DNA of 49,008 bases from an uncultured Myxococcales bacterium (lineage in GTDB: Bacteria > Myxococcota_A > Polyangia > Nannocystales > Nannocystaceae). How positions within the stretch are numbered: the first letter of the stretch is position 1; the number at the start of each line of letters is the position of its first letter. The stretch lies in assembly GCA_902826865.1 (NCBI GenBank), contig CADEGN010000016.1:1-49008 (forward strand). Reading direction: 5' to 3'. This document shows positions 1-49,008 of the stretch, in pieces. The translations under genes and the position numbers were made by a program. The notes beneath the pieces were generated by a model, which was given only the letters and a program-made list of their open reading frames with translations, ran no database searches and was not told where the DNA came from.

Positions 1-84
1 CGACGCACTACCCGCGCCAATGCGCGGATCGTCCGTCGTTCGTCAGGACGCACCACAGCTCAACAGGATATCATCCGCGTCGAG

Positions 85-879
85 GTGATCGGCGCTCAAC
101 GACCTGGCGAAGGCAACGGGAGCGGCAACGCGCACGGCGACGGCAGCGCGCGGCGGTTCGAGTCGCGACGATGCAGTGACAGCGGTTGCGGACTGCGGTT
201 TCCTGTGGACGCCGGGAGCGAGCTCGGCCGCCTCTGCCCGCACTGTGGGAGCGCCACGGTGACGGTCGAGGCGCCATTTTCCACCCACGGTGCCAATGTC
301 AGGGGGCGCCACGGGGACCCGCCCGACCGCCCGTGTCACGAACCGAGCCGTCACGACCTCGAACCGCTCAACACCACCCCGGCCGGCCCGCGTCTGGCGG
401 CATTGCTCGACAACGTCCGGAGTCTGCGCAACGTCGGCTCCATGCTGCGCACCGCCGACGGGGCGGGCTTCGAACTGGTCGTCTTCGGCGGTATCACGCC
501 GCGCCCCGATCACCCCAAGATGGCGAAGACCGCACTAGGCGCCGAGCGAACGGTGCCGTGGCGAGGTTTCGCGGACGCAAGAGTCGCGGCAGCAGCGCTC
601 GCCGGTGACGGATGGTCGCTCTGGGCGCTCGAGGGCGGCCCACGCTCGCAGTCACTGTTTGATCCTGAGCTGCTGAGGAGCGTCGCACAGGCGCGGATCG
701 TGCTGGTCCTCGGCCACGAGCTTGCCGGGGTAGATCCGCGAATCGTCGATCTGTGCGAGCGCGTGGTCCACCTGCCGATGCTCGGGCATAAGGGCTCGCT
801 GAACGTCTCGGTGGCCTTTGGCGCAGCAGCCTATGCGCTGCGTTTTTCGCGGCTCGGCGAGAGGACTCCCCTGCCCTAG
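85..879 (+). CDS. TrmH/SpoU-family RNA 2'-O-methyltransferase with N-terminal zinc ribbon
   Basis: Probable SAM-dependent 2'-O-ribose methyltransferase acting on tRNA or rRNA in the cytoplasm; the target base cannot be read from the sequence. The 264-residue protein shows SPOUT (SpoU) motif 1 (NVRSLRNVGSMLRTADGAGF, about residues 110-129). Motif 2 is ILVLGHE-like near residue 212, and motif 3 (LPMLGHKGSLNVSVAFG) lies near residues 232-248 and forms the knotted cofactor pocket. Residues 29-56 carry a Cys-x4-Cys ... Cys-x2-Cys arrangement (CSDSGC and CPHC) that looks like a zinc ribbon. A low-complexity linker of about 50 residues joins the two parts. The GTG start at 85 is the first in an open frame; the N-terminal 25 residues are Gly/Arg-rich and may be overcalled. 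A hairpin follows the stop directly. Confidence 0.82.
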   Translation: MIGAQRPGEGNGSGNAHGDGSARRFESRRCSDSGCGLRFPVDAGSELGRLCPHCGSATVTVEAPFSTHGANVRGRHGDPPDRPCHEPSRHDLEPLNTTPAGPRLAALLDNVRSLRNVGSMLRTADGAGFELVVFGGITPRPDHPKMAKTALGAERTVPWRGFADARVAAAALAGDGWSLWALEGGPRSQSLFDPELLRSVAQARIVLVLGHELAGVDPRIVDLCERVVHLPMLGHKGSLNVSVAFGAAAYALRFSRLGERTPLP

Positions 880-909
880 TAGCAGCCCCTGGTGGAACGC
901 GGGCTGCTA
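880..909 (+). terminator. Inverted repeat downstream of the methyltransferase gene
   Basis: A perfect 9-bp inverted repeat (TAGCAGCCC at 880-888, GGGCTGCTA at 901-909) with a 12-nt loop sits immediately after the stop codon. No T-run follows, so it is at best a factor-dependent or 3'-end-stabilising hairpin. Confidence 0.4.
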
Positions 910-959
910 GCGCTAGAAACTTGCCCGGTCGATTCCTCGCGTGCCAACGTGCCGCGCGC

Positions 960-1763
960 GTGGACGGCCCGGAAACCAACGCGGGCGTTGCGAGCGACCC
1001 GGAGACGGTACGCCCGCATGAATTCCCATCGCCCGAGACCGGGCCGGAGGCCGAGGCCGGGACCACGCCGGAGGCCGGGACCAGGCCGGAGACCAACCCT
1101 CGTTGGTGGCGTCGCGCCGCGGGTGCTGCCTACCGCAATGGCTACTTGGCGGTGGTGATCGGCGCCGGCCTCGTCGCGACCCGCGTCATCGATTTCTCGC
1201 CGCCGCCCGAGGTCCGTGTCGGCCAAGCCAACGTCGCGCAGCTGGTCGGGGATGCACCGCCACAGGAATTCTCGCACGAGCTCTCCAACCCCCAGGCCGT
1301 TCAGGTCCGCGCGACGTTGCGCCTGTACCCCGACAGCGAGCTCAAGGTCTCGGCCCCAGATCCGGAGATCGACGAGCAAGGGAAAGTGCTTTCGCAGCCG
1401 GTGGTCACTACCATTCTCGGGATGAACGCGACCATCGATCAGACGGTGCGTCTCGAAAGCGGCGACCTCGAAGTGGAGCTGGCACTCGACGCCACACCGC
1501 GCGTGGTCGGATCAACCAAGCGTGGGCAGCCGCCCCCCACCCTCATCTTGGAGCACGAGCTCAGGGTTCGCAGCCGTCGCGACGTGTGGTGGCGGTCAGC
1601 GCCACAAGAGCGCGTCCACATCGACAGCCGCGGCTTCCTCGACAAGGTCGCGGACAATGGCTACCGCCTGGTGTTCACTGTCGATGAGCATCTTTTCAGC
1701 CTCGATCTCGAGCTCCACCGCAGCTCTGTCAGCGCGCCAACGCTGGCGAGTCGCAAACAATGA
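960..1763 (+). CDS. Hypothetical single-pass membrane protein
   Basis: No family recognised. The product has a Pro/Glu/Thr-rich N-terminal stretch with repeated PETxPEA-like units (about residues 10-40). One hydrophobic segment follows (GYLAVVIGAGLVATRVIDF, near residues 58-76), then a soluble region of about 190 residues rich in beta-type alternation, so the likely topology is a membrane anchor with an outer domain. The chosen start is GTG at 960; TTG at 921 is an in-frame alternative that adds 13 residues, and neither has a clear Shine-Dalgarno sequence. It ends 3 nt from the 3' end of the opposing tRNA-Leu gene, so no room is left for a terminator. Sense-strand protein composition looks coding, but the function is unknown. 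Confidence 0.6.
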   Translation: MDGPETNAGVASDPETVRPHEFPSPETGPEAEAGTTPEAGTRPETNPRWWRRAAGAAYRNGYLAVVIGAGLVATRVIDFSPPPEVRVGQANVAQLVGDAPPQEFSHELSNPQAVQVRATLRLYPDSELKVSAPDPEIDEQGKVLSQPVVTTILGMNATIDQTVRLESGDLEVELALDATPRVVGSTKRGQPPPTLILEHELRVRSRRDVWWRSAPQERVHIDSRGFLDKVADNGYRLVFTVDEHLFSLDLELHRSSVSAPTLASRKQ

Positions 1764-1766
1764 GCG

Positions 1767-1847
1767 TGCGAGCCGGGGGACTCGAACCCCCACGCCAGTG
1801 GCACTGGAACCTAAATCCAGAGCGTCTACCAATTCCGCCAGGCTCGC
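1767..1847 (-). tRNA. tRNA-Leu, anticodon UAG
   Basis: On the minus strand the sequence starts GCGAGCC and ends GGCTCGC plus discriminator A, giving a complete 7-bp acceptor stem. The D-arm holds AATTGGTAGACGC, the anticodon loop is TTTAGGT (anticodon TAG at loop positions 3-5) on a CTGGA/TCCAG stem, a class II variable arm is present, and the T-loop is GTTCGAGTC. The length of 81 nt fits leucine tRNA. The 3' CCA is not encoded. It reads UUR/CUN-type leucine codons through U34 (chiefly CUA). A second leucine tRNA (CAG) lies about 9 kb away on the same strand. Confidence 0.95.
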
Positions 1848-1856
1848 GCGGCGCGT

Positions 1857-1885
1857 AGCCTAGCAGGCTGACGCCAAGATGTCCG
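1857..1885 (-). promoter_or_regulatory. Candidate sigma-70 promoter of tRNA-Leu(UAG)
   Basis: Minus strand: CGGACA (1885-1880), 17-nt spacer, TAGGCT (1862-1857), ending 9 nt before the mature tRNA 5' end. The -10 element resembles that of the other tRNA-Leu gene in the window (TAGGGT), which supports the call, but the -35 is weak. Confidence 0.4.
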
Positions 1886-1925
1886 CCCTGTTCGGCCGGC
1901 CGTGCTCGCGGTAGCTTTCCGGGCG

Positions 1926-2591
1926 ATGCCGATTGGAGCTGCATGGGCTCGTGGTCTCGCCTGCTCGTGGTTGGTGACCGGCGCCTGCGAAGGCAAGCCG
2001 AGTGTCGCCAAATCGGACGCCTCACCCGCGAGCAGCGCGAAGGCTCCCCATTCCCCAGAACCAGGGGCCCGGGGGCGCGTCCTCGACGGCCCACTTCCCA
2101 TCACGAGCGTCATCGGCCACCCGCCGGCGGACGTGGAAGCGCTCGTGGGTGAGACACTTAGCAAGGGCATGGCACGCGACAGCTGTGTCCGCTTTGTTCC
2201 GAAGCGAGTTTGGTTCCGTTGCCAGTTCGCCATGCAGCGCTATGCCGACAAGACGGGGAAGTTCTCGGCGATCGGCATCGAGTATGAGGACGGTCTTGCC
2301 ACCGCCATCTCGTTTGAGGGTCCTGCGGGAAGCGGGACGTTTACGCCTGAGAACGCCCTCGCGTTCGTCGGGCTGCAACTCCCGGGCGAGCCATCGCTGG
2401 AAACGCCCGCCGAGAACACGAAGCTCTGGTCGTGGTTTAACTCCTCGGCACAGCTGTTGATTAACAACCGACAGTATCGCGTCCGCGTTTCCGTGGTGGG
2501 CGAGGATTGGCAGCGCAGCAAGGTGGAAGTGATCCTCAATGCTCCGCTCAGCGACGACGAGCGCGCGTGGGTGTTGCCTGCGCAACCGTAG
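1926..2591 (+). CDS. Hypothetical secreted/lipoprotein-like protein
   Basis: Unrecognised 221-residue product. The ATG at 1926 gives a short hydrophobic leader ending VTGAC near residue 20, which could be a weak lipobox (Thr at -3 is atypical) or an ordinary signal peptide. A GTG at 1902 adds eight residues. After a Ser/Pro-rich linker (about residues 25-45) comes a single globular region. It has a possible disulfide pair (Cys in RDSCVRF and Cys in WFRCQF) and a string of short beta-type segments, so it is probably periplasmic or surface-exposed. The gene is convergent with the following minus-strand gene, stop to stop with no gap. No function can be assigned. Confidence 0.65.
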   Translation: MPIGAAWARGLACSWLVTGACEGKPSVAKSDASPASSAKAPHSPEPGARGRVLDGPLPITSVIGHPPADVEALVGETLSKGMARDSCVRFVPKRVWFRCQFAMQRYADKTGKFSAIGIEYEDGLATAISFEGPAGSGTFTPENALAFVGLQLPGEPSLETPAENTKLWSWFNSSAQLLINNRQYRVRVSVVGEDWQRSKVEVILNAPLSDDERAWVLPAQP

Positions 2592-3098
2592 TCATTGGCT
2601 GGGCCGGACGGTAACGACAGCGCGACGACGCGTCGCTTTCCGACGTCGATCGAAGCGATGGGCCCCCGCCCACATACGGTGGCGCGCATCGCTGGAACAT
2701 GCCCCGTGCCGGCGACACTGAGCCTGGGCCCTACGGGCAGCGGCGATCGCCGACAGAAGCGGCACGTCGAGGGCCTCGGGCGGTAGACAGGCACCGAGGA
2801 ACCGCAGCGAATAGGCCGCGCTCATGCCGTGCACACCACGGGTAGAAAAGCGCTCGAGATCCCCGACGTGGAACGGGCAGTCCCGTCTCAGCCACCCCGC
2901 CCGCATCGCTTTGCGATGCATGAGTGGTCCTGCCCAAGCGTCCGCGGCGTGGGCACCGATCAAACGACAGTGCGACTCGCGTCGACAGATGCGAACGAGC
3001 TCCTCGGCAAGCTGAGGCTCACCAACCACGCCCGCGCCCACCGCGGATGCGACAGTTGGATCGAAAACGAGCAGGAAGAGATCGAGCAACCAGGCCAA
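2592..3098 (-). CDS. Hypothetical secreted protein, possible lysozyme-like fold
   Basis: The 168-residue product has a hydrophobic N-terminus (LLDLFLLVFDPTVASAVGAG) that fits a signal peptide. A Cys/His-rich core follows, with CRRESHC near residue 39, then DAWAG, a second Cys-His pair (RDCPFH), a conserved-looking STRGVHGMSAAYSLRFL block and an Arg-rich tail. A Glu next to a Cys followed by Trp/Gly elements resembles soluble transglycosylases (catalytic Glu in an ESG-like motif), but the usual Gly-Leu-Met-Gln and Asn-Ile motifs are not evident, so this is only a suggestion. The start is TTG at 3098 and remains uncertain. It lies downstream of, and on the same strand as, the Gly-rich lipoprotein gene, 96 nt away. 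Confidence 0.55.
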   Translation of the reverse strand: MAWLLDLFLLVFDPTVASAVGAGVVGEPQLAEELVRICRRESHCRLIGAHAADAWAGPLMHRKAMRAGWLRRDCPFHVGDLERFSTRGVHGMSAAYSLRFLGACLPPEALDVPLLSAIAAARRAQAQCRRHGACSSDARHRMWAGAHRFDRRRKATRRRAVVTVRPSQ

Positions 3099-3194
3099 GG
3101 GGGAACTTCCCGGATACCGCGCGGTGCCGAGCTCCGCGCCGGCGGCAGCATAGCAAACACATTCGCTCCGCCAAGCGCGCGCGACGCGTTGCCG

Positions 3195-4046
3195 TCACAG
3201 TTCTTGGATCGTCGCGTCGATGCACCAGTTTCCCGTCGGCACGGGTGCGGCGTCGATCACGTCGACCCAGTCAGGGACGTTGCACGGTCCCGGACCCATG
3301 CGCATGAACGACACGTTTTCGACCGCCGAGTCGGTGTCGACGGCCATGCCGAGCGCTCCCTCGCTGGCGTTCGCATCGAGGGCGAAGCCCACGCAGAATT
3401 CGTCCGAGTCGATCAAGACAGGCTCGGGCAGCGCAATGGTGTGCTCATTCGGCGAGACATCACCGCTGTCCATGTCGAACGCAGCAATGAGATCTGTGGG
3501 ACCTGAGTCATCACGATGACGGATCTCGAGCACGAAGCCTTCAACCGCGACGTGGGTTGCGGCCACGCTGTAGTGGACTTCGGCCAGCTCAAATGGCGCT
3601 GCAATGGGCGCACTAAAGCACTCCATGCCGAACACGGGACCGCCGAGCGGGGAGTCGACATTGTTCGGGGCATGACACCAGAGCGGATTGTTTTCGCACG
3701 CCGTCTGCGCGGCGTTAGCGACGTGATGCTGGGTCGTTCCGCCGGTTGTACTCGACGCCGTGGTGGCGGCATCGCTCCCGCCGGTCGGCGGGGACTCAGT
3801 TCCACTCGTCGGCACACTCGTTGCCGAGGTCGCATCCGCCTGGGTCCCCTCGCTCTGCCCCTGATCGGCGGCCGTGGAGACCCCCGTTCCCGCGCTTGAT
3901 TGCGAGCTCGTCGCGGTCGTCGAGGCCCCCGAGCCCGCCTCCGCAGAGCCGCCTCCGCCTCCGCCTCCGCCAGACTCGGAACCATCGAACGCGCAAGCAC
4001 TCACCGTGGCAACGAAGCACAACCCGAGAAATCGGCCGTAGGTCAC
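3195..4046 (-). CDS. Lipoprotein with Gly/Ser/Thr-rich stalk and Cys-containing C-terminal domain
   Basis: The 283-residue product starts at GTG 4046, which gives a compact signal peptide ending in lipobox VSAC (Cys near residue 18), so it should be lipid-anchored in the envelope. Residues about 20-100 are a low-complexity stalk: eight consecutive Gly, then Ser/Thr/Ala/Gly repeats. This stalk type is common in Nannocystis-like surface lipoproteins. The C-terminal 160 residues form a beta-rich domain with Cys pairs (CENNPLWC, ECF, FCVGF, PCNVP, WCID), probably disulfide-bonded. The Gly tract is encoded by a GCCTCC-type repeat around 3948-3970. It follows the FAD oxidoreductase gene by 31 nt and may be cotranscribed. 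No catalytic motif is seen. Confidence 0.72.
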   Translation of the reverse strand: MTYGRFLGLCFVATVSACAFDGSESGGGGGGGGSAEAGSGASTTATSSQSSAGTGVSTAADQGQSEGTQADATSATSVPTSGTESPPTGGSDAATTASSTTGGTTQHHVANAAQTACENNPLWCHAPNNVDSPLGGPVFGMECFSAPIAAPFELAEVHYSVAATHVAVEGFVLEIRHRDDSGPTDLIAAFDMDSGDVSPNEHTIALPEPVLIDSDEFCVGFALDANASEGALGMAVDTDSAVENVSFMRMGPGPCNVPDWVDVIDAAPVPTGNWCIDATIQEL

Positions 4047-4077
4047 CGCACCATGACACCGTCGCGACGTGCCGCGG

Positions 4078-5496
4078 TCAAGCGCCGGCTTGAAACAGCT
4101 TGCCGGGATTGAAAAGGCCGTGCGGATCGAAGGCAAGCTTGATGGCGCGCATGGCCGCGATCTGGGCGGCATCGCGGCTGAAATGCAGGTGCTCGCGCTT
4201 GAGCAAGCCAATTCCGTGTTCGGCGGAAATGCTGCCCGAAAAGTCATGCACGAGGGCGTATGCCTCGGCGTCGTAGGTACGACATCGGGCCACGAAGGCC
4301 GCGGGCTCCATATCCGGTGGCGGAAGCACGTTGAGGTGCAGATTGCCGTCCCCGATGTGTCCAAAAACGAGCGCCTGCGCCCCCGGCAGCAACCGTCGGA
4401 CCAAGGGACGCCACTGCGACATGAACTCGGCCACACGCGCGACCGGAAGCGCAATGTCGTTCTTGTGCGGACGATGTCGATGCAGCGATTCGCTGATGTC
4501 CTCGCGCAAGCTCCAAAGCTCGCGCGCTTGCACCGAGCTCGCGGAAATCACTGCATCGGTGATTTCGCCCGCAGCAGTCGCAGCCTCGAGCGTTTCCATC
4601 ACGCGTGCACGCATCGCGTCCGTGGATTGGGATTCGCTCTCAACCTCAACCAGGACGTAATACTGGGCAGGCTCAGCGAATGGACCGCCGCTGCGATCGC
4701 GGTGGGCGAGCACGTGTTCGAGACACGCGTGATCGAAAAACTCGAACGCCTGGAGCACCAGCGCTCGCTGCATCCGCGCGAACAACTCGAGGATCGCCGG
4801 CTCACTCGCAACGGCGCAGAGCACCGTCACCAACCCCGGAGGTGGCTGGGTAAGGCGAAGCGTCGCCTCAACAATGACGCCAAGTGTTCCCTCGGAACCG
4901 ATGAAAAGCTGCCGCAGGTCGTAGCCGGTGTTGTCCTTGACCAGGGAACCTCCGAGCTCCACTGCTTCACCGTTGGCGAGAACGACCCGCAGGCCGCTCA
5001 CCCACGCGCGCGTTGAGCCATAACGCAGGACCCGCACACCCCCGGCATTTGTGGCGATCGAACCGCCGATCTGCGCGCTGCCCTTCGCGGCGAAATCGAC
5101 GGGGTACAACAGGCCGTGGGCGGAAGCGGCAAGCTGCACGTCCTCGACCGTCGCACCGGCCTGTGCACGCAGCAGGCGCCCGGCGGCATCGACCGCGAGA
5201 ATTCGCCGCATGCGTTCGAGTGACAGCACGCACTCGCCATTCGGCGCGGCCGCGCCCCCGGCAAGCCCGGTGCGGCCACCCGACGGAACGATCGCGACGC
5301 CCTCTTCGGCGCACACGCGAACCACACTGGTCACGCCGAGTTCGTCGATAGGCCGGGCAACAACGGTCGGGGCGATCGGCCAGTCACCGCGGCAGCGATC
5401 GCTCCCGTAGGCTGCCAGTTCCGACGGGTCTGTCAGGACAGCGTCGTCGCCGAGCGCCCGCTGCAGCCGCGCCACGAACGTCGCGGACGTCGGCAC
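4078..5496 (-). CDS. FAD-linked oxidoreductase, GlcD / D-lactate dehydrogenase type
   Basis: Flavoprotein of the VAO/PCMH superfamily that oxidises a D-2-hydroxy acid (glycolate, D-lactate or 2-hydroxyglutarate; which one cannot be told). The 472 residues match the family length. The FAD_binding_4 domain covers about residues 38-215 and contains the PSGGRTGLAGGA pyrophosphate loop, the IGGSIATNAGG motif and the KDNTGYDLRQLFIGSEGTLG motif. The FAD-oxidase C-terminal domain (about 220-470) has HIGDGNLHLN, a conserved metal/substrate histidine region, SISAEHGIGLLKRE, and the usual ending DPHGLFNPGK. The start is GTG at 5496, with a weak ribosome-binding site. It sits between two same-strand genes of unknown function (gaps 15 and 31 nt), so the three likely share a transcript. 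No GlcE/GlcF partner is adjacent. Confidence 0.9.
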   Translation of the reverse strand: MPTSATFVARLQRALGDDAVLTDPSELAAYGSDRCRGDWPIAPTVVARPIDELGVTSVVRVCAEEGVAIVPSGGRTGLAGGAAAPNGECVLSLERMRRILAVDAAGRLLRAQAGATVEDVQLAASAHGLLYPVDFAAKGSAQIGGSIATNAGGVRVLRYGSTRAWVSGLRVVLANGEAVELGGSLVKDNTGYDLRQLFIGSEGTLGVIVEATLRLTQPPPGLVTVLCAVASEPAILELFARMQRALVLQAFEFFDHACLEHVLAHRDRSGGPFAEPAQYYVLVEVESESQSTDAMRARVMETLEAATAAGEITDAVISASSVQARELWSLREDISESLHRHRPHKNDIALPVARVAEFMSQWRPLVRRLLPGAQALVFGHIGDGNLHLNVLPPPDMEPAAFVARCRTYDAEAYALVHDFSGSISAEHGIGLLKREHLHFSRDAAQIAAMRAIKLAFDPHGLFNPGKLFQAGA

Positions 5497-5511
5497 GGCG
5501 CACCCGCCCGC

Positions 5512-5841
5512 CTAGAGCCCATTCGGCAGTGCGTTGGGCTGCCGCAGAAGTTGACGGACCATCCGCACCACGGACTTCACGACGGGGTGGCCCTTGATGA
5601 AAACCACGCCGACGACGTGCTTCTCATCGCCCGAGACCAGCACAGCGTGATCGCCGACGAGCACGCGAACTGCGGCCTCGTTGGCGACGTGACGAAGCTT
5701 CACAGCCTCCATGACGATCGGCTGCCAACGCTCCTCGCCGACCCACGCCGGATCGCCGTTTTGAGCCTGCTCCGCCGTCATGTCGAGGACAGCTACGATC
5801 CCGTCGTGGCGGAGCACTCGCTCGATCCTGTTCGTACCCAT
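5512..5841 (-). CDS. Small hypothetical protein
   Basis: Unrecognised 109-residue cytoplasmic-looking protein with no signal peptide or membrane segment. It is mixed alpha/beta with a Val-rich core (VRVLVGDHAVLVSGDEKHVVGVVFIKG) and an amphipathic basic C-terminal helix. The ATG at 5841 is the first start in frame. It is the first gene of a putative minus-strand unit, 15 nt upstream of the FAD oxidoreductase gene, which suggests cotranscription but gives no function. A divergent 254-nt region separates it from the leucine-rich-repeat gene. Confidence 0.55.
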   Translation of the reverse strand: MGTNRIERVLRHDGIVAVLDMTAEQAQNGDPAWVGEERWQPIVMEAVKLRHVANEAAVRVLVGDHAVLVSGDEKHVVGVVFIKGHPVVKSVVRMVRQLLRQPNALPNGL

Positions 5842-6095
5842 GGTTTGGACCTTGACCCCGGGCCCGGGACACCGGGGTCGCCGTTGTACATAAAGGACCC
5901 GAGCGCGTCAATCACGCCGCGTGGAATGCACATCTGGGGGAACGGCGTTTTTTCCGGCCGTTGTGCCGGATTCCGGCCTGCGCGCCGCGGATGACGCCGG
6001 GCCCCCGACGGAACGGACCAGCTGGGACCAAGGTAGGGCCGAATGACACCGCGATGTGAGATTTTTCTCTTTCTTCCGCTGAGCGCGGCGGCACC

Positions 6096-7676
6096 ATGGC
6101 GGTCGCTGTGCCGGGCCCGCTCCAGCATGTCCTGACGGCGCTCGTGTTCGGGGCCGTCGCCTGCGGGGAGGCGCCAACCGTCGACGCAACTGTAGATCCG
6201 CCCATCGCGGCCAGTGACGAAGCCGTCGAGCAGACCGCGGCCACCAAGCCCACGGCCGGTCGCACCCTCACGGTACTGCACCCATCCCAGCTCTCCCAGG
6301 TCGACCTCGCGCCAGTCGAACGCCTCGACCTCGCGCTCGCCGAATCGGATCGGCTCGGGCAGCTCACCGAGATCGACGCAGCGACAGCATGCGACGGCCT
6401 TGATCTCGCGAGCATTGTCGCTCGTGCGCCGCGACTCACCGCAGTCCGGCTGTCGGGATGCACGAACGCGCTCGCATCAGTAGCTGCGTTCGCGCCAGTC
6501 GTTACCGAGCTCGAGATCGCCGAGGTTGAGATCGACACCGCACGTTTGCGGGTCCTCGCGGGGTTTTCCCGCCTCCGAACGCTCACACTGTCGCGGGTGC
6601 GTGTGGCCGAGGATCTCGATCCCGAGGTGCTTCGCCCGCTTGTGCTCGAACGCATCGCCCTGATGGAACTCGAACGTGATTCGCCGCTCGCCGGTGCACT
6701 CGAGCAATGGCCGAAGTCGCTTCGAGAAATCGTGCTGGTCGGCGGTTGGGCCGGTCACGACGCGATGCAGCGGGTCGCCAAGGCCGAAGCCGTCACGCGT
6801 TTGGAGCTTCGCGATACCAGGGTGGGGAATTTCTCGCTCAACCAGATAAAGCCGCTGAGTCGGCTGGTCGAGATCGACCTGATCGGAACCACGTTCAACG
6901 ACAACAGCCCGCTCTACTTCCGAGATCTCCCGGTCACCCGCTTTTCCTGCGACTGTCCAGGCTTCGGAGATGGCGGGCTGCGAACGCTGCGTCACTGCGA
7001 GAGCGTCCGCGAGCTGGCCCTCCGTCACACGCGTGTGACTGGGGCAGGCCTGGCTGCGCTTGGCCAGCTGCCCGATCTGACGGCGCTCGAGCTTGAGGGG
7101 ATCGACGTGGGAGAGCCCGGGTTCACGGCGCTCGCCCAACTGCCGCGCCTGCGACGACTCGACCTTGTCGGCGCGGCCGCCGATCCGCAAATGCCGGAGC
7201 TCGGCAAGCTCGTTCGGCTCGAACATCTTCGCCTGCACTACCCCGAACTCGACGATCGAGCGGCGCCCGAACTCGCACCCCTCGTTGCCCTGCAGACACT
7301 CGATCTTTCCCGAACCAAGATCTCCGACGCCGGCCTCGTATCCCTCGCGGCGATGACGCAGCTCCGGTCCCTGGTGTTGTCGCATACGCGGATCACCAAC
7401 CGCGGGTTAGCCGTCCTTGGCGAGCTAAAATCGCTCGAAGACCTCGAGCTCGATCACACCGATCTCGTCGACGCCGCCATGGTCCACGTCGCAAAGCTCC
7501 AGGGCCTCAAGAAGCTCCGGATCGATCATTCGCTGGTGACGGACGCGTCGGTGGATGCTCTGCTCCAACTGCACGCGCTCGAGAGGATCGACATCTCCGG
7601 CACCGCCATATCGCCCGAAGCCGAGGCGCGACTAGCCACGTTGCCGCGGATGGTTGAGATCAAGCGCGGCGACTGA
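6096..7676 (+). CDS. Leucine-rich-repeat lipoprotein (RNI-like)
   Basis: The 526-residue product has a short signal peptide ending VACGE (Cys near residue 24), consistent with lipid anchoring, then an acidic/Thr-rich linker. At least ten leucine-rich repeats follow from about residue 80 to 515, of the form LxxLxLxxTxITDxGLxxL, best seen around residues 300-500 (for example LQTLDLSRTKISDAGLVSL). Such repeats build a curved beta-alpha solenoid of the RNI/AMN1 type used for protein binding, so a scaffold or binding role is likely; no enzyme motif is present. The last 45 nt overlap the 3' end of the convergent thiD-like gene, an unusual tail-to-tail coding overlap. Confidence 0.82.
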   Translation: MAVAVPGPLQHVLTALVFGAVACGEAPTVDATVDPPIAASDEAVEQTAATKPTAGRTLTVLHPSQLSQVDLAPVERLDLALAESDRLGQLTEIDAATACDGLDLASIVARAPRLTAVRLSGCTNALASVAAFAPVVTELEIAEVEIDTARLRVLAGFSRLRTLTLSRVRVAEDLDPEVLRPLVLERIALMELERDSPLAGALEQWPKSLREIVLVGGWAGHDAMQRVAKAEAVTRLELRDTRVGNFSLNQIKPLSRLVEIDLIGTTFNDNSPLYFRDLPVTRFSCDCPGFGDGGLRTLRHCESVRELALRHTRVTGAGLAALGQLPDLTALELEGIDVGEPGFTALAQLPRLRRLDLVGAAADPQMPELGKLVRLEHLRLHYPELDDRAAPELAPLVALQTLDLSRTKISDAGLVSLAAMTQLRSLVLSHTRITNRGLAVLGELKSLEDLELDHTDLVDAAMVHVAKLQGLKKLRIDHSLVTDASVDALLQLHALERIDISGTAISPEAEARLATLPRMVEIKRGD

Positions 7677-8426
7677 CGCTGTCCGCACCCGCAGGTGCGG
7701 ACGCCCGTCGGGACCCGCGACCGTGTCGACGCGCGCCTCGTCAAGCCACGCGATGGCGCGCGCGCATGCATCGACAAGATCGGCGCCGCCGGCGAGCTCG
7801 CACGCGATGGCCGTCGCAAGCGCGCAGCCTGTGCCGCGCGGATCCAACCCTGGCCGACGCGGACGGTCAAACGTCACCTCGGTACTGCCCACATACAAGC
7901 GGTCGCGCACGCGCTGGAGATCAGGCCCATGTCCGTCCTTGAGCAACACCGCCAGGGGCGCATACCGTGCCGCCAGGATCGCCCCGGCGTGCGCCGCATC
8001 GTCCCCGGGCATGAGCAGCGCCGCCGCTTCCTCGAGGTTCGGCGTCAGCAAATCGACGACCTCGCACAGCGACCGAAGACCAGCGGGTGTGGCTCCCATC
8101 GCGCCGCCGTCGCTGGCGCGCAGCACTGGATCGAGGACGCGGCACTTGGGGCCACGTTGCAACGCGTCGCGGATCGGCGCGACGACACCCTCTGGCACGA
8201 CACCCAGCTTGACCGCGGCGGCGCGATCGATCCCAACCAGCTCGTTGCGGAGGGCCCCCGGCTCCGCCGCCTGGGCGCGGGCCGGTCGGCCGTCGCCCTG
8301 CTGAGTCGTGGCCGTGATAACGGTGATGACCTCAAGCGTGGGTGCTCGCTCGAGTGCGGTGAAGCGATCGCGCAGCACACCGGCGCCGCCCGTCGGGTCG
8401 AGCCCGCCGACAAGCCACAACGTCAT
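7632..8426 (-). CDS. thiD: Hydroxymethylpyrimidine (phosphate) kinase, ThiD-like
   Basis: Ribokinase-fold enzyme that phosphorylates HMP/HMP-P in thiamine pyrophosphate synthesis. The 264 residues match the family. The N-terminal GGLDPTGGAGVLRD is the usual substrate/ATP motif. VLDPVLRASDGG, LLTPNLEEAAALL and VLLKDGHG follow in order, and the C-terminal anion-hole motif is DPRGTGCALATAIA (catalytic Cys as in GTGC; the usual His before it is Arg). The ATG at 8426 overlaps the stop codon of the upstream HEAT-cyclophilin gene as ATGA, so translation is probably coupled. No other thiamine genes are nearby, so a salvage or related kinase role (pyridoxal-type substrate) stays open. Confidence 0.86.
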   Translation of the reverse strand: MTLWLVGGLDPTGGAGVLRDRFTALERAPTLEVITVITATTQQGDGRPARAQAAEPGALRNELVGIDRAAAVKLGVVPEGVVAPIRDALQRGPKCRVLDPVLRASDGGAMGATPAGLRSLCEVVDLLTPNLEEAAALLMPGDDAAHAGAILAARYAPLAVLLKDGHGPDLQRVRDRLYVGSTEVTFDRPRRPGLDPRGTGCALATAIACELAGGADLVDACARAIAWLDEARVDTVAGPDGRPHLRVRTASVAALDLNHPRQRG

Positions 8427-10732
8427 GGTGCCTCGATAACTTCGATCCGCTCGATCGTGTCGTGCGGCAAGATCCGATCGACGACGTCGAGGTCTTCGGG
8501 GCGTACGCGTCCCACTACGCTGAACCGGCCGTCGAGATGCGGTTGCCGAGTTTGCGCGACGAAAAACTGGGAGCCGCCCGTGTCCTTGCCCGCCAAGGCG
8601 ATTCCGACAACACCGCGCTCGTAGCGGACGTCCGACCACTCGCACGGGATCACGAAGCCCGGACCACCGTAACCATCGCCGCGAGGATCGCCCCCTTGGA
8701 CGACGAAGCCGGGGACCACACGGTGAAATCGGAGGCCGTCGAACCGGCGCGCACGCGCGAGGTCCACCAGCACCGCCTGGGCGATCGGTGCGGGTGCTCC
8801 CGCAAACGCGATCTCGATCGCTCCGGCTTCGGTGTGCAGGCGCATGCCCGCGGCGCGCGGCTTTGCGGCGGCCTCCTCCACTGCGTGCGCAAACCCCTCA
8901 GGAAAAGCAATCGGGAGCCCCTGAAGGAACTGCTCGCGCAGCTCCGGCCAGCCGGCCAAAGCCGCCCAAGCCGCACGCCGGATCGCATCGCTGCGATCGG
9001 CGCACAGAGGAACGAGCGTGCGTGCCAGCCAAACCGGCGCCTCGGCAGCAGTCGCGGTCGTGGGCAACACAGGGCCGGCGTCGGGTTCGGCCGGCCGCGC
9101 TCGCGGTTCAGCGTTGCTGCGCGCCAGGGCACCGAGCGCCTCGATCGCGCCCAGTCGGGCTTCCATTGCGTGGTCACTATCCACGCGACCAAGCAGGCCC
9201 TCCAACGCCGGCACCGCCGCCGGATCGCGGCGGTCACGATCCGCCGCGCGCGCGGCGATCGCATTGGTTGCTGCGGCCAGCGCTCCGACGTCATCACTTG
9301 CAAGGGCGTCGCGTAGGACCGCCGAAACCCGCGGATCTTCGACATCGGCGAGGGCGGCGAGGGCCGGAGCGGCCACCGCGGGCCGTGCGTCGCCCGCCCA
9401 CGCCACAAGGGCATCAGCGCGCTGGCGTGCCCGCGCAGGTGTCGCGCTGCGCGCCACGATCTCGATCGCCACCGACACGCCATGGGTCGTCGGCAGCGAA
9501 CCACCGGTGACACACGTTTCTACCGGTGCCACGTTGCCATCGGTCACCGCTACCAGAGCGGCGATCTCGCACCGCGCGAGATCGATGATCTTGCGCATCC
9601 GGAGGTCGGAAGGCGACGTGCCCGCGAGACGAGCATCGAAACGCCGCAGCTTCGCAACCAGCTCGGGTGCGGCTTCGACCGCGCCGCGCAGGCTCTGCAA
9701 CCCCACGAGCAGTACGTGGGCGCGAGCCCCCTGCCAGACGCTCGGATCGCTGGCGACGAACTGATCAACCACATCGGCGCGCGTGCTGGCGTGCCCGGCG
9801 AGCGCTCGCACGGCTTCCACCGCAACCTCGGGAGCAACGTCGTCACTCCACCATGGAAGGACCGTCGACGGGATTTCTCCGAGGGCGGCGAGTGCCTTCC
9901 AGGCCAGGCGGGCCTCGTCAGGGTCCGACGATGCAGTCGCACGGCCGAGCCGCTCGACCCACGCAGCGCGCTCCGGCCCGGCGAACAACTCGGCGGAGGG
10001 CGTCACGCAGCGCCCGAGAGCAAACAACGCCGCCGCGCGGGCGGGTGACGAAGGCCCGGCGACCGCCTCTCCGAGCGGCTCGAGGATCGCGGCTGCAAGC
10101 GGATGCCGTCGTGCGCAAGCGACTCCAACTGCTTCCCACACGGACGCGCGGCGATCGACGTCGTCGATCGCCGCCGAGACCTCGACGGCGAACAAGCGTT
10201 GCGAGTGACGGCCGCCGAGTCGCGCCAGCGCCCAGATCGTCGCATCGGCAGTCGCGAGATCCTCGCTCACGGCGTAGCGGGTCCATAGGTGCTGCTCCAG
10301 TGCCTGCCACAGCCCATCGGGTTCGCGCGCTTCCCCGGGCGCGCCGGGCCACGGTTCGAGTAACCCCACCGCGGCGATCAAGCCGGCATCCGGCTCGCGC
10401 TCGCTCTGCTCGAGGGCCGCGAGCAGGGTCTGAGCCACCTCGGGTGCGCCGATCCGCGCGAGGCTTCGCGCGGCCGCGGTGCGCCCACGCGGGTCAGCGC
10501 CGGCAAGCGCCGCCGCCAACCGCGGCCCCGTGGCATCACGCGCCAGCTCAGCGGCCCTTAGCGCGTCGACCAGCGCGGGTGGCGGATCCCATGGGATACC
10601 GCTGTGCGACGGCAGGCCAACCCCGTCTAAAGAGGCGCCCCGTTGGTCTGCCACCTGTTGCTGCACCGCGAGAGGCCGCGGCTCGCCGCACAGAAGCAGC
10701 GCGGCAAGGGGCGTAAGGAACGTCGGGCGCAC
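8423..10732 (-). CDS. HEAT-repeat protein fused to a C-terminal cyclophilin peptidyl-prolyl isomerase
   Basis: About 769 residues from GTG 10732. An ATG at 10792 would add 20 residues but would run over the divergent neighbour's start. The N-terminus is hydrophobic (FLTPLAALLLCGEP), a likely signal or lipoprotein leader. Residues about 70-590 are Ala/Leu/Arg-rich helical pairs typical of HEAT or PBS-lyase repeats. The last 165 residues are a cyclophilin domain with FHRVVPGFVVQGGDPRGDGYGG (Arg, Phe and Gln of the active site), GGSQFFV and HLDGRFSVVGRV (His at the Trp121 position, as in many bacterial cyclophilins). The family catalyses cis-trans isomerisation of X-Pro bonds; the HEAT part probably selects client proteins in the envelope. 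It is translationally coupled to thiD. Confidence 0.85.
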   Translation of the reverse strand: MRPTFLTPLAALLLCGEPRPLAVQQQVADQRGASLDGVGLPSHSGIPWDPPPALVDALRAAELARDATGPRLAAALAGADPRGRTAAARSLARIGAPEVAQTLLAALEQSEREPDAGLIAAVGLLEPWPGAPGEAREPDGLWQALEQHLWTRYAVSEDLATADATIWALARLGGRHSQRLFAVEVSAAIDDVDRRASVWEAVGVACARRHPLAAAILEPLGEAVAGPSSPARAAALFALGRCVTPSAELFAGPERAAWVERLGRATASSDPDEARLAWKALAALGEIPSTVLPWWSDDVAPEVAVEAVRALAGHASTRADVVDQFVASDPSVWQGARAHVLLVGLQSLRGAVEAAPELVAKLRRFDARLAGTSPSDLRMRKIIDLARCEIAALVAVTDGNVAPVETCVTGGSLPTTHGVSVAIEIVARSATPARARQRADALVAWAGDARPAVAAPALAALADVEDPRVSAVLRDALASDDVGALAAATNAIAARAADRDRRDPAAVPALEGLLGRVDSDHAMEARLGAIEALGALARSNAEPRARPAEPDAGPVLPTTATAAEAPVWLARTLVPLCADRSDAIRRAAWAALAGWPELREQFLQGLPIAFPEGFAHAVEEAAAKPRAAGMRLHTEAGAIEIAFAGAPAPIAQAVLVDLARARRFDGLRFHRVVPGFVVQGGDPRGDGYGGPGFVIPCEWSDVRYERGVVGIALAGKDTGGSQFFVAQTRQPHLDGRFSVVGRVRPEDLDVVDRILPHDTIERIEVIEAP

Positions 10733-10778
10733 AAACGGCAGATTAGCCGACTGCCGCGGATCCGGTACACTTCCGCCT

Positions 10779-11003
10779 ATGGCGAAGTTCACCGGGAAAG
10801 TCCGGCTCAGCGATCTCGAGGGTGGGTTCTACGAACTCGTCGCTGACGATGGCACGGTTTACCGCCTCGAAGGCGCCCTCGATGTCGACGATGGTGCCCG
10901 TGTACGTGTCCACGGACGTGTCGACAGCGGCGGCATCGGCATCCACATGAGTGGGCCCGCAATCGTCGTCGAGCGCGTCGAGCACATCGCGGGCAAAGGG
11001 TGA
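10779..11003 (+). CDS. Small beta-rich protein, DUF5818-like
   Basis: The ATG at 10779 gives a 74-residue acidic protein with no leader. It has alternating beta segments (KFTGKVRLSDLEGGFYELV, GTVYRLEGAL, ARVRVHGRV, IHMSGPAIVVERVEHI), suggesting a small OB-like barrel. It resembles short DUF5818-type proteins in which a VTLTGxV segment is followed by GGxxxLxxDDGxxYxL; that match is from memory. It is divergent from the HEAT-cyclophilin gene (46 nt between chosen starts) and convergent with tRNA-Leu(CAG). Confidence 0.6.
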   Translation: MAKFTGKVRLSDLEGGFYELVADDGTVYRLEGALDVDDGARVRVHGRVDSGGIGIHMSGPAIVVERVEHIAGKG

Positions 11004-11020
11004 AGCGCCACATCCACAAA

Positions 11021-11047
11021 CAGATAGGCCCGGGGGGCACCCGGGCC
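11021..11047 (-). terminator. Terminator of tRNA-Leu(CAG), possibly bidirectional
   Basis: A perfect 8-bp GC stem (GGCCCGGG at 11027-11034, CCCGGGCC at 11040-11047, 5-nt loop) lies 10 nt beyond the tRNA 3' end on the minus strand. It is followed there by TATCTGTTTG, a U-rich tail. It may also stop the convergent small gene. Confidence 0.6.
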
Positions 11048-11056
11048 GGCTGGCTG

Positions 11057-11138
11057 TGCGAGGGAAGGGACTCGAACCCCCACGTCGTGAGACACACGGA
11101 CCTGAACCGTGCGCGTCTACCAATTTCGCCACCCTCGC
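11057..11138 (-). tRNA. tRNA-Leu, anticodon CAG
   Basis: Minus strand: acceptor stem GCGAGGG/CCCTCGC with discriminator A, D-arm AATTGGTAGACGC, anticodon stem CACGG/CCGTG with loop TTCAGGT (anticodon CAG), long class II variable arm, and T-loop GTTCGAGTC. It is 82 nt long and the 3' CCA is not encoded. The T-stem contains two G-U pairs. It decodes CUG, the commonest leucine codon in this GC-rich DNA. Confidence 0.95.
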
Positions 11139-11151
11139 GTGCGGCGGGCAG

Positions 11152-11180
11152 ACCCTAGGGCGCCGCGGTCCATCCGTCAA
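11152..11180 (-). promoter_or_regulatory. Sigma-70-like promoter of tRNA-Leu(CAG)
   Basis: Minus strand: TTGACG (11180-11175), 17-nt spacer, TAGGGT (11157-11152). Initiation about 7 nt further would fall just before the mature 5' end at 11138. The -35 box overlaps the stop codon of the coiled-coil gene, so the tRNA promoter is embedded in that gene's 3' end. Confidence 0.6.
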
Positions 11181-14100
11181 GAGGGTTTGCGCGCGTCGCC
11201 GGCGTTGGCCGGAAGTGACGTCGCCTCGGCCTCCGCCTGCCAGGCATCGTCGTCGATCCGCTCGGCCACGACGCGCGCTGGTCCGCGCAACTCGATCGGC
11301 CGAGAACCGGTCGCGGATTGACCGCCCGAATCGTCCACCGGCGTGGGCACTGCGGTCGTCTCCGCAGTCCGACGCTCGGAGGCTGCTCTGGCTGCCGCCG
11401 TTGGCAGTAGGATCGGCGTCGCCGACAGGGCCGCATCACCCATCTGATCGAGATCAGCGAAGAGTTCGTCGACGCCGTTCTCGAGCGCACGGGTCCCTCC
11501 TTCCGCACCGATCCGCGCCAGTTTCGCGCGCTCACTCGCCAGCAGGCGTTCGTTCTCCACGTTGCGAGCCTGCGCTGCGGCCAGCAACGTGCGAGTTACC
11601 TCGAGCTCGTCGAGCGTCTCGTCGAGCTGTTCGCGCTGGCGCTCGAGCTGGGCCAAGCCTGCCGCCAAACGGGCCGCATTCCGATCGCTGGCGTCACTCA
11701 TCTCCCAGATTCGCTGCTCAGCACCATCGAGCAGCGCCAGCGCTCGCTCGTGTTCCTCGGCGCGAATCTCGAGCTCGCGTTGCAGCCGGCGCGGGCGCTG
11801 ACGGTCAACTGGCGGTGGCTCCCCGGGGGTCGAACCCAACTCGCTCGCCCGCGGCGACACGTCCCCGAGCAGCTGGCGAAGGCGGGCGACCTCCGCGACC
11901 GCCGCAGCTGGCCAGTTTCGCATGTGCTCGGCGGCATCCGGCGAGCCTTCACCCGCGCCGACCTGCAACACCTCGCCAAGGCGCTCGTTGGCGCGAGCGG
12001 CGGCATCTAGCTCTCGGCGTAGCGTGAACAGCTCGGCGCCGCTTGATTCCTGAGCGCCGGAAAGATCCTCGAGTTCCTGCTCACGTTCACGGAGCAAGCG
12101 ACGCAGTAGCTCGCGCTCGCTGCCGAGTTGCTCGAGCTGGCCTTGCAGTCCAACCGCGTGTTGCTCGGCGGCGCGGCGTTCCTCGCGCTGAGCCTCCACT
12201 TGGAGCTGCAAGTCGCCGATGTTGGCAGCGAGTTGCTCGAGTTCGATCCCTCGCACTTCGAGTTCGTTTTCCAGATCATTGGCGTTCCCACCCCGCTCGT
12301 CGGCGAGTCGCCGTAGCCGTTCGAGCTCCCCGCCGATCTCGGCGAGCTGCTGATCGCGGCGCCGAAGCTGCGCCTGCGCGTCTTGCTCGCGCGCCCGTAG
12401 CTGCTCGATTCGAAGCGACTGCTCAGCGAGCTCACGCGCCCGGAGCTCGAGTTCGTGCCGAACATGCTGCAGATCTGCGTCCCGGGACGACACCGCCTCG
12501 AGCTCGCGACGCTGCCGGGTGATCTCCTCGTCGCGACTGCGGACGGCGCCGACAAGATCAGATCGAGCTAACTCGAGCTGCCGAAGCTCGGTGGCAAAAC
12601 GCTCCAGATCGTGCTGCCTGGCGGCTTCCGCCGCTCGGGCGCTCTCAATCTGCTCACGCAACCGTTCGACCTCGCTGGCAAGTTTGACGTTCTCGACGCG
12701 TTCGCGTTGGACCTCGTCACGCGCCGTCCAGACCCGTTCCTCGAGCTTTTCGATCGCGGCGGCTCGTCGGGTCGCCTCTTCGCGCAAGCGGTCCCGATCT
12801 ATCGCGACCTCAGCAAGTATCCGTCCCTGCTCGATATTCTGCGCCGCGGTCGCACTGAGTTCATCGGCGCGACTGTGACTCTGAGCAAGCAACTTTTGCT
12901 GCTGTTCAGCGCGCTCGCGGAGGACTCCGACCTCCGCTGAGAGCCGACCCATCTCATCCACGCGATGCGACAGCTGTTCATCGAGGTGGCTAGCGCGAGC
13001 GCGCGCGAGCTCCAGCTCGGTCTCCAGACGAACCGCGAGAGATCGCGCCGCATCGCGCTCTACCGCAGCAACCTCGAGCTGCCGCGCGATCTGCTCGCGC
13101 TCTCCATGCAGGCGATCGAGTTGGGCGCGTTGCTCGGACAGCGACTGCGTACGCTCCTCCAGCTCACGCCCACGGGTGTCGGCGCGCTCGCTCACCCGTG
13201 ACAAGGACTGCTCCAGGTCGTGAACCGTGCGCGTGAGAACCGCGACGTCGGTGTCGCGTGAGCGCACGCGCTCGTCCGCCTGCTGCAGCCGCGTGCGGAG
13301 CTCACCAAGCTCTCCGAGCGTTCTCGGCGACTCGTCGGCTTGGCGAAGAGCGGCCTGGAGATCGGTACGTTCGCGCTCGAGCACTTGCAGCTGCGCCCGC
13401 ACGTCAGTCAGATCACGGGCCCCGATCTCGCTAAGACGACGCGCTTCTTCGAGCTCGCGGGTAAGCTCGGCGAGTTTCTCGAGCTCCGGCGCTGAAATCT
13501 CGACCGCCGCGGTGGCGATCGCTGTAGCGGCGATCCCACTTCGGTGGGCCTCGTCCACATCGGTGGAAACAGGCACGAGCAAGCACTCGAGCACCTCGTG
13601 CAACCGAGATACGGCACCGGGGGCGCCGGCAAGCGCGAGATAGTGCGATGCCTCGGGCTGGCGCTGAAGCAGGCCTTCGCGCATGGTAATGCGCAGAGGT
13701 GGGTCATCGTCGATCACCGGCGTGAGAGAGAACCCGCGCCAGGGGATCTGCGCCACCATCTGCGTGCGGGCAAACACCGTTGCGATCTCGCCCTCGAGCG
13801 TCCAGAAATCGAGCGGCGAGGAGTGCGAGTGCTCGCTCCAGCCGGCGAACAGGCCATCGTCGGTGAGCACCCGCCGGGCCTCGCGCAACGTTGCGGCACG
13901 TACGTCGGGACTGAGGTAAGGCCACGACTCGATGCAGGCCACCAAGTGCACCGATCGATCCGGCACCGGGATCGCAGGAACGCCATCACGCACATCGAAC
14001 CCCGCCTCGCGATGAGGAGCGCCGATGATCGTCACGCGTGCGCCTGCATCGCGCAGTCGTCGTGCCCCGTCGAAGTCGCGCGGCGCGATCAATACGATGG

Positions 14101-14245
14101 CTCGCGGGCCGACTGCACCCGGGCGCGCGACGCCATGGACCGTAGAAGCGGCCCATGCCCTGTCGCTGGACGCACGCTCAACCACCCAGCGTTCGAGGGC
14201 GAGATAAGCCGGCAGATACGGCGCACCGTGCAAGGAACGGATCAT
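11177..14245 (-). CDS. Methyltransferase-like domain fused to a very long coiled coil
   Basis: The 1022-residue product (ATG 14245) has two parts. Residues 1 to about 200 resemble a class I SAM methyltransferase. A Rossmann-type beta-alpha start (RAIVLIAPRDFDGARRLRDAG) is followed by a VHLVACIESWPYLS acidic-loop equivalent and a LREARRVLTDDGLFAGWSEH segment like the Methyltransf_11 motif. The glycine-rich SAM loop is absent, so catalysis is doubtful. Residues about 250-930 are almost continuous heptad-rich coiled coil (Glu/Arg/Leu/Gln), like SMC or polar scaffolds. The last 90 residues are low complexity. The family is not recognised. A signalling-like head on a long rod recalls AglZ/FrzS architecture, though their heads are pseudo-receivers. 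It lies about 3.4 kb from the Glt cluster. Confidence 0.75.
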   Translation of the reverse strand: MIRSLHGAPYLPAYLALERWVVERASSDRAWAASTVHGVARPGAVGPRAIVLIAPRDFDGARRLRDAGARVTIIGAPHREAGFDVRDGVPAIPVPDRSVHLVACIESWPYLSPDVRAATLREARRVLTDDGLFAGWSEHSHSSPLDFWTLEGEIATVFARTQMVAQIPWRGFSLTPVIDDDPPLRITMREGLLQRQPEASHYLALAGAPGAVSRLHEVLECLLVPVSTDVDEAHRSGIAATAIATAAVEISAPELEKLAELTRELEEARRLSEIGARDLTDVRAQLQVLERERTDLQAALRQADESPRTLGELGELRTRLQQADERVRSRDTDVAVLTRTVHDLEQSLSRVSERADTRGRELEERTQSLSEQRAQLDRLHGEREQIARQLEVAAVERDAARSLAVRLETELELARARASHLDEQLSHRVDEMGRLSAEVGVLRERAEQQQKLLAQSHSRADELSATAAQNIEQGRILAEVAIDRDRLREEATRRAAAIEKLEERVWTARDEVQRERVENVKLASEVERLREQIESARAAEAARQHDLERFATELRQLELARSDLVGAVRSRDEEITRQRRELEAVSSRDADLQHVRHELELRARELAEQSLRIEQLRAREQDAQAQLRRRDQQLAEIGGELERLRRLADERGGNANDLENELEVRGIELEQLAANIGDLQLQVEAQREERRAAEQHAVGLQGQLEQLGSERELLRRLLREREQELEDLSGAQESSGAELFTLRRELDAAARANERLGEVLQVGAGEGSPDAAEHMRNWPAAAVAEVARLRQLLGDVSPRASELGSTPGEPPPVDRQRPRRLQRELEIRAEEHERALALLDGAEQRIWEMSDASDRNAARLAAGLAQLERQREQLDETLDELEVTRTLLAAAQARNVENERLLASERAKLARIGAEGGTRALENGVDELFADLDQMGDAALSATPILLPTAAARAASERRTAETTAVPTPVDDSGGQSATGSRPIELRGPARVVAERIDDDAWQAEAEATSLPANAGDARKPS

Positions 14246-14398
14246 AGCGGGGGCGTCGGCGCGCGGCCACGGCCTGTGGGCTCGGTGTGGTTGGCGCACC
14301 CCGCAAGGCGAGATCCTCGTGCCCCACGCGAATTGCCGGTGCCTCGCGCCGCTTTGGCAAGCCCGGGAACCAGGGCTCACGCTCGACGCGCAAGAAAG

Positions 14399-14407
14399 TG
14401 TGATAAT
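14399..14407 (+). promoter_or_regulatory. Extended -10 promoter for the small membrane protein gene
   Basis: TGTGATAAT (extended TGn plus GATAAT) lies 28 nt before the GTG start at 14435, with a strong Shine-Dalgarno GGAGGG at 14415-14420. No good -35 box is seen. The location supports a start at 14435. Confidence 0.5.
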
Positions 14408-14434
14408 CCGAACCGGAGGGTGAGATCGAACAAC

Positions 14435-14866
14435 GTGCCTGCGGTCCGGTACAAGCAGCCTCGGGTGTTGAACGTTGTCTCAGTCACGTTCCTGCTCGTG
14501 CTGGTTTCCGCGGGGTACGCGGCCTACGAGTATGTCGGGGTCCTGTTCCAGCGCCAGGAGGCCTACCGCGTGCTCGAAGAACACGGCTCGAAGCTAGCCG
14601 CGCGCCATAAGCTCTACATCCGCGACAATAAGGAGCGCGAGGTCCTGCGCAAGCATATGCACGCGGAGCTCGTTCGGATGGGGATCGAAGATCCCGAGAT
14701 GCAAACGTGGATCGAAGTCGATACCGCCCGTGACAACCCTGGAGGGCCTGCTGGGGGCCGCCTCGGCGTCGTGTACACATCGCGCTATCACTGGCCCTTC
14801 GACATGCTGCCGCCCATTACGCGTGACGAGCAGGTCGAGCACCAACTGATGTTCCGCGCGAACTAG
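14435..14866 (+). CDS. Small single-pass membrane protein of unknown function
   Basis: The 143-residue product begins at GTG 14435. It has one transmembrane helix near residues 11-32 (LNVVSVTFLLVLVSAGYAAY) preceded by basic residues, so the remainder is probably periplasmic. The outer part starts with an amphipathic helix rich in Arg/Lys/Glu (about 35-75) and ends in a compact, aromatic region around residues 108-140 (VVYTSRYHWPFDMLPPITR). No enzyme motif is recognised. It is transcribed divergently from the coiled-coil gene and precedes the adenylate cyclase gene by 213 nt, so a shared transcript is possible but not shown. Confidence 0.7.
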   Translation: MPAVRYKQPRVLNVVSVTFLLVLVSAGYAAYEYVGVLFQRQEAYRVLEEHGSKLAARHKLYIRDNKEREVLRKHMHAELVRMGIEDPEMQTWIEVDTARDNPGGPAGGRLGVVYTSRYHWPFDMLPPITRDEQVEHQLMFRAN

Positions 14867-15055
14867 AGCGGACCTGATCATTTCCGGCCACCCAGCGAAC
14901 ACTGCCCGGGGCCAGCCCGCGGCGTCATGACTGAATGGCGCCGTTGCTGGGAGCTCGAAACGCGGCGCCTGCGGGCCCCGTGAGCGTGACACCAGGGCGC
15001 GCGCCTGCGCTGGCGCCGGAAAACGCGGGATGAAGGCCGCGGCGGCCAAACGACC

Positions 15056-15064
15056 TGATATGAT
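15056..15064 (+). promoter_or_regulatory. Weak extended -10 candidate for the adenylate cyclase gene
   Basis: TGATATGAT (TGn plus TATGAT) ends 15 nt before the ATG at 15080. No -35 is evident and the 5' leader would be about 9 nt, too short for a normal ribosome-binding site, so a near-leaderless transcript would be implied. Confidence 0.3.
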
Positions 15065-15079
15065 CGGGGTTAAACGCGG

Positions 15080-16705
15080 ATGCCCGCACGCCTCATTCTG
15101 GTCACGGGCGAGGGACCGACGGAACACGCCCTGTCGGCGTTCAACACCCTCGGTCGACACCCCGACAACACGGTACAGGTGCTCGACCGGATCGTCTCCA
15201 AGGAGCATTGCCGGATCACCCGCGGCCCGCACGGGAAGTACGTCCTGCGCGACATCGGCAGCCTCAACGGCAGTTTCGTAAACGGCGAGCGGGTCAGTGA
15301 GCGCACCCTCGAGTCTGGCGACGAGATTTCACTCGGTAATACCGTGCTCCGCTTTGTTGAGGACGAGCCGGCAACGTCCTCTGTCAAGAACCTCACGATG
15401 TTCACCGACCAGGTGCAAAGCCAGGTCCGCAGCAGCGTCGACGCCAGTGCCCACTTCTTGCCGGCAAGCTCGATCACCAACATCGAAGCCCTTCGCGCAG
15501 ACTATGAGAAGCTCCGTATCGCCCACGAGCTTTCGCAGCGACTCTCGGTCGACACGGATCTCGACGATCTTTGCCGCAAGATCATTGATGAGACCTTCCA
15601 GCTGATCCGCGCCGATCGAGCGGTGATCCTCTTGATCGACCCCGAGACCGACGAGTTTGTGCCGCGCTACGTCAAGCAGAAGCACGAAGACGGGCAGATC
15701 CAGCTATCAAGCAGCATCCTCCACGAAGTTAAGAGCAACAAGCGCGCGGTGCTGTCATCCGATGCCATGCTCGACGAACGCTTCCGAGCAGCGAAGAGCA
15801 TCATTATGCAAGGTATTCGCTCCACGATGTGCGTACCGATGTTGTACGCCGATCGCCTTCTTGGGGCGATGCACATGGACTCACTGCTCACGACCAACGC
15901 GTTCACCGAGAAGGACCTCACCCTGTTCCAAGGCATTGCCACCCAGGCTGCGGTCGCAATCGAGAACAACCGCTTGGCCCTGAAGATCGAGCGCGAAGCC
16001 GAGACACGCGTGCAGTTCCAACGCCTGCTTTCGCCGCACCTTGTGGAGCAGATCGTCGCCGGGGCGATCCAGCTCGATCAGGCTGGGAGCCTGATCGACG
16101 TCACTATGCTCTTCGCCGACATCCGCGGCTTTACTTCGATGAGCGAGCGCCACACCCCCGAGGAAATGGTCCGCACGCTCAACGCGTACTTCGAAGTCAT
16201 GGTGGACGTGCTGTTTCGCAATGGCGGCACGCTGGACAAGTACGTCGGCGACGAAGTGATCGGGCTCTTCGGAGCTCCCGTCCCACGCGCAGACGCGCCG
16301 GTGTGTGCCATTCGCTGCGGCCTCGAGATGCAGCGTGCACTGGAAGAGTTCAATCGGATGCGCGTCGCAACCGGAGCGGAACCCATTCGCATCGGAATCG
16401 GCGTAAACACCGGTCCGGTGATCGCCGGAGCGATCGGGTCGTCACGAACGCTGCAGTACACAGTCATCGGCGACGCCGTGAATATCGCGTCCCGCCTGTG
16501 CAACCTCGCTGGGCCAGACGAGGTGTTGATTAGCCACTCGACCTACGAGCATGTCCGCGAGCACATCGCTGTCGAGAACCGCGATCCCGTGATGGTCAAG
16601 GGGAAAGCAAGACCGATCGAGATCTATCGGGCCATCGGCGTGCTTGATTCGGCGCCGATGCAGACGCGCGCGACGCGGCAGTTGTCAGAGAACGAACGCC
16701 CATGA
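15080..16705 (+). CDS. FHA-GAF class III adenylate cyclase
   Basis: Cytoplasmic signalling enzyme making cAMP from ATP. The 541 residues carry an FHA phosphothreonine-binding domain at about 1-95 (LGRHPDN, VSKEHCRI, DIGSLNGSFVNG), a GAF sensor at about 160-300, and a class III cyclase domain at about 335-525. Catalytic residues are in place: metal-binding Asp347 (LFADIRGF) and Asp391 (KYVGDE), adenine-selecting Lys387 and Thr461 (YTVIGD), and Asn468/Arg472 for the transition state (VNIASRL). Lys plus Thr marks an adenylate, not guanylate, cyclase and fits subclass IIIb, some of whose members respond to bicarbonate. The FHA head suggests control by a Ser/Thr kinase. The stop overlaps the next start as ATGA. 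Confidence 0.93.
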   Translation: MPARLILVTGEGPTEHALSAFNTLGRHPDNTVQVLDRIVSKEHCRITRGPHGKYVLRDIGSLNGSFVNGERVSERTLESGDEISLGNTVLRFVEDEPATSSVKNLTMFTDQVQSQVRSSVDASAHFLPASSITNIEALRADYEKLRIAHELSQRLSVDTDLDDLCRKIIDETFQLIRADRAVILLIDPETDEFVPRYVKQKHEDGQIQLSSSILHEVKSNKRAVLSSDAMLDERFRAAKSIIMQGIRSTMCVPMLYADRLLGAMHMDSLLTTNAFTEKDLTLFQGIATQAAVAIENNRLALKIEREAETRVQFQRLLSPHLVEQIVAGAIQLDQAGSLIDVTMLFADIRGFTSMSERHTPEEMVRTLNAYFEVMVDVLFRNGGTLDKYVGDEVIGLFGAPVPRADAPVCAIRCGLEMQRALEEFNRMRVATGAEPIRIGIGVNTGPVIAGAIGSSRTLQYTVIGDAVNIASRLCNLAGPDEVLISHSTYEHVREHIAVENRDPVMVKGKARPIEIYRAIGVLDSAPMQTRATRQLSENERP

Positions 16706-17664
16706 CACAGGGCGTCACCCTGGCGGTACGCGCCCAATTTTGGGCCGAGCTGGACGGTCTACGTGCGCGCGCCTTGCAGACGCCGGGGCACACCCCGATT
16801 CCATTGCCGCCGCTCGGACACGCGGTCGCCTGTTCCGACGACCTCGAGCTCGCCGTCGGCCGCCTCGGGCTGCGTGTCTTGGCCCGCGACCATGGCCACG
16901 GTCGCTGGCAGCTCGACTTCCGCGACAACGACCCAGCCGGACCACACACCGAGGGGTTTGCGCTTTCCCCAGAGCGGCTGGCGGTCGCGGTGTGGCTCGC
17001 CGTACGCGACGTCCTCGGACCCGACGTCCTGCCGCGAGCACTTGAGGATGCGATCCATACCGAACTGGCTCCCGGCAGCTGGGTTGGTGCCACCCCGACT
17101 GACCCGGCGCGCGCCGCCTTTGCGATGGCGCGAGCGTACGACGTGACCGCTGCTGTGCTCGCCCGTGCTTGGCCACAGTACGCGCGCGCCGCGAGCTGCA
17201 CGCTCGGCGCGATCGTGTCGATCGTGCACGAGCACGGCTCGTTGCTCGACGTGATCCCCGGCGGGCAAGGTGCCACGGCGAGTTCACGCGGGCGCGCTGC
17301 GGTGGCCGGACCGATCCTCGGCACCCGCGCCCCGTCGAGCAGTGAATTCGTCGAGGTGGCTGAGCTCTCGCGGCCCGGCTCCGGCGGCGTGGGCGTGTGG
17401 CACGGGGGCGATGGCGCGACTCGCCGTTATCACCTCCACTGCCCGGTGATTGTCCACGTGGCACTCGATCGTCGAACCAACCCACCGAACGGAGGAAACC
17501 GAGGCGGTCCGCCGCGCGGGTCGGAACTCCAGACGATCGACGTCCAGGGGAACGCCCAGGTGCTACCACCGTGGCGCGAGCACAACTTGCCGGCCGACAC
17601 CACGCTTGTGGTCTCGACGGCAGGCGGCGGGGGCTTCGGCTATCCGCAGTGGCAGGCGAGCTAG
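16702..17664 (+). CDS. C-terminal half of a hydantoinase B / oxoprolinase-type protein
   Basis: The 320-residue product aligns by eye only with the second half of HyuB-type proteins, which are usually over 500 residues. Recognisable elements in order are LDFRDNDPAGP (like the DFxGTDPQ segment), a helical DVLGPDVLP stretch, AYDVTAAVLARA, EFVEVAELSRPGSGGVGVWHGGDG (like the EVxxxRPGSGGxGxxRGGxG block), RRTNPPNGGNRGGPPRG, and the final STAGGGGFGYP (like TPGGGGYGDP). The N-terminal metal/ATP-partner half is missing and no HyuA is adjacent, so normal ATP-dependent hydantoin or oxoproline hydrolysis is unlikely. ATGA overlap with the cyclase gene implies coupled translation. It ends 7 nt from the convergent giant TPR gene. 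Confidence 0.7.
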   Translation: MTQGVTLAVRAQFWAELDGLRARALQTPGHTPIPLPPLGHAVACSDDLELAVGRLGLRVLARDHGHGRWQLDFRDNDPAGPHTEGFALSPERLAVAVWLAVRDVLGPDVLPRALEDAIHTELAPGSWVGATPTDPARAAFAMARAYDVTAAVLARAWPQYARAASCTLGAIVSIVHEHGSLLDVIPGGQGATASSRGRAAVAGPILGTRAPSSSEFVEVAELSRPGSGGVGVWHGGDGATRRYHLHCPVIVHVALDRRTNPPNGGNRGGPPRGSELQTIDVQGNAQVLPPWREHNLPADTTLVVSTAGGGGFGYPQWQAS

Positions 17665-17671
17665 GCCGACC

Positions 17672-20600
17672 TCAGGTCACCGTGACGCCGACCGCCCTGC
17701 GCGCGGTGAAGTAGTCCTCGCTGATGCTGTACAGAACCAGCTCTTTGATCTTGTCGCGCGGGCCCATCGTCGTGCCCAACGTCGAAGGCTCCTGCGAGAT
17801 CATCTGACCCGCGATCCGCAGATCGTGGCACAGCAGCAGCCCCACGCGGTAGGACGTGAGTTCGGCTGCTGCTGCCCACCGCTTCACATCCGTAGAGCCG
17901 CCAGCGTCGATGAACTTCTGCATCAGGCTACGCAGCTGATCGAGCGCGGCCGGCTGCATTCGACCCGTGATCTCGCGCGCGATGATATCGAGCGCAGCAA
18001 CGTTGTCGGTTTGCACCGGCATCCCAACCGCCCGCAAGCAAGCGAGGAACACCTGCTTGAGGTTCTGCGGCGAGCGCTCAAGCGCGACGTAGCAGTAGTG
18101 CGGTAAGTAGAGCTCCATCATGTAGCGGCCAAGCGCGAAGGCTAGGTGCGACTCGCTCTTTCCGCGAAGCAGATTCTGAAACACGACGAGCGATGGGTGC
18201 AGCGTCTCGTCGCGCTTCACATTCATGAGTGTAAGATCGCCCGGATCCGCCGGGCGTAGATACACGTCCGGCGTCGACACGTTGAGCACGTCCTTCACGT
18301 ACTTCGCCATCCGCGAGAACAAGGATGGATCGATCTGGATGTCGACGCGCTCATTGGCTCCAAGCGTCGACGGCAGCGGTTGTGCCCGCCAGGCAGCGAC
18401 CGCCGGCGCGATGAGCCCAAGGATTCCTGTGAGGTAGAGGTCCTGGTCCGGGTGAAATACGTGTTTGCGCAGCGTGTCCTCGCTGAGGCGCTGGCGCGCC
18501 ATCACGAAATCCCCACGCTTGTGTCGTTCCACGTAGTTTGCTTCGTCGTCAGTTGCCTTCTTGAGGAAGTTGAGCACCGACGCCACGCAGAAGGCCTTAT
18601 CTACCTCGCTCGCCGCGGTGTAGATCTGAAACAGCGCGTGGTAGCTCTCGTAGCGGAACGGCTCGTTGGCGATGAGGATCTGGTGCTCGCGGACGGCCGC
18701 ATCTACGTACTGCTTGGGATTGACCTCCATCAAGCGTTCGTACAGCTCGGCCATCTTCATGTGCCGGTCTACGTTGTCAGGGTCGAGCTTCGCCGCGACC
18801 TCGTACGCCGCGACCGCGGACTGGTAGTCCTGAAGACGGGTGCGATAGATCTCCGCCAAGTTGCTCCACAGCGTGACCTTGAGCTGCTCATTGCCGTCCT
18901 GCGGAAGGCGCTTGAGCATCTTTCGGTAGGCACGCTCCAGGGCCTTCCAGTCCTTGCTGCGCGTGAGCTGAGTATCGACCGCTTGGAACGCCTTCAGCAT
19001 CGACGGATCGTCGTCGAGCACCGTGTTGAAGCGCTCCACCGCCTCGTCGTTCATCCCCAGCTCGTCGCGTAGCAATACTGCTGCGGTGTAGTGGTACTTC
19101 GCCCGACGCGGGGGGTCTTTCTCGATCTCGACGATGCGATCGATGATCGAGATTGCATCGGTCCACCGCCTCGACGTCGTGTACAGCTCGAGCAGCGTGT
19201 GCAGCAGAGGGTAGTCGTCGGGTCGCAAATCGAGCGCCGCCGAGTACGCTGCCGCCGCCTTGTCCTTGTTGTTGAGCTTCGTCGCGCTGAGCTCGCCGAT
19301 ATCTTTCCACAACGCGAATTGGGCGTCGCCGTCGGGCGAGATGTCGATCAGCGCACGCTTGGCACTGATGACACCCTCCCAATCGGGGGTTGCTCCGCTG
19401 CTCTGCAAGGCAATGACTGCCGTAAGAGTCTCCTCGTGATGCGGGTCGACCTCAAGCGCCTTCTCGAAGTAGTTGAGGGCCTTGCGGGGTTCGTTCTGCC
19501 GATTCTTGATCGTGCCGAGCCGGTGATACACGCGCACCGTGTCCTCGCTGGACTGCGTGTCGCGATGCTGCACCAAGATCGTCTGGTAGAGCTTGAACGA
19601 GCGCTCCCAATCCTCGCGCTCGAACAACAGGTCGGCCATCCCCGTCAGGACGTCGTGGTTGGTCGAGTCGATGTCATAGGCGCGCTTGTACTGCTTCAGC
19701 GCCTTCTCTGCGTTACCAAGCGCCCGCGCTGTTTTCGCAGCGCGCAGGAACAGCTCTCGTTGCTGATCGTCGTCGAGCTCGAGCGAGTCGACCTTGCGCG
19801 TCAGCATGTCGTAGATGCCATCGCAGTAGGCGTAGTGCCCGCCTTCATAGTAGATGTCGGCTAGCACGCGACCGACCTTCACGTGCTCGGGGTCGTACGA
19901 CAGCGTCTTGCCAAAGAGCTCCACCGCCTTGTCGCGGTTGTCGAGCTCCTCGTAGTTGATAAAGGCCGCCTCGGCAGCCAAGTTGGTTCGCTCGAGGGCG
20001 TTGTGCGAGTGCTCCGAAGCTGTCTCGAGCACGCGCGACGCCTTGAGCCAGTCACCTCGCTGCTTGTAGATCTCGCCAAGCAGCACCAACGCACCGACGT
20101 GGCTGGGATCGATCTCGAGCGCCTGATTGAGGCGGTACTCAGCGTCCTCCGACGCGCCTAGCTTCTGGTGTTGGACCCGCGCGATCCGAGTAAGAAGCTC
20201 GGTGCGTTGTCCGGGATCGCGGGTAAGTTCCGCCAGCTGTCCCATCGTCTGGATGGCGTTCGGCCAGTCCTCGATCGCCTCTTGCAGGCGGCTCAGGGTG
20301 CTGGCGGCCTCGAAATTGTACGGATCTAGCTGGAGAATCTGGCCGTAGGTCTCGATGGCCCGGTCAACGTCTTCGACCTGCTTCTCATAGACTTCGCCCA
20401 TTGCGGTGAGCAGCGCGACCTTCATCGTCGGATCGTCGGTCGCATTCACATGTGAACGGTAGGTCTCGACCAGCTCCGTCCACTTCTCCATGCTCGCGTA
20501 CAGCTCTTCGAGCTGGCGATACGTGACATCGCGCGCTGGATCGAGCGAGATGACCTTCTCAAGGGTCTCGGCCGCCCGCTCGCGGTCGTTGGACATCGTC

Positions 20601-23600
20601 ACCAACGCGTGCGCCATTTTTTCGTAGATGACGATCTGATCTTCGACGTCGCCCGTCACGTCCAGTTGCGCCTCGAGCGTCTCGAGGTATTCAACTACGC
20701 GACCACCGTTGACGTACAGGCGCTCGAGGGATTGGAGCGCGTCGAGGTCGCCGGGATCTTCGGTTTGAATCGCCTTGTACGTCTCGATCGCGGCCGCGGC
20801 GTCGCCGAGGTTGACCTCGAGCACATAGCCGGCGTGCTTGCGCAGGCGCTGCCGGTCTTCGAGCTCTTCGCTCACCGCCGCGCGACGTTCGAGACACGCG
20901 ACCAGATCCTGCCAGTCGCCCCGTCCCTCGTGTAGACGGATCAGGGCATCGAGGGCCACGACGCTGTCGGTATCGACCTCGCGCACACGGCGGTACGACT
21001 CGATCGCGGCCCCAACGTCGCCACGCTTGGTTTCCTGGACCTCCGCCAACTCCAGCAACGTCGCCGACTGATCCGACGGTTCCTGCTCGAACGGAATAAT
21101 GCGCGCGAGGCTCTGGGCAAGCTCGTTCCAGTTCTCGGACCGACGATGAAAATTCGCCAGCTCGCGAAGCGCCGAGACGCTCTCTGGGTTGAGGGCGAGA
21201 GCCTTCTCCAGCGACTGAATCCCGTAGTCCGGTCGATTGAGGTGCTCGCCGTACCACCGACCGATCTTGACCCACAACTCGCAGCGCTCGTTGGGATCTT
21301 CGATTTGCTGGACGAGCCCGTTGTACTCGCTGAGCAGTTCGCTCCACTTGCCGGCCTGGGTGGCGATGCGCTCGAGCTCGCGCGCAGTGTAGTCGTTGGC
21401 GTAGTCGATGTTGAACGCGACCTGGAGGATAGCGAACGCATTGTCCGCATCGCCCATGTTCTCCTCGTAGACCTTGGCCGCCTGCTGCAGCGTCTCGACC
21501 TTGGTGACCTTGTCCTCGATCACATCGGCGCGCCCGATAAGCAACTCTGCGAGTGCGTCAAAGTCCCCGGTTTCGCGGTGAATATTCTCCAGCGCCTCGC
21601 TGGCGGCGAGGTGAGTGTTGTCGAGCTCGAGGATCTCCTGGTAGGCACCGGCGGCCTGATACTTGTCTTGGAGGCGCTCCTCCCAGATCGACGCGATCTG
21701 CATCAATACGTCGACCTTCCCCTCCTTGTCGCCGATGGCCTTGCTCTTGCGCTCGAGGGTCTCGATCGCCTCGCTCCACCGCCCCTGCTGCGTGTAGAGG
21801 TCCTCCAGCGCCTTGAGGGCTTCCATATCCGTCGGCGCCATCTCAAGGACCTGGTTCCAAGCGTCGATCGCCTGATCCGACGCCATGAGGTACTCGCCTT
21901 GAATCCGGCCAACCTTGGCGTAGAGCTCGCGCAGCTGATCCAAGCCAAGGGCGTCTGGACCCAACGAGATGAGACGCTGCAGGATGTCGATCAGCTCGAC
22001 CCACGCCTGGTTGCCCTCGTAGATCCGATGCAGCGCCTGTAGCGTGTCGATGTTGGCGTCGTCGAGATCGAGGGCGTTGAGCCAGGCCTCGAGCGCGTTG
22101 CGCTCGCGCCCAAGGTGCTCGCCATACACCCGACCAAGCGTCTGGTAGGCCTGGATCTTCGTGGGCGTGTCGTCGATCGCCAGCACCTGCCGCTCGAGCA
22201 CCTCGACCAGCTCATCCCAGCGACTGTTACGAGCGTGCAACGCCGCAAGCTCACCCAAGGCCAAGGGATCGTCGCCGCGCAGCTCGAGCACGCGATTCCA
22301 CAGGTCGATCGCTTGGTCCTCCTGCGCGAGCGCGTCCGACGAGAGTTTGGCCATGCGCTGATAGCAATCGGCCATGTCGTCGTCGGTGTTCGCCGTATCG
22401 GCCATTTTTTGGTAGACGTCGAACAGCTCTGCCCAGCGATACTGGGAGATGTAGAGGTACTCGAGTCGTTCGAGTGCCGCTTGATTGCGGGAGTCATGCC
22501 CAAGCGCGCGGTTGTAGGCCGCAATTGCCTGCTCGGGCTGAGCAAGCACGTTCTCGTAGACTCCCGCGAGTCGTGACTCGAGATCGACGAGCAGTTCCCC
22601 ATCCATCGTGCCTCGAATGCGCCGCTGGAGGATCTCAGCCAGTTCGTGGCCCATTCCCGCGCCGGTGTAGATGCGGTCGAGGGCACCGAGCGCCGCGGCG
22701 TCGTCTGGATCGATGTCGAGCACCATGCGATAGGCATCGATGGCCCGATCGGAGTCGGCGAGCTTCTCGTCGAGCACGCGTGCCGAGCGGGCGAGCACCG
22801 CCAGCCGCACCGCCGGCGACGGGTTCTCCTCCAAGATGGTCTGCCCCACATCTACGATGTGGCTCCACTCCTGGGTGATCTCGGCCAGGCGTTCCATCTC
22901 CTGGCAAACGTGCTCGTTGGTGGGATCGCCCAGATAGCCGCGAAGCCACCACAGATAGGCCTGGTCCGCGTCACCCAACCGATGTTCGCAAATCTCGGCA
23001 ACCTGCTGAATGATCTGCAGCTGCTCGGCCAAATCCGTGGTGTTGTTGATCTTCACCTCGCCGAGCTTGATTAGGGCGTCCCACCGCTCAGCCGAGTGGT
23101 AGATCGGCTCGAGGATTTCGGCGATCTCCGCCTGATGCACACCCGTCTGGAAGATCGCCTCAAGCGCTTCCAACGTGTCCGCATGTGCGGGATCGAGGTT
23201 GAGGATCTCGCGGTAAGCTGCGATCGCGCTCTCGGCATCGTCGAGGCTGTACTGGTAGATCTGGCCCATGCGGTAGTACAGGCCAATGACCTCATGCTCG
23301 TCACCGGTGATGCCGATCTGGCGCTGAAGGTTGGTGACCAATTCGCGCCAGCGTTGGAGACCGCTAAACAGCCGATCGAGCGCGTGGATCGCACTGACGT
23401 TTTCAGGATCGACCGCGAGGATCTCGAGGTGGCGTGAAATAGCACCGTCGAGGTTACCCAGCCGCTGCTCGTGCGTGCGTGCCAAACGAGTCAGGAGTTG
23501 GACCTTGACCAGCGGATCGCTCGTCTTACCCGACTGGTCCGCCAAGAGGGCGGAATAGCGCTCCCAGTCGCCCGTGACCTCGGCCAGGCGTTCGAGCTGG

Positions 23601-26600
23601 CCGATGGTGAGTTCCGACTGCGGGTCGATGGCAAGGGCACGGGCATAGGCGTCGAAGGCCCGGTCGAACTCGCTCAGCTGACGCTCGAGGATCGCAGCGA
23701 GCCCGTGAAGACGATCGATCCGCGCCACCGGATCCTCCGTGTGGCGAATCATCACCTCGATAACGTCGACCAAGCGCTCCGGATCGCCGCTCTGCTCATA
23801 GAGCGGCGCGAGCACCTGCGCCGCCAACATCGGCTCGTTGTCGCCGTGAACGATTCGGTCGAGCGCGTCGATCGTCGGTTTGTGCTCCGGATCGTGATTG
23901 AGCACCTCGCGGTAGGACTCGACCGCCCTCACCATGTCCCCGAGCTGCGCCTCCCAGAGGCCGCCGATGCGATAGCGATAGGCGGTCTGCTCTTCGGGCA
24001 CATCGGCGGCGTCGACTGCACGCTCGAGAATCTGAAGCTGGTCGAGCCAACGGGCAGCCGTGCCGTAGAGGCGATCCAACGCGGCGATCGCTTGGGAGTC
24101 GCTCGGGTCGATGTCGAGAACCGCCTGATAGGTGTCGATGGCGCGCGCCGTATCGGCGAGCTCGCGGTCGTAGACCTGGCCGAGCACATAGAGCGCCTGG
24201 CGACGATCGTCGGGATCCGTGGCGAGCTCCGACTGACGCTGGTAGACGTCCTTGAGCTGTTCCCAGCGCTCGAGCTGTATGAACAGCTTCACGAGGGCGT
24301 CAAGCGCCGTCCGATCGCTGTCGTCGATGGACAACACCTGCTGGTAAAGCTTGATCGCGCCCTCGGAGTCCTCCATCACGCTTTCGCGGACGTTGGCTGC
24401 GTAGAGCAACAGCTTCTTCTGGTCGTCGGGGACCTCGATCATGTCCGCTTTGCGGACCACAGCGTCCACCAAAGCGCCGTAGTTCTCGGTGCGCTCATGA
24501 ACGGAGATCAACGCGTCGACGGCGGTGAAATTCGCGGGATCAACACCGAGGATCTTCCCGTACGTGGCTGCCGCCTTGGCGGCATCGTCGATCGCGCTCT
24601 CATAGAACTGCGCCACCTTGCCCAGCAGTGCGATTCGCAGTTCGTCATCAACCACGTCGTCGACGACGCTCTCATAGAGCGTCACCAGGGCGCCGTATGA
24701 GCCCAGCTGGCGCGCGAGTCCCTCAAGCTTGTCTTGCGTGTCGGCATTGGCCGGATCGTCGCGGAGTGCCCGCCCATAGGCATCGAAGGCCCGCTCGGGC
24801 TCTTCGCCGCCGATCTCGTGGAGCTCGCCGATCCTGTGGAGTAGCCGGATCTTCTCGCTCGGCTCGAGCGAGTGCTTGACCATGATCTCGTAGGTCGCGA
24901 TCAGGCTCTTCCAATCGTTGCTTTGGCGGTAGACAGACTCGAGGATGCGCGCGACAGCCATCTGGTGCTGCTCATCGCCGAGTAGACCTTCAAGGGCCTC
25001 GAGAGCCGACTCGTTTTGCGGCTCGAGCTCGAGCACGATTGCGTAGGTCTCGATGGCCAGGGCAGTCTGGCCGAGCTGGCGCAGGCGAAGGGCGCCGAGG
25101 CGGAGATTGAGCTCAACTTGCTGGCCAAGATCGCCGACAAGCGCGAGCTGCCGGGCCAGGTTCTCCGCCAGTTCTGGCCACTTTTGCCGCGACTGATACA
25201 AACGATCGAGCGCCGAAATCGCCCGCAGGTTGACGTCGTCGTCGGCGAGAATGTCGGTATACGTCAGGATTGCATCGTCGGCTCGGCCGAGCATGTCCTC
25301 CTGGAGGGACGCGATCTTGAATCGCAGTGACTCGCGCGCGCGCGGGTCGTTCTCGAGGTCGACCTTGCGGCGGTAGACGTCAAGGAGCGCCCCCCAGTTC
25401 TGGTCACGGGTGTAGAGCGCGTCGAGTGCGTCGAGCGCCGAGGCATCCTCGGGATCGATATCGGTCGCCCGTTGATAGCAAACGATGGCCTTCGCCGGCT
25501 CACCTAGCTGGCCGTCATAGAGCTCGGCAAGCCGCGTCAACAACGAGCGCATCTTGCCACTCGGGAGATCCTTAGCGACCGCCTCTTCGTAGAGCGCGGC
25601 CACGTCTTCCCAGCGATTTTCGATCGTCGCCAGCGTCTCAAGCTCGTTCTGAGCCGAGTCGCTGAGCGGGTCCTCGGTGAATGCGCGGCCAAACACGGAG
25701 AACGCGGCACTTGCGTCGCCGACGCGCTGCGCGGTGATGTGTCCTATGCGAAGAAGCAGCTCCACCCGCTGCGAGCTGGTTTCGGAGGCAGCTGCTTGGA
25801 TCTCGAGGCAGCGCACCACCTGCGGCCACTCCTCCGCGCTCTCGTAGACCGGGAGGAGCAGCCCCGCGACCTCAACCTGGTGTTTCGGGTCGTCGAGCCA
25901 GCCTTCGAGTCGTTCGCGCGCTCCGTCGTGCAGCGGATCGAGCGTGAGCACCTCTTGGTAGAATCGAATGGCCGCCGAGGGATTGCCGAGCTTGTCGTGC
26001 TGCAGCATCCCCGAGCGTTGAAGCAGCTCGCAACGCCCGTCGATGTCGTCGTCGGGTCTGGCGGCGAGCTCGCGCGCAAGGATGTCAGCCAGCTCGGGCC
26101 AACGGCCGAGCGACAAGAAGATGCGATCGAGTGCCGCTAGGACGGTTGGATCTTCGACGCCCGAGGCCAGCACTGCCTGATACGCCGCGATCGCCTCGTC
26201 GTGGTGACCAAGCTGTTCTTGAATGCTCCCCATGCGGGTTTGAGTCGCCCGCCGGTCGTCGTCGTTCGCCGCGAGCGACAGCTTCGTGCGCAAGACGTTG
26301 AGCAAGTCCTCCTCGCGGCCGAGCGCGAGGAACAGCCGCTCGAGTGACTCGAGCGCGGTGGGCTGCTCGGGTTCGATCTCGAGGATCGCCTGATTGATCT
26401 TCAGTGCCGCGTCGAGGTCGACGAGCTTGCTCTCCTGAATCCCGGCGAGCTCCAGCCGGAGCGGTAGGCTGTCGCTGCTGGAACCGAACTTGGAGATGGC
26501 GCTCTCGAGTGAATCGGCCAACAACCCCCAACCGCTCGTGCTCGCGGCTAGGCGGTTGAGGTGCGAACGAACGTCGGACCCTGTGTAGTCTTCATCGAAG

Positions 26601-29600
26601 GCCTTGCGGTAGTACCCAAACGCCGAGGTTGGGTCGATCAGCACCCGCTCCGCCAAATCGGCAAGGCGCCGCAGAAGCCGCTGGCGGTCCGCCGGGTCCT
26701 CGGCGTGGTCGAGTTTGATTCTCAGCGGAACTGAGATGTTGCGCTCATCGTCCGCCTCCTCGTAGAGCTCGATCAGCTTCTCCGCAACCACGAGGTTACG
26801 CGGATCGTCGGTGAGTGCCTTCTCCAGCGAGCGCATTGCTCGGTCGGGCTTCGCGAGCTTGTCGCGGTACAGATCGGCGATCTTGAGAAGGAGCGCGATC
26901 TTCGACGCACCCGTCGCACCCTCGGACTCGCGCTCGAGCACGCGAACGAACTCGCCCCACTTGTCCTGCCGAGCGTAGAACTGCTCGAGGGCATCCATGT
27001 TGCCCTCTTGCAAGTACAACTTCTTGAGTGCGTCCTGCGCTCGGCGATTCTCGGGGTCGATCTCGTAGAGTTTCTCCCAGGTGCGGATCGCCGCCGGGCT
27101 GTCGTTGAGCTTGTCGCCGTAGAGCAAGCCGAGCTTGACCAGGAAGTTCCCGAGCGCAGCTTGGTCGGTCGTCGCGGCGCACAGCTTCTCGAGCGTGTCG
27201 GCTAGCTCTGGCCAGGCCTTCTCGCGCTCCTGAAGCTGCTCGAGGTTTTGCAGCGCCTCAACGTTCCCCGGATCGAGCTCGAGCAGCTGCGTCCACAACT
27301 CGATCGACAGCGATGGCTTCTTGATCTTCTGGCCCGCGGTGCGGGCAATCTCGAGGAGCTGAGCCTTGCGCTCGGTGGGGTCAGCGATGAGTCCCAGCTC
27401 CTTCTGCTGAACCGCGATCATCCGTTCCCAATCGCGGCGCCGGCCGTAGAGATCCTTGAGCTTGGCGATCGCCGTGGGCTCCATCGGATCAACCTCAAGC
27501 ACCGCCTCGTAGCTCTTGATCGCCTCTGCCTGGTTGTTGAACTTGTCGAGGAACAGGTTGCCAGCCTGCAGATGGAGCGACTTCTGCTCGTCGGAGTTCG
27601 GGGAGAGCTCCGCGCGACGGCGGATCCGACCGATAAGGTCGGGCCAGCGCTTCATCTGCTCGAACTGGTTTTGCTGCGCTTCGATTACGCGAAGCAGCTC
27701 GGTTGTCTGGCCCGCGTCCTCGAGCAGCTTCTCGAGCGCGGCTAGGGTGGTGACCACGAGGCCGGGCTGACGCAACTGATCGCGGTAGACCTCGACGAGC
27801 TCCCAGTTGACCTGCTCGCGACCCGCAATATCCGTGTCGGGTAGGTGCTTGAGCTGCTCCTTGAGCAGATCGGCAACGTTGCTCCACTTGTTCTGCTCGG
27901 CGTAGAGCGCCTTCAACCTGCTGCGTGGGTAGGTCTTGTCGGGCGCCGCGGTGATCGCCTCGCGCCAAAGATCGATCTGGCGCTTGCTGCCCTTCTCGGC
28001 CGCCTCGGCCTTGCGAATGACGGTGAGCTGCGCGGCGGTGAACGACTCGCCGTCGATCTCACCGGGCTCTCCCGCTGGCTCCGGCTCGGACACGGGTTGC
28101 GGGCGTGCGGCTGTACGCGCTTGCTCAGTTGGGGCAGGGCGCACCGGTTCGGGTTTGGGCTCGGGCCGGGCGACGACCGGCTCAGGGTCCGGCTCAGGGT
28201 CCGGTTCCACCACGTCCGGCTCGTCGACCGCAAGCGGTTCGGCGACCGGCTCGGCGACGGCAACCGATTCGGGCTCGGGCGCAGCGTCGAGACTCTCCTC
28301 GGCTTCGACGGCAGCGAGCTTTGCGGTCGTTCGCTCATAGGCGGCTGGCGAGGACGTCGCCGGCTGCGCTGCGGACCCATCGCCGTCGCTCGCATCGACG
28401 GGCGCCGCGGGCGGCGGCTCGACATCCTCGAATCCACCTTCAGCCTTGCGGAACGCGACGATCGACGGGTGGCTGTCCGCAAACTTGGCTGCGCGCGCGA
28501 AGAACCGCCGTGCGGTCTCAACGTCCTTGAACTTCCGCCAGGCCAGCTCACCCGCCGACAACGCCATGATGGCAGCGTCGTGCTCGTCGAAGACCCCGAC
28601 CGCTCGCTCGGCGAGTGGGATCAGCGAATCGGCGTTGCCAAGCTCGTCGGCGGCTTGCAACAACCGACGATAGGCCGCCAGATGCCAGTCGCGCCCGAAG
28701 CCAACATCGAACAACCTGTGCTCGAGCGCCAGATCGAGGGCCTGATGGTGGAAGTACGCCGCCATCTCCGGCTTGTTGAGCCGGACTTGCCACACCCGGG
28801 CAGCATGCAGCATGAGACGCAAGCGGGCCGTCGGATCGTCGGTGTGCGCGACACGGCGATCTTGCAGCTTCTGAACGTGCTGGAGATGGCCGGTCGCGGC
28901 GAGCAACGTCTCGGCGATGAACCCGGCTTCGTTGTTGCTCGGATCGGCGTCGAGCGCCTTGAATGCGCACGGCAACAGGCGCGGATCATCGGGTGATTCT
29001 TGCTGGAGAATCCGCGCAGCTCGCAGGTAGAGCGCGCTGATCGCATGTCCACGCTTAACCACGTCCGCGCCGAGTGGGTCGTCGCTTCCGGTGAGGGCGC
29101 GCAACTGCGCCATCACGTTGTCGAGGCCCAGCTGCCAGTTCTTGCGGTCGTAGATGACCTCTTGGAACCGATCCGAATACATCGTTTCGTTCGGAGCCAA
29201 CGCTTGCGCTGCTTCGAGGTACGAACGTGCTTCGTCGATCTTGCGCTGATTGAGCTGCGCCGTGCCAAACGCGTAGTTGAGCTCCGCCGCAAGCGCCTCG
29301 TCCTTGTTGCGTTGCAACTCGAGACCCATCAGGCGCGTTACCATCTCGAGGTGCGCCATCTCCTGGTAGATCGACCGCGCGTGACGGAGCGCTGCGAGGT
29401 TGGTTTGATCGGCCTTGAACGCCTGCTGGTAGCAGGTCATCGCGCGCGCTTGATCGAGGAAGACGTCCTCACACGCGCGACCGAGGTCGAAGAGCGCACG
29501 TGACTGCGCGAGCTTGTCGGCCACCGCGTTGGCCTCGGCCTCGAGCTCGTCGAGCACGACGTTCCAGTCTTCGACCTCTCGAAGGCGCTGTTTGATCCGC

Positions 29601-29614
29601 TGAGTGAGTTCCAT
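17672..29614 (-). CDS. gltI: Giant TPR protein, GltI-like gliding machinery component
   Basis: A single uninterrupted reading frame of 3980 residues. Residues up to about 385 hold helical repeats, and about 388-518 form a Pro/Glu/Ala-rich linker. From about 520 to 3650 a unit of about 73 residues repeats some 40 times. Each unit is two TPR-type helix pairs with signatures such as A(I)xxYxxxLxxDPxNxxALxxLxxLY and Wxx(L). The last 270 residues are a non-TPR helical domain. No signal peptide or membrane helix is visible, so it is cytoplasmic. Size, architecture and neighbours match GltI of the Myxococcus Glt complex (about 3800 residues), a cytoplasmic scaffold; this identity is inferred from remembered features. 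It has its own promoter and is convergent with the hydantoinase-like gene. Confidence 0.82.
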   Translation of the reverse strand: MELTQRIKQRLREVEDWNVVLDELEAEANAVADKLAQSRALFDLGRACEDVFLDQARAMTCYQQAFKADQTNLAALRHARSIYQEMAHLEMVTRLMGLELQRNKDEALAAELNYAFGTAQLNQRKIDEARSYLEAAQALAPNETMYSDRFQEVIYDRKNWQLGLDNVMAQLRALTGSDDPLGADVVKRGHAISALYLRAARILQQESPDDPRLLPCAFKALDADPSNNEAGFIAETLLAATGHLQHVQKLQDRRVAHTDDPTARLRLMLHAARVWQVRLNKPEMAAYFHHQALDLALEHRLFDVGFGRDWHLAAYRRLLQAADELGNADSLIPLAERAVGVFDEHDAAIMALSAGELAWRKFKDVETARRFFARAAKFADSHPSIVAFRKAEGGFEDVEPPPAAPVDASDGDGSAAQPATSSPAAYERTTAKLAAVEAEESLDAAPEPESVAVAEPVAEPLAVDEPDVVEPDPEPDPEPVVARPEPKPEPVRPAPTEQARTAARPQPVSEPEPAGEPGEIDGESFTAAQLTVIRKAEAAEKGSKRQIDLWREAITAAPDKTYPRSRLKALYAEQNKWSNVADLLKEQLKHLPDTDIAGREQVNWELVEVYRDQLRQPGLVVTTLAALEKLLEDAGQTTELLRVIEAQQNQFEQMKRWPDLIGRIRRRAELSPNSDEQKSLHLQAGNLFLDKFNNQAEAIKSYEAVLEVDPMEPTAIAKLKDLYGRRRDWERMIAVQQKELGLIADPTERKAQLLEIARTAGQKIKKPSLSIELWTQLLELDPGNVEALQNLEQLQEREKAWPELADTLEKLCAATTDQAALGNFLVKLGLLYGDKLNDSPAAIRTWEKLYEIDPENRRAQDALKKLYLQEGNMDALEQFYARQDKWGEFVRVLERESEGATGASKIALLLKIADLYRDKLAKPDRAMRSLEKALTDDPRNLVVAEKLIELYEEADDERNISVPLRIKLDHAEDPADRQRLLRRLADLAERVLIDPTSAFGYYRKAFDEDYTGSDVRSHLNRLAASTSGWGLLADSLESAISKFGSSSDSLPLRLELAGIQESKLVDLDAALKINQAILEIEPEQPTALESLERLFLALGREEDLLNVLRTKLSLAANDDDRRATQTRMGSIQEQLGHHDEAIAAYQAVLASGVEDPTVLAALDRIFLSLGRWPELADILARELAARPDDDIDGRCELLQRSGMLQHDKLGNPSAAIRFYQEVLTLDPLHDGARERLEGWLDDPKHQVEVAGLLLPVYESAEEWPQVVRCLEIQAAASETSSQRVELLLRIGHITAQRVGDASAAFSVFGRAFTEDPLSDSAQNELETLATIENRWEDVAALYEEAVAKDLPSGKMRSLLTRLAELYDGQLGEPAKAIVCYQRATDIDPEDASALDALDALYTRDQNWGALLDVYRRKVDLENDPRARESLRFKIASLQEDMLGRADDAILTYTDILADDDVNLRAISALDRLYQSRQKWPELAENLARQLALVGDLGQQVELNLRLGALRLRQLGQTALAIETYAIVLELEPQNESALEALEGLLGDEQHQMAVARILESVYRQSNDWKSLIATYEIMVKHSLEPSEKIRLLHRIGELHEIGGEEPERAFDAYGRALRDDPANADTQDKLEGLARQLGSYGALVTLYESVVDDVVDDELRIALLGKVAQFYESAIDDAAKAAATYGKILGVDPANFTAVDALISVHERTENYGALVDAVVRKADMIEVPDDQKKLLLYAANVRESVMEDSEGAIKLYQQVLSIDDSDRTALDALVKLFIQLERWEQLKDVYQRQSELATDPDDRRQALYVLGQVYDRELADTARAIDTYQAVLDIDPSDSQAIAALDRLYGTAARWLDQLQILERAVDAADVPEEQTAYRYRIGGLWEAQLGDMVRAVESYREVLNHDPEHKPTIDALDRIVHGDNEPMLAAQVLAPLYEQSGDPERLVDVIEVMIRHTEDPVARIDRLHGLAAILERQLSEFDRAFDAYARALAIDPQSELTIGQLERLAEVTGDWERYSALLADQSGKTSDPLVKVQLLTRLARTHEQRLGNLDGAISRHLEILAVDPENVSAIHALDRLFSGLQRWRELVTNLQRQIGITGDEHEVIGLYYRMGQIYQYSLDDAESAIAAYREILNLDPAHADTLEALEAIFQTGVHQAEIAEILEPIYHSAERWDALIKLGEVKINNTTDLAEQLQIIQQVAEICEHRLGDADQAYLWWLRGYLGDPTNEHVCQEMERLAEITQEWSHIVDVGQTILEENPSPAVRLAVLARSARVLDEKLADSDRAIDAYRMVLDIDPDDAAALGALDRIYTGAGMGHELAEILQRRIRGTMDGELLVDLESRLAGVYENVLAQPEQAIAAYNRALGHDSRNQAALERLEYLYISQYRWAELFDVYQKMADTANTDDDMADCYQRMAKLSSDALAQEDQAIDLWNRVLELRGDDPLALGELAALHARNSRWDELVEVLERQVLAIDDTPTKIQAYQTLGRVYGEHLGRERNALEAWLNALDLDDANIDTLQALHRIYEGNQAWVELIDILQRLISLGPDALGLDQLRELYAKVGRIQGEYLMASDQAIDAWNQVLEMAPTDMEALKALEDLYTQQGRWSEAIETLERKSKAIGDKEGKVDVLMQIASIWEERLQDKYQAAGAYQEILELDNTHLAASEALENIHRETGDFDALAELLIGRADVIEDKVTKVETLQQAAKVYEENMGDADNAFAILQVAFNIDYANDYTARELERIATQAGKWSELLSEYNGLVQQIEDPNERCELWVKIGRWYGEHLNRPDYGIQSLEKALALNPESVSALRELANFHRRSENWNELAQSLARIIPFEQEPSDQSATLLELAEVQETKRGDVGAAIESYRRVREVDTDSVVALDALIRLHEGRGDWQDLVACLERRAAVSEELEDRQRLRKHAGYVLEVNLGDAAAAIETYKAIQTEDPGDLDALQSLERLYVNGGRVVEYLETLEAQLDVTGDVEDQIVIYEKMAHALVTMSNDRERAAETLEKVISLDPARDVTYRQLEELYASMEKWTELVETYRSHVNATDDPTMKVALLTAMGEVYEKQVEDVDRAIETYGQILQLDPYNFEAASTLSRLQEAIEDWPNAIQTMGQLAELTRDPGQRTELLTRIARVQHQKLGASEDAEYRLNQALEIDPSHVGALVLLGEIYKQRGDWLKASRVLETASEHSHNALERTNLAAEAAFINYEELDNRDKAVELFGKTLSYDPEHVKVGRVLADIYYEGGHYAYCDGIYDMLTRKVDSLELDDDQQRELFLRAAKTARALGNAEKALKQYKRAYDIDSTNHDVLTGMADLLFEREDWERSFKLYQTILVQHRDTQSSEDTVRVYHRLGTIKNRQNEPRKALNYFEKALEVDPHHEETLTAVIALQSSGATPDWEGVISAKRALIDISPDGDAQFALWKDIGELSATKLNNKDKAAAAYSAALDLRPDDYPLLHTLLELYTTSRRWTDAISIIDRIVEIEKDPPRRAKYHYTAAVLLRDELGMNDEAVERFNTVLDDDPSMLKAFQAVDTQLTRSKDWKALERAYRKMLKRLPQDGNEQLKVTLWSNLAEIYRTRLQDYQSAVAAYEVAAKLDPDNVDRHMKMAELYERLMEVNPKQYVDAAVREHQILIANEPFRYESYHALFQIYTAASEVDKAFCVASVLNFLKKATDDEANYVERHKRGDFVMARQRLSEDTLRKHVFHPDQDLYLTGILGLIAPAVAAWRAQPLPSTLGANERVDIQIDPSLFSRMAKYVKDVLNVSTPDVYLRPADPGDLTLMNVKRDETLHPSLVVFQNLLRGKSESHLAFALGRYMMELYLPHYCYVALERSPQNLKQVFLACLRAVGMPVQTDNVAALDIIAREITGRMQPAALDQLRSLMQKFIDAGGSTDVKRWAAAAELTSYRVGLLLCHDLRIAGQMISQEPSTLGTTMGPRDKIKELVLYSISEDYFTARRAVGVTVT

Positions 29615-29668
29615 CTGGGCGCTATCCTTCGAGACTTACAGGGGATTTCGTCGCGCGGGACGTGCTGG

Positions 29669-29697
29669 ATATAACACGGCGGCGCGTGCGGCTTCAA
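29669..29697 (-). promoter_or_regulatory. Sigma-70-like promoter of the giant TPR gene
   Basis: Minus strand: TTGAAG (29697-29692), exactly 17 nt, TTATAT (29674-29669). Predicted initiation near 29661 leaves a leader of about 47 nt containing AAGGA before the ATG at 29614. It stands out in very GC-rich DNA. Confidence 0.62.
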
Positions 29698-29872
29698 TGC
29701 CGCCGTCGCGTCCGCCGGGCCCCGGCCCCGCATCAGCAGCAGCTTGAGTCGCGTTGGGCTCCATGCGAATGCGTGTTTGCGAGGCCGCCCTCGCGATGGT
29801 GACGACGCGGAACCCAGCCACACGGGTTCCGGCTACCGCACACGCACGCACGCAACTAGCGACCAGCCCCGA

Positions 29873-29915
29873 CCCGGTCGGCGCGACGGGACCGGGGGCC
29901 ACTCGCCGGGGAGTG
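29873..29915 (-). terminator. Tandem GC hairpins after the TPR lipoprotein gene
   Basis: Two adjacent inverted repeats lie just downstream of the stop at 29923: GAGTG/CACTC (29911-29915 with 29900-29904) and a 7-bp GACCGGG/CCCGGTC (29890-29896 with 29873-29879). No U-tract follows, so termination is only plausible. The remaining 175 nt up to the gltI promoter show no gene. Confidence 0.35.
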
Positions 29916-29922
29916 CACCCGT

Positions 29923-30870
29923 TCAGATGACGTCTTGCATGCGCGCAATCGTGTTCTGCGCGGCCTGCTTGATATCTTCCGGGGTGTCATTGCCGGCCTT
30001 CTGCATGAAGGCCTGCAAGTTCTCCACGGCTTCTTTGCGGTTGCGCAGCTCGGCGTACGCCATGCCGAGGCCGAACAGCACGTCGACCATCTCGGGATCG
30101 AGCGCCTTCGCCTTCTTGAACGACTCAACCGCTTCTGTCGGCTTGTTGAGCGACAGCTGGGCCCGGCCGAGGCCGTTCCACATGCCGCCGTCCTTGTCGT
30201 TCACCTTCGTACCCGTCTCGAGCACCAAGTGGCCGACGTTGGCAAAGCCGTAGTCGATGTACATGTTGCCGAGTGAGACAAAGGCGAGGCTATAGGTGGG
30301 ACGCAGCTCGATGGACTTGCGGAAGGCTTGATCAGCCTTTTGGGGCTGGTCGAGCTTCTCGAACAGCGCACCCATCCGGTAGTTGGCCTTGTAGTGGCTG
30401 GGATCGAGCGTGATCGCCTGTTGGAATTGGGCGATCGCGTCCTGGTACTTCTTGTCACGATCGACCTGGCTGACGCCCGGGGCGTCGCCCTGGGACGCAA
30501 GGACCGCCCCGAGCTGGTACGGGTAGTCCGCCTGCGGGTTCTGCTTCATGTTGTCGATCGCGCTGCGGAACATCTTCTCGGCGTCGACCAGCTTGCCCTG
30601 CTTGCGGTACATCTGGCCGAGCGTCCAATACGGCTCGGGGAAGGACGGATCGATTTCGATCGCCTCGCGTAACGCCTTTTCCGCGCCGGAGCTGTTGTTG
30701 CGCTTGTCGAGGGAGATGCCTTCGTTGAGCCGGCTGATCGCCTGCACCCTCTGCCGACTCGCGAGTTCGCACCCGGGTTGGGTTGTGAAGAGGGGGGCGA
30801 GCAGGACGAGGAGCGTGGCAAATCGGCGCATGATCTCTCGGTCGCGTCGCAGGGCGCGAATCCGCGGCAT
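29923..30870 (-). CDS. TPR lipoprotein, second AglT/GltE-like component
   Basis: A TPR protein of about 315 residues. ATG 30870 has a good ribosome-binding site (GGTGGAG, 5-nt spacing); ATG 30831 (302 residues) gives a tighter signal peptide and is a real alternative. The leader RRFATLLVLLAPLF ends in TTQPGC, a weak lipobox, so it is probably an outer-membrane-directed lipoprotein. Six or so TPRs follow (for example AEKALREAIEIDPSFPEPYW, AIAQFQQAITLDPSHYKANY). In Myxococcus GltE/AglT is a TPR outer-membrane lipoprotein. This gene is a shorter relative placed between the GltG-like and GltI-like genes, and may serve as an alternative GltE, since the main copy is interrupted. Confidence 0.8.
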   Translation of the reverse strand: MPRIRALRRDREIMRRFATLLVLLAPLFTTQPGCELASRQRVQAISRLNEGISLDKRNNSSGAEKALREAIEIDPSFPEPYWTLGQMYRKQGKLVDAEKMFRSAIDNMKQNPQADYPYQLGAVLASQGDAPGVSQVDRDKKYQDAIAQFQQAITLDPSHYKANYRMGALFEKLDQPQKADQAFRKSIELRPTYSLAFVSLGNMYIDYGFANVGHLVLETGTKVNDKDGGMWNGLGRAQLSLNKPTEAVESFKKAKALDPEMVDVLFGLGMAYAELRNRKEAVENLQAFMQKAGNDTPEDIKQAAQNTIARMQDVI

Positions 30871-30952
30871 CGTAGCTCCACCACCGGCGCGGTGACAAGA
30901 CTCCCCGAGGATCGCGTTTTGCCGGACCGTCTGGTAGTCCAGGGCACGATTA

Positions 30953-30989
30953 CGCCGCAAACCGCCCGTGGGGGCCAGGGTTCGCGGCG
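30953..30989 (-). terminator. Stem-loop between the FHA protein gene and the TPR lipoprotein gene
   Basis: An 11-bp inverted repeat with one G-U pair (CGCCGCGAACC at 30989-30979, GGTTTGCGGCG at 30963-30953, minus strand) separates the two genes. No U-run follows on the minus strand, so it may attenuate or protect mRNA rather than stop transcription fully. Confidence 0.4.
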
Positions 30990-31007
30990 TTTGTCCGAGG
31001 CGCTCGC

Positions 31008-32996
31008 TCAGCCCCCGGTCGTGAGCACGAAGGGGTAAGTGATGATGGCGTGCCCGCCCGAGCTGCCGGTGGGGAAACGCCAACGTTTCACGGCGCGCGC
31101 GATGCATTGTTCGGTGCTTCCGTCACCGAGCGAGCTCTCCACCACCGCGGAGGCCGGGACGTTGCCACCCGGTCCGATCGTGAACTGAATGGCCACCCGG
31201 CCGCTCAGGTTCGGCTTGCGCACGAGGCCCTGATCGTAGCAGCCCCGGATCTCGTTGATGTGCGACCGCACGACCCGCCGGACCACCTCCTTGTCGACCA
31301 CGCCCTCGAACTCGCCCTTCGTCAGCCTCACCTCCGGTACCTTGGTCCGGCGCTTGTCGAACCGCGCACCGTGCCCGTTCTTGTAACCGATGCCCCCTTG
31401 CCCGTTTTTGCCGGTCGTCCCGATGGTGCCGACCGCACCGAGACCGATAACGCCGTCGGCATCGCCGCCGCCGCCGCGTCCGGGGCCGATCAGGCCGAGC
31501 CCGCCCAAGCCATGGGCCTCGCCGTGCTCGAGCCCGTGAACGTTGCCCCACAGATCTTCGTCCGCATCGCCGACCGTGAACGCCGCGCCGTTCACGCTGG
31601 CGAGAAAGTGGCCAGAGTCGGCCGCCATCATTCCCAACAGGCCGCTACGGCGCACTTCGTCGCTGAAGGTGCGACCGATCTGCGGCACCGCGTCGCGCGG
31701 TCCCTTCGCCTGGTACATCTTGTTCGCGACCCGTGAGCTCGGCTTGCCCATCTTGCCTTCCGGTGCAGGGGCCCGTTTGCCTGGGCTTCCCGCCGTGGAG
31801 ATCTCCTTGTTGTCGGGGTTGTCGATCGCCTCCTCTGGTTCCTCCTCGGGGGGCGCATCGGGCTGCGCGAGGTAACCGACGAACCGGTTGTCAGCGAGTG
31901 CCTCGTCGCTGGCCAGCTCCTGCAGTGCCTCGGGAATGAGGTGGACGAGTCCGAGCAACGACCCGACCATCACAAACGCGGCGGCGTTGTAGATCCAAAA
32001 CGGCCTGTCGGTGGCTGCTCGTCCGGCCACGTGACGGCCAGGGGCCACCGCGGCAACGTCGAAGACTAGCTCGCCGAGCTCGATGCGGGCCTTGGCACCG
32101 CGCGGCAAGACGACGTCGCGCGTTCCGCCGAAGTCCTGGAGTTCACGCCGCGCTCCGTCCAACTCGAGGTATCCGCGCATCTTGTCGGCGATGTGCAGAA
32201 CGACCCCATCGCGATCGCAACGCACGAGCGTGAGACCATCGCCCACCAGCTCGCCCGAGGCCGGGAAACTGGCATTGGGACCCTCGCCAAGGCTGTAGGA
32301 CGCCGCGATGGGATCCCGGCGCCGGATCAGTCCGGCGGCCAGCGGCACGAGTCCAGCGAGGGTGAGGACAACGCCGATCCCGCCGAGGCCCCAACCTGGC
32401 ACCGTTGGCGCCGACCGGCCCGCATCGACGGCGGCCTGCCTCGCTTGCGCGTGCCCCTGCCAATCCTGGCTGAGATCCTGGGCGAACAGTGCCGCGCCGC
32501 CGAGGCACAGCAGGGCGCCGAGGGCGAGGTACGCACTCGAATCGATCCGTCGCCGCGCATCGGGGGCGCCAACGTGGCGGGCGTCGACGACACGCTGATT
32601 CCATCGGGTTATCACTTGCGCGACCGCGGGCTCGTGGACGAGCTCAATCGTCGGGTCGTCGGGCGCTTGAGCCCGGAGCCCCGACGCGACCGCGGGCTCG
32701 AGTTCAACGAACAGCGTGTAGGGGCCGAGCTCGATCCGATCGCCAGCCTTCACCACAGAGGAACGCTGGACCATCACACCATTGATCGACGTGCCGGTGG
32801 AGCTGCCGAGATCGACCAGCCTCACCTCGCCGCTGTTCACCTCAAGCACGGCGTGCATGCGCGCGATGGCATCGTCTTCGAGGCGCAGGTGACTCGATGG
32901 CAAGCGTCCGATCTTGACCATCTCGCGGGCCATCCGATGCGTCGCAATGCACTGACCTTGGGAGAAGACCTTGAGAGTGAGCGTTGAGCTGGACAC
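31008..32996 (-). CDS. FHA / three-helix membrane protein with AgmX-PglI (TonB-like) tail, second GltG-like copy
   Basis: The 662-residue product starts at GTG 32996, chosen because GGAGG lies 7 nt upstream. FHA domain about 1-95 (KIGRLPSSHLRLED, ARMHAVLEV, DLGSSTGTSING). Transmembrane helices lie near 154-175, 199-222 and 329-353; an odd number puts the FHA in the cytoplasm and the tail in the periplasm. A Glu/Pro-rich then Gly-rich stretch leads to the AgmX/PglI C-terminal domain (about 555-662: RRVVRSHINEIRGCYDQGL, GRVAIQFTIGPGG, QCIARAVKRWRFP), with the conserved Cys pair. In Myxococcus GltG (PglI) is an inner-membrane force-transducing part of the gliding complex. This copy lacks the Ala/Pro-rich linker of its neighbour, from which it is clearly duplicated. 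Confidence 0.86.
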   Translation of the reverse strand: MSSSTLTLKVFSQGQCIATHRMAREMVKIGRLPSSHLRLEDDAIARMHAVLEVNSGEVRLVDLGSSTGTSINGVMVQRSSVVKAGDRIELGPYTLFVELEPAVASGLRAQAPDDPTIELVHEPAVAQVITRWNQRVVDARHVGAPDARRRIDSSAYLALGALLCLGGAALFAQDLSQDWQGHAQARQAAVDAGRSAPTVPGWGLGGIGVVLTLAGLVPLAAGLIRRRDPIAASYSLGEGPNASFPASGELVGDGLTLVRCDRDGVVLHIADKMRGYLELDGARRELQDFGGTRDVVLPRGAKARIELGELVFDVAAVAPGRHVAGRAATDRPFWIYNAAAFVMVGSLLGLVHLIPEALQELASDEALADNRFVGYLAQPDAPPEEEPEEAIDNPDNKEISTAGSPGKRAPAPEGKMGKPSSRVANKMYQAKGPRDAVPQIGRTFSDEVRRSGLLGMMAADSGHFLASVNGAAFTVGDADEDLWGNVHGLEHGEAHGLGGLGLIGPGRGGGGDADGVIGLGAVGTIGTTGKNGQGGIGYKNGHGARFDKRRTKVPEVRLTKGEFEGVVDKEVVRRVVRSHINEIRGCYDQGLVRKPNLSGRVAIQFTIGPGGNVPASAVVESSLGDGSTEQCIARAVKRWRFPTGSSGGHAIITYPFVLTTGG

Positions 32997-33279
32997 GTGT
33001 ATTCCTCCGTCCCAACAGCACGCGACTACAGAGACCTCGAGCAGCGCGCACGGGATCACCGTGCACACGATGGCTGGCAGCTCATCGGCACGATCGCAAA
33101 TGGGGCGTAGAGCCCCGTGCGGCGCCGGTGTGCAACTCGAGATCAGATGTCGCGTTGTCGGAAGTTGTTTGTTGCTTCTTGTCAAGCTAGACAGCGACGC
33201 TGCCGCGAAGTTCCGTGCAGATGCCGCGGCGCGAATTCGGGGCAGGTCCAGGGTCGGGCGTTCACGCGTGCGCGACAAA
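32997..33279 (-). promoter_or_regulatory. Long leader of the second GltG-like gene
   Basis: About 280 nt without a gene between a terminator and the GTG at 32996. A consensus -35 hexamer TTGACA occurs at 33185-33180 (minus strand) in an A-rich stretch, but no matching -10 is visible 16-18 nt downstream, so the promoter type is unresolved. The Shine-Dalgarno GGAGG lies 7 nt before the start. Confidence 0.3.
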
Positions 33280-33314
33280 GCAAACGGGGCCGTTGCCCGT
33301 TGGCAACGACCCCG
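33280..33314 (-). terminator. Rho-independent terminator after gltG
   Basis: Minus strand: CGGGGTCGTTGCC (33314-33302), loop AACG, GGCAACGGCCCCG (33297-33285), 13 bp with one G-U pair, followed by TTTGCTTTG. It lies 28 nt past the gltG stop, so the two FHA genes are probably separate transcription units. Confidence 0.75.
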
Positions 33315-33341
33315 TCTTGAATCGAACGAGCGGCGCTTGGA

Positions 33342-35480
33342 TCAGCCGGCTTCGAGCACGAACGGGTAGGTAACCACCACGTTGCCGCCGCCATCGGGCT
33401 TCGGGAACTTCCAGCGCTTGACCGCCTTCGCGATGCACTGGCCGACGTTCTGATCCTTGATCGACGACTCCTGGACCACAGCCGCTGGCACACTACCGGA
33501 CGGACCGATGGTGAACTGCACCGCCACGCGACCCTTCAGGTTTGGATCGCGAACCAGGCCCTGGTTGTAGCAGTAGCGCACCTCATTGATGTGCGCTCGC
33601 ACAACGCGGCGAATGATGTCCTTGTCGAGGCCACCCTGCACAGTGGCCTTCGCCTGGCGCACCCGCGGAACGCGAGCCCCGCGACCGCCGAAGCCAGCGC
33701 CTGAGCCACGGCCATAACCAGAGCCGGTACCGCCGCCGCCGCCCTTGCCGATCGTGCCGACGTTGCCGAGGCCGATGGTGCCTTCGCCGGTACCACCGCC
33801 ACCGCGACCGGTGCCGACGAGACCGAGACCACCCACGCCATGCGCTTCACCGACCTCGGTCCCTGTGAGACCGCCCCACACGTCCTCGTCGTCATTGCCC
33901 ACCGCAAACGCGGCGCCATACGGCGAGGCGAGGAAGTGGCCGCTCTCCTGTTGGACCATGCCCAAGATACCGGCGTTACGCGCCATCATGTCGGGGTCGA
34001 AGTTGCGCGCCAGCTGCGGAATGGCGTCCTTCGGGCCCTTCATCGCGTACAAGCCCGACTTGTTCTTCGAGCTGGGCTTGCCCATCTTGCCCTCTTCGCC
34101 CTTGTGCCGCTGACCGGTGCCGCCAGCCTCGTCGTCGGAGTTCTCCTGCTCCGGTGGCGGCTCTTCCTCGGGCACCTCGTCGGGCTGATTCATATAGCCC
34201 ACGAAACGATTCGAGGCGGAGTTCTCATCCTCGTTCATCGAGAGCATGTCATCGGGGATCAGATGCACGAGTACGAGCAGAGAGCCGATGACAGCCAGCG
34301 ACGCGGCGTTGTAAAGCCAGAACGGCTTGTCAGCCTCGCTCTTGGTGGCGAGGACCCTGCCCGGAGCAACCGAGTTCACGTGGAACGTGAGATCGCCGTA
34401 TTGCACGCGGCAATGCGCGCCGCTTGGGATTGGAAAGGTGTACGCCGAGCCCGCGGAACCAGCACGACCCGAGGCAACGAGTTCGGGTAGCGGAATCTTC
34501 TGACCGTCGAGGTTGACCTCGCCGGCCATCTCGCGGGTGAACTGCAGGGCGTAGTCGTGGTCGCCCCCGCGCACGAGCGGGAATGCGACGTTGTCGGGCA
34601 AGCCCTGGGTCGGAACATGGAACGTCGCGTGGTGCCCTTCGCCCAAGGTGTAGTTCTGCACGCCGCTGTCGCGCAGGCGCGCGACGCCGAACATGAACGG
34701 CACGAGCCCGAGGAGCCCGAGGGCGATGCCGAAACCACCGAGGCCAAGCCCTGGAGCCGGCGGAGGCGAACGGACCTTCTCGACGGCCGCCTTAACTTCC
34801 TCCTCATAGGCCGCCCAGTCCTGGGTGACTTCGTAGGCGAAAATGCTCGCGCCGCCGACGAGGAGCAAGCCGCCCATGACGAAGAAGAGCGGGGCCTGAG
34901 CGGTCTTGCTCTTCACCTGGCCAACGTGCTGAACGTCGACCACCGTCCGGCCGTACATCGTCACGACCTCGGCGACGCGACTGCCGTCTTGGACCTCAAC
35001 TTCGCTCGCGTCGATCTGCATGACCGGTCGCTGCGGAGCGACCATCGCTTGCGCGGCCGCCACTTGGGTCGCCGCTGGCGCCGGTTGGGCCATTGGCACC
35101 ACCGCCGCCATGGGCGCGGGCGCAGCCATCGGCGCCGCCGACACCACCGTGGCCCCCTGCGGCACAACCGTCGCCGAGGCGGCGGAAAAATCCACCTCTA
35201 CGCGGAAGGGCCCAAACTCGAGGACGTCACCGGACTTGAGCACGTCGTTCTTCTCGACGCGGCGTCCGTTGAGGATCGTGCCCGTCGAGCTTCCGAGATC
35301 GATGACCCGGACGTCGGAGCCAGACACCTCGATGACCGCGTGCATACGCGCGACCGAGTCATCCTCGAGGCATAGATTGCTGCTCTTCAGCTTGCCGATC
35401 TTGATGACGTCTTGGGAGAGCGTCTTCTGTTCAACAAGCTGGCCGTTCTGGAAGATCTTGAGCGTCAATGACTGCGACAT
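33342..35480 (-). CDS. gltG: GltG (PglI)-like FHA membrane protein with AgmX-PglI tail
   Basis: The 712-residue product starts at ATG 35480, preceded by GGGGAG at 8 nt. FHA domain 1-98 (KIGKLKSSNLCLED, DLGSSTGTILNG). An Ala/Pro/Met-rich linker follows at about 105-155. Helices lie near 195-217, 243-267 and 385-408, a Pro/Glu-rich then Gly-rich (GTGRGGGG, GKGGGGGTGSGYG) segment comes next, and the AgmX/PglI C-terminal domain is at about 600-712 (RRVVRAHINEVRYCYNQGL ... QCIAKAVKRWKFP). The topology is cytoplasmic FHA and periplasmic TonB-like tail. Known role in Myxococcus: GltG works with GltJ in the inner membrane to pass motion from the AglRQS motor to periplasmic Glt parts. A 240-nt gap separates it from cglF. 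Confidence 0.87.
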   Translation of the reverse strand: MSQSLTLKIFQNGQLVEQKTLSQDVIKIGKLKSSNLCLEDDSVARMHAVIEVSGSDVRVIDLGSSTGTILNGRRVEKNDVLKSGDVLEFGPFRVEVDFSAASATVVPQGATVVSAAPMAAPAPMAAVVPMAQPAPAATQVAAAQAMVAPQRPVMQIDASEVEVQDGSRVAEVVTMYGRTVVDVQHVGQVKSKTAQAPLFFVMGGLLLVGGASIFAYEVTQDWAAYEEEVKAAVEKVRSPPPAPGLGLGGFGIALGLLGLVPFMFGVARLRDSGVQNYTLGEGHHATFHVPTQGLPDNVAFPLVRGGDHDYALQFTREMAGEVNLDGQKIPLPELVASGRAGSAGSAYTFPIPSGAHCRVQYGDLTFHVNSVAPGRVLATKSEADKPFWLYNAASLAVIGSLLVLVHLIPDDMLSMNEDENSASNRFVGYMNQPDEVPEEEPPPEQENSDDEAGGTGQRHKGEEGKMGKPSSKNKSGLYAMKGPKDAIPQLARNFDPDMMARNAGILGMVQQESGHFLASPYGAAFAVGNDDEDVWGGLTGTEVGEAHGVGGLGLVGTGRGGGGTGEGTIGLGNVGTIGKGGGGGTGSGYGRGSGAGFGGRGARVPRVRQAKATVQGGLDKDIIRRVVRAHINEVRYCYNQGLVRDPNLKGRVAVQFTIGPSGSVPAAVVQESSIKDQNVGQCIAKAVKRWKFPKPDGGGNVVVTYPFVLEAG

Positions 35481-35552
35481 GGCAGGCTCCCCTTGTCGGG
35501 TGGCGGGCGGTCAGGGGGTCAGGACAGCGGTGAACCGGCCGGGTTCCCAGCG

Positions 35553-35575
35553 CCCCGACATTCTCTGCGTCGGGG
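35553..35575 (-). promoter_or_regulatory. Hairpin in the gltG leader
   Basis: A perfect 7-bp inverted repeat (CCCCGAC/GTCGGGG, 9-nt loop) lies 73 nt upstream of the gltG start. No T-run follows. It could be a 5' UTR regulatory hairpin or mark the end of the cglF transcript; the rest of 35481-35720 shows no gene. Confidence 0.35.
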
Positions 35576-35720
35576 ATGGTGAGGGATCACACCAGGTTAA
35601 ATCTTGGAATCCTGGCGCTTTCCCGCCTACGGAGCTCGGTTTCGCAGGAACTTGCCCTGCGCTGGGCCGGCGGCGGCGGCGCGGAGGGATGGCCGCCGAG
35701 AAGTGCGTTCTCGAGGCGGC

Positions 35721-35993
35721 TCAGACGTCGCGAGCCATGTTGATGAGCTCGCGCAGGAAGTGCGGGCGGATCGTGATGAGGCTCGCGTGCTTCACGCGTC
35801 CGCGCGAGGAAAGATTCGCGCCCTCGGGCCGGAGGACCTCGCCGTCCACGTTGTCGTCATCGAAATCGTACACGGTGACCCCGCCCTTCTCGCCCTTGCG
35901 CGCGGCATCGTCCGCGTCGGTGTCGCTCGGTGCGGCCGAGGCGGTGGTGGTCCACAGAGCGGCGGCGATGAACGCAAACATGGTGGCTCGCAT
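35721..35993 (-). CDS. cglF: Small secreted protein, CglF/GltF-like
   Basis: The 90-residue product starts at ATG 35993 with Shine-Dalgarno GGAGAG 7 nt upstream; in-frame ATGs at 36008 and 36032 lack one. Signal peptide MRATMFAFIAAALWTTTASAA, then an acidic stretch and a mature domain of pattern YDFDDDNVDGEVLRPEG ... SLITIRPHFLRELINMARDV. This resembles GltF/CglF of Myxococcus, whose C-terminus has the form DFxDVxxxGELxKPEG followed by LIxxRxxF; that pattern is recalled, not searched. GltF is a small periplasmic/envelope member of the gliding complex, and its gene lies between gltE and gltG there, exactly as here. It is driven by its own promoter at 36036-36064. Confidence 0.68.
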   Translation of the reverse strand: MRATMFAFIAAALWTTTASAAPSDTDADDAARKGEKGGVTVYDFDDDNVDGEVLRPEGANLSSRGRVKHASLITIRPHFLRELINMARDV

Positions 35994-36035
35994 GGCGACT
36001 CTCTCCATCGGGGGGCACACCCGAATCAGCATCGA

Positions 36036-36064
36036 ATCCTAGCCCGCCGGGGCGGGCTTGTAAA
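36036..36064 (-). promoter_or_regulatory. Promoter of cglF with a palindrome filling the spacer
   Basis: Minus strand: TTTACA (36064-36059), 17 nt, TAGGAT (36041-36036). The spacer plus one base is an inverted repeat, AGCCCGCC-CC-GGCGGGCT (36058-36041), an operator-like site where a dimeric regulator could block or realign RNA polymerase. Initiation near 36029 gives a leader of about 36 nt. Confidence 0.6.
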
Positions 36065-36201
36065 CGGATCGTGCGCCGAACGATGCGCCGATTCGTGCAT
36101 CGGCTTGGGAGTTCGACGACGCTGCAATCGTCGCGCACCGCGCCGGCTCAGCCGACGCGGCGCATTTCGTGAACACGGATATGTCCGCTACCGCGGCCGG
36201 T

Positions 36202-36606
36202 TCACTTGGGCTTGTCGGCGGGCTTGGCCCCGTCGGCGGGCTTGGCCGCGTCGGCCGGTTTTGCGGGCGCAGCCGGAGGTGCGGCCGCGGGCGCAGCACC
36301 GCCGCCGCCGCTCTGCTGCTTGCGCAGGTCTTCCTCAAGCTTGCGCAGCCTCGCCTTCTCCTCTTCTTCGGCCTTCTTTGCGGCCGCCTCGATCTTCTTG
36401 GCTTCAGCCTCGAGCCGCTTCATCTCTTCGATGTTCTTGAACAGCTCGTTGATGTTGTTGACCCGGCTCTTCGCGTCCTCCGAGAACTTCTGCAGGTCCT
36501 TCTTGCCGGAGGCCTGGGAGACGAACTTGTTGAAGTAGTCCTGGGCCGTGACGAATGGCTTCTTGTTGAAGGTGTCGCGCTCGTAGGCTGGACCGGTGTG
36601 ACCGGG
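36202..36606 (-). pseudogene. Distal part of gltE beyond an in-frame amber codon
   Basis: The frame of the upstream TPR lipoprotein continues without change for 134 codons after TAG at 36609-36607. It encodes an AYERDTFNKKPF segment, a helical region (YFNKFVSQASGKKD ... RVNNINELFKNIEEMKRLE), a charged Glu/Lys coiled coil and a Lys/Pro/Ala-rich tail ending in ADKPK. No ATG, GTG or TTG occurs before the ATG at 36423, so the segment would be translated only by read-through or if the stop is an assembly error. Together with the proximal part it gives 498 residues, close to the roughly 500-residue AglT/GltE. Confidence 0.7.
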
Positions 36607-37698
36607 CTACTGGACGCCGAGGTTGCAGCGAGCTCGCGGGGCAGCTCCCCTGACGTCGAGGGCCTTTTTGAAGGCCTTCTCTGCGTCGCCGTACTTCCGC
36701 TGACCGCGAAGCGAGACACCCAAACCGAGGTAGGCCTCGACGTTCCTCTTCTGGCGCCTGTCCTTGATCGCGATGTTGATCGATTCTTCCGCCGTTTTGT
36801 AGTCGCGGAACCAAATCGCGATCATGGCGATGTTCATGTTCGCATCCGCGTGGTTCTTGTCGACTTCGACGGCCTTCTTGAAGGCCTTCAGCGCGTCGAC
36901 CATGTTCGGCGGCGTGGCCTGCATCAGAAGCAGGCCCTTGATGTTGTAGATGTCCGCGCTCTGCCGCTTCTCGGCTTCGAGCACACGGCGGGCCTGGGTA
37001 ACGACCAAGTCCGCGAGCAAAAGGTAGGACTTATCCTTGAGCCGACCGCGGTCGTAATAAAGGCGCGCGAGGTTTTCGTAGGCCACCGGGTTGTCGGAGT
37101 CGACCGCGAGGACGCGCTGGATCTCGTTCTCGGCGGCCTCGAAGTCGGACTGCTGCGGGTTGTCGGCGTACTTGTCGCGCAGGGCCGCGGCGAGGTTGTT
37201 GCGCGGAGCCTTGGTGGCCGGGTTCGCGGCCACGGCTTTCTTGAAGTAGTCGAGCGCCTTGCCCTCTTGCTTGCGATTCCAATAGATGACGCCGAGGTTG
37301 TTGTACGAAAGGTCGTACTTGGGCACCTCGCGGGTGAGCTGCTCGTAGATATCCTCGGCCTTCTCGATGTCGCCGCACTCCTCCCAAACGGCGCCGGCGT
37401 TGAACTTCGCCACCGCGATCTGGGCGCCGTGGTCCTTGTAGACCCGCTCGAACGCCTTCGACAGCTCGTCGCACATCCCCTTGGCCAGGGGCCCGCGGGC
37501 CTTGGCGGAGGCATAGCGCTGGGCGACGTCGGCGAACGAGGACTTGGCCGCAGCGGTCGCAGCCTCGGGATCGCTCGGGTTGGCCTGCACACCGCCCGGG
37601 GCGTTGCCCTCGCCGTCTTTCCCCTTCTTCTTGCAGGCAACCGCCGACAAGGAGAGACCGAGCGCGAGCACAGTGATGATTTGCTTGGTGATACGCAT
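36607..37698 (-). CDS. gltE: GltE (AglT)-like TPR lipoprotein, truncated by TAG
   Basis: The 363-residue product starts at ATG 37698, with AGGAG 8 nt upstream. The signal peptide ends at lipobox SAVAC (Cys22), so it is an outer-membrane lipoprotein. Several TPRs follow, for example AEDIYEQLTREVPKYDLSYN, ALDYFKKAVAANPATKAPRN, ALKAFKKAVEVDKNHADANM and AEKAFKKALDVRG. Translation stops at TAG (36609-36607) right after CNLGVQ, in the middle of a TPR, while the same frame goes on for 134 codons. GltE/AglT is an outer-membrane TPR lipoprotein required for gliding in Myxococcus; it interacts with GltD and GltG-type partners. It lies 23 nt downstream of gltD, so the two are cotranscribed. Confidence 0.84.
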   Translation of the reverse strand: MRITKQIITVLALGLSLSAVACKKKGKDGEGNAPGGVQANPSDPEAATAAAKSSFADVAQRYASAKARGPLAKGMCDELSKAFERVYKDHGAQIAVAKFNAGAVWEECGDIEKAEDIYEQLTREVPKYDLSYNNLGVIYWNRKQEGKALDYFKKAVAANPATKAPRNNLAAALRDKYADNPQQSDFEAAENEIQRVLAVDSDNPVAYENLARLYYDRGRLKDKSYLLLADLVVTQARRVLEAEKRQSADIYNIKGLLLMQATPPNMVDALKAFKKAVEVDKNHADANMNIAMIAIWFRDYKTAEESINIAIKDRRQKRNVEAYLGLGVSLRGQRKYGDAEKAFKKALDVRGAAPRARCNLGVQ

Positions 37699-37721
37699 GG
37701 TGTTGCTCCTGCTCGGCGGGC

Positions 37722-40700
37722 TCAGTTCGCAGACGCGCCTTCGCTGTCGTCGTCACCCTCGTCGTCGCCCTTGTCGTCTTTTTTGCCGTCGCCGTCGTCG
37801 GCACCAGGCTTGGCGCCGGGCTTGGCGGCGCTCTTCTTGGCACCGCCATCGATATCAACCTGCACGCCGACCACGTCGAGGTGGCTATCGGTGTAGATCG
37901 ACGTCCCGAACAACTCGTTGGTGGCCGGGTACTTGTCGGCGTCGCTCTGCTGCAGCTCTTCTTCGCACATGCGCGAGAACGAGTTGAAGAACTGGAACTC
38001 CGTCGATCGAGCCAAACAGTACTCCAGCGCTTCTTTGGCGGTGGCCGTCAGCGGATCTCCGTAGCGGATCGCGAGCTCGTCGCAGTACGCGTCCTTCTGA
38101 TCCTCGTTCTTGAGGTTCTCCGGTACCGGCGCTCGGTAGAGCTGGTCGGCGAAGTTGCGGTTGACCAGGGCCGTACGAGCCGCGGCCGCCAGCGTCCAGT
38201 ACGGGCTGCCCGAGGCCTTGACCTTGGCGTAACCCTCGATCAGCTCGCCGCCGAGCTTCTTCTTGCGGTCGAACCAGTCGCCGAACCGCTTCTTGGAGTC
38301 GGTCTCTTTGGCCAGAGCGTCCTTGTATTCCTTTTCGTACTTGCCCCCGAGCTCCTTCTTCCACTCTTCGGCAGACGCGCCGAAAAACAGGTTGCCGGGG
38401 ATCTCGAGCGCCAGATACTCCTCGTACTTCTTGTCCGCGGTGTAGACCAGCGCCATGCCGACGGCGTTCTTGTAGTCGTCGACGCGGGCGAGGTCATCGG
38501 CCGGGATGTTGGGCTTCTTGCTCGACGCGCGCAGCACGGCGTCGAAATGCGACATCGCCTCGGCCGCCTTCTTGCCGTCGCGCTTGTGGACGGTGATGAG
38601 GGCCTGCGTGGCGGTGCCACAGTACTTCGGCAGGGCGTCCTTCTTCTTCTTGGCCCTCGTGCGCAGCTTCTCAGCTTTCTTGCGCGCGTCTTCGCCGGCG
38701 CTGGCCTTCTTGCGCTGGATGGTGATGCAGCTGTCGTAGAGCAGCTCCTTGTCGCACGACTGCCGCCAGAGGATCTGCCCGATCGACGCCTCTGCAACCG
38801 CCTGGCGGTCTGCGCCGCCCTTGCCACCGTAGGTGGACAGATAGGCCTTGGCGTGGGCGAGCTTCGACGCGTCGTCGGTGAGCAGCGAGTGCTTCGACCA
38901 GTAGATCTTCGCTGCGGTGGTTACATCCTTCTTCTTGTAGAAGTCCTCGTACTTGGCGAGATCGGCGGCCGCCTTCTCCTGCTGGCCTAGGCCGAGCCGG
39001 AACAGGTACGCATTGTTGAGCGCCTCGGACGAGAAATTGTCCTTGGGGTTTTGGGTGGCGTACTCCTCAAACCGCGTCGCTGCGTCCTCGTAGTAGGCGA
39101 TGGCCTGGTAGTTCTGGCCGAGCTCGCGCAGCGTTTGCTTGGCGTGCTCGCTCTTCGGATAGCGCGACAGCAGCTCCTTGCGCATGTTGATCGCGTTGCC
39201 AACCAGATACCCGGCCTCGAAGCAACGCGCCGCATTGAACAGCAGGGTGGCCGCGCGGGGGTGCTTCTCGAAGTCGTTCCAGATCTGGACGAACTCGTTG
39301 CCGCACTTCTTATAACCCTGCGGATCCCCCTGCTGTCCCTGTGTCTGGTAGGCCATGGCCCGCTTCCAACCGATGCCCGCCAGCAACTCCGGCACGGTTT
39401 CGCGCACGCGATCGGCTTCTTCGTGCTTCCAGACCTTGGCCTTTTGCAGCTTCTTCGCCCACTCCTCGAGCTCATTGCTGGCCTTGATGTCGTCCTCGGG
39501 TGAGTTGCCCTGGTTTGTCCAGGCGATGGTCAGGATGTCGACGAGCATCTCTGCAGCCCAGGCGGCGTAGACCGAACCATCGAACTTGCTGATCAAGTCG
39601 ATGGCGAGCGGCTTCGCCTCCTTGAACTTGTTGTGCATCATCATCAACTTGACGCGGTGATACACAATCTTCGGTAGCTCGGGGTCCTTCGGGTTCTTCA
39701 CGTACTTCTGGTACGTGTCGTACGCCGTGATCATCTCAGACTCTTCGGACGTGTACTCAGACTCCGGGTACTCCCGGTTGACGTCGGTCTTGGAGTCCGT
39801 CGACGTGCCGACCTTCTTCTCCTTCTTCTTTTCCTTGTAGACGCAGACGCCCTCGGTGTTCACCTTGCAGGCTTTGCCCTGCGCGCCCGTCTCGTCGTAT
39901 TCGAGCGCGTTCTTCATCGCCAGCATCTGGGCGTAGGCGGCATCCTTGGTGTACTTGCCGTCGGGCTTGCGCTTGAGGACGTTGAGGAACTCCTCATGCG
40001 CCTCGCGGAACTTCTTGAGACCCCCGGCCCTGACCGACTTGTCTTTGCTGTTGTAGGCGTGGTCGGCCTGGGCCCATAGCAAGTCGGCGTAGTAGTAGTT
40101 GAGCTCGTACGCGTCCTTGTCCTGGGGGAAGTACTGCATGAAGGCGCGGTACGCCTTCTCGGACAAGTCGTATGTATCCTGCCGACGCGTTTTCTCAGCC
40201 TCGTCGTGCCATACCGTGGCCATCTGCTTCACGGTGTCACGGGCGCCGTCGCGGCACGCCTTCTTGACCGGCTCCTTGAACTGGCTGCTCTTGTACTTCT
40301 CCCAGTATGCAGCGAGCTTGTCGGTCTCGATCCACTGGATCTGCTTGTCGTCCGTCGCTAGGGCGTTGACGACGACGCGGTACTGCCAGTCGCACGCGTC
40401 GGGATCGGTCTCGAACAAGTCCTGAAGCTTCTTGTAGACCGAGCTCGACTCGACATACATACCTTCGCCGAAGTAGGCGGCGGCGAGCAGCTCCATCATC
40501 TTCTTCGACATGTCCTCGTCCTTCTTCGGACCAGAACCGACTGTCGTGAAGAAGTCCCACGCCTTGGACGGCTTGCCGGAGTGGACGTAGGCCTTGACGA
40601 GGTCGCGGCGCGCGTCCCGGCGGAGCTGCTTGGCGTTCGCTTCTGAGCCGGCGCGCCCGTCGATCGTCGCCTTCACGGTCTCGACGAACTTGTTGAGGCT

Positions 40701-41609
40701 CTTGGTGTACTCGGGCTCGGCGGTACCGATCGGGTTGAGGTAACACCACGCCATCTTGTAGAGGGCGTAGGCGTAGACCGGGCTGTCTTTGTAGCCGTCG
40801 ACGATCTTCTGGTAGAGCGTGAGCGCATCCGCGATCTGGTTGTTGCCGTAGTAGTAGTCGGCGAAGCTCAGATACGCGTTGGGGATGTACTTGCTGGTGG
40901 GGTACTCGCGGATGAGCCGCAAATACGCGTCCTTCATCTCGCTCTCGCGGTTGAGCTGGCCGAGCTCAAACGCGTAGAAGTAGATCGCCTCATCGAGGCG
41001 TTTGTACTTCGCGAACGCCGAATCGGTGACGAGCAGCTTGTAGACCTTCGCCGCATCGCCGCTCGACACCTTCGCCTGGGCCTCGAAGCGCTTCTGCTTC
41101 TCCTTGAACTGGTTGGCCTCGGCTTTCTTGCCTGCCTCTTGCGCGGCATAGATCTTGTCGTAGAGCGATCCTGCCTGGCGCTCGAAGTAGGCCTTCTTCT
41201 CGAGGTGGTGGTCGGAGAGCCGGAACAGGAGATCGGGCATCTCCGGGTCGGTCTTTTCAGTGCTCTCGATGAGGCGTTTGAGCACCCCGATCTGCTTGTC
41301 GGCGTACTCCTGCGTGACGGCCTCGCGCTGGCGCGCGAAGTCCTCCGCATCCATCATCTGGACTTCCTTCTTCTTGTCGGCCTCGGCCTTTTTCTGCGCG
41401 TCCTTGAACTTGGTGTCGAGCGTGCTCTTGGTCGATATCTTCCCGGACTTGCGCTCGTAGCGGACCGCATTCCCGTCGCCACCCGCCGGTTCCTCGGCCC
41501 CCGCCGGCGACGCGGCGAGCAGCGACGACGCGAGCACTCCGCTCAGGATGCCGAGGCTTCCAGCTCGGCGCAGATGCAGGGGGCGTTGTTGGAGTCGGTT
41601 CGTGGACAT
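37722..41609 (-). CDS. gltD: GltD (AgmU)-like large periplasmic TPR protein
   Basis: The 1295-residue product is close to the roughly 1200 residues of AgmU/GltD. ATG 41609 has AAGG-type ribosome-binding sequence; GTG 41618 has none at proper spacing. The signal peptide ends LLAASPAGA near residue 39, so the protein is periplasmic. It is dense with TPR/Sel1-like helical repeats (YLRLIREYPTSKYIPNAYLSFADYYYG, ALTLYQKIVDGYKD, AATLLFNAARCFEAG). A Lys/Glu-rich segment lies in the middle and a Lys- and Asp-rich low-complexity tail at the end. AgmU decorates the gliding helix/focal complexes in Myxococcus and bridges inner- and outer-membrane parts. The order gltC-gltD-gltE on one strand supports a single operon from the promoter at 43645-43674. 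Confidence 0.85.
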   Translation of the reverse strand: MSTNRLQQRPLHLRRAGSLGILSGVLASSLLAASPAGAEEPAGGDGNAVRYERKSGKISTKSTLDTKFKDAQKKAEADKKKEVQMMDAEDFARQREAVTQEYADKQIGVLKRLIESTEKTDPEMPDLLFRLSDHHLEKKAYFERQAGSLYDKIYAAQEAGKKAEANQFKEKQKRFEAQAKVSSGDAAKVYKLLVTDSAFAKYKRLDEAIYFYAFELGQLNRESEMKDAYLRLIREYPTSKYIPNAYLSFADYYYGNNQIADALTLYQKIVDGYKDSPVYAYALYKMAWCYLNPIGTAEPEYTKSLNKFVETVKATIDGRAGSEANAKQLRRDARRDLVKAYVHSGKPSKAWDFFTTVGSGPKKDEDMSKKMMELLAAAYFGEGMYVESSSVYKKLQDLFETDPDACDWQYRVVVNALATDDKQIQWIETDKLAAYWEKYKSSQFKEPVKKACRDGARDTVKQMATVWHDEAEKTRRQDTYDLSEKAYRAFMQYFPQDKDAYELNYYYADLLWAQADHAYNSKDKSVRAGGLKKFREAHEEFLNVLKRKPDGKYTKDAAYAQMLAMKNALEYDETGAQGKACKVNTEGVCVYKEKKKEKKVGTSTDSKTDVNREYPESEYTSEESEMITAYDTYQKYVKNPKDPELPKIVYHRVKLMMMHNKFKEAKPLAIDLISKFDGSVYAAWAAEMLVDILTIAWTNQGNSPEDDIKASNELEEWAKKLQKAKVWKHEEADRVRETVPELLAGIGWKRAMAYQTQGQQGDPQGYKKCGNEFVQIWNDFEKHPRAATLLFNAARCFEAGYLVGNAINMRKELLSRYPKSEHAKQTLRELGQNYQAIAYYEDAATRFEEYATQNPKDNFSSEALNNAYLFRLGLGQQEKAAADLAKYEDFYKKKDVTTAAKIYWSKHSLLTDDASKLAHAKAYLSTYGGKGGADRQAVAEASIGQILWRQSCDKELLYDSCITIQRKKASAGEDARKKAEKLRTRAKKKKDALPKYCGTATQALITVHKRDGKKAAEAMSHFDAVLRASSKKPNIPADDLARVDDYKNAVGMALVYTADKKYEEYLALEIPGNLFFGASAEEWKKELGGKYEKEYKDALAKETDSKKRFGDWFDRKKKLGGELIEGYAKVKASGSPYWTLAAAARTALVNRNFADQLYRAPVPENLKNEDQKDAYCDELAIRYGDPLTATAKEALEYCLARSTEFQFFNSFSRMCEEELQQSDADKYPATNELFGTSIYTDSHLDVVGVQVDIDGGAKKSAAKPGAKPGADDGDGKKDDKGDDEGDDDSEGASAN

Positions 41610-41724
41610 GACCTTCACCTTCCGGATGCGCCACGGCAGCCGGGAGGCTGCCTGCGCTGTTTGACCCGCGTGCGGGGCCGAGAATGCGTCGTAGTCGTCG
41701 AGGTAGCGCGCCTGCTTTCGACGA

Positions 41725-43497
41725 TTACTCCTTGCAGAGGCTCGTGACCTTGTAGCGGTAATAGCGCAGTTCGTCCTGCCAGTACTCGCCGTTGTAGTTG
41801 TAGATCTCGTGCTCGGAGTCGACCGGGGGCCGCTGCGCCTTCGGGGGTTCGGCTTCGAGTGCCCCCTGCTGCTTGCGCTTCTCGAGAATCTCGTACTCGA
41901 CCTTGATCATCTCTTTGTTGAGCTCTTTGATCTCTTTGATCTGACCGGTGATGCGCTCGCGCGCCTCTTGTCCGGTTGCCTCGCGGGCGGCTGACAGCGC
42001 GAGATCGAGATCCTCGGTGATTCGTTCACCGACGCCAGCGGCCTTGAACTCCGAGCTCATGTCGTCGAGCTGCTGCTGCTCGCGCTCGAGCTCGTCGACA
42101 TAGGCGAAGTACTTGGACAGCTGCTTATCTTGTAGGGCCTTCTGCGCGACGCGCTCCACGAACGGGTCAAGGCCCGAGTCCTCGTCGATGATCTTGCGGG
42201 CCATCTCGTAGAGTTTGAAGTCCTCGGGTGCCTGGTCGAGAATGCCCTGGAGCTTCTGCATCGTGCCCGGGTAGCGGCGCTTGAACTCGTCCACCGTGCG
42301 ACGCGCAGAGTCGAAGCGGCAGTTGAAGTAGTACGTCACCGCCTTGAGCTTGAGCGCGTCCGGGTAGAGGTAGTCCTCGAAGAACGGCGCATTGAGCGTG
42401 TGCACGTAGCCGAGCGTGCGCTGATAGTGGAGATTGGCGTCCTTGTCGTCGACCTCGACCTTGCGGAACTCGGCCCACGCGGCCCAGTGCACCGCGTCGA
42501 GGAAGAACGGCGACTCCAGGGGAATCGCGTCCAGGTACTTAATGGCCGTGTCGAACTTACCGACCATGTAGAAGATGTTCGCCAGACCGAGCCGGGCAAG
42601 GTGGTCGTATTGGAGCATCTCTGCCTGGAAATCGAGCTCGGTGGAGGTGCGCGTGCGCCGGCCCCGTTTGCCGCGCCGCTTCTGCTTGCCGCGATCCTTC
42701 TTGCGCTCCTTGGCGGCCGCTTTGCGGGCGGCCTTCTTGTTCTTCTTGCGGTTGGCTTCGTCGGCCAAGCGGAGCGTCGTTGCCTTGCGCAGAACGTTCT
42801 TGAAGGCGTCGACCGCCGGCTCGCCCGCGAAGTTGCGCGTGTGCGCGACGCCGAGGAAAAACTGCGCAGGGATGTAGTAGTCGCTCGACTCTGGGACCTG
42901 GTCGAGCAGAGCGATGCCCTGGGGTAGATCGCCCTTCTCGTAATAGAAGCGACCGAGCAGGTAGTAGAGCTCGTCGCGCACGTCGTCGAACGCCTCATCC
43001 TCGAGGTCGGTCGGCTTGTAGCGGCCGATCTTCTGCAACACCTCGGCGCCCTCGGGCAGCTCGCGCGACAGCGAGGCGAGCCACGGTAGCGTGAGCTTGT
43101 GGAACGGATGGGTTGGACCGGCCTGGACGATTTCGTCGAAGATCGAAAGCGACGCGGAGTAGAACTTCAGCTTGTAGAGCGTCTTGCCCAGCCAGAACTG
43201 CGCGCGCGGCTGATCGCCAGGGACCTCCTTGGCCACCACCTTGTAGAACTGAATCGCAGCGGCCTCGTAGTCGCCAGCCTTGTACTGCGCCTCGCCTTGA
43301 GCGTTGGCGCCCATGGCCCCCACGGGCGGCGGCGGTGCAGTCGGCGGCGTCTTGGGGACAGGGCCGGCCGGCGCCGCGCCAGCAGCATCCGGCGCCGGCG
43401 GCGGACCGGCGAGGGCGAGCGGCGCTGCGAACAGCAACATCCCCATTACAGAGCTGGGTAGACAGAACTTGAACGTGCGCCGGCGCGGGTTGGTCAT
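41725..43497 (-). CDS. gltC: GltC-like periplasmic TPR protein
   Basis: The 590-residue product starts at ATG 43497 (AGGA 8 nt upstream). The signal peptide ends APLALAG near residue 31 and is followed by a Pro/Ala-rich stretch. TPR-like helical pairs fill residues about 65-240 and 290-420. Between them, about 242-282, is a block of some 40 residues that is almost half Lys/Arg. A coiled-coil region (about 455-540) precedes a conserved-looking ending, YNYNGEYWQDELRYYRYKVTSLC, typical of GltC-type proteins, which end in a GEYWxDELxYYR motif (recalled). In Myxococcus GltC is a periplasmic part of the gliding complex. Here it is directly upstream of gltD, whereas in Myxococcus the two lie in separate clusters. 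Confidence 0.78.
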   Translation of the reverse strand: MTNPRRRTFKFCLPSSVMGMLLFAAPLALAGPPPAPDAAGAAPAGPVPKTPPTAPPPPVGAMGANAQGEAQYKAGDYEAAAIQFYKVVAKEVPGDQPRAQFWLGKTLYKLKFYSASLSIFDEIVQAGPTHPFHKLTLPWLASLSRELPEGAEVLQKIGRYKPTDLEDEAFDDVRDELYYLLGRFYYEKGDLPQGIALLDQVPESSDYYIPAQFFLGVAHTRNFAGEPAVDAFKNVLRKATTLRLADEANRKKNKKAARKAAAKERKKDRGKQKRRGKRGRRTRTSTELDFQAEMLQYDHLARLGLANIFYMVGKFDTAIKYLDAIPLESPFFLDAVHWAAWAEFRKVEVDDKDANLHYQRTLGYVHTLNAPFFEDYLYPDALKLKAVTYYFNCRFDSARRTVDEFKRRYPGTMQKLQGILDQAPEDFKLYEMARKIIDEDSGLDPFVERVAQKALQDKQLSKYFAYVDELEREQQQLDDMSSEFKAAGVGERITEDLDLALSAAREATGQEARERITGQIKEIKELNKEMIKVEYEILEKRKQQGALEAEPPKAQRPPVDSEHEIYNYNGEYWQDELRYYRYKVTSLCKE

Positions 43498-43644
43498 CGG
43501 AGTTGTCCTGGGATCGCGATCGATCGCGGGCTCGCGGGTCGCGTGTCGACAACAGCGACGACACGCGTGGCGGATCGCCCACCGCGATGTCGACAGACCG
43601 TCGAAGACACGCTCGGGTCGGATGTCGCCATTCGAAGGCCTAGG

Positions 43645-43674
43645 ACATTACCAGCGGCCCGCAACGGCCCGCAA
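43645..43674 (-). promoter_or_regulatory. Candidate promoter of the gltC-gltD-gltE operon
   Basis: Minus strand: TTGCGG (43674-43669), 18 nt, TAATGT (43650-43645), with TGG just before the -10 (extended -10). The -35 overlaps a tandem GGCCCGCAA-type direct repeat that could bind a regulator. The leader would be about 140 nt. Confidence 0.4.
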
Positions 43675-43805
43675 GGGCGGCGATCGGCGGAGATCGGTGC
43701 GGCAGGCGAGTCGGGACTCGCAATCGGCCGCGCATGCCGTAGGCGGTGATCGCCACGCCATGCACACGACACGGACGTCTTTGGGCGAGCCACGCATTGG
43801 TTTCG

Positions 43806-43857
43806 CCGCGCGCTCGGGGCTCGGCGCGCGCTTGGGGCCCACCGCGCGCTCGGGGCT
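43806..43857 (+). repeat. 18-nt tandem repeat, three imperfect copies
   Basis: CCGCGCGCTCGGGGCT at 43806-43821 and 43842-43857, with a variant GCGCGCGCTTGGGGCC at 43824-43839, spaced 18 nt each. It lies in the spacer upstream of gltC; a copy-number marker or chance GC-rich repeat. Confidence 0.65.
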
Positions 43858-44194
43858 GCGCGGGGGTGATTGTTCACCGCCGTCGGCATTGGGGGGGCTC
43901 GCGGGTTCCACGAAGGGGCCGCTCCTGGGTTCCTTGCAAGCGTGGGCCCGCGCGGAGCGAAGTCCGCTGCGCCCCGGCCCTCGCTCTAAGGGGTCATTTG
44001 CCCCGCAGTGCGACGAAACGAAACGACGAGAAAAACTGCCGAACCCGCGTCCACTCCGGGATCGTCTCGTGAGCCAACTCGCTATGTCGACAGGAGCGCG
44101 GCCAACGGCCGGGCAAATGCCGCCCGCGACCAACGCCTCCTTGGGGTCCCCTTTGCCCCTCACGGGCTCGAGACCGCGACGTTCGCGAATGACG

Positions 44195-44821
44195 TCAACC
44201 GACGCCGCACGCTTCGGGTCGCTGCAGCGGGTCGTCCACGTCGCAGCAGCCCTCCTGCGTGCCTTGCGAGCACTTCCGATCGAGATCCTCGTCGACCGCC
44301 AGGTCGTCACTGCAGACGCAGAGCTTGGCGCAGCAGAACTCGCCGAGGCTCTGGATTCGCGCGCACTTGAAACCCTGGTTGCAGTTGGTGTTCTCGACCA
44401 CGACCTTCTTCGTGGGGCCACCATCCTTACAGTCAGAGTCGCTGCTGCACCTCTTCGAGCACATCGACCGCTCGAGCACGTACTTGTTGGCGAGGCGACA
44501 GGTTCCGTTGGAGTCGTTCGGGTCGGCCTTCACGCACTCGAACTTCGACTGCTCGGGGCTGTTTTGGTTGCAGAACGCCGAGTCCGGGCAGGGGTCTCGC
44601 ACCGCCTCGGCGGTGTCCGCGTAGACGCACAGAAGCTCGTTGCATGTGAGAGCGGGGAACGTGACGAGCTTCGACTCGGGAGGCTCGATCTTGCCGTGGT
44701 TGCACGGTGCGCCCACATCGCCCTTGGCACACGAAACGCCGACCAACAGCAGGAACGCGGCGCCCATGGTCCGGGTCATCGTCATCGCGCGCATCGCTCG
44801 TCCAGTTCGCATCGTGTTCAT
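44195..44821 (-). CDS. Cys-rich lipoprotein, CglC/GltK-like candidate
   Basis: About 208 residues from ATG 44821; ATG 44794 is an equally possible start. The leader AAFLLLVGVSC gives lipid attachment at the Cys. The mature part has about 18 Cys in patterns such as ALTCNELLCVY, DPCPDSAFC, NGTCRLA, MCSKRCSSDSDC and FCCAKLCVC, so it is heavily disulfide-bonded and extracytoplasmic. In Myxococcus the outer-membrane gliding lipoprotein CglC/GltK is small and Cys-rich, and its gene neighbours gltC; the same neighbourhood here supports that guess. No domain beyond the Cys pattern is recognised, so it could also be an unrelated myxobacterial surface lipoprotein. A strong promoter lies 85 nt upstream. 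Confidence 0.62.
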   Translation of the reverse strand: MNTMRTGRAMRAMTMTRTMGAAFLLLVGVSCAKGDVGAPCNHGKIEPPESKLVTFPALTCNELLCVYADTAEAVRDPCPDSAFCNQNSPEQSKFECVKADPNDSNGTCRLANKYVLERSMCSKRCSSDSDCKDGGPTKKVVVENTNCNQGFKCARIQSLGEFCCAKLCVCSDDLAVDEDLDRKCSQGTQEGCCDVDDPLQRPEACGVG

Positions 44822-44905
44822 CGGGCGGTCCGGTCTCGGTTCGGTGGCTTGTCGTTGGGCGGAGGTTCTGGGGGCCCCGGGCCCAAGATCGCAAGGGTGC
44901 GGAGC

Positions 44906-44933
44906 ATCGTACACCGCCCATCGGCCGGGTCAA
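44906..44933 (-). promoter_or_regulatory. Sigma-70-like promoter of the Cys-rich lipoprotein gene
   Basis: Minus strand: TTGACC (44933-44928), 16 nt, TACGAT (44911-44906), with TG directly before the -10. Initiation near 44899 gives a leader of about 78 nt. The rest of 44934-45135 shows no gene. Confidence 0.58.
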
Positions 44934-45135
44934 GCTGCGTCAAGAGCGATGCAAGGGGGTGAGGCAAGCAAGCGACAAATGCGAGTGACCCCTCGCGGAC
45001 CTGACCGTGATTGCACGGCAGGGGTGCGTGCCGTGTTCCCCAGAGCGTAGAGCGATGCAACGGAGTTGGCGGCGCACACCGGTCGGGCATCGAGAGCCCC
45101 GCGTGGCGCCACCTCGGCCTCGGGCACCGACATGG

Positions 45136-45537
45136 TCATGGCTCGAATGCCGCCGGCACCCAGAGGATCTCTTGTGTCGCGGCGGACGGAGCGACGATGC
45201 TCACCACGTCGAAGCGAACTGCCACACGCTCCCATAGCCCCGCCGAAACGAGCCACGCGGAGGCCCCGTGCACGAGGCGTCGACGTTTTTGCGCGCCGAT
45301 GGTCTCCAGGGGATGACCCAGCTCCTCCGCCCCGCGCGACCGCACCTCGACAAACACGATGGTCGGCTCACCCCGATCGTCGCGCGCGATCAAGTCGAGC
45401 TCAGCGCCGCCGCAGACCGCGTTGGTCGCGACGATTTCCAGGCCGTGGCCCTGCAGGTAGGCCGCGGCGAGCGATTCAGCGCGCAGGCCTAGGCTACGGG
45501 TGGTTTCAGCGGGATCGTCCGTGGGCGCCCCGCGTCC
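45136..45537 (-). CDS. yraN: YraN / UPF0102 endonuclease-like protein, start unresolved
   Basis: Small nuclease-fold protein that accompanies ribosomal operons. Visible family elements are LRAESLAAAYLQGHGLEIVATN, GGAELDLIARD (the G-E-x-D-L-I active-site motif, with Ala before Glu), IVFVEVRSRG, KRRRLVHGASAWL and RFDVVSI. The frame is open up to TAG at 45540-45538, yet contains no ATG, GTG or TTG until TTG 45393, which would delete the first half of the domain. CTG 45486 is the only near-start upstream. An ATG at 45550 lies in another frame and would join through a one-base shift around the GGGGCGCCC run near 45518-45526. It is therefore a frameshifted gene, an assembly error or a non-standard start. 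Last gene of the rpsP operon. Confidence 0.78.
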   Translation of the reverse strand, partial: GRGAPTDDPAETTRSLGLRAESLAAAYLQGHGLEIVATNAVCGGAELDLIARDDRGEPTIVFVEVRSRGAEELGHPLETIGAQKRRRLVHGASAWLVSAGLWERVAVRFDVVSIVAPSAATQEILWVPAAFEP

Positions 45538-45611
45538 CTATCGGCCCCATCGCCTCACCCGTCGCAGGCGAGGGTGACGCGATCCAAGATCAATCACGGT
45601 TCGCGGGAGGA

Positions 45612-46094
45612 TCAGGCGTGCTCTGGGGCGGCGTCGGGCTTCTTCTTGCTGGCCCTACCCTCGACGACCGCACCCTCGGCGAGTTGCACGTCGTTCTCGC
45701 CGGCGGCCTGCGGGGCACCCGAGAGCAGCTCGGCGTAGTCACCGAGCTTCTCCTTGATGCGTGCTGCGTTGCCGCTGAGATCGCGAAGATAATAGAGCTT
45801 GGCCCGTCGCACGCGGCCGCGTTGGACCAGTTCAACCTTGACCACGCGGGGGGAATTCTCCGGCCAAACGCGCTCCACGCCCACGCCGTGCGACACCTTT
45901 CGAACGGTGAACGAGCCGCGTGCACCGCCCTTCTTGCGGTGGATACACACGCCTTCGAACTCCTGCACGCGATCCTTGCCGCCCTCGGAGATGAGCGCGT
46001 GGACGCGAACCGTGTCACCCGAGCGGAAACGCGGCAGATCAGTGCGGCGATAGGAACGTTCGATGGCCTCGATGGTGGGGCAGCTGTTGCTCAT
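45612..46094 (-). CDS. rplS: Ribosomal protein L19
   Basis: Large-subunit protein at the 30S-50S interface. The ATG at 46094 gives 160 residues, longer than the usual 115-120. The core matches L19: [68 protein letters not shown]. The C-terminal 40 residues after the canonical end are an Ala/Glu-rich extension ending in [13 protein letters not shown]. It begins 4 nt after the trmD stop, indicating translational coupling. Confidence 0.96.
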
Positions 46095-46098
46095 GGCA

Positions 46099-47379
46099 TC
46101 ACCGTTGCGGCGTAGAAGCCGCGGAATCGTCGGAAGCGGAGCGCCGGGCGGCGAGCTCCGCGAGGGCCCAGGCGACGATGGCCACCCGGGTCGCGGGAGG
46201 CGGAGCGTCGGCGATCGTCGGCCGCTGCGCAAGCGGTCCTTCCAGCGTCGGCCACCACGACCCGTCGGCCTCCGGAGCCTCGAGGGGCGCGGGCCCCGCG
46301 GACATGCGCGCCGGGACGTATAGAACGAGATCGCGGCCCTGTACGGGCGCGCAGCCACGCCAGCGATCGAGGACCTCCCCGGCGGAACGTGCGGCGCCCG
46401 GGGCATCCATCAGGGCGATCACCCAAGGCTCCCGACCTCGCTGGCGCATGCGACGGCGCATGGCCCGGAGATCCGAAAACGCAGTAACGCCCGGGCGCCC
46501 GCCCAGGGTTCGGGACCACTGCGCGGCGAGCTCGGCGGCGAACTCGAGCGGTCCGTCGGCGAGCACGATGAGGTCCTCGATCGCGTGGGTTCGCGCGAGC
46601 GCGCCGAGCTCGGCGGCAACCTCGTCAGACTCGACGGAGCCATCCACGGCCAGGTGCAGGGTCGCATCATCCGGTAGCGCGGCGCGCCGCAGCTCGGGCC
46701 GCACTGCCCAGGTGCGCGCAAGCGCGGCGTCGCGACGCCATCGCGCGATCGCGGCATGATTGCCCCCGAGCAGGACCTCGGGCACCGCGTGTCCTCGGAA
46801 CACGGCCGGACGCGTGTATTGGGGATACTCGAGGAGTGCATCGCGCGTGTGGTCGGTCGCGAAACTATCGCCAACGATCGACGCGGGGTTGCCGACGACA
46901 CCTTCGCACAGGCGCGTCACCGCTTCGATCATCGCCAAGGCCGCCACTTCGCCGCCACCGAGCACGAAGTCGCCGAGGGACATGCACTCATCGACGTAGT
47001 GCTCTCGCACGCGATCGTCGACGCCCTCATATCGCCCGCAAATCAGGGCAATCCGCGGCAGCACGGCGAGTCGTTCAGCCGCGCGCTGATCAAAGCGCGG
47101 GGCCGAGGGCGTCAGGAGCACGCGGTGCATCGGCCCGCGGGCCGCAATCACCGATTCGAGGGCAGCGACCACTGGCTCAGGCTTGATCACCATCCCAGCG
47201 CCACCACCAAACGGAGCGTCGTCGACGGTGCGATTGCGATCGGTCGAGAACGCCCGAATATCGGTGGCGTGGACGGCGACGCGGCCGGCTGCGATCGCCT
47301 TGCCGAGCAGACCCGCGCGAACGAACGCTTCGACCGCTGCGGGGAACAGCGTGAGCACCTCGAAGGTCGTCGTCGTCAT
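46099..47379 (-). CDS. trmD: TrmD tRNA (guanine37-N1)-methyltransferase fused to a degenerate SPOUT-like domain
   Basis: TrmD methylates G37 of tRNAs next to the anticodon, preventing +1 frameshifting. Residues about 1-230 of 426 are a complete Trm[68 protein letters not shown]. The last 190 residues form a second domain ([19 protein letters not shown] ... DLIVLAD ... WVIALMDAP ... [12 protein letters not shown]). Its order of elements recalls the SAM-dependent RNA methyltransferase domain PF09936, often encoded next to or fused with TrmD in related bacteria. Its key C-terminal Asn-His-Leu-Ser-type motif is lost. The ATG at 47379 overlaps the rimM stop (ATGA). Confidence 0.92.
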
Positions 47380-47933
47380 GGCGCGTCGTCGGGCCCAATC
47401 AGCTCCTCGGGGAGCATCCCATCGGGCAGCTCCACGCGCACGCCGGTGGTATCGACGTCGCGGATGTAAACCGGCAAGACCGGGAGCAGCCACGTTTGCG
47501 CGCGACCGCGACGATCGCGGAAGCGGATCTCGAGAAGATCTTGGGCACCGTTCGAAGTGACTCCGACGACCGTTCCGAGCTCACGCCCGGCGCCGTCGAT
47601 CACGCGGCGACCGATGGTATCCGCGACGTAGAACTCGTCGGGGGCGAGGGCCGTGAGGGCCTCACGCTCGATCTTGACCGCGGCCCCACGCAGCATTTCG
47701 GCGGCGTCGCGGTCGCCCACCCCTGCCAGTTCTACCCGGACGCGACCGGTGTCCCCCGGCACGGGGGCGGCCGAACGCACCTCAAAGCGCCCGAGGGACG
47801 ACTCGCCGCGCACGAGCTCAACCCACCGACCGATCGTCAGCGCGTCAGAATTGGGATCGTAAAGGCGGATGCGAACCGCGCCGCGGAGCCCATGGGCGCC
47901 TGCGACGACACCGACCTCGAGCTGCGAGCCCAT
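47376..47933 (-). CDS. rimM: 16S rRNA processing protein RimM
   Basis: Assembly factor of the 30S head that binds S19 and 16S rRNA. The 185 residues contain the N-terminal RimM barrel (GVVAGAHGLRGAVRIRLY, DRDAAEMLRGAAVKIER) and the PRC-barrel half (DEFYVADTIGRRVID, LLPVLPVYIRDVDTTGVRVELPDGML). ATG 47933; the stop overlaps the trmD start (ATGA), so the two are translationally coupled. Usual neighbour of trmD. Confidence 0.95.
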   Translation of the reverse strand: MGSQLEVGVVAGAHGLRGAVRIRLYDPNSDALTIGRWVELVRGESSLGRFEVRSAAPVPGDTGRVRVELAGVGDRDAAEMLRGAAVKIEREALTALAPDEFYVADTIGRRVIDGAGRELGTVVGVTSNGAQDLLEIRFRDRRGRAQTWLLPVLPVYIRDVDTTGVRVELPDGMLPEELIGPDDAP

Positions 47934-47949
47934 GGCGGCGCGGCCGCAC

Positions 47950-48195
47950 CTATTCGAGGATCTCGAGCTCGGCGCGCTTGCGGAGCTTCGACGACGCTGC
48001 GGTGAGAATCGCGCGCATCGCCTTCACGGTGCGGCCTTGCTTGCCGATCACCTTGCCGAGGTCGTCTTTGGCCACGCGAAGCTCGAGCACCACGGTTTGC
48101 TCGCCCGAGATCTCAGCGACTTGGACCTCGTCGGGTTTGTCGACAAGCGCCCTGGCGATGAACTCGATCAGCTCCTTGAGAGACATGGAAGACAT
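47950..48195 (-). CDS. khpA: KH-domain RNA-binding protein KhpA (YlqC)
   Basis: The 81-residue single KH-domain protein has the [18 protein letters not shown] GxxG loop and an N-terminal helix ([19 protein letters not shown]). KhpA/KhpB-type proteins bind many RNAs and affect cell division in other bacteria. ATG 48195 is supported by GGAG 7 nt upstream; ATG 48186 is in frame. It lies between rpsP and rimM, the standard position, 17 nt before rimM. Confidence 0.93.
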
Positions 48196-48370
48196 CGATG
48201 GGCTCCGAGCGGGCGAGAGAGGCGCGTGATCGCGGAAAGGCGAGCCTGAAGATCAAGCATCCCATACGGGGGCTGACGGGGCAAAGCAGACGCTGTTTCA
48301 CGCGCCCGGCGGGGGGTGTATCGCTGCATTGCGTCCGGGCGCACTCCGTCCCCGTAAAGGAACGCGCGGC

Positions 48371-48613
48371 TCAGGCGGCGGGCACCGAACGCAGAAGTCG
48401 AGCGACCGTCTCCGACGGCAACGCGCCAACGCTTAGCCAATAATCGAGGCGCGGTTTGTCGACGATCACCTTGGATGGGTTCGCCGAGGGATCGTAGGTC
48501 CCCAGCCGCTCCAGGAATCGGCCATCGCGCGGACACTCCGAGTGCGTGGCCACGATGCGGTAAAAGGGGCGCTTCTTAGCGCCTGCGCGAGCAAGCCTGA
48601 TCTTCACGGCCAT
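48371..48613 (-). CDS. rpsP: Ribosomal protein S16
   Basis: Small-subunit assembly protein. The ATG at 48613 gives 80 residues with the family signature [19 protein letters not shown], then [13 protein letters not shown] and [20 protein letters not shown]. First gene of the operon rpsP-khpA-rimM-trmD-rplS-yraN; a 175-nt gap to khpA holds no gene. Confidence 0.96.
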
Positions 48614-48641
48614 GGGCGGTTCCAACCTCGAAAGGGGGCCG

Positions 48642-48670
48642 AACGTAGCGGCCGGACCCAAGGAGATCAA
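48642..48670 (-). promoter_or_regulatory. Candidate promoter of the rpsP operon
   Basis: Minus strand: TTGATC (48670-48665), 17 nt, TACGTT (48647-48642). Initiation near 48635 leaves a leader of about 20 nt. It lies in the divergent region between rpsP and rimO. Confidence 0.5.
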
Positions 48671-48804
48671 GCCAACCGCGTCGCCTGAGACGGGCGCATC
48701 CGAACCCAACGTGTGAGTTTTGCAACGCTCCGGCTCCCAGCCGGCCCCGACCACGGCGGACATCGACGGGCCAACCGTGCCAAAAGAGTCCGCCCGCCCC
48801 CGCC

Positions 48805-49008
48805 ATGACCGCCCCGCAGAAGGTCTATTTCGTCTCCCTCGGCTGCCCGAAAAATCAGGTGGATACCGAAGTGATGCTGGGCGTCGTCCGACAAGGTGGA
48901 CACACGATCGTCGATCGCCCTGAGCTCGCGGATACCTTTGTGGTGAATACCTGCGGCTTTATCGAGGCGGCGAAGGAAGAGTCGATCGCAGCGATCCTCG
49001 AGCTCGCC
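48805..49008 (+). CDS. rimO: RimO ribosomal protein S12 methylthiotransferase (5' part only)
   Basis: The first 68 codons are present before the window ends. RimO is a radical-SAM enzyme that methylthiolates Asp88 (E. coli numbering) of S12. The visible part is the MTTase N-terminal domain: [19 protein letters not shown] and [16 protein letters not shown], containing two of the three Cys that bind the auxiliary iron-sulfur cluster. Related MiaB has a different N-terminal signature (SYGCQMN), so RimO is preferred. ATG 48805; divergent from rpsP. Confidence 0.92.

Follow-up and report, generated by a model that had tools for sequence, protein, structure and literature searches.

The M. xanthus Glt transducer is encoded by two gene clusters, G1 (gltD-J) and G2 (gltK-B-A-C). 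AglR binds GltG (PMC3169522), and one AglRQS motor drives both Glt during gliding and Nfs during assembly of the spore coat (PMC3858216). Core complexes encoded by a single cluster have already been published from outside the Myxococcales (Luciano et al. 2011, PMC3169522). The same paper describes a Group B core complex with gltC, gltD, gltE and gltG plus aglRQS in one cluster, and a statement there on Anaeromyxobacter has the homologues of G1 and G2 grouped.

The window analysed here, a stretch of 49,008 nucleotides, is the entire contig C16 of an 8.5-Mb genome assembled in 628 contigs and 91% complete. From 17672 to 43497 its minus strand encodes GltC, GltD, GltE, CglF/GltF, two copies of GltG, a TPR lipoprotein and a GltI-like protein, and the gene of a Cys-rich lipoprotein adjoins this series. 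All nine genes lie where an earlier, sequence-only reading of this DNA had placed them. From high to low coordinates the features are:

44195..44821, minus strand: Cys-rich lipoprotein with a predicted lipobox, LVGVSC; start inferred
43628..43682, minus strand: conserved non-coding stretch 5' of GltC, 76-84% identical in DNA among relatives
41725..43497, minus strand: GltC, exported TPR protein (NF033756, E=1.1e-62), adjoining GltD in relatives
37722..41618, minus strand: GltD, large exported TPR protein of 1298 aa with orthologues in same-family genomes
36202..37698, minus strand: GltE, TPR lipoprotein, broken by a TAG at 36607-36609 beyond which the reading frame stays open
35721..36032, minus strand: CglF/GltF, small exported protein (NF033764, E=2.9e-15)
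33342..35480, minus strand: GltG, with an FHA domain and a TonB-like C-terminal tail (NF033760, E=4.7e-112; NF033768; PF00498)
31008..~32996, minus strand: second GltG, a tandem paralogue with FHA domain and tail retained (NF033760, E=4.3e-83); start inferred
29923..30831, minus strand: TPR lipoprotein; most relatives have it in the same slot, flanked by GltG and GltI; start inferred
17672..29614, minus strand: GltI-like giant TPR protein of 3980 aa, by TPR content and position; signal peptide not apparent

The conserved stretch at 43628-43682 is possibly the promoter or leader of the Glt cluster; the fold of the region upstream of GltC showed nothing unusual (z = -1.66). At the other end, an FHA-GAF-adenylate/guanylate cyclase gene (15080-16705) faces GltI, as it does in several same-family genomes. 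The ORF at 16702-17664 matches only the C-terminal half of Hydantoinase_B and may be a truncated gene.

Profile searches support the link to Glt families that the sequence-only reading had proposed, at scores that all fall below the equivalog cut-offs. In the NCBIfam searches GltC scored 212.7 bits (cut-off 450), CglF/GltF 56 bits (cut-off 90), and the first and second GltG 376 and 280 bits (cut-off 650 for both). The GltE segment 36607-37698 matched NF033758 with E=2.3e-17 and 63 bits (cut-off 225), a score that generic TPR models reach alike. None of these five proteins reached its equivalog score; the FHA (PF00498) and NF033768 tail domains of the GltG pair did exceed their cut-offs in Pfam and NCBIfam. 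GltD and GltI matched no Glt model among the Pfam and NCBIfam profiles; their identification draws on position, size, TPR content and synteny with orthologues in relatives. The Cys-rich lipoprotein had no match in either collection, and PDB searches with GltG and GltC returned only FHA and generic TPR structures. Orthology to the M. xanthus genes is based on the NCBIfam models and on published descriptions. As judged from these matches, the occurrence of several distinct Glt families on one strand and in order is well past chance.

Within this genome, the window also holds the best match to the GltC model (212.7 bits, compared with 80 on contig C73 and 57 on contig C129), the GltG model (376 bits against 148 on C73) and the CglF model (56 bits against none on C73 and 16 on C129). 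These ranks place the window set nearest to the GltC, GltG and CglF models of gliding, GltE being uninformative. In one relative (G158), the GltC model gives 414 for the window-type locus and 174 for a VWA/barrel-linked one.

The sequence-only reading had recognised gltE. The gene is indeed present and does not simply end at 36607: its frame stays open beyond the in-frame TAG at 36607-36609 as far as 36202, and this further part can be aligned to the C-terminal end of the intact GltE of relatives. The TAG occupies the site of a Tyr codon (TAC or TAT) in the aligned gltE genes. In a block of 16 codons around it, nine amino-acid changes are found only in the window at positions where two congeners agree, whereas other GltE blocks contain 0-5 such changes, typically two. 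Given this cluster of substitutions at the stop, the alignable open frame beyond it and an assembly in 628 contigs, the TAG is probably a local sequence error; we consider this the most likely origin and do not favour a recent nonsense change. Recoding or readthrough of the TAG is disfavoured by the Tyr codon found at this site in relatives. If the stop were a genuine nonsense mutation, GltE would be truncated and the cluster might be non-functional in this organism, but the features that make the stop look like a sequence error, together with the intact state of the remaining genes of the cluster, make such a loss of function very unlikely.

GltD found matches in 58 of 59 genomes searched. 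Among the 28 same-family relatives, 26 gave a strong match (56-78% identity), all but G001 and G019. We read the DNA surrounding the locus in 28 genomes, 15 from the same family, nine others from the class and four from elsewhere in the phylum, with family and genus labels that we inferred. GltC lies immediately before GltD, followed by GltE, in every one of the 28, including the four outside the class. GltF, GltG, the TPR lipoprotein and GltI come next in most of the loci with long enough contigs. The gene rplS is found at the same place upstream in each of the 14 same-family loci with contigs long enough to include it and in several other families, and the locus of relatives often lies downstream of rimM-rplS. 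In G012 (L017, 15374-18048) and G020 (L102, 5126-7556), GltE and GltF are separated by an inserted hydrolase-like gene and a second GltE.

Because GltC and GltD adjoin in 28/28 genomes and single-cluster forms have been in print since 2011, their joining appears to be a common arrangement and no rarity. The sequence-only reading had taken the locus to be unusually condensed, the joined genes reflecting either an ancestral or a rearranged state. A comparison of synteny of the kind it had proposed shows the same order, GltC-GltD-GltE, to be the rule among the relatives examined, which leaves an ancestral state plausible and speaks against a special condensation or rearrangement. The division of the M. 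xanthus genes between G1 and G2 might suggest that a rearrangement peculiar to the host lineage had brought the two together, but the adjacency seen in all 28 relatives, four of them from outside the class, contradicts this explanation, to which we give almost no credence. The gltC/gltD split of M. xanthus would instead be the derived state; none of the sampled genomes has a split cluster.

Wherever the Cys-rich lipoprotein gene was found in relatives, it lies on the strand opposite GltC, and in the window it shares the strand of GltC; the gene is therefore locally inverted here. No inverted repeats of at least 14 bases flank it. Tandem GltG pairs also occur in G002 and G007, and the other family members whose DNA we followed across this region carry a single copy. 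The second copies of the window and of G002 group together in the GltG tree (support 100/100) and that of G007 forms a long branch that the tree does not place; the pairs may go back to one duplication or to several.

The window encodes no AglRQS, GltJ or GltK and none of the outer-membrane barrels GltA, GltB and GltH. The absence of the motor, GltJ and the barrels agrees with what had been noted from the sequence alone, and the accompanying suggestion that the machine might be completed elsewhere is possible, since other contigs encode MglA and MglB, a Glt-type motor triad, a GltJ-like protein and outer-membrane barrels. An MglA on contig C116 aligns with M. xanthus MglA in the PDB over all 195 residues (E=2.6e-107) and has an MglB gene directly upstream; contig C50 carries a second MglA copy. 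No protein of the genome exceeded the cut-off of the GltJ model. A protein on contig C45 with a zinc ribbon, a GYF domain, a transmembrane segment and a tail scored 94 against a cut-off of 450, and its best PDB matches are domains of AgmX (GltJ), with E=2.6e-8 and 6.7e-7.

In whole-genome searches, all MotA/ExbB and ExbD matches fell on contigs other than that of the window. The cluster on C129 (L212, 1-12327) consists, in order, of an Obg-type GTPase gene, genes for proteins resembling GltC, GltD, GltE and, weakly, CglF, and genes for MotA and two ExbD proteins, the second of which runs off the contig. G012 and G027 have the whole motor part, with a gene for a TonB-like-tailed protein after it, and in G012 the motor operon lies beside rplU, rpmA and obgE. 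The C129 MotA is 94-96% identical within the genus and at least 78% identical in 25/28 same-family relatives. According to an alignment with TolR made by eye, the first ExbD has Asn where the proton-carrying Asp usually stands, and the second ExbD has Asp there. We consider this MotA-ExbD-ExbD triad the most likely candidate for an AglRQS-type stator of the window scaffold.

Two other MotA-ExbD-ExbD triads were set aside. The one on contig C37 is followed by a TonB-dependent receptor, making a role in nutrient uptake more likely, and the one on contig C93 is followed by a protein matching MtsC. The C93 MotA has no clear phylum-wide orthologue, and it matched genomes without GltC about as well as genomes with GltC.

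The genome has two further Glt-like clusters, on C73 and C129, which together with that of the window make at least three sets. The C73 set (L060, 1250-12090) encodes two OMP_myx_plus barrels that exceed the cut-off along with GltC-, GltD-, GltE- and GltG-like proteins; it lies beside an FHA-sigma54 activator. Among relatives, a single cluster of G060 (L159, 5118-20000, and L214) combines a VWA-like lipoprotein, an outer-membrane barrel, GltC-D-E-F-G, a TPR lipoprotein and GltI-like and GltJ-like pieces, and its GltC is the sole one above the equivalog cut-off among 142 genomes. A cluster of G158 (L156, 3363-14686) combines a VWA protein, an outer-membrane barrel, GltC/D/E/F and a GltJ-like protein.

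The window might instead encode a Glt-family surface transporter of envelope or spore-coat polymer, similar to Nfs, and any gliding would then depend on another set. The wide occurrence and fixed position of the locus in relatives, the lack of any adhesin or barrel in the window, the presence of two barrels in the C73 cluster and the published role of Nfs in spore coat assembly (PMC3858216) are all consistent with such a transporter. Nevertheless, it is the window set that is closest in the genome to the gliding GltC, GltG and CglF models, and we regard a polymer transporter as the less likely reading, though as the main rival and clearly more probable than a cluster disabled at GltE.

We favour the interpretation, with a probability of roughly 0.6, that the window carries the host lineage's orthologue of the Glt trans-envelope scaffold, a single vertically inherited locus powered in trans for directed transport of surface cargo, most likely in gliding. 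It is supported by the profile matches and their rank as best in the genome, the conservation of GltD, the gene order, MglA and MglB, the C129 triad and the GltJ-like protein on C45. What the sequences show are the genes of the cluster, their homology and conservation, and the partner genes elsewhere in the genome; from these we infer where the proteins would reside and how the partners would couple to the scaffold. The two GltG copies would be in the inner membrane, with FHA in the cytoplasm and the TonB-like tail in the periplasm, and are presumed to be the transducers that couple to the motor. GltG would take proton-motive work from an AglRQS-type stator, most likely the C129 MotA-ExbD-ExbD, by analogy with the published AglR-GltG interaction and motor sharing. 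GltC, GltD, GltE, CglF and the TPR lipoprotein might then pass the motion on across the periplasm to the outer membrane, with GltI serving as a TPR platform in the cytoplasm and with polarity set by MglA and MglB, encoded on another contig. Such a machine would carry surface-attached cargo in a directed manner, most likely producing gliding.

Several observations weaken this interpretation. All profile scores are under the equivalog cut-offs, GltH, GltK, GltA and GltB are missing from the window, and assembled GltE contains a stop codon. The cluster is widespread in lineages that are not known to us as gliders. The genome has other MotA-ExbD-ExbD triads (C37 and C93), and the C129 motor, lying inside its own Glt-like operon, may serve that operon alone. 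More tentatively, the rplS-linked GltC-D-E-F-G-TPR-I locus might be the phylum's ancestral Glt scaffold, kept in place and powered in trans by the highly conserved AglRQS-type motor operon that adjoins obgE. The gltC/gltD split of M. xanthus would then be derived and the ancestral job would be surface transport other than gliding. We find this possible, with odds short of even.

The Glt-family scaffold cluster itself is real and well conserved. It shows that the scaffold behind myxobacterial gliding has stayed together as one block even in distant relatives, and a single genome combines at least three Glt-like sets with a very conserved motor. A cultured relative such as Nannocystis thus offers a way to ask which of the sets drives cell movement and what cargo the rest carry, a question that the 2011 and 2013 papers left open (PMC3169522, PMC3858216).

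Compared with the M. xanthus Glt system, the window has homologues of GltC, GltD, GltE, GltF, GltG and the giant TPR protein GltI (3980 aa in the window, 4132 aa in M. xanthus), in the shared order D-E-F-G-...-I. It differs in that gltC is joined to gltD, in lacking gltH, gltJ, gltA, gltB and gltK, in having an extra GltG and an added TPR lipoprotein, and in scores below the equivalog cut-offs. The Nfs sporulation complex of M. xanthus, likened here by its published description, is a paralogous Glt-like transducer that uses the AglRQS motor. The window resembles the Group B core complex in the clustering of GltC, GltD, GltE and GltG, but it lacks the motor genes and includes CglF, the TPR lipoprotein and GltI. 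Of the two clusters, that on C129, with its motor genes, is the nearer to Group B. As in the window, genes of the G1 and G2 types are grouped on the chromosome of Anaeromyxobacter, according to the published statement on that genus.
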